This document shows, in pieces, positions 1 through 64,000 of a DNA stretch of 64,000 nt. Both the position numbers and the translations under genes were made by a program. This stretch comes from Pyropia yezoensis (lineage: Eukaryota > Rhodophyta > Bangiophyceae > Bangiales > Bangiaceae): positions 1,804,590-1,868,589 of the forward strand of contig CM020619.1 of NCBI GenBank assembly GCA_009829735.1, in the 5' to 3' direction. Numbering within the stretch: the stretch's first letter is position 1; every line of letters starts with the position of its first letter. The notes beneath the pieces were generated by a model that searched no databases, had not been told where the DNA came from, and was given only the letters and a program-made list of their open reading frames with translations.

Positions 1-1530
1 ACGTGGGGGCGGAGGCCAACGAGACCACTCGCGACGATAAGGACAAGGAGGCTACGTCCAGGGACGGAACAGAGGCCGGTGGTGCGGAGTACAAAACGGG
101 CGACGGCAAGAAAGAGGACAAGAGCAAGGAGACGAAGGGTGAGGGGGACGAGGAAAAGGAAGACGGGGACCAGGAAGACGAGGAGAAGGACGATCCACTG
201 GTGTCGTCTTTGAACGCTTTCCGTATGGCGTTGCCGTGGGTCGTGCCGCGCACGCACATGCTTCGCGCCCTTCTGTTCGTGGCGGTCACCGCCGAAGTCG
301 CGAGTAATTGGTGCTCGCTTGTGAGGCCCCTGCTGCTGCGCTACGCCATGGACGGGCTGACATTGACTTCCGCAGGGGTGACGGCCGACGCTGCCTCGGC
401 CGCGTCCAGCGGCACGGCCAATACCTCCGCGTCGGGGGCTGTGCCAACATGGGTGCCGGCCGCCACGATCTAGAGGCTCCTCCGTCTCCTTCCTCCCGGC
501 CTGGTCCCGTCAGCGGCCTACCAGCGCCCGCTGATAGCCATTGTGGGCTACATCTGTTCGCGCTATCTTGCCGGGACGCTGAGCTATGTGCAGGGGCTCA
601 GTTGGTCTCGAGCAGAAAAGGCTCTTACCCGGGACATCCAGATTTCTACCTTCTCACACCTCCACGGTCTCAGCCTCAAGTGGCGCCTAAACCGAAACTC
701 GTCGCGCGTGATGCACGTATTCTACGGTGGTGTGTGTGGCAGTATTGACCCCCAGGTAGGGGAGCAACACGTGCCATGCAAGGGGCGGCAGGCCACTAGC
801 CTGATCCGTTCCTCCCCCTGCATTTGGGTCCATATTCCCTAAGTTTGGGATAGTTAGCTTAGTAGTAAATCCAACTTGGATTTGAGGGTTTTCTGCATTT
901 ATCGTCTTGAATTTTCGTGTGGCCCGGTGGGCAGGTGCTGGGGTGGGAGATTCTGAGTGGCGAGATTCTGAGTGGACCCTGGGGGGATAAGGGGAGGGAC
1001 AGCGGGGCTTGGCCCTGCGTCCCCGTCCCGACCAAGAAACTGTTGGACCACACACCATCCTCTTGTTTGTCAGTGGGGGGTTTGCCCCACAACAGGGACA
1101 GAGTGTGTGCGACTTGCACTTCTTCCGGTTCCCCCGACACGGGAGGCAGCCCTGGCACACCGCCCCAACTTGGGTGCCGTGTGTGCTTGTGGTTTTTGCC
1201 ACAGTGTGCAATTGGTGACAGACCTGCTCGTGCTCGCCAGCTTTGAATTCGTTCCGATGTGCGCCAATTTCTTCCTGAACCTGACCATCCTCTGGCGGCT
1301 AGGGTCGTGGCGGTTGTCTGCCATGGCCGCCGTCGCCGTTTGCGCGTACGGAGCCTTTTCGTACGTCGGCACGCGCCTGCAGATGCGCCTGAGGCGCAAT
1401 TCCTTCAAGGCGGATGCGCGTGAGGCGGGGCGTGCAATGGATTCGCTGACCAACTTTGAAAGTGCGAAGGTCCTCGCAATCGAAGCTGTTGGTTGGAGCA
1501 GTTTGAGAAGTCCTTATAAATGGGACCTAA
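1..1530 (+). pseudogene. ABC half-transporter (ABCB6/ABCB7/HMT1-like) relic, N-terminal part
   Basis: The reading frame is open at the left edge, so the true start lies outside the window. It begins with a Lys/Glu/Asp-rich hydrophilic stretch (to about base 200). Membrane-domain sequence follows, including TLSYVQGLSWSRAEKALTRD, then FSHLHGLSLKWRLNR (about 645-690), then DSLTNFESAKVLAIEA (about 1440-1488). These match the transmembrane domain of mitochondrial/vacuolar half-ABC exporters of the ABCB6/7 and HMT1 group, which move metal-thiol or haem-type cargo. Breaks seen: an in-frame TAG at 471-473 with the same frame open on both sides; a 469-bp solo LTR (735-1203) that leaves the frame in register; and a frame change near 1490-1500, where LEQFEKSL continues the family pattern in another frame. 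No nucleotide-binding domain follows, because Ty3 element B1 starts at about 1530. Family assignment is fairly sure; substrate is unknown. Confidence 0.75.
735..1203 (-). mobile_element. Solo LTR, family A, inside the ABC transporter relic
   Basis: This 469-bp segment starts TGTGGC and ends GCCACA. It is the reverse complement of the LTRs at 46807-47275 and 55715-56183. It is flanked by a perfect 5-bp direct repeat, GTGTG at 730-734 and 1204-1208, the target duplication expected for Ty3-type integration. No internal element sequence is present, so it is a solo LTR left by LTR-LTR recombination. High similarity to the A1 LTRs points to a young insertion. Strand is given relative to the gag-pol sense of family A. 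Confidence 0.93.
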
Positions 1531-2542
1531 TACTCTTGGCTACAGCCCTGACGCGGTCGAGGATGACCCTTATGAGCAATGCCTTGACTCCGTAGACAGT
1601 CCGTGAGCTCGTCTCTCTACTGTAGCTGTGTATTCCTCCGTGGCGTGCGTGGTTGCTGGGTGGTGGCGACTGGGTTTTTGTGGACCCCCACAGCAAGACC
1701 CGGAGGAAGCTGGATTCCAAGACGGATGGGCCCTATGAGATCCTGGAGACGGACGGCTGGACATTCCTTTCAGACGTGGATGGCTCCCCGTTCCGGGTTA
1801 GCAGCGACCATGTCACCCGAGCTCCACCGCCAAGCAGACGGGATTTGACTCGGCGTAAGCGGACCGCAGTACTCTGGTTATCCCCAGAAGAAGGACGAGA
1901 ATATGCCTATGTCAAGTTCGTTGACCATGCCTGGCGGGACGGACGCTTATACCTGCGAGTACGCTCATTCGGTTTTAACCCGTCTGATGATACTTAGGAG
2001 CCCTCTAACCGGTTACCCATTGCGGACGTCTGTGCCTATACGCGACGGAACGGGATTGAAGGCACCCCGGTGGCCAGAGCCGGCAAAATCCTGGAATCGG
2101 ACTCGGAGGACGATGAGAAGGAAGGAGCTGATCAAGACCCGCGGGACGAGCCGAGCTCACCTGAGACAGACGCGGAACAAGAGGAGTGAGAAAAGGGAAC
2201 GGGTGTATCAAGGAAAACAAGCAATGCAAGCAAGGAACTATCAAGAAAAACAAGCACCCGCTCGAGCAACCCTTCTCTCCGCCTCCTCCCTCCTCCCTAG
2301 ACTCTCACCCTCCTTGCCTCCAAGTACTACTCCTGGCGCGGACGCTGTGCCGCGGGAGCGTCCTCCAGTGCCGTTTCCGCAGCACGACGGGACCCAGAGG
2401 AATGCGGGATGGTGTAGTGCAGTGGGCGAGTCGCCTCCGTATACCCCGTCACCGGAGTATTACCCGTAGTCGCCTGGCGCTCCCGCTCATCCCGATACGC
2501 CTGTCGGCGCCCCTGGAAGCTAGTGAAGGTCCGCGACCATTC

Positions 2543-4522
2543 CTAAGCCAAGCCATGCCGCTTCAAGGTCGCAAGAAGCTCGCCAACCACCGGGCTGTCC
2601 GACATCTGGCCGCTATCCGCACAAGCAAACACCCGGTCGACAACGTCGTTCAAGACGCTGGCGTATGTGCCCAGCATCAAGGAAGAACTGACGCCTTCAA
2701 CCTGCATCGGAAGACGACCCAGCTGGCCTTCAATCATGCCAACGTCATACTGGTCGCACGACGCGCCACTTTGAGTCAGGTACCAGTCAGGCACCCAAAA
2801 GCGGGAAAGGCGCAGAGGCGGCGCTGGTATCTCGAACCGACCCGAGGTTGCCATCACCGGACGGTCAGCGAGGGCGCTGGAAACCGGAGTCCCCAACTCG
2901 AAGGTGGGCACAGAGCCGCCACCAGGCGTAGAAGGCGCCCGAGGAATAATGGAAGGAGGAGCCGGCGACTGGACAGCCACGCCAAGAGTCGCTGCGGACA
3001 AGCGAGGTGCCGGAGGAGCCTGAAGATCCGGCACAGGTAGAGCCGGGCGCACACGTGCCGGCGACGGCACAGGCGAGGCAACTGGGGAGACCGGCGCCAC
3101 TGGAGGAAGCGGAGTTGCCGCAGACGCCTGACCAACCGCCGCGGCCCGTCCCGACTCTTGTACCGGCGGCCCATTCGGCAGGAGATCAAGAGCAACCGGA
3201 GCGGGAAGACTGCCTAGATGCGGCCACGCCGGAAGCGGCGTCGCCAGCTGCACCTTGGCCGGAGAAGACTGGTAGACTACCTGCACCCAACCCGAGCCAT
3301 CCCGACGCTGGCTGTTCTGGTCGGCAATCTTGTTCAAGAAGCTCCGGTCATGCACCGGGGGCTGACGCCGGAAGTCGATCATCGCCTGGAAGGGCTTCTT
3401 ATACTCCTCGTCCTGGCTGCACAGGAAGTTGACGGTCAGCTTGTCAACGATCCAGACCATCAGGAGGTCGGGGAGAAGCCAGAGCCGGTTGGACACCAAG
3501 ACCTCGTGGAGCCAGTGGTTGGCCGCCAAGACCGTCATCTCAGAGGTGTACATCATGTACGGGATGGAGTGGAAAAATCCCCTGATCGCCGCCTGGGTCA
3601 AGGCGTCCAAGAAGTACCGAGTGAAGGGGATGGTGGATGGAGCAAGCCCGACCGGGATCTCGACCTTCTGCTGCTGCGGGATGACCTTGGGGTAGTACGC
3701 CGCCCGGTTGGCCTTGTCCAGCTTCCAGAACTCCTGGTGGTTGCAACTCACGATGTAGTCGCGCTGGCGCCCGCGCCGCTCGCCTTGTTCCCGCGCCGGC
3801 GTCAACTTGGAGTACTTCCGGGTCCAGAAAAGCGGCTCCAGAGCGACCATACTCGGACGGGGATCACAAGACAGGCTCCGCGACCCCTTGAGTGCCTCGT
3901 CCCAGACCTTGAGCGCCCGCTGGACGTAACCTTCCTCCTCCGGCCACCGGAGAACGGACGCGGACACGCGACGCTCGGTCAAGGGAAGATCCAGTACCAG
4001 CGCGAAGGGGAGATCCTCCAGGCGAGCAACCCAAAAGAAACCCGAAAAGCTCAGGGAACGGTCTTAAGCCAGGCTCATCTGGTCCGCCGTATGGAGGCGC
4101 GTCTTGTCCATCTCCGTCAAGACCGCACGCTGGAGTTCCTTGCGCCAGATGTCGAAGCAATCTTGCTGGCACCGGGCCACGCTGGCGTTGCCCACCACCG
4201 TCAAGTAGCGCCGGCACGCCAGAGGGTCCTGCCCAAGAAGCATCTCCGGGAGTCCCACCGGGAAGGTCTCGACCGGGCGCGACACGGAAGCCGGGGGAAG
4301 TCGATCCGCCTCCGCCGTGGTGACCGACGCCGGAACCGACAACCGAGGAACCGAAGGCAAGGGAAGGGCACGGCCGCTCGAGCTCTCCTCCGCCACACTT
4401 GCCGCCGGAGCCGCGGGCCCAACCTGGATCTCGGAACTGGACATGACGTCCAGAATCCGGGGTAACGGAAGGGTCAAGGTGAAGGAGGCGGGGGGGGGGG
4501 CAGAGTTGGGGAAGGTGATCAC
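2543..4522 (-). pseudogene. Antisense accessory ORF of B1
   Basis: The long minus-strand coding region lies between the end of pol and the 3' LTR of B1, opposite to pol. The likely start is the ATG near 4444 (MSSSEIQVG). It has an Ala/Pro/Ser-rich N-terminus, then a folded region with RDYIVSCNHQEFWKL and KVEIPVGLAPSTIPFTRYFL, which aligns with PYLVTSAQLEF and QVEVPYGFPALLPRLLDHFG of the A1 antisense ORF. A Pro/Ala-rich linker and a short C-terminal conserved block (MIEGQLGRLPMQVEGVSSSL) follow. It is interrupted about once. No known domain recognised. It is not gag: gag of family B is a different protein encoded in the sense direction (13934-15274). Confidence 0.7.
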
Positions 4523-4629
4523 GCTCGGGGTGAAGACTCTCTACCTCGGCACCGGTGTAGACGTGCTCGAGGTTGTGCACGGTGGCACCTGGTTCGGCCC
4601 GAGGGCGTGCCGGACTAGGGAGGGAGCTA

Positions 4630-5202
4630 TGTAGCATCCCTGGCCCCGACTTGGCGCTGACCCGGGACTACGACCAGAAGGCACCAGGTGCCAGAACACG
4701 CCCGCCGTGTGGTGATGATTGGCAGCCGTGGCCCGTGCCCGGCATTGGGATACGGTGGACTACGCTATCCACACGTGAGAAAGGGATTTCTGATGGGCTT
4801 TTGCATATTTGTGAGGGACTTGATTTGAAAGGATTTGAGTGTGAGACTAGTGAGTGGGAATAGAATTAGTAGTGATAGTGGCCCCCGACCTGACGAGGTT
4901 AGACTCGGGTCGGGGCCACTCGGGGGTATGGGGTGGGCTACCTGGCCAACGTGCCGAGGCTCCCCCAGATGCACGTTAAGAGGGACAGCGAGGCGCCCTT
5001 CGCCCGCGCCTTCAGGGAAAAAGACAACTGCGCGTTTGCTTTCCTCTTCCCCGTGTGCACTACCGTGCGTATCTGTTTGCCCTGCAAGCAGGCACGTGAG
5101 GCAACAGGCATACCATTCTCGTAGTTCCCCTTTCCGCGTTACCTGTCCCTTTCCCCCGAGGGATATTGCCACGTGTCTGAGAGGATCGAGTTTTTTACCA
5201 CA
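4630..5202 (+). repeat. LTR of family B (3' LTR of B1)
   Basis: The 573-bp repeat begins TGTAGCATCCC and ends TTTACCACA. It matches LTRs at 13157-13724 and 31299-31870. The 5-bp flanks (AGCTA left, GTCGG right) do not match each other, as expected when the left flank is internal element DNA. Confidence 0.88.
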
Positions 5203-5888
5203 GTCGGCAGCGGGGGTGTGAGGGGGGGGGGTGGTTGTGAGGGGGAGGGGGGGGGGGAGGACGAGGGGAGATGGCGCGGTGGGGCGGGCCAAGAAGAGGT
5301 GGCTCGCGAGCCAGCACAAGGCAGTTCTGCACGCCGGCCCGCGAGAGCTGTCATGGGCGGCACCCTGTGTCGCGGACAGCACCCAGGGTCTACCAGCGGG
5401 TGGACCACAGCACCCCCTTGGGAGGGTGCATCCTCCTGTACCGGCGCGGGGCCCACCTGGTGGCCCGCCTGGTGGCCCGGTACGTTGGCAAATCCGGGCT
5501 GCAACACAGAGTAACGGGCCAGTACAGGGCCCGGTCGGCGTGGCGCGCGGTGAGGCAGACCCCACCAAGAATCCTGATTTCTAGGGTTGCCGCAGAGGGT
5601 GCCAGACTTCGGGGACATCTGCGTGGCGCACAGCGTATCGTCGCGTGTCCAATCGCGTCAGCACGGTGCCTTCTCGTGTGCCAGCCAGTAAGCCGCCTTC
5701 GAAGAAGGCGTGAACCTGGGCTACTTTCAATTCAAAAAGTTCGAAAACGAACCTGGTTCAATCGGACGCCCCGTGGTACTGGTCCGCGGGGTATCTGGGA
5801 CAGTCGTCGTCCTCTTCGCCCCGACGTTCTCTGCGCTTCGCGGTCACATTACTGCACTCGGTCGTGGTAGCGTCCGCGGGGTTGGATC
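5203..5888. other. No gene recognised; G-rich then mixed leader
   Basis: The first 100 bases carry long G runs (about 5220-5260). Short ORFs on both strands look like composition effects. Near 5738-5751 there is a small perfect stem (GTTCG, AAAA, CGAAC). The stretch directly precedes the transposase-like gene at 5889 and may include its promoter, but I see no clear TATA element. Confidence 0.5.
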
Positions 5889-8800
5889 ATGGGTGACGAA
5901 TGCCGAGTACCCGGCTGCGGTCGTGTGTTGAAGAGTGCATTGGGCGAGACGCGACATGTCGGAGCAATGCATAACCGACTGCGTGACCCCGTCCTGCGTG
6001 CCTTCAATACCGTCTGCATTGAGTCTGGTGACGAGTACGAGGCGAGGAATGAGGGCACGCGGGAGAGCAGCGCGGGAAAAGGTTCAGGGGAGCGTGTTAG
6101 ATATGTGATTGGGCTGGAGTCGCCTGTTTTCCTGGAGCTATCTCGAGCAGTTACCAATCCCTTAGAATCTCCTCGAAGAGGCAGCTCTCGGAAGCGCGCG
6201 CCGTCTGAATGCGCGCGACGGGCCCGCCGTGCTGGCCATGGGTACCCGCGCAGAACACGTCGGCGGGGTAGGAGGCTTGCGAACGGCACGGACTCCTTTA
6301 CTGGCGCTGGGGACGATGAATATTCCAGTGCAGCTGCAGCTGGAGATTCCTCCTGGTCTGCTACCGACGATGCTCGTGCGGGTGGTGGAGGGCGAGGGTC
6401 GGAGCCACAGCCAGCATCGGCTCTGAGCCGTGACCGTGACCTGTGTACTCAGGTCTACAACCTCTACGAGCGGTACGGGGATGCCGCGCGCGCCACGACC
6501 GCTTTTTGTGTTCCGCCTGGCGGGGGAGGCGGCTCCGAAGGTAGGACGCCTTGGACCAAGGATGGCCTGTGGCACGTCTTCGTGAATGCGTGTACTGCCA
6601 GCAACGGTTTCGGGCTGTCTCAAAAGGGCCTGAAGAGGCAGTACGCGTATACGCGGAAGGTGGAGGCGGCCACCGGCGCTGCCAGGGCGCCGTTCGCGGA
6701 ATCGTTTGGCTCCCCGAACCGGTTCTTTGCTGCAGTACGGCGCTTCAAGCGCGCTCTCATCGCCCCATTGAATTGGCAGAAGGTGACATTGACTGTGTTC
6801 GGGCGCAAGTACGCAGTGTGCTTCCGTGACGCTTTAGCCGCTGCCCAAGAAGAGCTGATGCGTACTAATCATCAAGACATGTGCTGGGACACTCCCCCCG
6901 CCGACGCGCCCCAGATGGACAACGGTACTGAGGGGGCCCAGCCGTCATTAGTGCGGGGTCCGTGGGATGGGGAGATGTACAAGGAGCAGGAGGCACACGT
7001 CCTTGGTACCATGCGGACTGGTACCCGCGTCCTTGCACTCCATGTCTACTCGGAAGCAACGGTGTTGTCCAGCAGCGGCGCAGTGTCTGCGTACCCTCTG
7101 CGCATGCGTGTGCTGAATACCAGTAGTGCCAAAGAGAGCTGGTTCACCATCGCCTACATCCCTCAGGTGGCGGGAAAGTTCGTGGAGACTCGAAAGGGGC
7201 AAGAGGTGCGGGCGGAGCTACTGCAGCGTGTACTGCACCTGACGTTTCGTACTGCAATCCAGGCCAGCCACAAGGGGGCTTGGATGGATCTTTCTGACGG
7301 CGGCCGCGTACGGGTGTCTCCTCGGGTGCTCCTGTACGTCTGCGACGAGCCAGAAAAGCGGGCGGTAATGTGCCTCAAGTCAGCGGGCTGTCTTTACCCA
7401 TATACACCATGCAAGGTGTCACGGGACGACTCATGCTCGGCAGCCGGTGCGACGGCCCCGGCTCGCGATGTCGACGAGACTGTTGGGGCTCAGCTGCGCA
7501 ATTCCACGATGGGGACGTACTGGGAGTCGCAAGCGAGGCGAGCCGAGGTGGAGCTGGAGCACAGTCTCAACAGCACTGTACCCGCTTTAGCGTCCTTGGC
7601 CGGCCTCGGGAATGGCCCATGCATGCTGTACCGTCTACCTGGGTTTGACCGCTTACATGTACGTTGCCTTGAGAACGTGTCACTCATCGCTACTGGGGTG
7701 CACCGTGCTCCATGTTTTTGCTTCGCGCTCAGTATGAACCTGTACATGGGTGATGTACTGACTGGTTTATGCTGGACGTGTTTCTGTGCTGTGCCTGCGC
7801 TCTGCGCTCTACCAATTCATCTCCCAGGTGATGGACACCGGTGTAAATAGGAAGGTCGCCAACAGCGTACCGGTGACGCTGAGATGAGTAGCAGGCGAAG
7901 GAGGGCGCGCGCGGTTCGACAGCGTCACCAACACAGAGCGAGCCATGAATCTACGCTTCAAGTACGCATCGCGCCGCCTGCGTGTTCCTTACGTCTACCC
8001 AGGGTACTTCGTCCTCGAGACGGTCAAGCAGGCAACCCTTACTGGGAGTGACCACCGTCGTGCCTTGCCGTACCTGTTGTTTGCTGTTGCGGGCGTCGTC
8101 GGTCCTGTTGGTGAAGGCGACGAGCCCGGCGCAGTATTGCAGTGCGTCTGTGAGTTGGTCGCGCTGACCAAATCCCTTTTCGCTGCAAGTGGCCCAGGCA
8201 TTCAAGGCGTCACCTTGAATGAGGCTGCTCTACTGGCAAAGAAGGCACACGAGTGGGTGGTTGACCACTTCCAGCCTGTACTGGGTCCTGCTCATACGGC
8301 TAAGCTCCATCGCGTGTCGGCACACTTACTGGACGAGTTTCGCCTACGAGGTAACGTGTTTGACGGGGACTGTGCGTTTAACGAGTCGCTTCACAAAGCT
8401 GTGAAGGCGGCATACCGAACTACAAACAAGAGAAGGGACCAGTTTGTTGAGCAGCTGATCGTCAACGAGCAGGTGCACGCCGCCCTCCTGGAGGCGGACG
8501 ATGACTCCCGGTGCTCGGAAAGAAGCGACAACGGCGGCGCCGAGTCGCGATCGCCCCCTTCACGAAGCGTGCCCCGCCAACCACGTGGTGGAGGTCGCCG
8601 GGTGCGGCACCGATACGCTAGGAAGCGGTCGGTCGCCTGGCTGGCTGCGAGCCGCAACCTTCCGGGTCTCGCAAGCGGACTTGGCTGTGAGGACACCGTC
8701 ATGGTTTGTCCCCCGTCCAGTATGTACTTCGGTATTGCGCCTGTACTACGCGGTAGTTCGCAGTACACCATCCGGGCGTCTCCGTGTTTTCACGGATCAT

Positions 8801-9222
8801 CATGGTTCGACTGGGTGCGCGATCGGGCGGAAGACGGAGAGCTACGGGTTGGGCAAGCTGCCCTGGTCCTGTGAAACCGCACGGGTACGTGGCAGCGACT
8901 GATGGTACGACGAGCAACGAAGGCCGCAGCCGACCCTGGCTGCGTGCTGACGCAGTACGGGTGCGAGCGCCTACGGTGGGACGTCACCCCTGGTGGGAAC
9001 TCTGCTTCCCTGGATGTACTGAGGCAGAAGGACATCATCAGCTACCTGGTAGTGGAGCATGACTGGGAAGACCTCAGCACACGGCACGGGATCACAGTCA
9101 TGCCGGACGAGGTGCCAAACTCAAGCGAGGAGCTCTGCGCTGCAAGAATTTTTGTCAACTGCTTCGCTGCGCAAGGGACAAGAGCTATGGATGGTGCTGA
9201 AAGCGAGGAAGACTCTTCGTAA
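5889..9222 (+). pseudogene. Plavaka/KDZ-like (CMC-type) DNA transposase gene, two in-frame TGA codons
   Basis: The start MGDECRVPGCGRVL opens with a C2H2-like zinc motif (CRVPGC, then HVGAMH). Then come a basic/low-complexity linker and a large domain resembling Plavaka-type transposases: LHVYSEATVLSSSGA, AYPLRMRVLN, IAYIPQVAGKF, then VLLYVCDEPEKRAVMCLKSAG with a Cys-rich end (about 7030-7430). An intron of 73 bp (7755-7827, GT to CAG) would join the first frame in phase to a second that runs to TAA at 9220-9222. The second part has LHRVSAHLLDEFRLRG and FNESLHKAVKAAYRTTNKRR, typical of the C-terminal all-helical part of these transposases. Two in-frame TGA codons interrupt exon 2 (7885-7887 and 8872-8874). 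No terminal inverted repeats were found by eye. Family call is by pattern only; a domesticated or related C2H2 transposase is possible. Confidence 0.55.
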
Positions 9223-9339
9223 AAGTACTCTCGTGGCGAGGTTTTTGACGTCGTTATCGTGATGAGGGGAGCCACCAGTAGAGTGGCGGCTCGTAGTCGG
9301 CGCGTTTGGGTGGCGCGGTGGCCGGTGGGGGGCGCAGCC

Positions 9340-9930
9340 AGTACGGGGGTGGCCGCCGGCGACAAGAAAAGGATGGTGGTGGCGGCCCCCGCCGCCAGCA
9401 AAAGATGTCACCGCCGGCGCCAAAAAAATGGTGGTGGTCGTGGCCGCCGCGGCGGTCAGCAGAAAAGTCACTGGCGGCGACAACAAGAGGGGAGTGGTCG
9501 TGGCTGCCGCCGCGGCCAGAAGAAAAGTGCCCGCCGGCGGCAGGCACGTGGTGGTGGTGGCGGCCGCCCCTACCAGCAAGAGGGTGGCCGCCTGCGCCAA
9601 GGTGAGCGTGGTGGTGGTGGCGCCGCTCGCCGCAAGCAAGGGGGATGACCGCCGACGACATGAAGAGGGTGGTCGTCGTGGCCGCAGTCGCGGCCATTAG
9701 GGGGGTCACAGCCGGTGCCAGGGGTACGTGGTGGAGGTGGCGGCGGTCCCGACCAGCACGGGGGATACCGGCGATGCTCTAAAGAGCGTGGTGGCCGTGG
9801 CCACTGCCGCGGCCAGCGGGGAGGTCACCGCCGGCGACAAAAAGACGGTGGTGGTCATGGCGGCGGCCGTGGCCAGCAAGGGGGTCACGGTCGGCGGCAG
9901 GCGCGGGGTTGTGGCGACCGCCCCCGCCCG
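9340..9930. repeat. 60-bp minisatellite, about ten units
   Basis: Units of about 60 bases recur, each with a GTGGTGGTGGCGGCC-like core and a GCCGGCGAC-like boundary (for example near 9355, 9415, 9475 and 9538). Because the unit length is a multiple of three, several frames on both strands stay open and give repetitive proteins (VVVAAA, TTTTIFLAPAVT). Those ORFs are treated as consequences of the repeat, not genes. Confidence 0.8.
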
Positions 9931-10958
9931 GAATAGGGGAATGCTTGCTGGCATGCAAGGGGTGGTCGGGGTGGGCGCCGTGCGGGTGACGGGCCCTCGT
10001 GCCTGGGCTCGTCCAGAGCGCCGCGCCGGGGGGCGTGGCTGCGAGTAGGGGAGGGGGGTTTCGGGAACGGGCCCGCGAGAGGGAAAAAGGCACCACGCAA
10101 CGAGCGAAGGATGCCCCGTTGGCCAAGACCACCCTCCGGAGCTGGTTCACAGCGGATCGCGTCGTCGACGCGTGACAAGTCCTTCTGTGGGCGACAGGCA
10201 AATCTACGCAGTGCACGGAGGGAAGGACCTGGATCGGCGCGGCCCAAGTGTGTGCTGCGAAGTGTGACAGACGGGTCAGGCGCAGCTGTGAATTCTCCTC
10301 TGGCCCTCAAAAAATCTGCTGTGTCCACCACTTGTAGCCCGCTCCTTGACTGCCAACAGACTGGTCTCGGCCAGGATCTGAGAGCCCGGACAGTAGTAGC
10401 CCACCTTCCTATGGGCTCGGCACGCATTTGCCCGCAATTTCAGCACGCCAGCACCACGCCCGTGCTGATGGGGGAGCTCAGCACACGATCTGAGCCCTAG
10501 TACGCTCCAGGAAGCCCCAGTACGAGTGGTACGTTTTCCCGACGATGACCGATCAGCGAACTGACCAATCTTCGGCTACTGTATCGTCGATTCTGGCTGC
10601 TATGTATACTGCTATAACATGCATCTGACGCTTTGTGCTACGCGAGGGGGCGGGTCGAGGGGCAAAGCGCCGGATCTTCATGCGATCACGGTGGTGTACA
10701 AGAACTGCTTTGCCGGCTTCGTCAACACAGGCGTTTTTTCCCGGCAGCGGAGGTGCAGTGGCGCGCCACACCCCGGCCCCGCTACTCGTCCGTGAGGACC
10801 TATCTCTGTTCTTTCCACCCCTCGCCTCACCCCGATGGAGCAAAATCCCGCCGCCGCTTGCGTTTGCCCGCCCGCACCTCGCAGTCCCAGGTGCCCGGCT
10901 TGTGTAGCATGACCAGGGTCGTGCATTTTTTGTATTTCTGCTTGTAGCATTACCAGGG
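9931..10958. other. No gene recognised; short direct repeat near right end
   Basis: Mixed-composition sequence with no ORF resembling a known protein. A partly conserved direct repeat (TGTAGCATGACCAGGGTCG at about 10904, TGTAGCATTACCAGGGTCG at about 10945) lies just before Ty3 fragment E. Its TG start resembles an LTR edge, but I cannot trace an LTR. Confidence 0.45.
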
Positions 10959-12640
10959 TCGAATTTTCATTGGACATTCATTGGTCAGTCTATATATTGG
11001 AGGACTGGTTCGTTCAACAAGTGCCATTGTGCACGTGGTCCTGTTTTGGTCCTCAAGGGCCACTGTTATCCGCCAGTAGCCCGCGTTGGCTCCCAACATA
11101 GAAGAAACAGTGGCCTCGCCCACGATGTCGATGTAATCGTGCACCCTTGGCAGTTGGTACGTGTCCTTGACCGTAAGGTCGCTGAACCTCCTGTAGTCCA
11201 CAGAGATTGTAGGGGCCCCACCAGGCTTGGGGACCAGGACGACCGAAATGAACCACTCGGCCTGAGACGGCTCAATGACCCCAAGCTTCGCTTGTCTGGC
11301 CAGGGTCCTTGATCAGGTAACAATGATGGAGCTCAGTTCTGTACGGGAGACATCATGGGCTCGGCCCCCTGCTTGAGCGTAATGCGGTGGGGAGTGCCGT
11401 CCATCCGGCCCAACTGGCCCTCTAGTAGCCCCTTGTACCTGTTCAATAAATCTCGTACAGCATCATGAAAGGTCGGTGGGATCAGTTCGTGCGCCACTCT
11501 AGGCATCGGAAATCTGGCCATCTCCGTCCGTATTGGCCCGTTCCGTAGTCGGTGAAGCGTCTCCTGCCTGGCCCTTTATATTTTAGAATTTCATCGGCTG
11601 CGCTTCACCTGACGTGGCCCACTGGTCCTGACTCAACGTAGCAACGGGGTCAGCCCCCACACAGTGCATGGACAAATTATTCAAAAGGACCTCGTAAACA
11701 GGGCCATCATAGGGAATCGCCAGGCCAACAGTAACGGTCTTAGGAAGGTTGACTGGCCTCTTGGAGATGTTGGTCAAGTAGAGCCTGAAGTCCCGCCTGG
11801 TCTTGACGTTGGCCAAAGCGTTGTCCACTCTGAGCCCCTTTTCGGCCATCTTGTTGGGCCTCTCGTAGAGCATACACCAGCCGTTGGTCCCGCACCGTAC
11901 GTTGACCGCTTAAATGGACCACGGGGCCAGCGTATCACCCTTGGACAGGTACAACGCGTTTGGGTCACATCTGACCGGGTTCCCCTTGACGGGCATGGCC
12001 TGCTGTTCCTTGCCACTCCAGGCCCGCTTTGCATACGAAAGAGTCCCGTTGGTCCAGAACACCGAGTCCGTCCTCTGATAAATGGCCTTGACGTACTCCT
12101 TCTGGTAGTCCGTAAAAAGGATCAATGGGATCGACAGGGCCTTGACGACCAAGAACTCAGACTGCATGGCCTGGTCGATCACAATCACAGAGAGCTCCAC
12201 TAGTCCACGGGCCTTGAGCAACTGGCCCGACGCGGCACACACGTACGCACCCTTCGGGGCCCGCCCTGACAGCTCCCGCCAGCCCTCAGGCAGGAGGTCC
12301 TCACGCACAACATTTGGCCCCGCTCCAGTGTCCAGAATAGCTTTCATGGGTCGTGGGTCTTTCTTGTCCAGTCTGACCCGTGCATCCAATGCAAGGTACC
12401 TCTTAAGCGAAACGAGCAGTGTCCCCTTGAACTCATATGGTCGCTTCGTCCCCAGGCGTCGCTGGATCCATGACTTGGCCCGGCGTTTCAGGAGGGGAGA
12501 GCAGGACGAGGGTTCCTTAGAATCAGTAGTAGAGGCCAAAGCAGGTATGTGGACAATGGGGCCTTCAATATCATTGAGAACCTCAGCGCAGTAGCAAATG
12601 AACACGTGCTGTCCAATCGATGGGGAGTACACCGCTTGGG
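10959..12640 (-). mobile_element. E: degenerate Ty3/gypsy protease-RT fragment
   Basis: Fossil pol piece on the minus strand. From its 5' side: an aspartic protease domain with ILDTGAGPNVV (near 12330), followed by a linker ending in the region before RT, then the first part of reverse transcriptase (VDYRRFSDLTVKDTYQLPRV, GEATVSSMLGANAGYWRI; about 11055-11215). It has several breaks, and gag, RNase H, integrase and its own LTRs are not seen. It is clearly older than the B and A copies. Its right end abuts the family F LTR remnant. Confidence 0.8.
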
Positions 12641-13156
12641 TCCGCCTCTACGAATTTCTCCCCTGATCCCATGCCCAATACTTAAGATATATCATTTGGA
12701 ACCTCTCCTTACAGATCCTGCCAAACCAACTCCTGGCTACATGGATCAATTCCTTGTATTGTGGTGCATGACGCGGTGTACCTTTCAGACACAAGATGAG
12801 TCAGCCGCTGTCTCACGGTGTCTGCCGGCCGCACGACAGCGGCCATTGACAGCCCATCTTGGCCAGTCGAAAGGCGCCACTGTCAGCACCCATGACGAGC
12901 CACATCTGCTACAGCTGGCGAGTCCGCTAGAAGGTCCTCGCTGCAGCATTGCAGCGATATGACTGGCTAGCCGGCTGGCCAACTCGGTCGACTCGATCGA
13001 ACCGTGCTTACACGCCTTCCGGACCTTCGGGCCGACTGGCGTCAGGGGCCCGCCGAGGCGGCGAACTAGGTGCCGCACGCCGGAGCCCTTCGCTTGGGGC
13101 AAAATGGGGCTGCACTGCTTTAGTGCGCACGCCCGCCCATGCTTTGTTCTGAGAGC
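12641..13156. repeat. Diverged LTR remnant of family F, cut by B2
   Basis: Patches match the solo LTR at 59636-60605 in the same order: CCTCTCCTTACA near the left, GCGATATGACTGGCT (about 12955), GGGGCTGCACT and CGCCCATGCTTTGTTCTGAGAG at the right (13105-13154). The match stops where the B2 LTR begins at 13157, so B2 inserted into, or is joined to, an older family F LTR. The left edge is uncertain. Confidence 0.6.
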
Positions 13157-13724
13157 TGTAGCATCCCTGGCCCTGACTTGGCGCTGACCCGGGATTGCGA
13201 CCAGGGGACACCAGGTGCCGGAACACGCCCGCCGTGTGGGATGGTTGGCGGCCGTGGCCCGCGCCCATCACTGGGATGCGGTGGACTACGCCATCCACTC
13301 GTGAGAGAGGGACTTCTGACGGGTTTTTGCATATTTGTGAGGGACTTTTTTTAAGAGAAGTTAGTGTGAGATTAGTGAGGGAGAATAGAATTAGTAGTGA
13401 TAGTGGCCCCCGACCTGACGAGGTTAGACTCGGGTCGGGGCCACTCGGGGGTATGGGGTGCGCTTCCTGGCCAATGCGCCGAGGCTCCCCCAGATGCACG
13501 TTCAGAGGGACAGCGAGGCGCCCTTGGCCCGCGCCCTCAGGGAATAAGACATCTGCGCGTTTGCTTTCCTCTTCCCCGTGTGCACTACCGTGCGTATCTG
13601 TCTGCCCTGCCGACAAGCTGAGGCAACAGGTATGCCAATCTCGTAGTTCCCCTTTCTGTGTTATCGGTCCCATTCCCCCGAGGGATATTGACACGTGTCT
13701 GAGTGGATCGAGTTTCATACTACA
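13157..13724 (+). repeat. 5' LTR of B2
   Basis: 568 bp, from TGTAGCATCCC to ATACTACA. By eye it differs clearly from the B3 LTR (roughly 85% identity in the first 160 bases), although the adjoining gag sequences are almost identical. No paired 3' LTR is present in the window. Confidence 0.88.
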
Positions 13725-13933
13725 TATTTGGTGGAGCAGCAGGGGACTGGAGTGATTGAGAAGAGACATTTGGGAGCAGGGGTTGGGTTGTTCCTGTTTT
13801 GTCCTCTTCTGTGGTTTAAGAATTATTTGCACCCGTTCACGGGAATCCCATTCCTGGCTCGTCAACCCCTCTCTTGTGGTCTGACGATCTTTGGACACAC
13901 AGGCAACTGGACTGTAGCAGTCAAAAGACCAAC

Positions 13934-15274
13934 ATGGCTACTCTCCCTGGGACGACGTTGCGCGAAGGGGTAGACCCTGCGTCGCTTGAAGCATCTCTGG
14001 TCACCGCGGGGGACGGTGTCCAACACGGCGTTGCCCCAACGGGTGAAGCAGACCCGGGCGCGACACCCGGTAGCGGGCTGGAGTCCACAGGCGGCCAAGT
14101 ACCCCCTGCTCCGGTTCCTCCGGTTGCCCCTCCTGTGGAAGCTACTCCGAGGTCAACGGCGTTCGAGTCAGCTCGAAGCGGACGGCCCCCTTCTGTCGGT
14201 TCTACTCCTGAACCTCCAGGGATATTTCCTGTTGTGATTACTCCTGGACCTACACGCGGCAGCTCGGTGTATACTCCACTTCCTGTGGGCGCCACAAGTG
14301 CAGGAGGCACGGCTGTGACTGGCTCCACGCGGCCCCCGGAGGTCTCGACTCCTGGGACCGGTCAAGCTTTTCCTTCTCTGGCATCCTACGGAGCGGGAAG
14401 TTCCAAGACCCGCAACTGGAACAGCCGGAGGCGGTGGCGTCGCCGTCGCCACTCTAGCACAAGTGAGACCAGTTCCCCCAGCTCTGAGGAAGGATATGAC
14501 TGGGACGCATCTCCTGGTCCCACCCGGCGCAGGCTAGTCGAGTTTGACTTCCCTGCCCACCAAGTGGGAGATGCCACCCTGAACAAGGTCACGTATTGGG
14601 GTAACTACCGGCTGGAGAACCAAGACCAAGGTTACACTCGGAAGATGGCCAAGAAGATGGCATCCCTGAACCGGCGCATGCAGCCGAGCTTCGGGGGACA
14701 CCCAAAGTTTTCCGGGAAGAAGCCGGCGCTTATCTTTGCCTTCCTGCGCCGGTTTGTCAAGGCATGCAACGACAATGACGTGTCAGAAGGCAAGGCTCTC
14801 TACCTCCTGGTTAACTTTATGACAGGGGAAGCGGAACGGCGGTTCGCTCAAGTTCTTCCGGACTCAGCCGGACATATCTTCGGGCGCACCGTTGGTAGCT
14901 CTCCGGAAGCGGTCAACTGGCTCCTGTCAAACTATGCTGACGCGGATTCCCTGCGCAAGGCGGTGGCAAAGTTTAGCCGAGCAACCATGGAGCGCCAGGA
15001 GACACCAGAGGCCTTTGCCTGTGGTGTACGGGAGATGGGCGAGGCTTGCGGCAACGTCTACCCTAAGGACAGGCTCAAGATGATGTTCTCGGAAGGACTC
15101 CCTGAATATTTCCAGGTGGATGCCGAGACCTACAACCAGGAACATCAAGAGCATACCTTCCAGCAGCTGACGGCCTTCAATCAGGGCAAGGACCGGAAAG
15201 CCAAGGCACTCCGAGCTCCTATGGTGTCGACTCCCAAGCCGTTGTCGCGAGTTCGCCCTGGACCCGACAGGTAG
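13934..15274 (+). CDS. gag: gag of B2
   Basis: The frame starts MATLPGTTLREG with a Pro/Ser/Thr-rich N-terminal half (about 230 residues) that includes an Arg-rich patch (NSRRRWRRRRHSSTS). The capsid-like part follows: FGGHPKFSGKKPALIFAFLR, then YLLVNFMTGEAERRFAQVLP, then KMMFSEGLPEYFQVDAET. This is the usual order of a Ty3-type capsid protein, which assembles the element's particle in the cytoplasm. The CCHC knuckle lies downstream in a separate frame. Confidence 0.85.
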   Translation: MATLPGTTLREGVDPASLEASLVTAGDGVQHGVAPTGEADPGATPGSGLESTGGQVPPAPVPPVAPPVEATPRSTAFESARSGRPPSVGSTPEPPGIFPVVITPGPTRGSSVYTPLPVGATSAGGTAVTGSTRPPEVSTPGTGQAFPSLASYGAGSSKTRNWNSRRRWRRRRHSSTSETSSPSSEEGYDWDASPGPTRRRLVEFDFPAHQVGDATLNKVTYWGNYRLENQDQGYTRKMAKKMASLNRRMQPSFGGHPKFSGKKPALIFAFLRRFVKACNDNDVSEGKALYLLVNFMTGEAERRFAQVLPDSAGHIFGRTVGSSPEAVNWLLSNYADADSLRKAVAKFSRATMERQETPEAFACGVREMGEACGNVYPKDRLKMMFSEGLPEYFQVDAETYNQEHQEHTFQQLTAFNQGKDRKAKALRAPMVSTPKPLSRVRPGPDR

Positions 15275-16385
15275 CAGGGTGGCGATAACCCGGTACCGGT
15301 ACTGGCTGTCGGCGAGACCACTCCCCTGGCGTCTGGTGACAAGTTGGGTGGTTTTGTCTCCAAGGAGCAGCCCTTATTGGTGGCTCCTAAGCAAGTCGAG
15401 AATGAGGGGTTCCGGTCCTGCTGGTTGTGCCAGAAAGAGGACCACCTGTCTTATCAGTGCCCGACCATCCCCAAGGATCTCCAGGAGAGGCTCCAGCGCC
15501 AAGGACTGGTGTTTGCCAAGGCGGTCAACTGGGCTGACCGGCGGGCGCCCACTAAGACGGACAAGGCTCAGGTACATGCGGTCCTGGTGGCAACCTTGCA
15601 GAGTATCACCGAGTCTCTAACCAAGGAAGCCCCTACGGACTTTGACCTGGAAGTCGAGACCTCCAATGAGTCATCAGGATCGGGAAACGAGTAGGGCAGG
15701 CGCTCCCCCCAAGCGTCTTCCCGAACGTCCGACGACAGGGTACTTCCACTCGTTCTCCCCTTACTTGCCGGGAGAAAGGACGGCGGTTACCCGTTCAAGC
15801 AGTAGCCGCTTTGACACCCTGTTTGTTCAAGAGGACCCTGCTCGTCCTGCGTAAAGACAACCTCAAGATTAATGCTCGTATGCGTGTCGGGGATGGCCTC
15901 CCCCAAGATGTTCCTCCGGTGGTCGACACGGGAGCCGGCCCAAGCGTCATCACTGAGAATCTGTTCCACACTGGCGTAGACAAGCCTGGAGAGCCCCTAC
16001 TAAGACCTGGATTGTGGATGCCTCGGGTCAAACCCTACGACCGCTTGGCCGCCTTTCTGTTACCATCTTTGTCAACAACGAACCCACGCTTTTTCCCTTT
16101 CTCGTCGTCAAGACCCTCTCGGTCCCCCTCATCCTAGGCTGGGACTTCGAGGAGCAGCATGTCGACAACATCCTACCAGGAGAAGGAAAGGTGCAGTTCA
16201 ACCACGAATTTGTGTCACCGGTGCTGGAACATCTGGACACCAAGGCTCGGGTGGTCAAGAGCAAGAAGGACCGTATCCCGCCCTCCACATTGACGCGCTT
16301 TAAACCAGTGCTTCTTCCTCTGCGCTCGGAGACAAAGGTTCAAGTGACTACCCGGACTACGGGTCAATGCCTGATCTACGGACGC

Positions 16386-17159
16386 AAGGCGGCGCGGCGA
16401 CCAACGGCGCCAGATGTGGCGGCGGTGGAAACAAAGGCGGCCATGGTCAAAAGAGGAGAGGGGCAGGCTGCGGCGGGTGGTCGTCCGAGGAAGGGCGGGA
16501 GCAGGCACGGGATGATGAGGGCAGCGTGAGGGGGGGGGCGGGGGGGGGGGGGGGGGGGGGGAACGCGGGGGGAGGGGGGGGTGGGGCGGCGGGGGCGAAA
16601 AGGTGGGGGGCGGGGGGGGGGGGGGGGGCGGTTTCGGCCGCTCCACAGGCCACGCCGCACCGGATCTGCGGATATGGGCAATGCGATGGGGCGGTACAAG
16701 CAAGTAGAGAGAGCCATAGTTGGCAAGTCCACCTCGTCACGGTTGCAAGGCAATGATTGGTGGGTCTATCGGCACGTTCTGGAGGGCCGCATCGTGCCGT
16801 GCCGGGAGTCGATTCCAACCTCGAACCGCTGCGAATCCAGCCCCGAGGAGGCATGTGGTTTCTTCTCGACAGTCTTCCTATGAGGCTGCGCCAGCGTCAG
16901 CCGCGCGCCGCAGCCGGACCGCACCTCCTCGCGCTGGAGCGCACACTTGTGACTCCTCTCCCTCGTTCCCCTCCTGGCATCCTGCGGGGCACCTTGGCCG
17001 TCAGGCTCGGGCCACCCCCCCGCCTGAACGTGACCAGCTGCGGGGCAAGCCCCTCCGCGGAGCGTCGGCGGCTCTCGTACCCGCAGGTACCGTCTTCTTT
17101 TTCCGCCCTCCGTCCCCCGTCGTGGTGCTGCATCCACGTGAGAGCACCCCAAGTCCAGC
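16386..17159. other. No gene recognised; long poly-G tract
   Basis: The stretch follows the truncation of B2. Bases about 16531-16630 are almost pure G with a few interruptions. Beyond it, overlapping ORFs of up to about 200 residues in several frames are Pro/Ser/Arg-rich and mutually overlapping, and I cannot choose one as real. It may contain the promoter and leader of the gene at 17160. Confidence 0.5.
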
Positions 17160-20100
17160 ATGGCCCCTGCCTTTCTCCCGCCGAAGCCCTTCCCCATGTA
17201 TTCTTCCTCGTCGCTGGGCCTCTATGGCTTTCCTGGTGGCAGGTCCAAGACCAAGTCGGAGCCACAAGTTCGACCGGTGCTGCCGGCCTTCGTCCCATTT
17301 CGCCGAGCGCGCTTCCATGGTGGCACCGCTCGCGATGCTTTCTTGCCTTTGATCCGGTGTGACCTGTCGGCGGATGGCCGCGGCGGTGGGGTCGAGCTGC
17401 CGGCGGATGGTGGCTTACTGGACGTTGTCGCGTCTCTGCCGGAACCGAAGAGTCCGGTCGAGTCTACCCGGGCCCAGCTGAACGAGGTCATCAAGAAGAT
17501 AGACGACAACCTTGCCAATAAGAAGAAGACACGAGACGAACTGAGAAAGGCTGATGACGCCCTGTTGGCTAACAACCTGTCGACCGAGGAGAATGCGAGG
17601 CTGTGGCGTGAGATCAAGCGCCTCGAAGACGAGGCCAATGACTACGAGCTGGAGCAGGGCAACCTGAAGCTGCAGCGTGACGAGCTTGTCGGTATCATTG
17701 CCGGCCAAGAGTAGGCTAAGAAACAGGGCAAGCTGGAGGCCGACACGCGGTCCGCGGCCCGCGAGGCGGCCCTGTTGGCGTTCCGGCCGATGGAGACGAT
17801 GCTGCGCCGCGACGGCAAGTACAATGAGCTGGCGCCACCACGGATGCCGGCGGCCATCCTGGCACACAAGCCTACGTATGACCCCGCCATGTCGGATCCG
17901 GGTGCTACATTTGACCGGACGCACTTGACGGTCAGCAGCTGGTACTACCTGATGCGTGGAGTGGTGCTCCCCAATCTCCGCTCTCCTGCGATCCAGGGCG
18001 CCGGTACGAAATCAGGTGCGGACCACACGGGGCCTGCCTCCGAGAATGTGGACATCCAACTGGGCCGTGATGCGGAGCACGTCGCGGCTACGGCTGGGCT
18101 TGACGATGCTCACGAGGGGGCGATTGCGCCAAAGATGGAAGACGTACGGTCCATTGGCGTGGTGTCGTCGACTTCTGGGTGCGGCAAGACTCATCTTGCC
18201 ATGGACGTGTGGCATGCGGGCAACAAGCTGGACCAGCCGCTGTACGCAGACATAGCGCATGCAGCGGGCATCTCGAACACCACCTGGAGCTGCATTGCGC
18301 GGCAGGCAAAGGACACTCCCATTTGCTGCGTCAACTGGAACGGCTTGACTTCGTGGGGCTGGGAGGACGAAGACATGGTGAAGACAAGCTTATGGTACGA
18401 GGAGCTCTACGTCAAGGACGTCAAGAAGCCTGTGGACGACGGCGCGGGCCATGCCGGTGTAGATGTGCCGGTCGACGGCCCCAGTGCGGGCGTCGACGGT
18501 GCTTGCTCGGACGGATCTGGGACGTACGGGGCCGATGCCATCAAGTCTACTGCGGAAGGGGCTGGCTCTGGCGTGGCCGGTATCGACGCGGCCTGTGCTG
18601 ATGGGTCGGTTTCGGATGTGGTCGGTGTGCATAAGGCTGTTGCGGATGGGGCTGTTGCGGATGGGGTTGGTGCGCTCAGCGTCGGTGCCGCTGTGTACAT
18701 CAAGGACGCGCACTTGTTGCCGCTCTACCTCCGCGTGCTGTGGTGCTTGATGTATCAAGCCACGGTGTCATACTCTCGCTTCGCGCAATCTGCGTGGGAG
18801 GAGGTCCGCGCAGGAAGGATCCCTGTCGCTTCCGTGGTTGCTGAAGCACGGGGCATCATGCAGCAGGGCCGCGTTGCCATCCTTGTTGACGAGCTGACTA
18901 TGGCAACTGTGGCTCGTCACGACAGACGCCTCTGTGAGCTTTACCGCCATATACTATGCACGTTCACTAATCGCGGCTTTGCGGGTATTGTCTTCTTCTC
19001 TCTTTCTTTTATGTTTGTCTTGGATGAGATCATCCCAGCCCCGGTAACCAAGGCGCTGACTGCTCCCGGCGGGAAGCTGCCAAGAGCCAAGCTGTCGACG
19101 CCTGGATCCATGGGGGAAGGCTCGCCGTGGAGCGTCGCGATCGTCGGCACCCTGACGATGCCAGCTTTCGACGAGCTGCTTCAGAAGCTCCTTCCTGTCG
19201 CTCAATCTCGCGCGTTCTACACGGTGCGGTCGGTCGAAGGTAGCCACGAGGTGGCCGCTGAGGAGGCTGCCAGCGCATTTGCACGTGTGAGCGGCGGTCA
19301 CTTGCGCTCGTTCAAGTTCCTGCTCAACGGGGTCAGGGACAGCGAAGATGACGTGCTTCTCTGGGACGTGGTCGTTCGTGCCTGTAGAGACACCGGTATG
19401 ATGCCTTTTATCTTCAACCTCCTGCTGCAGGCAGCGTGCTTCCCCTCGCTGCTGCTGGCCGGCTTGGTCAGCTGCACTGTGGAGGGCAGCTCTGTTTTGA
19501 TACCTGCCCCGGGCTTCCTTCCTGCGGACGACTACTGCGTGATATGGGACGATGCGTTCTCCAACAACCTCCTCAGCGGTAGCCCCAACAACCAAGGTCG
19601 CTTTGAGAACCCGTCCTTTCTCACTGCCTTCCTCCTGGCTTTGGCAGCCCAGTGGAATGCGGTCGTTGCGACTCTGGCGATGCAGAAGCAGGACGTGAAT
19701 CCCGAGGTGTCGAGCATCATGACCGCGTGCGCGCGGTTCGTGTCCGCGGCGCGGATTGTTGACCCGGGCCGTGCCTGGGAGGTGACCACGTATTGGTCCG
19801 AGGTGGTGCTGAGCCGCGTGCGGCACGCGGCCGCCAAGTATCTGGTGGATGCACCGGGCGTTGCGGATGTCGTGGACTACTCACGCATTGCTGTGCGGGA
19901 CCTGTACGAGGGCATTGGCAACTTGGAGCAGCAGCGATCGCATCGTCCCCGGCTGACAGACGTTCTTGTCGACGCGACGCTCCCACTAGAGGCGGCAGAC
20001 GTTGCGCCTGAGCTCATCGACACCTACGCCGGGATGGTGGATGTGCTTCAGCGGCCGAGCGGCGAGCTTGTCGGTCGCATGTTCATGATGAGTAGCCCGC

Positions 20101-20501
20101 ACAAGTCGTTTGACCTCGTCAGGTTTCTACCTGTCGTCTACGACCCTCGGCCTGCGAGCTTGTCCCTCGGACCGATGAGACGTGTGCTGGCCATTTGTAT
20201 TTCCTGCAAGTCGACGTCCAACGTGGAGACCTCCGTGCCTCTCCAAGCCAAGGTGCTGACGCCAGAGAAGCTGATGGCCGATGCGTTCGGCGATCAGTGG
20301 AGCTTGTTGAAGAATCACGCCGTGCACGTCACCGTGTGCAACTACAGTCGGACGGACAGGCCCACGAAGTTTGTGGAGGATACTGTGGCGGAGCACACCA
20401 TTGTGGTGTGTCGCGAGCAGTTTGAGTCTATGTATGGCAAGTCCCTGGGCGAGCTGCTCACCAGCGCGCATATCCTGCACAGCACCAAGATTGCGCGGTG
20501 A
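17160..20501 (+). pseudogene. CRN/RHS-like coiled-coil plus P-loop NTPase plus C-terminal nuclease-like protein
   Basis: A large single-exon gene of more than 1,000 codons, apparently interrupted about once, so treated as a relic. The N-terminal third includes a long charged coiled coil (STRAQLNEVIKKIDDNLANK to RLEDEANDYELEQGNLKLQR). A P-loop follows (SSTSGCGKTHLAMDV, near 18168-18205), then an Ala/Gly/Asp/Val-rich low-complexity insert (about 18440-18690), then a Walker-B-like strand (RVAILVDEL, about 18870-18896). The C-terminal region ends with a compact domain containing VLAICISCKSTSN and HAVHVTVCNY, which resembles the restriction-endonuclease-fold tail of Crinkler (CRN) and trypanosome RHS proteins. 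Those families pair an NTPase with a nuclease and act in the nucleus. The family call is inference; a stand-alone STAND-type ATPase is the alternative. GC-rich codon use resembles its surroundings. Confidence 0.5.
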
Positions 20502-21780
20502 CGCGTCGGACGTGCGCGGCGCCGACGCTGACTGTGCAGAACTTGCGCAATCCCCGTGCCGGCAACTCTGCTGGCGTACGAGGCCAGAATCTCGTGGGGG
20601 GGTGCCAAGGTGGAGGTGCCGGCGACAGTGGCTGCCGTGGCAGCTGCGGGCATCTCAGGGAGGGCACCTCCCACGGGGATGCATTCCGCGGCGTCTGGCG
20701 CGGGCGCACTGGGCCACTGCAGCGGCGGGGACGCGGCGGGGGCGGTGGTGATGAGAGAGTTGTCTGCGGCGGACGCAGCGTCACCTGTCGAAGCGTCGTC
20801 GCCGGCGATGACGGGGGAGGCTGCCACGGCGGGCGCGGTATTGACTGGTCCCGCTGCAGGGGCAGCGGTGCCCGGTTCCCCAGCGGCGGCAGGTCGGTAG
20901 CCGCCTGTGGTGGGTAAGGCCGGGGAGCCGTCGGCAGCGGATCCGGCGACGGCAGCGGCGGCCGGTGCGGGCACGGCGGCGGCGGCGGCGACGGCGGCGG
21001 CCAGGCATTGCCGGCCGGGTCGGCGCGCGCGGCGGGCTAGGCTGCCGCGCCTGTTGCAGTGGCAGTCGCGGCGGCGGCAGTGTGGATGCAAAAGCGGCGG
21101 CGACGACAACGCCGTCGGCAGCGGCCACAGCGTTGCCGTCGACAGCGGCCACAGCGTTGCCGTCGACAGCGGCCACAGCGTTGCCAGCGGCGGTGGCAGC
21201 TGCGGCTGCGGCGGTAGCTGCGGCTGCGGCGGTAGCTGCGGCGGTAGCTGCGGCGTGTAGGAGCGCGGAGGCAGCTGCGGCGGAAGCTGCGGCGTTTAGG
21301 AGCGCGGAGGCAGCTGCGGCGGCGTCAGTGAGTGCCACCGACCCGGCGGCAGGGGTTGCTACCGTCACCCACAGAGACGGACCCGCCGTCGCCACCAGCG
21401 GTTGTGTCGTCGCCGCTGTCCTGGCCAGTGCCACCACCACCGCATACGACAGCAGCGCCGCCGACGATAACACTTTCGCCGCCCGAGCCAGCCGCACCGT
21501 CAACGCCGTCCAGGTTATCCGTGTCGGCGCCGCCGACGATAATGCTTTCGCCGCTCAAGCCAGCAGCACCGCCAACACCGTCCAGGTCATCCGTGTCGGC
21601 CACGCCGCCGGTGCCGTCGCCTCTAACGATGATGATGCCACCGTCGATGCTTCGGGCGCCGATGCCATCTTCTGGCCGTGGTTCGTTGGAGGGCAAGGCC
21701 TCGGGCGGGGTCACTGTGGCGAAGTGCCGAGCTGACGGCCCATTGTTGTACATGTCGGGGGCAATGACTGAGGCAGGGTC
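20502..21780. repeat. Ala-codon-rich low-complexity DNA with nested tandem repeats
   Basis: GCG/GCC-rich sequence follows the stop of the CRN-like gene. It includes a 24-bp unit repeated three times (ACAGCGTTGCCGTCGACAGC-type, about 21121-21190), a GCTGCGGCGGTA array (about 21190-21330), and an imperfect tandem pair of about 70 bases (about 21460-21600). Ala/Gly/Asp-rich ORFs open on both strands here; none resembles a known protein, and all look compositional. Confidence 0.65.
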
Positions 21781-21829
21781 GTAAGCGGCGTCGGCGCCGT
21801 CGTCTAGGGCGTCTCCATAGCTTAAAGCG

Positions 21830-21892
21830 TTACGAGCACCCGACCGTAGGGGGGCCAAGGACCTCGGCCTCCCTACGGTCGTGTGCTCGTAA
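21830..21892. repeat. Strong hairpin, 27-bp arms
   Basis: Bases 21830-21856 pair with 21866-21892 with only two mismatches, around a 9-base loop. The arms contain TTACGAGCAC and CGACCGTAGGG. The stem is long enough for a microRNA-like precursor or a minimal palindromic transposon end. No coding frame explains it. Confidence 0.75.
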
Positions 21893-22539
21893 AGAGCCCG
21901 TAAAAGGCGGAAGGCAAAGGTCTTGCGTGGACAGAGCTGGACAGGAGCACCAGGGTGGTTAGGAGAAGCAGGGCACGGACGCCATAGTGTAGAAACACAA
22001 ACATGGTGAGGACCTCTCGGGTAGAGGTGAGGGGGAAACCTAGCACCCACTCGAGCTGCCTGTCGTGGCGTAGGTTCTCCGTCACGCACGGTGAAGGAGC
22101 TGCTCTGTCACCAACGCTGCTTGCCCACCAAACCAGCCCACACCCCGCAAAGCCCCCTCCGCCGGCGGTACTAGAGCTGTTACATACTGGGTGAAGGCGC
22201 TCCGCTGTCACCAATGCCGGGTCTTCCATGCTACCAGGCGGCCGTACGCTCTGGAATGCCCCGGCGGTCCAGTGGCTCACAACAGCAGTGGTCCCGCCGG
22301 CGGCCCCTATCAGCCGCCCAGGCGGCGCCGCCCACTGACGCGTGCCAGCCAGCGTAGGAAGCTCTCGTCGGGCCTTGCATGCGCTGCGACGGCGCGCGCC
22401 GCCACCATGCCAATGGCTCAACGGACCCGCAGCACAGCAGTGGTAACTATCTACACATGTGGATGTCGGGACTCCTGAGGATGCAAGTCGATGCCGGGCG
22501 GGGGCCTTCGCTCACGAGCAGGAGCTCACCGCGGTCCTC
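21893..22539. other. No gene recognised
   Basis: One minus-strand ORF of 182 codons covers part of it (21873-22421) and ends with a hydrophobic stretch (VLTMFVFLHYGVRALLLLTT), but it overlaps the hairpin and has no recognisable domain, so I do not call it a gene. A weak 100-bp duplication (AGGAGCTGCTCTGTCACCAA about 22093, AGGCGCTCCGCTGTCACCAA about 22194) is visible. Confidence 0.4.
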
Positions 22540-23950
22540 CGTTACGCGCGCCTCTCTCGTGACATGTCGCAAACCGTCCGCATGCGGAGTCACGGCACTT
22601 CGAAATTCAACGTGCGCAAGGGCGTACCCACCAGGGGTTGTCGAGCGTACCACTTTTGGTTACGCGTACGAGTGTTTGAATAAATTTAGAAATCAGCGAA
22701 GGCGTACCGGCTTGTCGTCGACTGCGAGCAAGCGACTTTTTCAAACTCGCCTGAAAAAGCCTACTTTCCTCACGTACTTTTACTGCATGACATGTGGCAA
22801 GCATACCGTCTAAAGTGCTGCAAATAGCGTACCGCAAGCGTGCCTTGTGGCAAGATGGTCAGAACGAAGCAGGAGTTATCAAGCGACCTTTTTTCAAGCG
22901 TAGTTGCGCGTAGATTTCAGGCGTATGTACGCGGTTGCTTGGCTTTTCTTCACGTGAAAAAACTACGCTCCGTCACAAATTGGCTAGAGTATTGTACGCT
23001 TGAGTGCGAGACTGGCGCGTAGATTCGACAAGTACAAAGAAGTCCAGGAAGTGACCAACTGCATCCGCGAGAGGGCCTAGCTGCCTGGTGGGAGCGGCAA
23101 TTGGTGTGCAAATGTTTCAGTGGACATCCCTGAAGACGAAACGAGCTGGACCAGCAAAGTGAGAGCAGTGGGGCCGGATAGCGATGGTGCAACCACCAAG
23201 ACGCTACTGCCGCGGGAGCGTCCCTCCGCCCCTCGCCCCCACCCTCGCCGGAGGTCGGCAGCTGCGGTGGTCGTCGTTCCCTCGGGGGGCCGGCCGAGTG
23301 CGTCCCCCAGGCATCCTGTCCTCCCGTGGGTGGTGGTGGGTCCCTCGTGAATAGGAGGTGGCGGCGGCGGCGACGGACTTGACGAGGCTGACCACGTCCT
23401 GGTGGTGCGGTATGCGCTGAAAGAACCGCCGTTCGCCTCACTGATCGATGGCGGTGCGTCTGGCGCCGGCAGGACTTCTCACTTTGAGTGATCTACGCTC
23501 AAAAGTAGGCTCAGAGCCAGCCTCGGAACTATACGCTCGACTGGTCGGAGAGAAGAAAAGTACCCGAAAAAGTACGCTTGATGGCCGATCCTGAAAGTCT
23601 ACGCTTGGCTCTCAGCCCAGACTGTCACATACGCGGTCGTTTGTTTTGAGCACCCAACCGACATACGCTTGCCGAAATTGAGGTTGCTTGACAACCCCTG
23701 GAACGAAGTCTCACGAAGACATCTTCAGTGCGAGTTCCCCTATTGATCTCAATGCCGCAGATATACATAAACGAAGCGATGTAATTATGTCCGCTGTGTT
23801 TTCCCGGCAGTGTACCTTGCAAAAGTACATTCGAGGATGATACTTCAGCGTACATGTTGCCCGCTGGAGTGCGCGTATGCGTACAAGGCACATCCGGAGA
23901 TTTTTCAGAGCGTACGCGTAGCACGCTAAGGCTCGTTCGCAGTTTTCGTA
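22540..23950. repeat. Two arrays of a GCGTA/TACGC motif around a motif-free core
   Basis: About 14 copies of GCGTA or TACGC occur in 22540-23040 and about 12 in 23490-23930, with none noted in 23060-23480. Left copies are mostly GCGTA(C/G); right copies are mostly TACGCT(T)G until about 23680, spaced about 27-41 bases. Chance would give about one copy per 500 bases. Mirrored arrays of a short motif resemble the subterminal repeats of En/Spm-type or other DNA transposons, where the transposase binds. No terminal inverted repeats or target duplication found by eye. Confidence 0.5.
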
Positions 23951-24659
23951 CCGTCACGTGTGACGACGGTATAAACGGTATAAAAGCTGCGAAAGAAACT
24001 GGACAGGGCCGCTGCATACGGAATACCCCAAGTTCATAAGCATTTACTTATTCTCAAGATTTCTTGAGATTGACACACACAAATGAGTGTGACCAGAGGA
24101 CGATTCACAGTTTCCTCAGATCTGTGTCGATCCCGCACCCCCGAAATAAGGCTGTGAGGGCACACTGGCAGAAAGTCCAACTAGAGTACATCCCTTAAGG
24201 TGGGGACACTTGAAGGTGATTCCCATGCGGTCACTTGAAAAGAGGGGCAATAGGTTGGCGCCAGTGTGCGCGTCCTTGGTCCTCGATGCCACCGCGCGGC
24301 GCGCCAGGATGCGCCCGCCATATTTGTCCGCTGCTTCGGCTCGCCGGCCGCTCCTTAGCCGCCACTCCTTGAGAGGAGCGCGGGATGCGCCCGGCACTTT
24401 TGGCCACTGCTCCAACTCGCCGGCTGCTCCTTTGCCGCCGCGCCATGGGAGGATCGCGCCTTTGCCGCCGCGCTACGAGAGGAGCGCGCCTCGTCGGGGT
24501 GCCCGAGAGCTTGAGAGTAAACGACGACGGGTGCTTTCCAACTCGGTCGCCCTCCCACCACCACCATCCACCCCGTCGCAACCCACCGTCCACCCTTCGC
24601 GCACTCTCCCACACCCCATCCTCCCAACTCCACGCTCTCGCACCCTTTGCCGCCCAAGC
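23951..24659. other. No gene recognised; small stem-loop
   Basis: Contains a perfect small palindrome (CTCAAGA, TT, TCTTGAG) at about 24053-24068 and a CACACAC/GTGTG pair just after it. Two tandem-like copies of a CGCC-GCGC-rich 30-base phrase (GCCGCGCCATGGGAGGATCGCG, GCCGCGCTACGAGAGGAGCGCG in part) lie at about 24435-24490. This is probably the left flank of the Harbinger element. Confidence 0.4.
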
Positions 24660-25689
24660 ATGTCGCCTGCTCGCTCCTCTCCGGCTGCGCCCTCTGCTGC
24701 CGATGCCCTGGCGCGCGGGAGCACCTCTGACACCGCACACACGCCCACAAGCCCCCCCTCAAGCCCACCCTCGATCCCCCCCTCCCCCCCCGGCCCGCCC
24801 TCGATCCCCCCCTCACCCCCCCGCCCGCGCTCGGCCCCCAACTAGACGCCCACTAGCAAGAAGGGAAAGCGCAAGACGCCCGCTAAGCCGTGCGTGCGCA
24901 ACTGGACAGCCGGTGAGTGCGTTGGCCTTCTGACCGCCGTTGCCACGAACTGGGTGGCGCTCCGGTCGAGCCCTACGGCTCTCGGCAAGACCCAGGCAGC
25001 GCCGGCGATGCCAAAGGTGTTTGCCGAGGCGACGCCGGCGAAGGACAGCGCTGGGGCACGCACGCGCGACATCGAGCAGGTCAAGCGCAAGGTCAAGAGC
25101 TTACGCGCGAGCTGGCCACGCGCATTGCGCTCCTCCAGTCGGGAGCGAGCACGGCCGAGCGCGATACGCGCTGCTCGGCTTTAACGGATCGATGCTCGAC
25201 GAGCTTGCCCGCAGGGCGTGTAAGAAATGCTCTGTCTCCAATGAGCAGACGGTGCGTGAGCCTGTGGTCGTCGGTGGCTCCCCCGCCCCCCTTCCGCCCT
25301 CTGCTGCGCCCTCCCCCTCTGCTCCCGCGCGTACTGGGACGGCTCGTCAGCGCGCAGCGGCGGCCCTCGAGTAGGACAGTGATCAAGAGGATGGCAGCGC
25401 GAGCGACGTGAGCACCGATTATGGGGTGGTCCCTACGTTGGCGGTTGGGGTGCTTGCTGCTGCGGAGGCCGTCAAGTCGGCCAAGAAGAAGAAGAAGGAG
25501 ACTGCGGCCGGGGTCCTGCGTGATTACATCAAGAGCAAGATTAACCAGGACCAGACGGGCGGGGCGGCCGCCGAGCAGGCCGGGCCGTCGTCCGGTGGAG
25601 CTGGCGGCGATGTAGTGTCAGACGGGGTGATTCGCCAGGCAGTCCTCAACATGATTGTAGCCTACACGGAGAGGGCGCGCCTTACATGA
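24660..25689 (+). pseudogene. Myb/SANT-like partner gene of a PIF/Harbinger transposon
   Basis: The ATG at 24660 opens a Pro/Ser-rich N-terminus (MSPARSSPAAPSAADALA). An in-frame TAG at 24843-24845 is followed, in the same frame, by a basic patch (SKKGKRKTPAKP) and a Myb/SANT-like trihelix: NWTAGECVGLLTAVATNW, then RTRDIEQVKRKVKSL. A frame change after about 25110 leads to RELATRIALLQ-type helix sequence, and the tail (25408-25689) has a Lys-rich run (SAKKKKKETAAGVLRDYIKS). PIF/Harbinger elements carry such a DNA-binding protein beside the transposase, which it helps bring to the transposon ends. Its tail-to-tail placement with the transposase at 26277-28461 supports the call. Both genes are broken. 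Confidence 0.6.
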
Positions 25690-26276
25690 GCTGCCTACAA
25701 GTGTTTTGGATAGGTGCCTCGCTGAGAGGAGGGGGCAAACGAAAAAAAAAAGCTCTCAAGACTGTCTCTTCAGCAATGCCCCGCCCCTCCCCCGCCCGCC
25801 TCCCCCCCCCCCCCCCCCCCCGCCTCCCCCTACCCCGCCCCGGCCTCTTCCTGCTTCACCCCCGCCTCCCCCCACCCCGCCCCATCCTCCCCCCACCTCT
25901 CCCCCCACCTCTCCTCAAAGCCTCCGCCGCGAGGCCCTGGGGTCAGCTCAGTCAGCCGCGCCCGGCCCCTGCTTGCGCGGTTGAGCAAGCCTCGTCCGCT
26001 TGCCCCCCCGGAACTGCACCCGTGGTCGGTGCTGCCACCACCCTCCTCCCACTCCCAGGCCAGTTGTAATCGCTGACGAGGGCCCTTACGTTCCACCTAA
26101 CGCCCTAGTGCCGCCCGCGTCTGTTCTTCCCGGCCTCAACCCATCGACGTGCGCCACCCTCGTCCAACGCCGCCCCCCCCCCCATGCGAAAAGCACTCGT
26201 TCCCAGCCCAGCCGGCGCCGCCTCCCCCACCACCGGCGATCATTGGTACGCGCTCACAAGCTCTCCTACAGCCAAA
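25690..26276. other. C-rich spacer between the two Harbinger genes
   Basis: Contains a nearly pure C tract (about 25801-25822) and other C runs. Pro-rich ORFs on the plus strand are compositional. It lies between two converging genes, so it would hold their 3' ends and terminators; no clear polyadenylation signal picked out. Confidence 0.5.
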
Positions 26277-28461
26277 CTAAGGCACTGGTTCCCGTCTACA
26301 AGCACCCTGGCCCCCCCACTGCACTGGCGGCTGCACAAGCTCCCCGCCGTCCCCCCCCTCCAGCAGGGGTGCACCCCCCCGTCCCACTCCTCGCCTTCTC
26401 GAACCCTGCCCCCTTCCTGCCCCCCCCCTCCCGTAAAAAACTAAGTTTTTCTCCTCAGTTCGTCTTTCCTCGTCCACCCAAGGCAGACTGAGCGCCTTCA
26501 GAATGGTGATGCGGCGCTGGGAGCCCAAAGAGAGGGCGGATTGTCCGCCCTCCACCCCGATTCCCATTCCCTCGGGCCCGTCTGTCTCCTCCCCCACACT
26601 CTCGTCATAGGCGCCGTCGCGGGCCTCCAAAACGTTGTGGAGCGCCGCCGCCACCTCTTGGATGGTGGAGGCTAGTGTAGGATGGGCACATATCATGCGG
26701 AGCACGTTCCACCTCCCTTTCGGATGGCCAAAGGCGTTTTCTACCACAACTCCCGGTGGCCGAACCGCCGCATGGAGCTGACGTTGGGCCCGTGCATGTC
26801 TACCTCGCGAAAGGGAGTAATCTATAAAGAGTGTGACGCGCAAAGAAAAAAACAGTCAGACGCCAGGAAAAATAGCTGGCCGATAAACTGGCTGTCAAAG
26901 CCCTAGTCAGAACCAGTCTTCACGGGGCGCAGGGACGAAGACCCGTCGCGCAGCTCGTGCTCTATCATTGGACATCAGTTGATGGGGTGTGGTAACTCGA
27001 TGGCGGCGAGTGCTTGGCACGTGCCGCAGGGGGGCACGGGGGGGGAGCCGGGGGGGGGGGTGGCGACAGTGGGGGGAAAGATTATGCGACAACGTATCAA
27101 TTACGACGTCACGGCAAAGTCTGAGTCCTCGAGAATAAGCGCGCCGTCGAACATTGGCCGTAGCGGGGCATCGAGGTCCTCCATGGAGGAGCACCACGAC
27201 CTGGCGCGGAACGCAAAAGAGTTCCCCCGCGAGCCTGGGAACCCGCCGAAAAAATAACGGATGCGGCGCGTGTCGGTGATGGCAATGAGGAGCATTGAAC
27301 ACCGCACCTTTCGGTCGGAGTAATCCTCCTTGTGCTCTCCAAAAGGCGTCATGAAAGGGGTGAAACCTCCGTCCACAGCCCCGCATCTGTTGCCAGACAT
27401 ATAAAACACAATCACTCACAAGGAAAGATAAAGGGGGTAGCACAGGCAGTGATGAGCACGCTTGGAAGCAGAGATCCGGTCAGGACACTGAAAAAAAGAA
27501 ACGGGGCCGCTGTGGGACTGGCCTCGGCTGTCGATCGTCAAAAAACAATGGCGGGCATCGGCGGGCTCCAGAGGCACGTGGCGGCAAGGTCAACCCCACG
27601 TGCTCCGCACTCACCCCCCCCCCCCGCCCCGCCCACCAAGAACAGATGCGTGACCAAAACTTCCGACAATGGGTTCAAAGACGGACGCGCTCCCCGCGCG
27701 CAGAATGAAAAACGTACAGTCCAGACCACCCGGAGGCGTTTCTGCCCGTTAGAGCCGCAAAGTCGCGCCCAACGCGTTGACGCCCAGCCGCGCCGGGCCA
27801 TTCCGGCGTGGGCAGGCCTGCCAGCAAGGCGGCAACAGCGGGTGCACAGTGCTTAGAAAATGTTGACTCCGCGACGTCCACTGCACGCGCAATCACCCTC
27901 TGCCTTCCGCCCTGGGCCAACTAAAACAATGTCGCAAATATACAATACGTCGGGTGGATAGGGCTGGGGCCGCGCGCGGGCACTGGCAGATGAGGGGTGG
28001 CCAGAGCGACCAACTCATCAAAGTGCTGCGGGGTCATCCTCACATCGCCAAAAAAAACGGCATGTCTCCAGGCTCTTTCGATAAAAACGGCCCACCAGGT
28101 CTCTCGCATGCGGCGCCGCGCGGTTGCCCTGGCCACAAATTTCAACTAGGTCGGCCAGCTCCACAAGCTCCATCAGCTCTGTCGGGTGCCACATGATTTC
28201 CCCTCCATCGCTGGTGCCCACGACAGAAAGAAGGGTGCGCCGCGCGACCGCCCAGCCGTCCAAGCACTGGGAATCCAGCGCCGCAAGCTGGGCGATCACA
28301 TCAGCCGCCCACTAAAAAATGCCGCCAGCGGTCGACGATTGATGCGTCAGTCCGCCGACCGCCTCAGCCGACGAGAGGGCTGAAACGATCGACTCCAATG
28401 CGGGCTCGACGGCTCCCGCCAGGCGCAACGAGTCAACAACAGCTGGTGGAAGACGAGACAT
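26277..28461 (-). pseudogene. PIF/Harbinger transposase (DDE) relic
   Basis: Reads on the minus strand from a likely start at 28461 (MSRLPPAVVDSLRL). Next come the N-terminal domain (DVRMTPQHFDELVALATPHL, about 27970-28045), a helix-turn-helix-like part (GGRQRVIARAVDVAESTFSK, about 27860-27915), then the catalytic core: GAVDGGFTPF with the first Asp, YSDRKVRCSMLLIAITDTRR, FFGGFPGS, ILEDSDF with the second Asp (about 27125-27390), and VVENAFGHPKGRW with the Glu (about 26715-26750), followed by AAALHNVLEA. That is the DDE order of Harbinger cut-and-paste enzymes. The parts lie in different frames; some gaps may be introns (a CAG acceptor-like site precedes the GAVDG exon), but stop codons also interrupt exons. 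Terminal repeats were not found. Confidence 0.75.
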
Positions 28462-28749
28462 ATCTGCTAAGGGGTTTACCAGAATTTGTGTGTGGGCACT
28501 ATGAAACACAATGGGTCTGCATGCAACCACAAAATAATGGAGGAGAAATGGTTGGGACAGCCGGCAAGTGAGGCGATAAGAAACGTAGCGCAACAAGGCG
28601 GACCACGTGGCGAGGGAAGCAGAGAGTGGTGCAAGTGGGTGGGTGTCACAGGCAAAGCGGAGGGGCATGAGTACGGGAGTGGGCGGGACCATCGAGAAGC
28701 CCTCGCAGAGGCGAGTTGCACGCGCAGCATTGGAAACGTAGAGGAGGGA

Positions 28750-28950
28750 GAGACGCAGGGGGGGGGGGAAGGCACACAGATGAGACAGAGGGCGGGGGGA
28801 GCTATGCGGACGACAAGCAGGGGGGGGGGAGGCACGCAGATGAGTCCCAGGGGGGGGGTAGGCCCGCAGATGAGAAATAGGGGGGGGGCAGGGACGTAGA
28901 TGAGACGCATGGGGGGAAAAGGGAGGCAGATGAAGGGGGGGGGGGGGGGG
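28750..28950. repeat. G-run minisatellite
   Basis: About five imperfect units of roughly 35-45 bases, each a run of 7-10 G followed by GGCACGCAGATGAG-like sequence, ending in a run of about 18 G at 28937-28954. On the G-rich strand the runs could form quadruplexes. Confidence 0.75.
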
Positions 28951-28954
28951 GGGA

Positions 28955-29740
28955 TGAAGCAGAGGTTTGGAAACATAACGGAGGGAAGAGGCGCGGCAAA
29001 CATGAAGGAAGCCGAACGGGAGTCAATAGGACACAGACAAAGGCGAGGTGGCACTTGTGAGAAACATGGACATACGGGACATAACAGTGCTATACGTCGC
29101 GCAACTGCACATCACGGAGCGTCGCAATTGCGTATGAAAAAGGAAACCACGAGAATGGTCGAAAGAATGCCTCGATGCCTGCATACCAACACAGAGTGAA
29201 GCTCAAGGTGGCGGTGGGCAGTGGTGGTAGGCGGTGGTGCTCGCGAGTACCGCCTCGGGAAAGTGGCGAGAAGGAAACGGACGCGTGGACGCGGGCGGGT
29301 CAATTGACCACGGCGCAGGTAGGTGCCGGAACGACGACGCGACGCCGCGCGCGGCGGCGAGAGCGCCCAGCGCCGATTGTACCACGCATGCATCCGCTCG
29401 CTTTAGGATCTGCCACGGAATAGGAAGACTACGGAGTACTTGTCTTCTGTTCACATCCCAACTGCGCCTGTGTTGTTGCAGCTGCTACAGATCCTGGGAG
29501 ACCTCCCCGCGGTCACTCAAAAGATGTCACAGCTCTGTGTCGACTGTCTCCCCGTTGGGTCATGAGGGGCGGTTTTCCATAGCAAGTACTCGGAATCGTG
29601 AATAGGGGTGCTTGGCAGCCCAGCCCAAGTCTGATGCCACCGGAGACCATTCACCGTCCACGGCGCGGCGAACAGCATCATGGTCCCCTCTCCTTTCTTG
29701 CGTGCGGGTGCGTTTGCGACTTCTGTAGCTGGCGCCCTAC
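28955..29740. other. No gene recognised
   Basis: Purine-rich then mixed sequence with no ORF resembling a known protein. It probably spans the right flank of the first Harbinger element and the left flank of the second. No matching inverted ends seen. Confidence 0.4.
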
Positions 29741-30080
29741 ATGCCCGCCGTGGTATTCTCTCGGACCCCCTTCAATACCCTTTTGTTCCTTTTTATTTTT
29801 TTCCACGTCCGGAATCGCTACGGCGCCCTCTTTCCACGCGCTGTGCGCATGTCTGAGAGCACTTTCCACGGCCTGGTTGACGTCCTGCGCCCTCGCTTGC
29901 CGCGTCGAGGCTTCTCGGCGGAGATTCGTGCGGCTATGGCCGTGCGCTACTTGGGCGGCGGTAGCTACATGGACAAATGCGCGGCGTTTGGAGCGCATCC
30001 AGGCACTTGATACCGCGCCTTGTGGGACGTTGTGGACGCTGTGAACTCTACCCCTGCCCGGCGCATCTGCGCTTGCCACC
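29741..30080 (+). pseudogene. PIF/Harbinger transposase N-terminal fragment
   Basis: The frame reads RNRYGALFPRAVRMSESTFH, GLVDVLRPRLPRRGFSAEIR, AAMAVRYLGGGSYMDKCAAF, then after one in-frame TGA (30008-30010) YRALWDVVDAVNSTP. This is the N-terminal helix and helix-turn-helix region of a Harbinger transposase, distinct in sequence from the copy at 26277-28461. The catalytic domain does not follow, so it is a truncated relic. Confidence 0.7.
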
Positions 30081-31298
30081 CGTTGAGTGACAGATTTCAA
30101 GGACAGCACGCTGGCCAGAGAGTTGTCTCAAGAAATTTCTTCTCTGATCGCAATTTGGTAGCTGCAAGTCTTACCCTCTGCAGTGTATACGACGGTATAC
30201 CGCGGTACAAACATACGCGGCGCGCCCGCGTATGTGTATACCGCGGTATGTCGTCCGGACGGGCACATCCAATCTGATCGGCGTTACGCGTATGTACCGT
30301 CACGCCGATTGCAACTGAGAACGGGCCTACAAGAATACGCGCGTAATAGTACTCACCAACGAGACTATTCGACAATGGACCATGATGCAACAATACGGAG
30401 CGAAATTGCATATTCTTGTCACAAAGCATTGTGGTTGCTTGACAACCCTTGATTTGTACGGCATTAAGGCATGGTTCAATAGTGGGTGTGAGTATGGGGG
30501 CCACACCATTTCCTCTTTTGTACGGTATTGGCTGGGCCAACGCCCTCGCGGGTACGGCGCGTAGGTTTACCTTTGACCCAACCAGGACCAAGAGTATTGA
30601 ACAAGAGTGATACAAAAGTGTAACCGTACATGGGTATGGGACGTGGATTACGTGCGGATGTTGCCTAACCCCATGTATCTGGCAAGTTCAGACGTACTTG
30701 GCACGCTGCTCACGCACTTCAACCGCGAGAAAGGCGGCCGGCGCAAGCGGCGGCAGCGGCACTAGCGGCGGCGGGGACGGTCACCGCGGTGGCAGTGGTG
30801 GCGGCAGCAGCGGTGGTGTCGGCGGCGACGGGGGCAACGGCGGTCAACCTGCCGGCGAGAGGCACTCCGAATCGTCATAACCCTTCTTGGCGCGACCGCG
30901 GCGCTGGTGATGGACGGCGCTACTGGTGGATGGGCGGCGCGTCGCTGGATGCTGGCCACGTCCGCGGTACGTGCCGCCGTGGAAGCGGCGGTGCGGGGCG
31001 CGCGGTCTTGTGTGGCGCGGCATGTCGGTGCTAGCGGCGGCACTGAGCATGTGGTTTTTAACGATGGCCGCACTCGTCGCGGTCTCTGTGGACGACCGCG
31101 GGGTGCGGAGGGGCGGGCGACCGCGTATGTCTAGCTCAACGCGTTGTTTGGGGTGGCGTTTACGGATGGGCCCGCGGTGAAAGTGGCGTTCGTGGAGCGC
31201 TGGGGGCAAGCGTTGCTGATTTGGGTGGGCTTTGGTGGCCATGGCCGCAAACGGCCTTGCGACGCTGGCCGTGCTACAGAGAAGATGTTGATGGCATG
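30081..31298. other. No gene recognised; motif-rich and Gly/Arg-codon-rich spacer
   Basis: The left half is relatively AT-rich for this window and holds several TACGC/GCGTA and TATACCGCGGTA motifs plus the hairpin at 30191-30255. The right half (about 30700-31290) is GC-rich, with overlapping ORFs in several frames; VVFNDGRTRRGLCGRP and ALFGVAFTDGPAVKVAF occur in one frame, but I cannot assign a family. The family B LTR follows at 31299. Confidence 0.4.
30191..30255. repeat. Hairpin, 30-bp arms
   Basis: Bases 30191-30220 pair with 30226-30255 with four mismatches and a 5-base loop. The arms contain ATACCGCGGTA and ACATACGCGG. Each arm also carries a short internal palindrome (TACCGCGGTA). 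Confidence 0.7.
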
Positions 31299-31870
31299 TG
31301 TAGCATCCCTTGCCCTTACTTGGCGCTGGCCCGGAATTGCGAGCAGTGGGTGCCAGGAGCCAAAACACGCCCGCTGTGTGAGATGGTTGGCGGTCGTGGC
31401 CCTCGCCCAACACTGGGATGCGGTGGACTACGCTAACCACTTGTGAGAGAGAGGGATTTCTGATTGGTTTTTGCATATTTGTGAGGGACTTGATTTGAGA
31501 GAATTTGAGTGTGAGATTAGTGAGGGAGAATAGAACTAGGAGTGATAGTAGCCCCCCACCTGACGAGGTTAGACTCGGGTCGGGGCCACTCGGGGCTAGG
31601 AAGGGCTACTGGGCCAACGTGCCGAGGCTCCCCCAGATGCAAGTTAAGAGGGACAGCGAGCCGCCCTTGGCCCGCGCCCTCAGGGAAAAAGACATCTGCG
31701 CGTTTGCTTTCCTCTTCCTTGTGTGCACTACCGTGCGTATCTGTCCGCCCTGCCGACAGGCACGTGAGGCAACAGGCATACCACTCTCGTAGTTACCCTT
31801 TCTGTGTTACCTGTCCCTTTCCCCCGAGGGATATTGACACGTGTCTGATTGGATCGAGTTTTCGACCACA
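31299..31870 (+). repeat. 5' LTR of B3
   Basis: 572 bp, TGTAGCATCCC to TCGACCACA. Same family as 4630-5202 and 13157-13724. Confidence 0.88.
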
Positions 31871-32079
31871 TATTTTGTGGAGCAGCAGGGGATTGGAGTG
31901 TTTGAGGAGAGACATTTGGGAGCAGCGGTTGGGTTGTTCCTGTTTTGTCCTCTTCTGTGGTTTCAGAATTATTTGCACCCGTTCACGGGAATCCCATTCC
32001 TGGCTCGTCAACCCCTCTCTTGTGGTCTGACCATCTTTGGACACGCAGGCAACTGGACTGTGGCAGTCAAAAGACCAAC

Positions 32080-33420
32080 ATGGCTACTCTCCCTGGGACG
32101 ACGTTGCGCGAAGGGGTAGACCCTGCGTCGCTTGAAGCATCTCTGGTCACCGCGGGGGACGGTGTCCAACACGGCGTTGCCCCAACGGGTGAAGCAGACC
32201 CGGGCGCGACACCCGGTAGCGGGCTGGAGTCCACAGGCGGCCAAGTACCCCCTGCTCCGGTTCCTCCGGTTGCCCCTCCTGTGGAAGCTACTCCGAGGTC
32301 AACGGCGTTCGAGTCAGCTCGAAGCGGACGGCCCCCTTCTGTCGGTTCTACTCCTGAACCTCCAGGGATATTTCCTGTTGTGATTACTCCTGGACCTACA
32401 CGCGGCAGCTCGGTGTATACTCCACTTCCTGTGGGCGCCACAAGTGCAGGAGGCACGGCTGTGACTGGCTCCACGCGGCCCCCGGAGGTCTCGACTCCTG
32501 GGACCGGTCAAGCTTTTCCTTCTCTGGCATCCTACGGAGCGGGAAGTTCCAAGACCCGCAACTGGAACAGCCGGAGGCGGTGGCGTCGCCGTCGCCACTC
32601 TAGCACAAGTGAGACCAGTTCCCCCAGCTCTGAGGAAGGATATGACTGGGACGCATCTCCTGGTCCCACCCGGCGCAGGCTAGTCGAGTTTGACTTCCCT
32701 GCCCACCAAGTGGGAGATGCCACCCTGAACAAGGTCACGTATTGGGGTAACTACCGGCTGGAGAACCAAGACCAAGGTTACACTCGGAAGATGGCCAAGA
32801 AGATGGCATCCCTGAACCGGCGCATGCAGCCGAGCTTCGGGGGACACCCAAAGTTTTCCGGGAAGAAGCCGGCGCTTATCTTTGCCTTCCTGCGCCGGTT
32901 TGTCAAGGCAAGCAACCACAATGGCGTGTCAGAAGGCAAGGCTCTCTACCTCTTTTTTAACTTCATGACCGGGGAGGCGGAACCGCGGTTCGCTCAAGTT
33001 CTTCCGGACTCAGCCGGACATATCTTCGGGCGCACCGTTGGTAGCTCTCCGGAAGCGGTCAACTGGCTCCTGTCAAACTATGCTGACGCGGATTCCCTGC
33101 GCAAGGCGGTGGCAAAGTTTAGCCGAGCAGCCATGGAGCGCCAGGAGACACCAGAGGCCTTTGCCCGTTGTGTACGAGAGATGCACGAGGCTTGTGGCAA
33201 CGTTTACCCTGAGGACAGGCTCAAGATGATGTTCTCGGAAGGACTCCCTGAATATTTCCAGGTGGATGCCGAGACCTACAACCAGGAACATCAAGAGCAT
33301 ACCTTCCAGCAGCTGACGGCCTACGCTCAAGGCAAGTATCGGCAAGCCAAGGCACTCCGAGCTCCTATGGTGTCGACTCCCAAGCCGTTGTCGCGAGTTC
33401 GCCCTGGACCCGACAGGTAG
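32080..33420 (+). CDS. gag: gag of B3
   Basis: Same protein as the B2 gag, with the start MATLPGTTLREG. The first roughly 280 residues are identical to B2, and differences begin at the phrase after FLRRFVKA. The capsid part has the same motifs (FGGHPKFSGKK, KMMFSEGLPEYFQVDAET). A longer in-frame extension upstream (from 31945) exists but lacks support, since the B2 copy has no matching open frame. Confidence 0.85.
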   Translation: MATLPGTTLREGVDPASLEASLVTAGDGVQHGVAPTGEADPGATPGSGLESTGGQVPPAPVPPVAPPVEATPRSTAFESARSGRPPSVGSTPEPPGIFPVVITPGPTRGSSVYTPLPVGATSAGGTAVTGSTRPPEVSTPGTGQAFPSLASYGAGSSKTRNWNSRRRWRRRRHSSTSETSSPSSEEGYDWDASPGPTRRRLVEFDFPAHQVGDATLNKVTYWGNYRLENQDQGYTRKMAKKMASLNRRMQPSFGGHPKFSGKKPALIFAFLRRFVKASNHNGVSEGKALYLFFNFMTGEAEPRFAQVLPDSAGHIFGRTVGSSPEAVNWLLSNYADADSLRKAVAKFSRAAMERQETPEAFARCVREMHEACGNVYPEDRLKMMFSEGLPEYFQVDAETYNQEHQEHTFQQLTAYAQGKYRQAKALRAPMVSTPKPLSRVRPGPDR

Positions 33421-35063
33421 CAGGGTGGCGATAACCCGGTACCGGTACTGGTCGTCGGCGAGACCACTCCCCTGGCGTCTGGTGACAGGTTGGGTGGTTT
33501 TGTCTCCAAGGAGCAGCCCTCATTGGTGGCTCCTAAGCAAGTCGAGAATGAGGGGTTCCGGTCCTGCTGGTTGTGCCAGAAAGAGGACCACCTGTCTTAT
33601 CAGTGCCCGACCATCCCCAAGGATCTCCAGGAGAGGCTCCAGCGCCAAGGACTGGTGTTTGCCAAGGCGGTCAACTGGGCTGACCGGCGGGCGCCCACTA
33701 AGACGGACAAGGCTCAGGTATATGCGGTCCTGGTGGCAACCTTGCAGAGTATCACCGAGTCTCTAACCAAGGAAGCCCCTACGGACTTTGACCTGGAAGC
33801 CGAGACCTCCAATGAGTCATCAGGATCGGGAAGCGAGTAGGACAGGCGCTCCCCCCAAACGTCTTCCCGAACGTCCGACGGCAGGGTTCTTCCACTCGTT
33901 CTCCCCTTATTCTCCGGGAGAAAGGACGGCGGTTACCCGTTCAAGCAGTAGCCACTTTGACACCCTGTTTGTTCAAGGGGACCCTGCTCGTCCTGCGTAA
34001 AGACAACCTGAAGATTAATGCTCGTATGCGTGTTGGGGATGGCCTCTCCCAAGATGTTTCTCCGGTGGTCGACACGGGAACTGGCCCAAGCGTCATCACT
34101 GAGAACCTGATTCCTCCGGGCTTGCGCCGACAAGCCTGGAGAGCGCCTACTAAGACCCGGATTGTACACGCTTCGGGTCAAACTTTACGACCGCTTGGCT
34201 GCGTTCCTGTCGCCATCTATGGCAACAATGAACCAATGCTCTTTCCCTTTCTCGTCGTCAAGACCCTCTCGGTCCCCCTTATCCTAGGCTGGGACTTCCA
34301 GAAGCAGCATGTCAAGAGCATCCTACCTGGAGAAGGAAAGGTGCAGTTCAACCACGGATTCGTGTCACCGGTGCTGGAACATCTGGACACCGAGGTTCGG
34401 GTGGTCATGTGCAAGAAGGACCGTACCCCGCCCTTTACCTTGACTCTCTTCAAACCTGTGCTTCTTCCTCCGCGCTCGGAATGCAAGGTTCAAGTGCCTA
34501 CCCGGACGACGGGTCAATGCCTGATCTACGGACGCAAGGAATTTCTAGCGAAACACCGGTTATATGTGGCTCATGGGCATCACAAGAACGTGAAGAGGCA
34601 CGTCCCATTCTCCGTGCTTGTCGTTAACGTGAGCCGGAAGCAGGTAACCCTCGCCAAGGGCACTCAAGTTGGTACGGCCGAGCCTTATCGAGGCTATGCC
34701 CGTGCCCTGAGCAAGCAGGATCTCTTGAACCTGCGACAAGAACTGAAGTCCAACCTGTCAGCCCTGAGCGGACCTCCAGAACAAGCCCAAGCGACTGGCG
34801 ATGGCCCATCACCTGAACCGCCTCCGCCCAAGATGCCGAAAGTCAATCAACATAATGTTCCTCTCGACCTGTAAAAGGCTCTGGAAAAGCTTCTCCTTGG
34901 ATACCGGCATCTATAGACTGGGGAGCTGGGCAAGATGGACGCCACGCTACACCAGATTCAACTCAAGCCGGATGCTAAGCCTGTACACCTGCAGCCGTAC
35001 CGTGCCGGACCACATCGCCGGGACGAGATGGAGGAGCAGGTTAACAAGACGCTCAAGATGGAT

Positions 35064-35707
35064 TGTAGCAATATGGATGACCGTAATGTGACCCTAATCT
35101 AGGGGGGCTACTTCTAACCTATAACTGTCATTTTGAGAGTTTGCACTGGTCACGGTATCCGCGAGTTGCGTATGACCAGAGTGACTTGCATCTTGGGGTG
35201 AAGGGTAGTTAGTGGTGTCTCCGAGGGTTCATTACGAGGGGGCCGGCGGCGGATCTACCGCCCGCCATGGTAGAACAACAAACCCCTCCCATTTGGGCTC
35301 CCATCTTGGTCCCGTGGCTTGCGCTCCAAGGACAGCAACCTTGGCCTCCCGGTGACGTTGGTGCCGATCCCCCTTGGTGTGTTCCCTGAGACTGGACGTG
35401 CGACGGAATTCTATTGTGCTACATTGGTGGTGCAGCAGGGGACGGGTTTCCGTCCCCCTTGTGGTGACGCCGTCTTCGGCCCTGGCACACGGATAGGGAT
35501 CCGGTCCTTTTCTTGTACTCGTGGTGTTCTGTCGCGATCTGATCGATTGTGTTGAGCTGTTACCTTTGACTGTGATCTACTGTTACTCTCCCCATTCTAC
35601 CCCCTCGCTCTTTTATTCGTGGTGACTGTTACGTCAGTTGACTGATTGTGACTATGTCTACCCAAGAGACGGGGAACGTTCAGGATGACGGACCGGCGTC
35701 GACGCCG
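35064..35707 (+). mobile_element. C1: LTR, leader and gag start of a family C element
   Basis: Fossil. LTR 35064-35423 (360 bp, TGTAGCAATATGG to TGTGCTACA), then a primer-site-like TTGGTGGTGCAGCAGGGGAC (35424-35443), a leader, and an ATG at 35654 opening MSTQETGNVQDDGPASTP, probably gag. It ends at 35707 where C2 begins in the opposite orientation. C1 itself lies inside the RT of B3 (left flank TGGAT). Confidence 0.75.
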
Positions 35708-36654
35708 TGTAGCACAATAGGTATCCGTTGCACGTCCTCTCTCAGGGAACACTCGCCAGTGGGGATTGGCACCAACGTCACCGGGAGGCCAAGGTTGCTG
35801 TCCTTGGAGCGCAAGCCACGGGACCAAGATGGGAGCCCAAATGGGAGGGGTTTGTTGTTCTACCATGGCCGGCGGCGGATTCGCCGCCGGCCCCCTCATT
35901 ATAAACCCTCGGAGACACCACTAACTACCCTCCACCCCAAGATGCAAGTCCCTCTGGTCATACGCAACTCGCGGATACCGTGACCAGTACGGACTCCCAA
36001 TTTGAAAGTTGCAGGATAGAAGTAGCCCCCCTAAATTCGGGTCGCAATACGGCCATCCATATTGCTACATATCCCCCCCTTAGGTTCGGCCCGTCCTCGG
36101 GCCGATCCGCATTCGTTCTTCGAATGTAAGTGGTCACGCGACCGGTTACCAGTCGGGCGGGCTTTGCGCCCTCTCGCCACAGCCACCCCTTTCCGGGATG
36201 ACCTCAGGGGGGTACCCCCCTCCGTATGACCCCGAAGCGATCCGTTTTCCGGACCGTTGAATTCCCGATACGGGTAGTGAGTCACGACCCCCTCCCCTGT
36301 GGGGACGGGTTGTAAGCGTATCCGCCACCAGTCATCTGGTGGTAGGGCAGCCTTACTCGCGTGAACGAGTGGGTGCGAGGTTGCCCGCTTTTCGCGGGTG
36401 CCGTTGCGGGTTGACCCGCCCTCAATCCTCCCGTGAGGGGCGTGGGTTCGGCCCAGGTACCTGGGTGGAGCGCGCTCGTAGCTCCGTGTGGCGCGGGTCG
36501 CCCTGCGCTTCTGTGCTGCCCCTCGTCGGAGTTTCAGTGGTCATAAGCGCGGGTACCCACGCTTCCCCGGCTCATCCCGGTTTGTCATACCGGGCTGGGT
36601 CGTAGCCGGCGACGGCTTGTGGGCACGGGGGACCCCTGCCACCCGGGCTTCATC

Positions 36655-39162
36655 ATGTCCGACCCCGAGGTACTCGGGGAGGAGGAAGACCTCGTTGTCC
36701 CGGAGGAGATGGAGGACGACGCACCGGTCGGCCCGACCCCCTCCGGGTGCTTCCTGGCTAGCTCGTCGGACTACGACACGCCGGTGGCCGTCCGCTTGTC
36801 GGCCGGGGGACTGTCGTCCGTTTGTAGCGGAACGACGGCGCCGTCGGTTGGCGGTCGACCGCGGATGGCTTCTTTTACTCCTTCTCTTCCGGCTCCCTCT
36901 CTTCCGCCTGCCCGGGTGGCGCCTGGTGCCGGCGGGGCTATGCTTCCCGACGGTGCTTCCGGCGGCGGTTGAGGCGTTTCCCTGCCGGCTCCGGCGGGAC
37001 AAGGTGCTGCGGGTGCCCGTCTGCCCCTCCCTCGAGACGGGGCGAGCGTCGAAGGTGGTGGTGGTGGTGGCGCTTTGCCCCGCGTAGCGGGGCAAGACGG
37101 TGCGGGTGCCCGCTCGGCCGGCGTTCCGGCCCTGGGGGCTGTACCTGTGCCCTCCTCGTCCGAGGCGGGGGCGACGTCGGCGGGTGATGCCGGCGACGGT
37201 ACTCTACCCACGGTGCCGCGGGCGGCAAGCGGTCAAGACGCTTCTTCTCTGATGGCGGTCGACACCGGGAGTTACTCCGGGCGGGCGCCCGCCCTTCTTT
37301 TTCCTCCCCGACCCCGGGCTCGTGCGCCGGCGCCTCTTTCTGTGGGTGTCCCGCCGACGCCGGCGCTTCTTCCTGGGCCTGCTCGGGTTGCCCCTCTTGG
37401 CGGTTGCCCCGGTTCATCCGGTGGTGGAGTGGCCTCGCTTGGTGGCGGCGACGCCGCTGCGGTGGGACACCCCCCGATGTCGGTCTCCGAGATGGTGGCT
37501 CGGGTACGTCGCCTAACCGTCCCCGAGACGATGGACTCTGGCGGTCGGATGCGGGTGGACTTCCACCCGCCGGACTACCTCGGTGGTGCCTCCCGTCCGG
37601 TCCCGCTGGGCCCCTCTTGGGAGCGGGAGTTGGCTCGGCTGGTCGCCCAGCCGGACGCCTTTCGCGTCGAGCATCATTGGGTTCTGAGTCAGCCGGATGA
37701 CCGGCATGCTGAACTTTGGCGTGCCCGGGTCGGGCGGCCTGAGGTTGCCCTCCATCCCGCTTTCGGGGTGTGTGACTTGGTTGCTCCCGCGTTGCCGCGG
37801 GAGGTGGATTACCCCGCTGGTGCCCGTGGGGTCGCTGCTTCGCAGGCCCCCGTGGCGTTCGGGCGGCCTGTGCCTGGGACCAACCGATATCCCGGTTTGG
37901 ATTACTACCCGGGGGACCCCCCGTATCTGTGGCTGACGCCAGCTTTCCCGCCCATGGCTGGGCTGAAGTCCGCGTCGAGCTAGCGTCGCAACCATGGTGT
38001 CATGGCGGACCCGTTCCGCACTTTTATCACGTGCGTGTTGCAGACCGGTAACGGTCGTGCCCCAGTGTACAATCTGTTGCGCCCGCCTGGGTGGCAAGAG
38101 GGGTGGGAGCCCGCCCCGGCTTTCCGGTTTGGCACCGGTCGCTGCCTTCGTTACTTCGGCAGTGTGTTGGCCTCCCGGTCTACGCATGCGCTGCAGGGTG
38201 TCTTCACCTTGGAGGTTACCCTCGGCCAGGTCTCCTTTTTCCTGCTGTCGGCTCGCCGACAGGGCCGCCTGTTCCATCTTCCGACGGGCGTCCGTCGGCA
38301 CCTTGGGGAGATAGGCGTTACCGCCATTGCGGAAGGGACGGGTCTTACGCTTGAGTTGGCGGCGCTGGTGGCCGTTCACGATGCCGTGAACTGGTCGGCG
38401 GTGGCAACCTTGCCCCCGTTTCGGGACCCGCAGCCGGGAACGCTCCCGCTGCCTCGCCACTCACTCCGTGTCCGCCGAGTTATCTCGGGGGAGGATGGCT
38501 ACCAAGGGTGGGCGTCCACCGAGTCGGTTCCTGACCTGGGTATTCCCGTGGTCCTTCCTGACCCTCTCCAGGAGATGACCTCCTGGTTCGGTAGCCCGAC
38601 CCCTGTGGGTCGCCGTCGCCGTGAGTGGGACTCCACCGGTGGGGGCCGTGAGACGTATCGTCGTCGTGCAGAGTTCCGCCGGGTTCCCGGTGGCCGTTAT
38701 GCCTAGAAGCCTGGTGCTTCTTCGCGGCCGTTCCGTGCTCCTTACCCGGCACCGCCGGCTCCGGTGGTGGCTGTGTCTTCACAGCCGGCTCCGACTCCAG
38801 TCCCTCCGGTTGCGCCGGTGGCTTCGACGGGTCCTGTCGTGCCTGACGGGGGTACCCGTTTATGGTATGAGGGCGTATCCGCCCTCATCTCTCGTGAGTT
38901 TTCGGGGGCGCCCCCGGTTAGCTGGGGGGATATTCCCCCTGGTGGAGCGGTGGTTGGCACGGCGCGCTGCCTCGACTGGGTGCTGAGCCGCCTCCAGATG
39001 GCAGTGGAGTCTGTAGAGGCTGGTCACAGCACTCTGCTGGAGCTCTGCACTGAGGTAACTCAGGCGATTGAACGGCGTGAGGTAGCCGACCGCTGGAGCT
39101 CGGAAGTGTACGCGACGACGCGGGACAGGCCCCCTTCCACTGGCGGGGGTAACCCCTATTGA
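36655..39162 (+). pseudogene. Antisense accessory ORF of C2
   Basis: Plus-strand coding region facing pol. The ATG at 36655 (MSDPEVLGEEEDLVVPEEME) opens an acidic then Ala/Pro/Gly-rich N-terminus. The conserved middle has MVARVRRLTVPETMDSGG, GRPEVALHPAFGVCDLVAPA, then GRLFHLPTGVRRHLGEIG and LELAALVAVHDAVNWSAV (about 38000-38400). These align with GMLWHLPLRLIQGLEQLT and LTLLEEMLRLHKFIEWES of A1. The C-terminal block (LQMAVESVEAGHSTLLELCT) is helical. About two to three breaks. No known domain recognised. Confidence 0.65.
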
Positions 39163-39434
39163 TGGTTGTGGGTGTGAGGGTGAGGGACCCGGTGACCCTT
39201 ATGGTGGCCGGGTACTAGTGAGTATAAACTCATCTCCCTCGGGGGCTTTGCTTGCCTCTGTTTGTTGCTCTAAGGGATACCGCTTCTGGCTCAGTGGTGC
39301 CTTGCCCCTCGTCCACCTTCTTCCGGTTGGTCAGTACTTGGGGAGGTCATCCTCCTGTGTAAGCTTCCGATTACTTCGATATTATCGTAGTTACTTTACC
39401 CTTTGAGTTATCTTATGAGGTTCGGTGCCCCCTT

Positions 39435-39530
39435 AGTTACCTAAGCTTGGCTTTGACCTAGTAACCTAAGTCTGCCTTGACTTAGTAACCTAAATCTGCA
39501 TTAACTTAGTAACCTAAGTCTGCCTTATCC
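39435..39530. repeat. Four 24-bp tandem repeats between converging ORFs of C2
   Basis: Unit AGTAACCTAAGTCTGCCTTG plus four bases, four imperfect copies. Each holds a small palindrome (TTAGTTACCTAA/TTAGTAACCTAA type). It sits between the stop of the antisense ORF (39162) and the end of pol (39676). Confidence 0.85.
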
Positions 39531-39675
39531 ATGTCACACCCTACTTAGTAAGTCTAAGCTCCGCCCCCCAACAGCCGAAGTCGGTGCGGTTGGGTAGTTA
39601 CAATAGGCGGCGTCGCCTCATGTAAGGCATGAGGAGTTGGCAGGGTATATTTGCTGCCTGTTCCCAGGTGGGTGC

Positions 39676-42649
39676 TCAGTCGTATCCGAACCACATTCCC
39701 TTGACGGACCAGGGTTCTGGTATGTCAGGGTGAGTATGGCCGACGATGCTCTCTACTTGGTATGGGATTCCATCCGGACCCACTGGGTCATCTGACCGGT
39801 GGGTGGTAAGAGCTTCATGTAGCAACCCAGCCGGTACCGGCTGAGGATGTTCCGGCTTCGGTGCCGGTGTGACATCGTTAGTACTTATGCGTTGTACCTC
39901 CGTATCGGAGTGGAGGATAGCAGAGTGGTCATCTCTGTGGAGGATCTGGAACGGTCCCTTGACCGGTTGCATGAGCTTGTTCCCTCGGAACTTCTGGTGT
40001 GTGATGTAGACCCAATTCCCGGTGATCAGGGTTGCGTTGCGCACCCGTAGTCGGGCGTCGAAGTTCTTCTCGTACCGAAGTTGAGTCCGATCAAGGGCAC
40101 CCTTGAGTTTAGGTATCATCCATGATAGCCTGGACAACCAAGCGAGGTGTATACGTTCGGCCAGTCGGCCCTTCGGTGTGTCATACCGAGTGCACCTGCC
40201 TGGTAGCAGCGTCAGGTTACTGACGCCCATTGGCATGACCCACTCTAGTGGTGCGATGTTCGTGCTTCGGTGTGGCCTGGCATTGTATGCACGGGTGAGT
40301 ACGGACAGGAGCCTGTCCCAAGTGTTCGTGTGTTCGGCCACGTAGCACTGTAGCATCTTGACGATAGTGCGGTTGAACCGCTCCACCTGCCCGTTGGTTT
40401 CCGGGTGGTAGTCGGATGCCCGACGTGGTTCGATCCCGAACATGCCCATGACCTTCGTGCAGAAGGCTGACGTAAGGTTTGCTCCGTTGTCGGAGAGGAG
40501 TTGCTTCAAGACTCCGTATGCACTGATCCAGTGGTCAACCACTGCGTTCATGATGGTGTATGCCGTATCATCCGGGATAGCTGCCGCTCGTGACAGCTTA
40601 GACTTGCTCGTGTGGCCCATCGGGTGGGAATAGTTTCATAGCAGACGCCTGCCTATGTAGACTCATGCGGTTACGTGCACACGGGTGGCATCCCCTTACG
40701 TGGTCGACCACGTCGACGGCCGTTGCTGGCCAGTAGAAGAACCTTCGCATTGCTGCGAACATGCGTGAACCCCCCGGATGTCCGGCTGTGGGGTTCTCGT
40801 GTTCCCGTTCCATGACGGCTTGCCGTAAGGACACGGGAACCACGACTTGATGTCGTCCATCGGCGGGTGCCCGCCGGTATATGAGTCCGTCTTCTTTCTC
40901 TGAGAAGATACCGGCCGTACCGGCCAGGAGGTTAGCACGATGGCGTCTACAGTCGTCGTCATTGGCTTGTGCCTCGTGGAAGTCCGCGAGGGTTAGTGGG
41001 CACGCACTGTGTGCCATGGTATGATCAACCATACCTTGGGTGGCGTTACCTACCATGCAGACCGGTACCACCGGGATGTCCTTGTCCACCTGTCGGGTAT
41101 CCCCGCTCGGGGTGTCGAGTCTAGACAGTGCGTCTTCCAGATCGTGGGTCGACTCAGCCTTATACACGGTACGGTAGTCGTGCTCGGCCATCTTCAGCCT
41201 CCACCGGGCGAGCCGTCCGTGGCTGTCCGAATCCTTGTCACCAAGGTTGAGGAGCCATCGTAGGGGTTCGTGGTCGGACCTCACGATGAACCTGGAGCCC
41301 TCCAGGTATGGACGGAGCAGTTGCACTGCCCATATAACTCTGAGGCACTCACGCTCGGTGGCACTATAGGTACGTTCAGCCGGGTTGAGTGTCCGGCTGA
41401 AGTACCCTACCGGACGTAGGTCCGGGATAACGTTATCAATACCGATCAAAGTCTCTCCCTGTAACAGGGTGCATCCCACTTGTGTATCACACGCATCGAC
41501 ATCGATGACGAAGGTCCCTCGTCTGTGCGGTAACGCAAGGACGGGTGGGGACAGTAGGGCTCGCTTCAGCGACTCGAATGCTTCCTCTTCGATTGGCGCA
41601 GGGGGTTGGAGTCCCTTGGGCAACGTGCTGCTCGTCAGAACCGTTAACGGTTTGGCTATCCGAGCGAAGTCCTTGACGAACCGTCGGTATACGTTGCACA
41701 TTCCCAGGAAGCTCTTGAGCTGCGTATGGGTGTTAGGGAACTTGGCATCCCGGAGTGCCCGGGTATTGGCCTCGAGTACCCCTAGTTTACCAGGGGTTAT
41801 CTGGTGGCCCAGATACTCGACCGTCTGTTGGAAGAAGGCGCACTTCTTCAGACGCAGGGTTACCCCGGCATTCCTCAAGAGGGAGAGTACCTCGTCGACA
41901 TGTTGCACATGGTCATCCATGTTACGCGAGAAGACGTTGACGTCATCGAGGTACACTAGGCAGTTACGCCACTTCACTCCCGACAGTATAATGTCGATAG
42001 CCCGCTGGAAGGTAGCGGGGGCGTTGGACAATCCGAAGAGCATCCTTAGGAACTCGTACACTCCACTTTGACAGACGGACGCTGTCTTGGGGATATCCTC
42101 TTCTGCCACTGGGATTTGCCAGTACCCAGCATTGCAGTCGATGGTCGTAAACACCGTTGCTTCCCCCAGGGAGTCGATGCATTCATCCATCCTTGGTAAA
42201 GGGTATGAGTCCTTCTTGGTAACCAAGTTGAGGCGTCTATAGTCGATGCAGAACGAGGGGTTTGATCCTTCTTCGGTACGATGACGACTGGGGCACCCCA
42301 CTCCGACATCAATGGTCGGATCACCTTAGCTTCGCTCATCCTCTTCACTTCTCCATCAACGATCTCTCGTTGCATAGGTCCCGCTCGGTGCGGTTGTGAC
42401 CGGGCGGGTCGTGCGCCTGGTACCAAGTCTATACGATGTTGGGTTGCCCCAATGGTACCCAAGGCCCCGCCGGTCCACATGACGTCATGCTTAGACCACG
42501 TGGTGGCCAATTCACTGTCCCGCCTCTCGACGGATGGCTTGGATACTACGCCGTTGGATGACCAGAGTCCTGTTCTGGCCGCGACGACCAGGTCGGCGCA
42601 GGCCCTGACGAAGAGGAACCCCAAGGGGTTAGGCCCGATCACTCTCTAA
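39676..42649 (-). CDS. pol: pol of C2 (RT, RNase H, integrase, chromodomain-like end)
   Basis: Family C polyprotein, minus strand. RT: FCIDYRRLNLVTKKDSYPLP, the catalytic YLDD in CLVYLDDVNVFSR (about 41935-41975), FLGMCNVYRRFV. RNase H: FVIDVDACDTQVGCTLLQ, YSATERECLRVIWAV, LEDALSRLD. Integrase: zinc-binding HENPTAGHPGG with CHPCARN (about 40680-40800), then the core with LLSDNGANLT and YHPETNGQVERFNRT (about 40370-40510), a GPF/GPY-like module (VKGPFQILHRDD) and a chromodomain-like end. Enzymes copy the element's RNA and join the DNA to the genome. About two breaks. Confidence 0.88.
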
Positions 42650-45600
42650 GAGTTGACTGATGCTCAGGCCGCTGATATTTTCTGCAGGAAGCACCTCTCG
42701 AAGAAGCGCCGACCGCTCCGGAGGATGCCAAATGGCAGAGAAATGCGTTCTATTTCCTTAACAAGGACGGAGTGCTCTGCCGCCGGTCCTTCCTGGGAGG
42801 AAATACCCAGTGCGTGGTTCCAGAGACACTCAAACAGCTTCTCCTAGAAGCGTATCAGGAGTCGCCTTTCGCGGGTCACCCTGGCTCAAGGCGCATGTAT
42901 CGTACTATGCGCCGCCGGCTCTACTCGCCCACCATGGTGGTGGATGTGTATGGACACGTACACGGCTGTGCACGGTGCGCCCATAGTCGGGTGGGGGACG
43001 TCCGGCATACGTCGGATATAAAATGATTCCCCGCGACTTAACCTTTCCAGTCGGTGGCGATGGACCTTTTGGGTCCCCTTCCCACCTCGGAGAATGGGTA
43101 TACAATGATCCTAGTGTTCTGTGACCGCTTCACGAAGCTGGTAAGGGCGATACCCCTAAGGGCACAACTGCATTGAAGGTGTCATCAACGTTCATTGACC
43201 ACTGGGTGGCTGCCTATGGCATTCCCGATTCTGCCCTTACGGATACTGGCGCGCAGTTTGCGGCTGTGTATTTCCAGGGCGTGATGGGGTTGCTGGGCAT
43301 TGCCACCAACTATCCGTCGCCATATCACCCCCAGACCAATAGTCAGGTGGAAAGATATAACAAAACCGTTATGCGGCAACTGCGCACGTTCTCATCGAAG
43401 CACCAGCGAGAGTGGGAAAGGCATCTGTCCCTTCTCGCCGCAGCGCCTGATACGCAAGTGCAAACGAGTACGGGGGTTGCCCCCCTTATCTTCGTCAGCC
43501 CACGTCGGCTTGAGGTCGACAATGTCAAACATCTGCCGCAGGTTCGACCGAAGGACGAACAGGAGCCTAGCCCCGAATCGTTGGCTCTTCAATATGTGCA
43601 GGATCTGCGAAAGCTAATCCCGGCGGCTCGGAAGAACCTGTCTGAGGCCCAACTGGCCTACAAACGCGTGTTTGACGCCGGTCTACAACATAAGAATGAG
43701 GACCTCACACAAGGTGACTGTGTCTTCGTGAATTCGCACGCTAAGCGAAAGACTATGATTTCTAGTCGGGCACGGGGCCCGTATATGGTTCTGAGAGCGG
43801 ATGGCCACAGGTTTCTAATTGAAACCCCAGACGGAGAACAATTGCTAAGCAGTGATAATATCACGAAGGCTCCCAGTCCTCAAAACGGGAGTTCCATCCG
43901 GCAGAGGGCACGGGAGGCCCGTGATGCTTACAGCGCGCGAGGTCCTGAAGATGCTCCAGGGCAGGACGTGTTCGAAAGAATGGTCGACCATGTCTGGGTT
44001 GAGAGGGCCATAGGGCCCAAGTTGGATTTTCGGGTACGGTGGTTTGGCCACTGTCCCGACGGGAACACTTGGCACCAGCAGAAGGGCATTCCCAGGGAAC
44101 ACCTACGGCGGTACTTCGGCAGGAAAAAACTCCCTCTGGTGGGGTTGCAGCATTCTAGCCGTCTGTTTCCCGATGAAGATTCGGAAGAAGACGAGTAGCG
44201 GAGGGGCTTATCCCCTTCTCTAGCTGCATGTTCATTAATCTGAACACCCAGAACCAATAAGCTCTCCCCCTAGGGGAGGGGATGGCTAACCCACCCCTCC
44301 CAAACCCCATCTCTCGCTGTCTCCTAGGGGGACTGATACCGACCGTAGCCAGAGGCCCGACCGCCACCTCGAGGGTCCGCAAGCGGACCACGCCAGTGGG
44401 CCTTCTTCGCCGCTTGACAGAGAAAGAGTCCCAGAATAGCCATCTGCGTATCCGCGTTGGCGCGGTGAATCTCCCGCATCAGGCGCTCCCGAAGCGGCTC
44501 AACCGAAAGGAGAGGCGAAACCACTCCCGGGATATCGCGCCACTCCCCACGGGTGGACGTGATGACCGCCAACTAGTTGGCTAGACCCGTGCAGGCCCGA
44601 GAAAGGGACATCACGGGGGAGTCCCACACCGCCCCTGAAAGAGGCGGCAAGGCCCCAAAAACGCGCTCTTAGGCCACCTCCGCCGTCCCCGCAAGGGGGC
44701 ACGGCATGGAAAGAGGGTAACCTCCCCAATGGAAGTCGGGTACAGGCTGCGGCACGAGGGCCGTCCGCCCTTGAGGCATCTGGACCATTTGTCCAGGGAA
44801 GTACCTCCCTACTCGCGTGGGAGGCCGGCGCACTCGACCTGCATCAGGCGCGGTAGTCGGTCGACTGGGGCCAGGCCCCGATCCATACAGCTCCTGGCCA
44901 AAGGAGGGTAGAAGCGGCCCCTTCTCTTCAAGGTGGGGCTCCAGGGGAAGAACACGTTCAGGCGGGGATAACCCGCTCACATAAGGAAGGTCCTCGTGGC
45001 CCATCCCCTCCCGAAGTTGGAGGACCCCCTCGAAGGCCAGCGCTAGGCTAGAACGCACCACCTTGCGGGGGTGCTCAGCCGAACCAAGGAAGGAGGGTGT
45101 AGCCAAGCGATGGACCTGCTCCACCAGGTCGAAGGCGGCCTCCAAAAGAGCCGCCATCTCAGACTTACCCGGACACAACGCCGACGGCGTCAGCCGTCGG
45201 ATAGCCTCCACCACTGGCAAATGAATAAGGCACACGTGGCCCTGGTAGCGGATGGCCCCAGCCAGGACGCCGGCCGTAGCTACCCTCCAACAAACGGAGA
45301 AGCTCCCCATCACCGCCGCATCGGCGGGGCCCTTGATCATGACGCTCCCCCGAAGGGCGGGCACTTCGCCAACACGCACGGCCATACAACGCTGCACCTC
45401 AAACTCATCTCACCACTGGGGGGTGAGGGGAATGTACTTTGTTCGGTCGGGGACGGAGAAGGCCTCCACCTCCTTTTGCTTCGCCGTGGCGATATCGCAA
45501 TGACGTACACGGAAGCGCCACTCCGCCAAGGCGGGGCGCAGGAAGAAGCCAGGGTCGTCAACCCCCCGTGCGGGGGGCGAGCCTGGGTAGCATTTCAGAT

Positions 45601-46806
45601 CCGCCGCGCGGGACATTTCCACCGCCAAAGGCGGCCGGTCGACAATGTCCTGCATCTCCCGACACAGCTTCCACTCCTCCGCAAAACGGAGGAAGGTGTA
45701 GTCGGTGGCTTCTCCCAACGGGATCACAAAATGTTCCGGGTAGAACAGGCGATATTTCCGCCACACCTTGGCCATACGCCGCGGGTCCAGAGACGCCCAA
45801 AGCGTCGTGGTCAGACACGGTCACAGGTGGGGATACGGCCACCCCTGGTTCAGGAGCGGCACGACCTCCCCAAAGGGGTCGGGGCCACGTTCGTGGGTGG
45901 GACGCGAGCCCACCACCGGCACGGCTGCGACGAAGCTTGATCCGCCACCCAACGGCGCCGCACTGGCGGCAGAGGATGGGGGTGTTACCGCCGACTCGAG
46001 GGCGGAGCCTGCCACGGTTTTGTCTCCCTTAACGGGGACATCCACCATCTCGGTGTCGGCTGCCGAGGCCAATGGGGAACCCATGATGACACCCCGAAGA
46101 GGGAGCAGGGAAGCGACGTGTTGAGGGGGCCTAAAGCCCTACGCTATGGTGAGGGGGAAGGGTAGGGGGGGAGTGGTGGTCAATACCCCCCCCCCGATGG
46201 ACCCAGGGTGACCCCTCAAGAGGGGAAAGGCGTGGAGGTGGGAGGAGAGGGAGTAGGGGTGTAGTGGGGGTGAGTAGGGCTGTCCTGGGGAAGCCTGCTG
46301 TGAGGTATGAACGTCCCCAGGCACGGCTCCTCCCTCCGTCGACGGGGGTTGTGTGCCCTCCGCCGAGCCCCCCCGTGAGGGAAGGGCGCGAAGCAGGGTG
46401 GCCCGTGCCCCCTCTGCCTGGGCCTCCCAACGGCTACACCCCCTCAGTCGAGCCCTCCGTGGCCACGGAAGGGGTAAGGATGGCCTGCCACTGCTACGTT
46501 CCTTTCCCCCCCCGTCCGGGGGACGCTCGGGGCGTCCTCCGCGTCTAAATAAGGGGTGGAAGCAGGATGCTTCTCCCACTGAGAGGGTTTGAGGGGGGTC
46601 AACCCCACCACCTCTCTTCTCGCGCCAAGTGGGGAGATTGAGAGAGTGGCCCGGATAGTGCCACGTTGCCCCCTGACAAAGGGAGTGCCCTGGCGGGCCT
46701 GTCTTGAACCGACTCGACGCTGTGGGGTCGCACGACACTCCCCCCTTGAGGATGGGGAGATGTCGGGATCCAAGAAATCCTCCAACACTCGCGCCGGTGC
46801 ACTGCC
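42650..46806 (+). mobile_element. D: 3' half of another Ty3/gypsy-like element
   Basis: Fossil in plus sense, 5' truncated at C2. Integrase: zinc-binding part (ESPFAGHPGSRRMYRTMRRR with CARCAH, about 42855-42990), core (VAMDLLGPLPTSENGY, ALTDTGAQFAA, YHPQTNSQVERYNKT), GPY module (RARGPYMVLRADGHRF) and chromodomain-like end (FERMVDHVWVERAIGP), stopping at 44198. An antisense ORF follows (44324-46084, minus). A purine tract at about 46234-46259 precedes TGTAGTGGGGG at 46260, which may be the start of its 3' LTR, split by insertion of A1 at 46807. Several breaks. The LTR call is tentative because no second copy is in the window. Confidence 0.75.
44324..46084 (-). pseudogene. Antisense accessory ORF of D
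   Basis: Start MGSPLASAADTEMVDVPVKG at 46084. The conserved part has RRMAKVWRKYRLFYPEHFVI, FAEEWKLCREMQDIVDRPP and WRFRVRHCDIATAKQKEVEA, then VVEAIRRLTPSALCPGKSEM, AALLEAAFDLVEQV and LAFEGVLQLREGMGHEDLPY. These match, in order and spacing, AIGRVWDRLREKYPRRIGFP, LIQGLEQLTPQLVAEGCSSG, LTLLEEMLRLHKFIEW and DDGRVVLREGLGIGDYSY of A1. A C-terminal helical block follows (LRERLMREIHRANADTQMAI). About three breaks. The region between pol and this ORF (44199-44323) is short. Confidence 0.68.
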
Positions 46807-47275
46807 TGTGGCGAAAACCACTTACACACACGGCACCCAAGTTGGGGCGGTGTACAAGGGCTGCCTCCCCTGTCGGGGGAACCGGAAGAAGTGAAAGTCG
46901 CACACACTCTGTCCCTGTTGTGGGGCAAACCCCCCACTGACAAACAAGAGGATGGTGTGTGGTCCAACAGTTTCTTGGTCGGGACGGGGACGCAGGGCCA
47001 AGCCCCGCTGTCCCTCCCCTTATCCCCTCAGGGTCCCCTCATAATCTCGCCACTCAGAATCTCCCACCCCAGCACCTGCCCACCGGGCCACACGAAAATT
47101 CAAGACGATAAATGCAGAAAACCCTCAAATCCAAGTTGGATTTACTACTAAGCTAACTATCCCAAACTTAGGGAATACGGACCCAAATGCAGGGGGAGGA
47201 ACGGATCAGGCTAGTGGCCTGCCGCCCCTTGCATGGCATGTGTTGCCCCCCTACCTGGGGGCCAGTTCTGCCACA
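46807..47275 (-). repeat. 3' LTR of A1
   Basis: 469 bp, TGTGGCG to GCCACA. On its inner side lies a polypurine tract when read in element sense (complement of CTCCCCTCTCCTCA, 47276-47289). Confidence 0.93.
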
Positions 47276-47613
47276 CTCCCCTCTCCTCAGTTCCGACCGA
47301 CCCGGTCGGCCCTGTGAGGAGGTGCGTAAACGCACGTCTCGGCGTTAGGGGCGCGACTTGCTGTCCCCCCTTGAGTACGCAACGCGGATGTGGAGGCGGT
47401 CACGTTGACCGCCCCTCTCCTCAAGCTTGCCCACTCGGCAGCTTGCTCTCCCCGGTTCGCACTTCACCATCACCACCACCTCCCCTTCACCTTCCACTGG
47501 GCCGCCCCACGCTGGGGAGGCCACCCGTCTACCCACGATCCGAATCCCCCTCAACTCGAGGCAAATGTCGTGCCGCTGTAGCCAGGGCGTCTCTCCCCAA
47601 CTTGGGGAGAGCC

Positions 47614-49557
47614 ATGGCGAACCCGGGGGTGGAGACGGACTCCCTCGACGAAAGTATGGAGGACACCTCCTACGGTGCAGCGCCCGCCGGGACTTCCGGC
47701 GGGGGCTCCGCGATCGCTCCGGGGGATGGGACTCCCGCGTCACCCGGCCTTGGGTTGACGGCGGGATCTCCCCCGGAGGCGGGACAAGTTGTCCCGCGTG
47801 AGGCCTTGGGGCGGTGGTTTTACCCCGCTTGGCCTCTATATGAGGAGGGGTTGACTGTTCTTCGCTGTGGCCGACTTGGCGCAGCGATAGGTCGGGTATG
47901 GGACCGCCTACGGGAGAAGTATCCCCGTAGGATCGGGTTCCCTGCCGGCTTCAGGACGGACCAGTTTGCCTTCCTGGACGACGAGGAGGTTGAAGACGTA
48001 CAGCGGGCCAAGGCCATGGTGGACCGCGGGGGAACTATCCCGGGTCCCGGCGACTTGCCGACCTTTACTTGGGACGCGGTGGCAACTCGCCCCCCGTACC
48101 TTCACGAGGCCGATCCGCACACTCATCACTTTGATGTGCGGATAGAGAAGGACTTCCGGCGAGGTCCCTACTTGGTGACCTCGGCTCAGCTTGAGTTTCC
48201 TCAGCAGTCTGCTGCCAGTAAGGAGCAGTACTATCCGAAGAAGCCCGAGTGGTGGCCTCAAGTTGAGGTCCCCTACGGGTTCCCGGCGTTGCTGCCACGG
48301 TTGCTCGACCACTTCGGCTCCGTCATGTTCACGGCTGGCCCTGATCACCTGGTGTGGGCCATGCTGGCCACCCAGTGGCTCCTCGAGGTCATGTCGACCT
48401 GGGTGTCTTGTTTTCAGCGGCGGGGGATGCTCTGGCATCTCCCCCTCCGGCTTATCCAAGGTTTGGAACAGCTCACCCCTCAGCTAGTTGCTGAGGGGTG
48501 CTCATCAGGACAACTCACTCTACTTGAGGAGATGCTCCGCCTCCACAAGTTTATCGAGTGGGAGAGCATCGAGCACAAGTTGCGCCGCCCCACTCGTGGG
48601 CCCAAGGACGATGGCGCACTTCGCCAGTTCGTATGGGTCGCTCGTGAGCTTGACGACGGCCGTGTGGTCCTACGAGAGGGGTTGGGCATCGGGGACTACT
48701 CGTATGCCCCGGGGGTGGATCGCCACACTGCGCCGCCCCCGGACAAGCCCGTAGCTATGGCCGTGCCCTCACTTGATGACCATATGACTCAACCCACTGC
48801 GGGGGCCCCAAGTCGGGGTCGCAGTTACACTCGGGCTCCGCCATCTCGGCGTCTCCCTCCGCTTCCTCTTGTCCCCTACCAGCCGTACGGGGACATCCCG
48901 ATTAGCGTGGCCGTTGAGTCGTCCACCCCGGTGTCCCCCAACTTAGGGGCCACCCTCCTGACGGTATACCCCAAGTTGGTGTTACCGCCCACGCCTCTAA
49001 CCTCAGAGATGATGATCACCACGTTGGTGCGCACCATTTTTTGGTTGGCCGCGTCGACCGCAACCCTTCAAACTTCCGAGACACCTCAACGTGAGGAGCG
49101 CGTTCGTACTGCAGTGGCGACCGCGAGTTGCGAGTCGGTGGCGGAGTTTACGACGGCCGAGTTGGCTCGCATTGGGGCTATCATGCCCCAGCCAGCCCCA
49201 CTTGGGCGTGGCAAACGTCGTACGAGCCGAGCATACTCGCCTCTTCGCCGTCGTCGCCGACGCTCGCGGCGCTCTCCCTCCGTGTCGGAAGACGAGCTGT
49301 CTTACTCCGTCTCGGAGTCCTCGACTCCGTCAGAGTCGGAGTCGGTCCGGCGTCTGCGTCGCCAACTTGCGCGCAAGACTAAGCAGAAGAGCAGCTGCGG
49401 TCGTCGCCACTTGCGCGACCGTGAGGGGCGCGACGGGTCCGACTTGAAGCCGCCGGCCCCTCCGACTGGTGGGGAGCGTTATCGCCGGGGGTCTCGCCGC
49501 TCGCCTCCACGTGTGGGCGAGGGCCGTGGGGTTGGAGAGTCTAGCATGCATGCCTAG
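47614..49557 (+). CDS. Antisense accessory ORF of A1, intact
   Basis: An uninterrupted plus-strand frame of about 647 codons from the ATG at 47614 (MANPGVETDSLDESMEDTS). The frame stays open upstream into the LTR, but A2 also has an ATG at this place and none conserved further up. The N-terminus is Gly/Ala/Pro-rich; the middle is alpha-rich and conserved (AIGRVWDRLREKYPRRIGF, PYLVTSAQLEF, QVEVPYGFPALLPRLLDHFG, LATQWLLEVMSTW, LIQGLEQLTPQLVAEG, LTLLEEMLRLHKFIEWES). The C-terminus is strongly basic with an Arg/Ser-rich tail (SPLRRRRRRSRRSPSVSEDE), suggesting nuclear location or RNA binding. No catalytic motif or transmembrane segment seen. Function unknown. It faces pol and stops 111 bases from the end of pol. 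An inverted repeat sits just upstream of the ATG. Confidence 0.75.
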   Translation: MANPGVETDSLDESMEDTSYGAAPAGTSGGGSAIAPGDGTPASPGLGLTAGSPPEAGQVVPREALGRWFYPAWPLYEEGLTVLRCGRLGAAIGRVWDRLREKYPRRIGFPAGFRTDQFAFLDDEEVEDVQRAKAMVDRGGTIPGPGDLPTFTWDAVATRPPYLHEADPHTHHFDVRIEKDFRRGPYLVTSAQLEFPQQSAASKEQYYPKKPEWWPQVEVPYGFPALLPRLLDHFGSVMFTAGPDHLVWAMLATQWLLEVMSTWVSCFQRRGMLWHLPLRLIQGLEQLTPQLVAEGCSSGQLTLLEEMLRLHKFIEWESIEHKLRRPTRGPKDDGALRQFVWVARELDDGRVVLREGLGIGDYSYAPGVDRHTAPPPDKPVAMAVPSLDDHMTQPTAGAPSRGRSYTRAPPSRRLPPLPLVPYQPYGDIPISVAVESSTPVSPNLGATLLTVYPKLVLPPTPLTSEMMITTLVRTIFWLAASTATLQTSETPQREERVRTAVATASCESVAEFTTAELARIGAIMPQPAPLGRGKRRTSRAYSPLRRRRRRSRRSPSVSEDELSYSVSESSTPSESESVRRLRRQLARKTKQKSSCGRRHLRDREGRDGSDLKPPAPPTGGERYRRGSRRSPPRVGEGRGVGESSMHA

Positions 49558-49668
49558 TTGGCAGCTGCCTGTGTTGTGAGAGTGTGAGGGTTAGGGCTGT
49601 AGTTGAAAGCCACTCTGCGTACCACTTCGACTTGTAGCACTCTCTTGGCACTGTTACTCAGCCTTCCC

Positions 49669-52470
49669 TCACGTTGAGGGAGGGCTGTTAGGGTCTATCT
49701 CATTCCGGGCACAGTGTGCCCGGACCTTCTCAGCGGGAAGGTCCTCCACATATTCCCACGTATCATCCTTGGCTTTGTCGCCGAACCAACGCACCCTCAA
49801 CATGAGGCGGTCAGTGTCCTCATCCCAGCCGTGGTCGATGAACTTATCGAACACGTACTCCTGCGGGCCCTGTTTGGCCGCAGGCAGTGAGAGGAGGCGC
49901 CACGCTTCCAACGCACGCGCCCAAGCTGGGTCGCCTGCAGGCGGTGGTGCAACTTTGACCACGTCCTGTCCGTTCACTGTGCGGACCCCATCGTCACTTT
50001 CGATGGTGAAGCGCCGCCCATCAGAACGAAGGACCTGGTACGGCCCCTTCGTCTGGAATACCAACTTACCCCTAGTTGAGGTGTGTGAGTGGACCAATAC
50101 CCAGTCACCCTGCTCGGGGACATGCTTGGCGTTGCGCACCTTTTTGTCAAAGGTACGCTTGTAGCGCTTTTGTGCTTTGTCCATCTCAGCCCTGACTTTA
50201 GGGATGAGATTTTCAAGCCTAGCAGCGAACTCCGCCTTACTCTCAGTAAGAGTAGGCGTCCTGCCACCATCCTTCGTAGTTGGGAGCGGCCGCCGCACGG
50301 CAATAGACCGCACGCGACGGGGGGTCACAAAAGCGAGGGGTACTTCCCCGGTAGCTAAGTGAACCTGCGAATTGTAGGAAGTGGTAAGAATAGAAATGTA
50401 TTGGTCCCACGTTTTCACGTGCTCACTCACGTAGTGGCGCAGCTGCCTAACAATAGTCTTGTTGAAGCGCTCCACCTGCCCATTAGTTTGTTGGTGGTAG
50501 GGGGTGGCATAGTTTGCCTTAACCCCCAACATATCCAGCACTCCCTGAAACAGTACAGACGCAAACTGCGGTCCATTGTCCGATAATGTACTATCCGGAA
50601 TGACATACGCGGCAACCCAGTGATCTAGGAAGGCTGACACGACCGACATGGCCGTGATCTCTGGCAGTGAGATCGCTCGCGTAAGTTTCGTGAAGCGGTC
50701 ACAGATAACCAGGAGGTACTGGTTGCCCTCCTCGGTCACTGGCAGTGGCCCAAGGATGTCCATCGCCAACGCGGCAAAGAGCTCCTTGGCCGGGAACAAT
50801 AGCATAGCCGTAGTAGGCCGCCGTTCCATCAGACGGTTCTGGGCACAACTTGTGCAGGCAGCCACCCAACTGTAGATGTCCACCACCATGGACGGCCAGT
50901 AGTACCTGGTCCTCAGGGTCTGGTACAGTTTACTAGACCCCAGGTGTCCACCTGTGGGAGCGCTATGCTCCCTCTCAAGGATACTGTCCTTGAGGGATGC
51001 GGGGACGACAAGTTGTTCGGTCCCCTGGAATACCCCCCCCCTCATGAGGAGGCCATCGTCTCCCAGAAAGAACCGCGTCTCTGCCACTGTACCCAGTGTA
51101 TCCCTCTGCGACTTGCAGAAGGGATCCTCGGCCTGGGCCTTCACCATCTCGTCCAGGGACAGGGGCAAGTACTTCTTGTTCCCTGGCGCCTCGGGGTTCA
51201 ACGCCTGACCCGAGGGCGTGACTATTCCCACGATGGGGATGTCCTCATCGACTGGGTTAGTGTCCAGCCGCTCGGTAGGTACCCGAGAAAGGCCGTCGGC
51301 AAGGGCATGTTGCCTGCCAGGTCGGTACTCAATATCAAAGTTGAAGGGTGCCAGTCGCACCCTCCACCTGTTGAGACGAGTGTTTGTACAGTCCGTCTAT
51401 AAGATGAACTGCAACGCGCGGTCGTCACAGCGGATGAGGAACTTCTCACCCTCCAGGTAGTAACGAAGTGACGTCACTCCCCACACCACTGCGAGTCCCT
51501 CCAACTCGGTGACTCCGTAGTTCTTCTCGGCCGACTTCAGCCCCTTGCTGAAGTATCCCACCGGCAAGTACTCCTCGTCCGGCTGCTGCTGAAGCAACCC
51601 ACGACCAAGTTGGTCGTAGCTAGCGTCCACACCCAGGATGTAGTGGCCTCCCAACCCGGGAATAGCCAGGATAGGGGGCTTCAGCAGAAGGTCCCGAAGA
51701 GTCTCAAAGGATTCCTGCTCCACCCGACTTGGGGGAGGCAGGTTCTTCGGTAGCGTTGAGCTCACTAACTCATTCAACGGTTTCGCCTTCTTGGCGAAGC
51801 CCTTGGTGAAACGTCGGTACACGTTACACATCCCGAGGAAGCTCCTCATCTGGGTCTGGGTCCGGGGGTACTGAGCCTTACGGATGGCCCTCATGTTCTT
51901 CTCGTTGACACTGAGACGCCCCGGACGGACAAAATGTCCCAAGTATTCCACCTCTTGAGTAAAGAGGTGGCACTTGCTCGCCTTCAGTGACACACCGGCG
52001 TCAGCAAGTAGCTTGAGCACCTGGCCAAGATGGCCAATGTATTCCTCCGGACTTCGGGAGAACACAATAATATCGTCTAGGTACACGAGACAGATCTGCC
52101 ACCGTACTCCGGCGAGAATCATGTCCATAGCGCGCTGGAAAGTTGCCGGCGCGTTACACAGCCCAAACGGTAGACGCTTGCACTGGTAGGTACCACAGTG
52201 ACAGGTAAAGGTAGTTTTATGCCTGTCCTTCGGGGCAATGGGAATTTGCCAGTACCCCGCGTTACAGTCCAGGGTAGAGAACACATTCGCCTCCCCCAGG
52301 GAGTCCAGACAGTCGTCCATCCTAGGTAGGGGATAACTGTCCTTCACCGTGCTCTCGTTGAGCTTACGGTAGTCGATACAGAACCGGGGGGTCCCATCAA
52401 CTTTGGGGACAATAACCACCGGACTCGCCCACTCGGCGATACTGGCCTCGATGACATCGAGGGCCTCCAT
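49669..52470 (-). CDS. pol: pol of A1 (RT, RNase H, integrase, chromodomain)
   Basis: RT: FCIDYRRLN-type motif (RFCIDYRKLNESTVKDSYPL), GYWQIPIAPKDRHKTTF, catalytic CLVYLDDIIVFSR (about 52055-52095), FLGMCNVYRRFTKGF. RNase H: GGHYILGVDASYDQLG, LADGLSRVP. Integrase: HSAPTGGHLGSSKLYQTLR with CTSCAQ (about 50825-50965), core MDILGPLPVTEEGNQYL, LSDNGPQFASVLFQ, YHQQTNGQVERFNKT (about 50460-50770), GPY module (KGPYQVLRSDGRRF), chromodomain (QEYVFDKFIDHGWDEDTDRL, about 49780-49870). Chromodomain elements of this type often target silent chromatin. About one break. Confidence 0.9.
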
Positions 52471-52794
52471 GCGAGCAACTTGCTCCTTGACGAGGGCCCT
52501 TGAACGGGGTCCTCCCCTCTACGGTTGTTGGCGTATAGGGGGAGCACCGGGCTTCAACACGATCCGGTGTTGGGTGGCTCTCATGAGTTCCTATTGACCA
52601 TCCCACAACTTGTGATATTGGTCCAAGAGGCGTTCAACTTGAACCCTCAACCTGGGTGGGACACCCTCCATGTTCACATGGGGCCGAGGAGAGGCGGCCG
52701 ACTTGGCTTGATGCTTCTCCTTTCCGGACCTCGGGTCGCTACTTGCGCCCGCGTTGAGGGTGACCGCTATTACCGGTCCCTCGTGTTGGTCGAT

Positions 52795-53652
52795 TTAGCC
52801 GAACTTGGCTCCCGACTTGAAGTACTTGGGCGACGAGCTCAGGATCATCACCTGGATCCTCCACGGGACTCCGGCTTTGGAGTCCATCGTGCCAAGGGCT
52901 ACTTGCACTTGGTGCTTGCGAGCAAGACGGGGGTAAGGGTGCACCAACCCGTTCCCCGTATAATCAGTTACAACGTCAACGTGCGCCACCGAGTTGGGGC
53001 GCAACGTGACTTTACGGGCTAAACGCAGAGTAGCAGTAAACCCTTCCCTCACAGAACAAACAAGCTTCGACTGTGAGACTGTCACAGGAGCCACAGACTT
53101 CCCCTTACCAAGGATGGGGATGGTTTCCCCATTCATCAACCTGACCCAATACTCAGGGCCACAAATCAAAGGCACTTGTGTAACAACATAGGGGGTACCC
53201 AGAAGCAGGGGTACCGATACATTCTCAACTACTCCATAGGTCACGTCGACCTCATGGGTCCCCAACCTAGTTGGTAGGGTCACGGCACAAACGATGGGAA
53301 GGACCCCACCATTGATATCGATCAGATGGACAGCTTTAGACTTCCAGCATTGGAGCTTCATCTTCTTTGGTAATAGCGACTTGCGTATCAAGGAGGCTCC
53401 TGACCCGGTAGTAAGTAAGATACGGGCACAACAGGCGCGGCCGGGGGCAAGTTGCACCCGTCCAGCCACCTGGAAGTTCTCACCCGTCAGCACCGCGATG
53501 ACCCGTCGTGGGTTTACGTTCTTGGGGAGTCCTACCCGAGGTGGGCGGACTCCCTTAGGTCGCCGCAGTATCCGGCACGGTTGGTTCGTCCTCTTGACCC
53601 ACTTGGCCGAGGCTGCCGTTGTGAGCTTCGGACGACCAGCTCCAACGGTCAT
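52795..53652 (-). CDS. Protease region of A1
   Basis: Retropepsin-like domain after gag, with ARILLTTGSGASLIRKSLL at the active-site position and VPLLLGTPYV as the second conserved strand. It matures the Gag and Pol proteins. Its frame begins in an ATGA overlap with the gag stop, a gag-pol junction compatible with the recoding that Ty3-type elements use. It appears in the same place in A2 (62960-63757). Confidence 0.75.
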   Translation of the reverse strand: MTVGAGRPKLTTAASAKWVKRTNQPCRILRRPKGVRPPRVGLPKNVNPRRVIAVLTGENFQVAGRVQLAPGRACCARILLTTGSGASLIRKSLLPKKMKLQCWKSKAVHLIDINGGVLPIVCAVTLPTRLGTHEVDVTYGVVENVSVPLLLGTPYVVTQVPLICGPEYWVRLMNGETIPILGKGKSVAPVTVSQSKLVCSVREGFTATLRLARKVTLRPNSVAHVDVVTDYTGNGLVHPYPRLARKHQVQVALGTMDSKAGVPWRIQVMILSSSPKYFKSGAKFG

Positions 53653-55391
53653 TCGTTTCCCGCCGACTTGGCGTCCGAATCTGAGGACGAAGGGGAAGAC
53701 GACGAGTCCGAGGACGACGTGTCCGCCCCCTCCGCCGAGGGTGTGGCGACCGCCACCACCGGTCGAGACCCACCCTCGCGGCGTGAACGTACTTCGTTCG
53801 TAGCCGACTTCTTACTTGCATTTCTAACAAATTGTTGGATGCGTTTACTTAACTTGGGGCAATCATATGCCCAGTGTCCATCGGAGTTGCAGTTCGAACA
53901 CCGATTGTCAGTTCCCGGAGGGGTCTTCCCAACTGGGGAAGACGAAGAGATACCCTGGGAAGTTCCCACAGCAGCTACCACCCTCTCCTTGTTGATTCGG
54001 CGTGCCTCTCTCAACTCTCTGGCCTGGCGCGCCTCCTCCCGTTCCTTGGCCAACTCGGCTTGACGCTCCTGGCGTTGTTCCTCCTGCAACTTGCGGTAGG
54101 CCTCGCCTGTGCGGTAGGCGAACCTAGCCAACTCGGCCAGGGTCGCCCGGGCAGTGTTATGCTCCCGGGTCTCCATCCGGACTGACCAATGGAGTCCCTC
54201 CACAAACCGACTCTTCACCACAGCTTGTGGATGAAGAAACCCACAAATATTGTTGAGCTTACGGACTCGCTCCGCAAAGGACAACGCGTCCTCCGCCTCT
54301 TCCTGATGGGCTTGCGTAAACTCCTCGACTTGAGAAGCCAGCGCCGCTTCATCAACCATGGCTCTCAACAACCAGTTGACGAGCTCCAAATAGGACGTCA
54401 CCTCACCAGCGCCTCCACTTGAGCAGCTGGGCATGACGGACATAAGTTCTGTCCGCAGGTCTCCCTTCGTAAACTCCTGTAGCATGTAGAAAGCCATGCC
54501 TTCACTTATGGCCTTGTCGTCACAGGCTTTTGTGAAGCGACGTAGGAACTCAAAGTCACGGAGGGGGGGAGTTCCATCACACTCCGCTTTGTGCCCAAAA
54601 GCGTGAAGTGCATTCTTCTTGGCACGGCCCATGGCTTGGGCCTGGTCAGGACCATACGCCACCGACCTATTGTGGAGGGCGTAGGTCTCACAATCAAAGA
54701 TCCTCTGGTAGAGCGGGTTGGCTACCTGGATCTTGGGCGGCACCTCACGTTGAGGGAACAGCCGCTGTGGCACTGGGGCAAGTTCACCCTCAGTGCCCAT
54801 AGTCTGGCGCGGCGCGCTTGGTGTAGCCGCCGGCGTTTCCGGGGGGAACTCCCCCATGAAGGGCGTACGCCCCACCGAGTATGGTGTGGCTCCCTCGTTG
54901 GGAGTCACAGGTGTCGCCCCCTGTTCGGGGCGACCCGGAATAGGCGTCAGGAGGGATTCCCCCTGCGCCTGCGGGCTCGAAAGCCCCGATCTGGTCTGGA
55001 CATTAAGGCCATCGGGCAAACTCGCCACAATCTGATTCAGAATAGTATTCGTCATCGTGACCACCAGGTCCGGCAAAGTCTGCCGCAACACATTCGTCGC
55101 CTCTCGACGGACAGTTTCCGCGAGGAGTGGACTGACGACTCCAGTTGAGTCTCGGTCCGCCTCCGGGAGTCCACCTGAGGGGTAACCACGTTCCTCAGGG
55201 GTCTCAACCGGGGGCATGGACGCGAGCCCATCGCCAACCAACGGAGGTCCGCCGTCCCCCGAAAGCCTAGTTGGCGACGGCTCCAAGCCAATGCTGGCTC
55301 CAACCCGAGTGGAACCCGCGGGGACAGTCCTTACCCCTTGGGACGTTCCCGTGGAGTGTACCACACGGTGGCCAGACTTCGGCCCACCCAC
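53649..55391 (-). CDS. gag: gag of A1
   Basis: About 580 codons, uninterrupted. Pro/Gly/Thr-rich N-terminal half (MGGPKSGHRVVHSTGTSQGV), then a capsid-like part (LRDFEFLRRFTKACDDKAIS, YMLQEFTKGDLRTELMSVMP, RFVEGLHWSVRMETREHNTA), a long Glu/Arg/Ala helix (about 54000-54120), one CCHC knuckle (CSNCNSDGHWAYDC, about 53865-53910) and an acidic Ser-rich tail. It is the structural protein of the element's particle. Confidence 0.88.
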   Translation of the reverse strand: MGGPKSGHRVVHSTGTSQGVRTVPAGSTRVGASIGLEPSPTRLSGDGGPPLVGDGLASMPPVETPEERGYPSGGLPEADRDSTGVVSPLLAETVRREATNVLRQTLPDLVVTMTNTILNQIVASLPDGLNVQTRSGLSSPQAQGESLLTPIPGRPEQGATPVTPNEGATPYSVGRTPFMGEFPPETPAATPSAPRQTMGTEGELAPVPQRLFPQREVPPKIQVANPLYQRIFDCETYALHNRSVAYGPDQAQAMGRAKKNALHAFGHKAECDGTPPLRDFEFLRRFTKACDDKAISEGMAFYMLQEFTKGDLRTELMSVMPSCSSGGAGEVTSYLELVNWLLRAMVDEAALASQVEEFTQAHQEEAEDALSFAERVRKLNNICGFLHPQAVVKSRFVEGLHWSVRMETREHNTARATLAELARFAYRTGEAYRKLQEEQRQERQAELAKEREEARQARELREARRINKERVVAAVGTSQGISSSSPVGKTPPGTDNRCSNCNSDGHWAYDCPKLSKRIQQFVRNASKKSATNEVRSRREGGSRPVVAVATPSAEGADTSSSDSSSSPSSSDSDAKSAGNE

Positions 55392-55693
55392 ATCAGAAGT
55401 GTCACCCGAGCGAACTCCCGACTAAGTCGGGGTGGCCTGTTGCCCGCCCGCACTTCCAGTCCTGCTTGCTTGTGGGACCTCTAGTCCCTCTGTGACCCCA
55501 GGTAAACCCCCCTGTGTCTCACCAGTATTCAAAGGCACTGGAGCACGTGCGTCACCCGTGTACTCCCCGGACGACGGGGGGGCCGAACTAGCTATGTTGG
55601 CTAACGATCCGTATGACACGGTCCAAGTCCACGGTTCCTCTGAGACAGAGGGCCCCCTACACCCGGGTGCACCCGGAGGTAAAGTTTACCTCT

Positions 55694-55714
55694 GTCCCCT
55701 GCTGCTCCCCCAAA
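55694..55714 (-). promoter_or_regulatory. Putative primer-binding site of A1
   Basis: Directly inside the 5' LTR, minus strand reads TTTGGGGGAGCAGCAGGGGA. The core GCAGCAGGGGA recurs at the same place in B2, B3 and C1, so the families appear to use the same or a very similar tRNA primer. I cannot name the tRNA from the window. Confidence 0.65.
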
Positions 55715-56183
55715 TGTGGCAAAAACCACTTACACGCACGGCACCCAAGTTGGGGCGGTGTACAAGGGCTGCCTCTCGTGTCGGGGGAACCGGAAGAAGT
55801 GAAAGTCGCACACACTCTGTCCCTGTTGTGGGGCAAACCCCCCACTGACAAACAAGAGGATGGTGTGTGGTCCAACAGTTTCTTGGTCGGGACGGGGACG
55901 CAGGGCCAAGCCCCGCTGTCTCTCTTCTTATCCCCTCAGGGTCCCCTCATAATCTCGCCACTCAGAATCTCCCACCCCAGCACCTGCCCACCGGGCCACA
56001 CGAAAATTCAAGACGATAAATGCAGAAAACCCTCAAATCCAAGTTGGATTTACTACTAAGCTAACTATCCCAAACTTAGGGAATACGGACCCAAATGCAG
56101 GGGGAAGAACGGATCAGGCTAGTGGCCTGCCGCCCCTTGCATGGCACGTGTTGCCTCCCTACCTGGGGGTCAATACTGCCACA
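55715..56183 (-). repeat. 5' LTR of A1
   Basis: 469 bp, TGTGGCAAAAACC to ACTGCCACA. It is the copy most like the solo LTR at 735-1203 at its right edge. Confidence 0.93.
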
Positions 56184-56280
56184 CTGCGCAGGCGATACGG
56201 TGGCATACGGTGCCATCGGTGCCAAGGCACGCACACGTGGAACCCTCACGGGGTGGCCACGCGTCTATCCGCATGGCTCC
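56184..56280. other. 97-bp wedge between A1 and A2
   Basis: Could be the remaining right part of the D 3' LTR, displaced by A1, or flanking DNA. Includes a GATACGGTGGCATACGGTGC short repeat. Nothing else recognised. Confidence 0.3.
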
Positions 56281-56748
56281 TGTGGCAAAAACTGCTCGTG
56301 CACCCAGCACCCAACACGGGGTGGGGCACAAGGGCTGTCTCCCGTGCCGGGGGAACCGGATAAAGTGCAAGTCACACACACGCTGTCTCTGTTGTGGGGC
56401 AATCCCCCCACTGACAAACAAGAAGATGGTTTGTGGGCCTACAGTTTTTTGATCGGGACGGGGAAGCAGGGCCAAGCCCCGCTGTCCCTCCCCTTATCCC
56501 CCCAGGGTCCTCTGAGAAACTCACCACTCACAATCTCCCACCCCAGCACCTGCCCACTGGGCCACACGAATATTCAGGACGACAAAAAGCAGAAAAAGTT
56601 TCAGTCCATACCGGATTAATGTCAAGCAAAGTTTCCCTGACTAAAGAAAATTCGAGATCAAATGCAAAGGGAGGAACGGGTCAGACCAGTCGTCTTCCGT
56701 CCCAGTATGGCGCGCTTTACCCCCCTGCGTGGGGCCAGTTCTGCCACA
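56281..56748 (-). repeat. 3' LTR of A2
   Basis: 468 bp, TGTGGCAAAAACTG to CTGCCACA. It is followed by the same CTCCCCTCTCCTCAG sequence that follows the A1 3' LTR. Confidence 0.9.
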
Positions 56749-56795
56749 CTCCCCTCTCCTCAGGTCCGACCCACCCGGTCGGCCCTGAAAAGGGG

Positions 56796-56803
56796 TATAA
56801 AAG
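56796..56803 (+). promoter_or_regulatory. TATA-like element upstream of the A2 antisense ORF
   Basis: TATAAAAG lies 48 bases inside the LTR edge and 270 bases before the ATG at 57074, on the coding strand of the antisense ORF. The surrounding leader is otherwise similar to A1, where the matching site reads GCGTAAACG and is a weaker match. It suggests the antisense ORF has its own promoter. Confidence 0.45.
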
Positions 56804-57073
56804 CGCGTGTTGCACTCGCCGGGGGCGCGACTCGCTGTCCCTCGATACGTCACCTCGACGTGAAGGCAGTCACGTCGACCGTCCTCCTCCTCAACCTCGC
56901 CCACTTGGCAGCTTGCACGCACCTTACCACGACCTTCCCCAACCACTCACCTCACCGCAGGCCACCCCACGCTAAGAAGGCCCCCGGTATACCCACGATC
57001 CAAGTCCCCCTCAACTCAAGGAGGGCCTCGGGCAGTTGCGATCGAGTTGCCTCTCCCTAACTTGCGGAGAGAC

Positions 57074-59014
57074 ATGGTGTACTCCGGGGTGGAGTCTGAA
57101 TCCCTGGGCGGACGTGTGGAAGACGCGCATCGCGTTGTAGCACCCGTCGGGAGTTCCGGCGGGAGCTCCGCGGTTGCCCCGGGGGATGGGATGCCTGCGC
57201 CACCCGACTCGGTGTTGGCGACGGGCGCTCCCCCGGAGGTAGGCCCCGTTACTCCACGGGAGGCCCTGGGGAGGCCGCACTACCCACCCTGGCCCCTACA
57301 CGAGGAGGGCTTTACGATTATCCGCTGCGGCCGACTTGGCACAGCGATGGATCGGGTCTGGGGGCGCCTACAGGAGAAGTTCCCCAGTAGGGTAGGATTC
57401 CCTCCCGACTTCAAACGAACCAGTTTGACTTCCTTGACGACGAGAAGGTCGAAGACGTGCAGCGGGTCCAGAACTTGATGACCCGCGGGGGTACCATCGA
57501 GGGCCCCGGCGATGTGCCGACCTTCACGTGGGACGTGGTGGCAACTTGCCCCCCGTTCCTTAGTTCCTCCGATCCGCACGTCCATCATCTCGACGTGCGG
57601 ATGGAGAAGGACATCCGACGAGGTCCCTACTTGATGACCTCGGCTCAACTCGGGTTTGCGCAACAAACGCCGGCGAACAGGGAGTTACTCTACCCCAAGA
57701 AGCCCGAGTGGTGGCCTCAAGTTCAGGTCCCCTATGGGTTCCCCGCGCTACAACCGCGGTTGGTTGACCACTTTGGCTCCGAGATGATGACGGCTAGCCC
57801 GGACCACATTGTGTTTGCCATGTTGGCAACACTCTGGCTCCTCGAGGTCATGTCGACCTGGGTGGCCTGCGTCCAGAGGGGTTGGATGTTCTGGCGACTC
57901 CCACCCGGCCTGATCCAAGGTTTGGAGCAGCTCACCCCTCGGCAAGTTGCTGAGGGGTGCTCGTCGGGTCAGCTTACTCTACTCGAGGAGAGGCTGCGTC
58001 TCCACAAGCTCATCGAGTGGGAGACCATCGAGCACAGGTTGTGCCGACCTTCCCGTGGGCCGAAGGACAACGGCTCACTTCGCCAGTTCGTCTGGGTCGG
58101 CCGTGAACTTCACGACAGCCGCGTGATACTCCAGCAGGGTTGGCATCGGGGACTACCCGTATGCCCCAGGGGTGGAGCGCCACACTTCGTCGCCCCCGGA
58201 GAAGAACGTTGTGGTTGCAGTCACGGACCCTGAGGAGCTTGGGGCGCAAGGTGCCGCGGCGGCCTCAACTCGAGGTCGCGGCTACCCTCGGGCTGCCCCA
58301 AGTCTGCGAGTCTCTCCTCTTCCTCCTGTTCCGTTCCAGCCACACGGGGACATCCCGATCGGCTTTGCGGTTGAGTCATCCACGCCTGTGTCCCCCGACT
58401 TGGGGGCTACTCTACTTACGATGTACCCCAAGTTGGTGGTGCCGTCCGCGCCATTTGCTTCTGAGATGCTTACCACCACGTTGGTGCGCAACATTTCGTG
58501 GATGGCCGCGTCGGCAGCGACTCTCCGAACTTCGTAGCCCCCTCAGCTTGAGGAGCGCGTTCGCACTGTCGTCTCGACTGCAAGTTGCGAGTCGGTTGCG
58601 GAGTTTATGACGGCCGAGCTGGCTCTCATCGGCTCCATCATGCCCTCGTCGGCCCCACTTGGGCACGGCAAGCGTCAGGCGACCCGTGCCTACTCCCCTC
58701 CTCGTCGTCGTCGCCGCCACTCTCGGCGCTCTCCCCCTGTGTCGGAAGACGAGTTGTCTTATTCCAAGTCGGAGTCATCCAGCCCGTCCGAGACCGAGTC
58801 GGTCCGTCGTCTGCGCCGCCAACTTACGCGCAGGACCAAGCAGGCAAGTGGCCGCGCTCTTCGTCGCACTCGTGATCGTGAAACTCATGATGACTCCGAC
58901 TTTGAGGCGCCTGCTCCACCAACTGGTGGTGACCGTCACCGGCGGGGGTCTCGCCGCTCGCCTCAGCATGAGAGCGAGGGTCGTGGTGGTGGAGAGTCTA
59001 GCATGCGTGCATAG
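57074..59014 (+). pseudogene. Antisense accessory ORF of A2
   Basis: ATG at 57074 (MVYSGVESESLGGRVEDAHR), in the same place relative to the LTR as in A1. The conserved blocks are RVWGRLQEKFPSRVGFPP, PYLMTSAQLGF, QVQVPYGFPALQPRLVDHFG, LATLWLLEVMSTW, LIQGLEQLTPRQVAEG and LTLLEERLRLHKLIEWET. The C-terminal Arg/Ser tail is retained (SPPRRRRRHSRRSPPVSEDE). About two breaks. Similarity to A1 is spread along the protein, which suggests selection on it before decay. Confidence 0.68.
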
Positions 59015-59125
59015 TTGGGAACTGCCCTTATTGTGAGAGTTAGAGGGTTAGGGCTGTAGTTGAAAGCCCCTTTGCTTACTACTTCGACTTGAAGCACTTT
59101 CTGTGCCTGACCACTTGGCCTTCCC

Positions 59126-62100
59126 TCACGTTGAGGGAGGGCAATCAGGGTCGATGTCATTCCGGGCGAAGTAAGCCCGGACCTTCTCAGCGGGGAGTTC
59201 CTCCACATACTCCCATGTATCCTCTTTGGGGCGGTAACCAAACCAGCGCACCCTGATCATTTGGCGGTTAAAATCCTCATCCCACCCGTGGTCGACGAAC
59301 TTGTCGAACACGTACTCCTGCGGACCCTGGTTGGCCGCGGGCAGGTACGGCAGGCGCCACGCCTTGAGCGCAGGCGCCCAAGTCGGGTCGCCTGGAGGAG
59401 GTGGTGCAACTTTCACCACGTCCTGTCCGTTTACTGTACGGATCCCATCGTCACTTTCGATGGTGAACCGTCGCCCATCCGTACGAAGGTCTTTGTATGG
59501 TCCCTTCGTTCGGAACACCAGCTTACCCCCCGCTGGAATATGCGAATGTGCTAGCACCAATGCACCCTGCTTGGGGACGTGCTTGGCGTTACGTACCTTC
59601 TTGTCGAAAGTACACTTGTAGCGCTTCTGCGCTTTTGTAAGGATTTGCCCCTTAAATCCCCATCCGGAACCCAGGGGATATGGACCGGGACCTCTCCTTA
59701 CATGTCCGGCCCCGACAACTCCTCCCAAGACACATCAATTCCGCACTACCCTGGGCGACACCACGCTGTATCCCTGACATTTTGCGGACGTCGGCCGACC
59801 GCACGAAAGCCGCGGTCAACCCACTGTCGGAACCCTGTCATGGACGTCGAAACTCAACTACGAGGAGCGAGTGACATCGTCGACCAACCACAGGAGGACA
59901 TTTCCGTCTGTGCTGCCTGAGTTTTATTCTCTGCGCTGCTTGAAAGCTGGCATCAAGGACCAGTCACATGATTCATCGACACTGAGGACACCACACATCC
60001 TCGATGGCGGCCGAGTGCGATATGACTGGCTCGCCGGCTTTTGGATTAATTGATTTCGGCCAGCTGTTTGGTGACTGGCTGGCCGGTCAAAGGATTGATT
60101 GAATTTGGCCTTTCTGGCCCTTACAGCCGGTCGGACCTCCTGGCCGACGGGCGTTTGGAGCCGGCTGGTGGGGCGCACTGGGCGCCATCTACGGGACCCC
60201 CTTCGTTTCGGGCAAACTGGGGCTGCACTCCTTTAGTGCGCTCGCCCGCCCATGCTTTGTTCTGAGAGGCATGCTTTGTTTTTGGACCGTTCTGTGCCTA
60301 CCGGCGGTGCAAAGGGGAAACGCATGCTTTGGGGCACTTCAGGTGCCCCGACGCAAGTACATAGTATGTGGGTGCCGGCGCCACCGGGGGAGACGAGAGG
60401 GGCAACCACAGACACAGACCAAAGACACTGTTTACCTTTTGTACCCTCGATCCCCAATGACGTCGCGCCCATCTTCTTCCCCAGACCCGCCCCCGTCGAG
60501 ACCACCGTCCTCTTCCCCGTGCCCCGCGGCCCTATTGGCTCGCAGGACCCGCTGACACCCTCAAGAGTACGTTGAGGGCTCCCCGGTTTTGGGTGGGTCC
60601 TCACAGCTTTGTTCACCTCAGCCCTGACTTCAGGGATGAGCCTCTGAAGCCTAGCAGCGAACTCCACCTTACTCTCAGTGGGAGTAGGTGTCCCGCCACC
60701 GGCCTCCCTACTTGTGAGCGGCCGCTGCACCGCGATAGACCGCACACGGCGCGGAGTCACAAAAGCGAGGGTTACTTTCCCCGTAGAATAGTGAACCTGC
60801 GAGTTGGAGGCAGTAGGCAAAATAGAGACGTATTAGTCCCACGTTATCACGTGCTCACTCACGTAGTGGCGCAGCCGCCGAACAATAGTCTTGTTGAAGC
60901 GCTCCGCCTGCCCATTAGTTTGTTGGTGGTAGGGGGTGGCATAGTTTGCCTGAACCCCCAACATGTTCAGCACTCCCTGAAACAGGACGGACGCAAATTG
61001 CGGTCCGTTGTCCGATAGCGTACTATCTGGGATGGCATACGCGGCAACCCAGTGATCTAGGAAGGCTGACACGACCGACATGGCCGTGATCTCTGGCAGT
61101 GAGATCGCTCGCGTGAGTTTCGTGAAGCGATCGCAGATGACCAGGAGGTACTGGTTGCCCTCCTTGGTCACTGGCAGGGGTCCAAGGATGTCCATTGCCT
61201 ACGCGGCAAACGGCTCCTTAGCCGGGAACAGCAACATGGTTGTAGTGGACCGCCGTTCCATCAGGCGGTTGTGTGCACAACTTGTCCATGCAGCCACCCA
61301 GCTGTAGATGTCCACTACCATCGAGGGCCAGTAATACCGGGTCCTCAGGGTCTGGTAAAGTTTACTAGACCCCAGACGTCCACCCGTAGAAGCATTATAC
61401 TCTCGCTCAAGGATTCTATCCTTGAGGGATGCGGGGACAACAAGTTGTTCAGTCCCCTGGATTGCCCCCCTCCTCAAGAGGAGGCCATCGTCTCGCACCA
61501 AGAACCGTGTCATCGTTGCTGCGTCAAGCGCCTCCCTCTGCGACTTGCAGAAGGTATCATTGGCCTAGGCCTTCACGACTACGTCTACCGACAGGAGAAA
61601 GTAGCTCTTGTTCCCTGGCGCCTCGGGGTCCAACGCTTGACCCGAGCGCGTGACCACCCCCACGATGGGGATGTCCTCATCAATTGGGTTAGTGTTTAGC
61701 CCCTCGGTGGGTTCCCGTGATAGACCGTCGGCCAAGGCACGTTGCCGGCCGTGGCGGTACTCAATGTCAAAGTTGAAAGGCGCCAGCCGCACCCGCCACC
61801 TGTTGAGGCGAGTGTTGGCGCAATCCGTCTTGAAGATGAACTACAACGCGCGGTGGTCACAAAGGATGAGGAACTTTTCACCCTCCAGGTAGTGTCGAAG
61901 TGACGTCACTCCCAACACCACTGCGAGTCCCTCCAACTCGGGGACTCCACAGCTTCGCTCGGCCGAGTTCAGCCCCTTGCTGAAGTACCCTACCGGCAAG
62001 TACTCCTTGTCCGGCTCTTGCTGTAGCAGCACACAACCAAGTTGGTCACAGCTAGCATCCACGTCGAGGACATAGTGGCCTCCCAGCCTGGGAATAGCCA

Positions 62101-62911
62101 AGATGGGAGGGTTCAGCAACTGGTCCCGAAGGGTCTCGAAGGACTCCTCCTCCACCCGACTTTGGGGAGGCGGATTCCTCGGAAGCGTCGAGCTGACAAG
62201 CTCGTTCAGCAAATTCGCCTCTTTGGCGAAGCCCTTTGTGAAACGTCGGTACATCTTGCACATCCCGAGGAAGCTCCTCATCTGGGCTTGTGTCCGGGGG
62301 TACTGGGCCTCACAGATAGCCTTCAGATTCTTCTCGTTGACACTATGGCGCCCCGGACGGACAACGTGTCCGAAGTACTCCACCTCTTGAATGAGAAGGT
62401 GGCACTTGCTTGCCTTCAGCGATACACCAGCGTCAGCAAGTAGCATGAATACCTGACCTAGATGGTCAATGTGTTCTTCCGGAGTTCGGGAGAACACGAT
62501 GATATCGTCGAGGTACACAACACAGATCTGCCACCGTACTCCGGCGAGAATCATGTACATGGCGCGCTGGAAAGTTGCCGGCGCGTTGCGCAGCCCAAAC
62601 GGCAACCGCTTGCACTGGTAGGTACCGCAGTGACCGGTAAAGGTAGTTTTATGCCTGTCCTCCGGGGCAATGGGAGTTTGCCAGTACCCCGCGTTCCAGG
62701 CTAGGGTGGAGAACACGTTTGCCTCTTCCACTGAGTCCAGACAGTCATACATCCTAGGAAGAGGATAACTGTCGTTCACCGTGCTCTCGTTGAGCTTGCG
62801 GTAGTCAATACAGAACCGTGGTGTCCCATCCGGTTTGGGGACGATCACGACTGTGGTCGCCCACTCGGCGTTGCTGGCCTCAACGACGTCTAGGGCCTCC
62901 ATGAGAGCCAC
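59126..62911 (-). pseudogene. pol: pol of A2, split by a solo LTR
   Basis: Same domain order as A1 pol: RT with RFCIDYRKLNESTVNDSYPL and VVYLDDIIVFSR (about 62500), RNase H (GGHYVLDVDASCDQLG), integrase zinc-binding part and core (MDILGPLPVTKEGNQYL, LSDNGPQFASVLFQ, YHQQTNGQAERFNKT), and the chromodomain end (QEYVFDKFVDHGWDEDFNRQ). The solo LTR at 59636-60605 separates the integrase core from the C-terminal domain. Several further breaks. Confidence 0.83.
59636..60605. mobile_element. Solo LTR, family F, 970 bp, inside A2 integrase
   Basis: Starts TGTAAGGATTTG and ends GGGTCCTCACA, so the ends form the short inverted repeat TGT(A/G)AGGA. Perfect 5-bp direct repeats GCTTT flank it (59631-59635 and 60606-60610). 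A1 has no such sequence at the matching place in pol. No internal domains present. A diverged copy lies at about 12641-13156. The sense strand cannot be set without an internal region. Confidence 0.85.
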
Positions 62912-62959
62912 TTGCTCCTTGACGAGGGCCCTTGAACGGGGCCCTCCCCTATACGGTTG

Positions 62960-63757
62960 TTAACATATAGGGGCCACACCGGGCTTCAACTCAATCCGGT
63001 GCTCTGCGGCCTTCATGAGTCCCAAATGGCCATCCCACAACTTGTAATATTGGTTCAAGAGGCGTTCAACTTGAACCCGCAACTTGGGCGGAACATTCTC
63101 CATATCCACATGAGGTCGAGGAGGGGCTGCCGACTTGGCTTTTTCCTTCTCCTCCGCGGGCTTCTTGCCGCCGGTCACTTCTGAGTTGAGCGTGACCGCT
63201 ATCACCGAACCCTGATACTCGTCGACATCGCCGAACTTGGCTCCCGACTGGAAATACTTGGGTGAAGAGCTCAGGTTCATCACCTGGACCTTCCACGGGA
63301 CTCCGGCTTTGGAGTCCATCGTGCCAAGGGCAACAAGCACCCGGTGCTTACGAGCAAGACGGGGGTTAGGGTGCACCAACCCGTTCCCCGTGTAATCATT
63401 TACCACGTCGACGTGTGCCACCGAGTTGGGAGGCAACGTGATCTTACGGGCCAGACGCAAGGTAGCAGTAAACCCTTCTCTCACAGAACAAACAGGCTTC
63501 GACTGTGATACTGTCACAGGAGCCACAGACTTCCCCTTACCAAGGACGGGGATAGTTCCCCCATTCATCAACTTAACCCAGTACTCAGGGCCACAAATCA
63601 TAGGCACCTGAGTCACCACGTACGGGGTGCCCAGAAGCAGGGGCACCGACATGTTCTCAACCACTCCATAGGTCACGTCGACCTTATGGGACCCCAGCCT
63701 ATTTGGCAGGGTCACAGCACCAACGATGGGCAGTATCCCACCATTGATGTCGATCAT
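62960..63757 (-). pseudogene. Protease region of A2 (continues to the right)
   Basis: Matches the A1 protease region (MIDINGGILPIVGAVTLPNR, SVPLLLGTPYVVTQVP) and the linker to RT (LRVQVERLLNQYYKLWDGHL). Sequence like the active-site part continues to about 63930 and beyond the edge. About one or two breaks. Confidence 0.75.
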
Positions 63758-64000
63758 GTCGTTTGCCCTGGACCTTCAACGTTGGAGTTCCACTTCCTTG
63801 GGTATCAGCGACTTGCGAATCAATAAAGCGCCTGAGCCAGTATCCAGTACGATACGGGCACAATACGCACGGCCTGGGGCTAGTTGCACCCGGCCGGCCA
63901 CCCGGAAGCTTCTCCGGTCAGCACAGCGATGACCCGACGTGGGTTCACGTTCTTAGGCAGTCCTACCAGAGGTGGGCGGACCCCTTTGGGTCCGCGCAGT

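Follow-up and report, generated by a model that had tools for sequence, protein, structure and literature searches.

An antisense protein-coding gene in five Ty3-like elements

Five Ty3-like retrotransposons of Pyropia yezoensis, belonging to four families (A to D), carry a protein-coding gene on the strand opposite to pol, in the interval from pol to the 3' LTR. A central domain shows this gene to be homologous across the four families. The elements lie in a window of 64,000 nucleotides (the whole stretch of DNA that was analysed). A previous sequence-only reading had located the five ORFs, and their positions and orientation were borne out: the frames are convergent with pol in all five elements (A1, A2, B1, C2, and D), their place being judged relative to pol in every case and the 3' LTR of D not being delimited. 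The antisense stop lies 111 to 474 bases from the pol stop (A1, A2, and D) or from the end of the pol homology (B1 and C2). The five genes are:

47614-49557, plus strand: antisense gene of A1, intact, 647 amino acids
57074-59014, plus strand: antisense gene of A2, damaged by two frameshifts and one stop
44324-46084, minus strand: antisense gene of D, with four internal stops (45823, 45412, 44671, and 44575)
36655-39162, plus strand: antisense gene of C2, with three internal stops (36970, 37981, and 38704)
2543-4444, minus strand: antisense gene of B1, counted from the first in-frame ATG (4444), with one internal stop (4066)

Only the A1 gene is intact, the other four containing stops or frameshifts. 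The A2 pieces 57074-57436, 57397-58140, and 58139-59011 share 56.2%, 72.6%, and 69.1% identity with A1, respectively, and the B1 frame stays open upstream of its ATG to at least 4522. The A1 protein comprises a Pro/Ser/Gly-rich N-terminus (residues 1-60), a core (about 61-380), a linker, a second constrained segment (431-530), and an Arg/Ser-rich basic tail (531-647) that is found in family A and missing in the other three families. The C2 protein has a long N-terminus rich in Pro, Ser, Gly, and Ala. In none of the four antisense proteins scored does any segment of 19 residues exceed a Kyte-Doolittle hydropathy of 1.6, and thus, they are probably soluble.

The host elements

The remaining parts of these elements that could be delimited are the following:

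49669-55421, minus strand: A1 gag (zinc knuckle), protease region, RT-RNase H, and integrase with a chromodomain-like end
46807-47275, minus strand: A1 3' LTR, with own-strand ends TGTGGC and GCCACA
55715-56183, minus strand: A1 5' LTR, 97.2% identical to the A1 3' LTR
59129-64000, minus strand: A2 pol (protease region, RT, integrase, and chromodomain), cut by the end of the window
39628-42387, minus strand: C2 RT, RNase H, and integrase with a weak chromodomain-like end
35708-36074, minus strand: C2 3' LTR, matched in inverted orientation (90.2%) by a copy at 35060-35423
42440-44198, plus strand: D integrase with a weak chromodomain-like end
1644-2117, plus strand: B1 integrase C-terminal fragment, with a weak SH3_Tf2-1 match (E 0.009, below the cut-off)
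4630-5202, plus strand: B1 3' LTR, 89.7% and 87.8% identical to 13157-13715 and 31299-31870, respectively

The gag frame of A1 is uninterrupted and its pol frame (49669-53811) contains four internal stops; a purine-rich tract (47276-47290) adjoins its 3' LTR. No RT match was found adjoining the D integrase.

A chromodomain-like stretch was detected with Pfam at the C-terminal end of the integrase in four of the five elements. The A2 match (E 1.5e-5, 25.2 bits) is just over the Pfam cut-off of 25.1, those of A1 (E 0.0046), D (E 0.1), and C2 (E 0.14) are below it, and the B1 integrase fragment gave no chromodomain match. By the integrase end, these four elements resemble chromoviruses, which carry a chromodomain there; Gypsy lineages with a chromodomain are also described outside the chromoviruses (PMC12477816).

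Homology of the antisense proteins

When the A1 antisense protein was compared with the window, its best matches outside family A were the antisense genes of D (E 1e-9), C2 (E 3e-6), and B1 (E 6e-4), with identities to A1 of 21-26%. Core against core, A1-D reached a Z of 19.7, A1-C2 of 13.3, and A1-B1 of 7.5, and none of 1000 shuffles attained any of these scores. The core alignment excludes the Arg/Ser tail, and these results argue against a shared low-complexity bias. The B1-D pair gave a Z of 3.7, reached by 4 of 1000 shuffles, and C2-D (Z 0.9) and B1-C2 (Z -0.4) were not significant against the same number of shuffles; the similarity is star-like, through A1. For whole proteins with locally shuffled controls, A1-B1 had a value of only 4.2 (score 96 against 92 for the best of 200 shuffles) while the unrelated control pair A1-Gag reached 3.1, and thus, support for B1 comes chiefly from the core and the profiles.

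Profiles built with one family left out recovered that family in every case (A, E 4.3e-11; B1, E 4.5e-6; C2, E 2.5e-5, with E 5.7e-4 for its best single stretch; D, E 9.9e-5). Of the 1286 ORFs, none from beyond the trained families scored better than the left-out family, and the next unrelated ORF appeared at E 0.19 or worse. The boundaries of the core alignment (A3) were picked from matches in all families, and therefore, the left-out family had some influence on this test. With a profile of A1 and A2 only, as proposed by the sequence-only reading, the best piece of D obtained 6.1 bits, less than the 8.7 bits of the highest-scoring of 20 shuffled sets. When the proteins were reversed as a control, an ORF lying opposite the Arg/Ser tail reached 19.9 bits.

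The demonstrably shared part is the central one, which covers A1 residues 91-378 in the comparison with D, 83-319 in that with C2, and 177-288 in that with B1. The C-terminal parts of different families gave no alignment above shuffles. The closest cross-family pair is A-D, both in the antisense core and in long integrase alignments, a coincidence that would fit co-inheritance, four families being too few to exclude exchange.

Coding status and selection

Long ORFs are expected from G+C-rich sequence. When openness was compared with that of simulated sequences, none of 500 simulations matched A1 or B1, and 2 of 500 matched C2; D was matched by 18, the A2 middle piece by 9, and the A2 last piece by 36 of 500. 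The opposite-strand frames of A1 contain 14, 22, and 18 stops. When the six frames were ranked with a codon model that had sense gag/pol as its training set, the antisense frame came first in all six segments scored, which leave out the first piece of A2 (57074-57436).

Selection was measured within family A, between A1 and A2. The antisense genes have a dN/dS of 0.31 (95% 0.25-0.39), and thus not near 1, indicating purifying selection, and the substitutions at codon positions 1, 2, and 3 number 125, 94, and 214. The ratio is 0.77 for residues 1-60, 0.33 for 61-200, 0.17 for 201-350, 0.61 for 351-430, 0.23 for 431-530, and 0.27 for the basic tail, compared with 0.18 for RT, 0.19 for the protease region, and 0.26 and 0.17 for integrase. 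Residues 201-350 are thus under purifying selection about as strong as that on RT.

Possible functions of the antisense protein

We tentatively propose, with somewhat less than even confidence, that the antisense gene of each element yields a predicted nuclear, nucleic-acid- or chromatin-binding regulator of the element, by analogy with HBZ of HTLV-1 or GENE23 of Grande. Transcription converging on pol would be driven by an antisense promoter that lies within the 3' LTR or immediately internal to it, the protein would enter the nucleus and bind nucleic acid or chromatin proteins, and it would tune the transcription of the element or the fate of its RNA. Being on its own transcript, the gene could act before gag-pol expression or without it. 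The constrained basic tail of A1, the same place and convergent orientation in all five elements, and the solubility by hydropathy in four of four proteins are consistent with this proposal. The RNA binding put forward previously derives only from the tail of family A, and because this tail is absent from the other families, the sequences do not show nucleic-acid binding to be a trait common to all. A2 contains GGGGTATAAAAGCG, in which the TATA begins 278 bases ahead of the ATG of the antisense gene and 47 bases inside the LTR edge. A1, D, and B1 lack this box and C2 has one elsewhere, inside the LTR; a TATA box common to the antisense genes is not claimed.

Domain and structure searches gave no relatives. 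Whether the query was a single protein, a trimmed stretch, or the core consensus, Pfam gave no accepted match, and a TYW2_N_2 match of one consensus stretch (E 0.08) was taken as chance. The two AlphaFold models, each computed with its own alignment (A3 for the core), are poor (mean pLDDT 32.5 for the full length and 37.9 for the core), and thus, the PDB fold search with the core model (best match E 3.3) says nothing. No relatives of the antisense protein or of the RT were confirmed in viral and prokaryotic collections, where, given their content, such an absence means little.

A counter-defence protein, made from its own antisense transcript and disarming host silencing (RNA interference or heterochromatin), is an unlikely alternative to a regulator. 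The weakly constrained N-terminus and linker and the low identity between families would fit an arms-race protein, but residues 201-350 are about as constrained as RT, no Pfam family is matched, and the convergent antisense mRNA might in fact provide the silencing machinery with double-stranded RNA.

We consider quite improbable a role in the particle, as a second Gag-like or nucleocapsid-like structural or chaperone protein whose basic tail binds the RNA of the element. The low-complexity start, compact core, second constrained segment, and basic tail of family A recall Gag in outline only; A1 already encodes a Gag with a zinc knuckle, a pattern found in none of the four antisense proteins, and the structure models are too poor for a fold comparison. 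Profile comparison with the Gag of families A and B gave a probability of 0.4%, on which a Gag duplication was rejected.

It is very unlikely that the antisense RNA itself is the product, acting as double-stranded RNA or by interference with pol mRNA, with the frame incidental. The convergent orientation and the non-coding antisense transcripts reported for other retroelements (PMC7264820) agree with it, but RNA alone does not yield codon-level selection or cross-family protein homology, and the dN/dS refutes it as the sole explanation.

An Env-like membrane protein is scarcely credible: the location between pol and the 3' LTR would suit it, but the orientation is opposite to pol, none of the four proteins has a strongly hydrophobic stretch, and a search of PDB sequences with the core profile reveals no relatives, its best matches being HIV-type gp41 chains that all represent nearly the same sequence and score no better than chance (E 0.19 or worse). 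Finally, the probability that the frames are shadow ORFs or share only a low-complexity bias is negligible, this origin being refuted by the core shuffles, leave-one-out recovery, simulations, and dN/dS, in spite of the openness matched by simulations in D and A2 and of the A1 and A2 profile controls.

Origin and comparison with known antisense genes

Since the gene is coding, homologous in four families, and under purifying selection, ancestral retention is the simplest reading, and the earlier suggestion of an ancestral antisense gene kept across deep divergence is supported by the homology, the dN/dS, and the codon evidence. The gene looks like a separate sequence family, kept while the integrases diverged to 30-40% identity between families. 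An antisense gene, apparently separate from known ones, with codon-level selection and present in four deeply diverged families whose integrases have chromodomain-like ends would show that such a gene can be a long-term part of the core genome of an element, and its shared core is a defined protein whose function can be assayed.

Antisense genes of LTR retrotransposons have long been described, mostly in plants, their function not being known, and genes at this place are an already known kind (Grande, Retand, and Boty). All five frames, one of them intact, fit the positional class aORF-3R (additional ORFs that run antisense to gag-pol and are located from the end of pol to the 3' LTR), and retention in four families distinguishes them from a one-off captured gene. 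The link with Grande, Retand, and Ogre/Tat drawn by the sequence-only reading stands for position, but not for sequence, since neither TRP28 nor another accepted Pfam domain is matched and the integrase ends are chromodomain-like.

HBZ is a basic-zipper protein, and unlike it, the antisense proteins gave no basic-zipper match in Pfam. HBZ is described as being encoded antisense, under a promoter located in the 3' LTR (PMC7264820), and as a nuclear accessory protein (PMC11963269); the likeness is one of analogy in being an antisense gene, and a nuclear regulator role would be attributed here by this analogy only. The antisense genes of maize Grande (GENE23) and of rice RIRE2, Wallabi, and Gran3 are alike in place and orientation, a relation by position only, and for Grande an antisense transcript and a nuclear GENE23 protein are reported (PMC7264820). 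The antisense gene brtn of the Boty-like elements of Botrytis is a further known case.

The Retand antisense ORFs of flowering plants, with TRP28 (Transposase_28, PF04195), are described as lying between pol and the 3' LTR in many families and as encoding a proposed nucleic-acid-binding regulator (PMC11963269). The present genes resemble them in place, antisense orientation, and presence across families. However, Retand is a non-chromovirus lineage, whereas the chromodomain-like integrase ends argue against such a placement of the present elements, and TRP28 is reported in that work from flowering plants only. PF04195 was not found by hmmscan, whose filters drop very weak matches, in the antisense proteins or the core consensus. 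The conserved TRP28 positions (G21, P25, L34, P46, N47, and F55; PMC11963269), scored ungapped, were matched no better than by shuffles: 3 of 6 in A1, C2, and D and 4 of 6 in B1, counts reached by 474, 499, 481, and 69 of 500 shuffles, respectively. A TRP28 ancestry, proposed from a by-eye likeness of part of the core, is thus unsupported by Pfam and by the spaced positions.

We find it about evenly balanced whether these elements form a lineage of chromodomain-bearing Ty3 retrotransposons with an antisense gene of its own origin in the basic set, predating the split of the four families, inherited with pol, and independent of plant TRP28. Antisense accessory genes would then have arisen at least twice, as a general solution like that of the deltaretroviruses, and the finding is an argument that antisense expression serves retroelements in general.

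Layout of the Elements and Place of the Antisense Gene

Element A1, of family A, codes for a zinc-knuckle Gag, a protease region, an RT-RNase H and an integrase whose tail resembles a chromodomain. Read on their own strand, both of its LTRs start with TGTGGC and end with GCCACA, and the flanks CTGCC and CTGCG form an imperfect target-site repeat. An ORF opposite to pol lies downstream of pol, tail to tail and separated from it by 111 bases. The sequence-only reading had placed such an antisense gene in five Ty3-like elements, and the gene order of A1 is indeed repeated in A2, D, B1, and C2, with the LTR end of D not delimited.

Positions of LTRs, pol and antisense genes
46807-47275 and 55715-56183: LTRs of A1, an element on the minus strand; 97.2% mutual identity (blastn)
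47614-49557: antisense gene of A1, flanked on one side by the stop of pol and on the other by the purine-rich tract adjoining the 3' LTR
A2: pol from 59129; antisense gene to 59014
D: pol to 44198; antisense gene from 44324; LTR not delimited
B1: pol homology to 2117; antisense gene from 2543
C2: pol homology to about 39637; antisense gene to 39162

The antisense gene is intact in only one of the five copies, A1, where the gag frame is also free of internal stops and the pol frame has four. In A2 it is damaged by two frameshifts and one stop, and stops also lie inside the genes of D (four), C2 (three), and B1 (one). C2 and D stand head to head at about 42390-42440, both truncated within pol, and this meeting point is a rearrangement or deletion junction. 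At 39432-39526 a 24-base unit is repeated in tandem, with 3.9 copies, between the point where pol homology ends in C2 and the stop of the antisense gene.

Judged by sequence, A, B, C, and D are distinct families. Integrase identity over about 300-325 columns is 40.6% for A-D, 32.9% for A-C, and 29.9% for C-D, and the B1 integrase fragment shares 40.3% with A over 139 columns. Pfam accepted a chromodomain in A2 only (1.5e-5; at 25.2 bits, just over the cut-off of 25.1); matches in A1 (0.0046), D (0.1), and C2 (0.14) fell under the cut-off, and the B1 fragment had none.

Other features of the window were also recorded.

734-1204: family-A LTR in opposite orientation, 96% identical to the A1 LTRs, upstream of the B1 fragment
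5871-7850, plus strand: ORF encoding a Plavaka transposase domain (Pfam E 4.6e-13)
11028-12509, minus strand: remnant of another Ty3-like element, with an RT fragment and a protease region (Pfam RVP E 0.006, below cut-off)
13157-16389 and 31299-34539: two 5' halves of family B, each made up of LTR, gag and protease region, 94% identical, with no adjoining integrase or antisense match found
17715-20501, plus strand: open frame of 928 aa with no Pfam match, containing SSTSGCGKTH, which we take to be a P-loop-like stretch
26277-26855, minus strand: possible relic of a DNA transposon, with a DDE_Tnp_4 match that is weak and below cut-off (E 0.013)

Homology of the Antisense Proteins

Sequence comparison showed the antisense proteins of families A, B, C, and D to be homologous. 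When the A1 protein was searched against the whole window by tblastn without low-complexity filter, the A copies were followed by D (1.2e-9), C2 (3.3e-6), and B1 (6.1e-4), the next match being at 0.06. For C2 (12.6 bits) and B1 (11.7 bits), a profile of A1 and A2 bore out the similarity claimed by the earlier reading, both exceeding the 8.7 bits of the highest-scoring set among 20 shuffled ones; D, whose best broken piece reached 6.1 bits, stayed below that value. The reversed-protein control of this profile gave one 19.9-bit match, in the ORF opposite the Arg/Ser tail, and we attribute it to low complexity. Whole proteins compared with locally shuffled controls gave Z values of 14.5 (A1-D), 7.3 (A1-C2), 4.2 (A1-B1), and 3.9 (B1-D), against a background of 3.1 for the A1 antisense protein and its own Gag.

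A shared low-complexity bias as the source of the similarity is countered by the core, i.e., about residues 61-380 of A1, which excludes the Arg/Ser tail. Here Z rose to 19.7 (A1-D), 13.3 (A1-C2), and 7.5 (A1-B1), and in none of these pairs did any of 1000 shuffles do as well; B1-D (Z 3.7) was matched by 4 of 1000, and C2-D (Z 0.9) and B1-C2 (Z -0.4) were not significant against 1000 shuffles. Moreover, core profiles built without one family recovered that family as the top match outside those trained on: A at 39.0 bits (4.3e-11), B1 at 22.4 (4.5e-6), C2 at 19.7 (2.5e-5), and D at 18.2 (9.9e-5), with unrelated ORFs at E 0.19 or worse. The C-terminal parts could not be aligned between families above shuffles.

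Coding Signal and Selection

The antisense reading frame is a gene and, in family A, is under selection. A codon model whose training set was sense gag and pol frames alone ranked it first of six in all six segments scored (A1, two of the three pieces of A2, D, C2, and B1); the lead was narrow in the A2 middle piece, where the antisense frame scored 0.118 and the opposite frame 0.081. Between A1 and A2, 643 codons gave dN 0.18 and dS 0.59, a ratio of 0.31 (bootstrap 0.25-0.39), well under 1, in line with the retained gene previously proposed. The same method gave 0.18 for RT, 0.19 for the protease region, and 0.26 and 0.17 for integrase. Along the antisense protein, the ratio was 0.77 (residues 1-60), 0.33 (61-200), 0.17 (201-350), 0.61 (351-430), 0.23 (431-530), and 0.27 (531-647), the strongest constraint falling within the part common to the families. 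Because A2 has decayed, some of its changes arose after insertion, and therefore the true constraint is probably stronger than 0.31 suggests. Selection was measured in family A alone, since the window has no second B, C, or D antisense copy; such selection between copies suggests that the protein matters for element propagation.

Nature and Expression of the Antisense Protein

Neither the full proteins and ORFs nor trimmed stretches and the core consensus gave an accepted Pfam match, and PDB sequences included no relative (best E 0.19 among 12 rows with E up to 10). Structure prediction yielded no usable model. A relation to Gag was rejected for the Gag of families A and B. The four antisense proteins examined all lack a strongly hydrophobic stretch and a zinc-knuckle pattern, and a constrained Arg/Ser-rich C-terminal tail is present in family A and absent in B, C, and D. 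This sample comprises one window and five copies; searches of viral and prokaryotic contig collections gave no confirmed relatives of the antisense protein or RT.

The gene may be expressed from an antisense transcript starting from the 3' LTR side, and its product could be an accessory protein that acts in the nucleus, binds nucleic acid and regulates the element. A TATA box lies 278 bases before the antisense ATG in A2, is degraded in A1, lies within the LTR in C2, and was not found in B1 or D; given these differences, the promoter is only putative.

Comparison with Known Antisense Genes

According to a 2020 review, Grande, RIRE2, Retand, PvRetro13, and Boty of fungi have antisense ORFs at the same place, of unknown origin and function, and a nuclear location and an antisense promoter are reported for Grande (PMC7264820). 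A 2025 survey reports that 97% of Retand clusters have antisense ORFs coding for TRP28, which it finds only in flowering plants, and that Retand elements contain arrays in this region (PMC11963269); C2 has its array at 39432-39526. Among the literature matches listed, whose coverage leaves out most subscription journals, none described an antisense gene of this sort in elements of algae or in elements with a chromodomain. Thus, the antisense accessory gene is of a known kind, and the antisense family of A-D, which may have been published earlier, appears to be a sequence family of its own, carried by another type of element.
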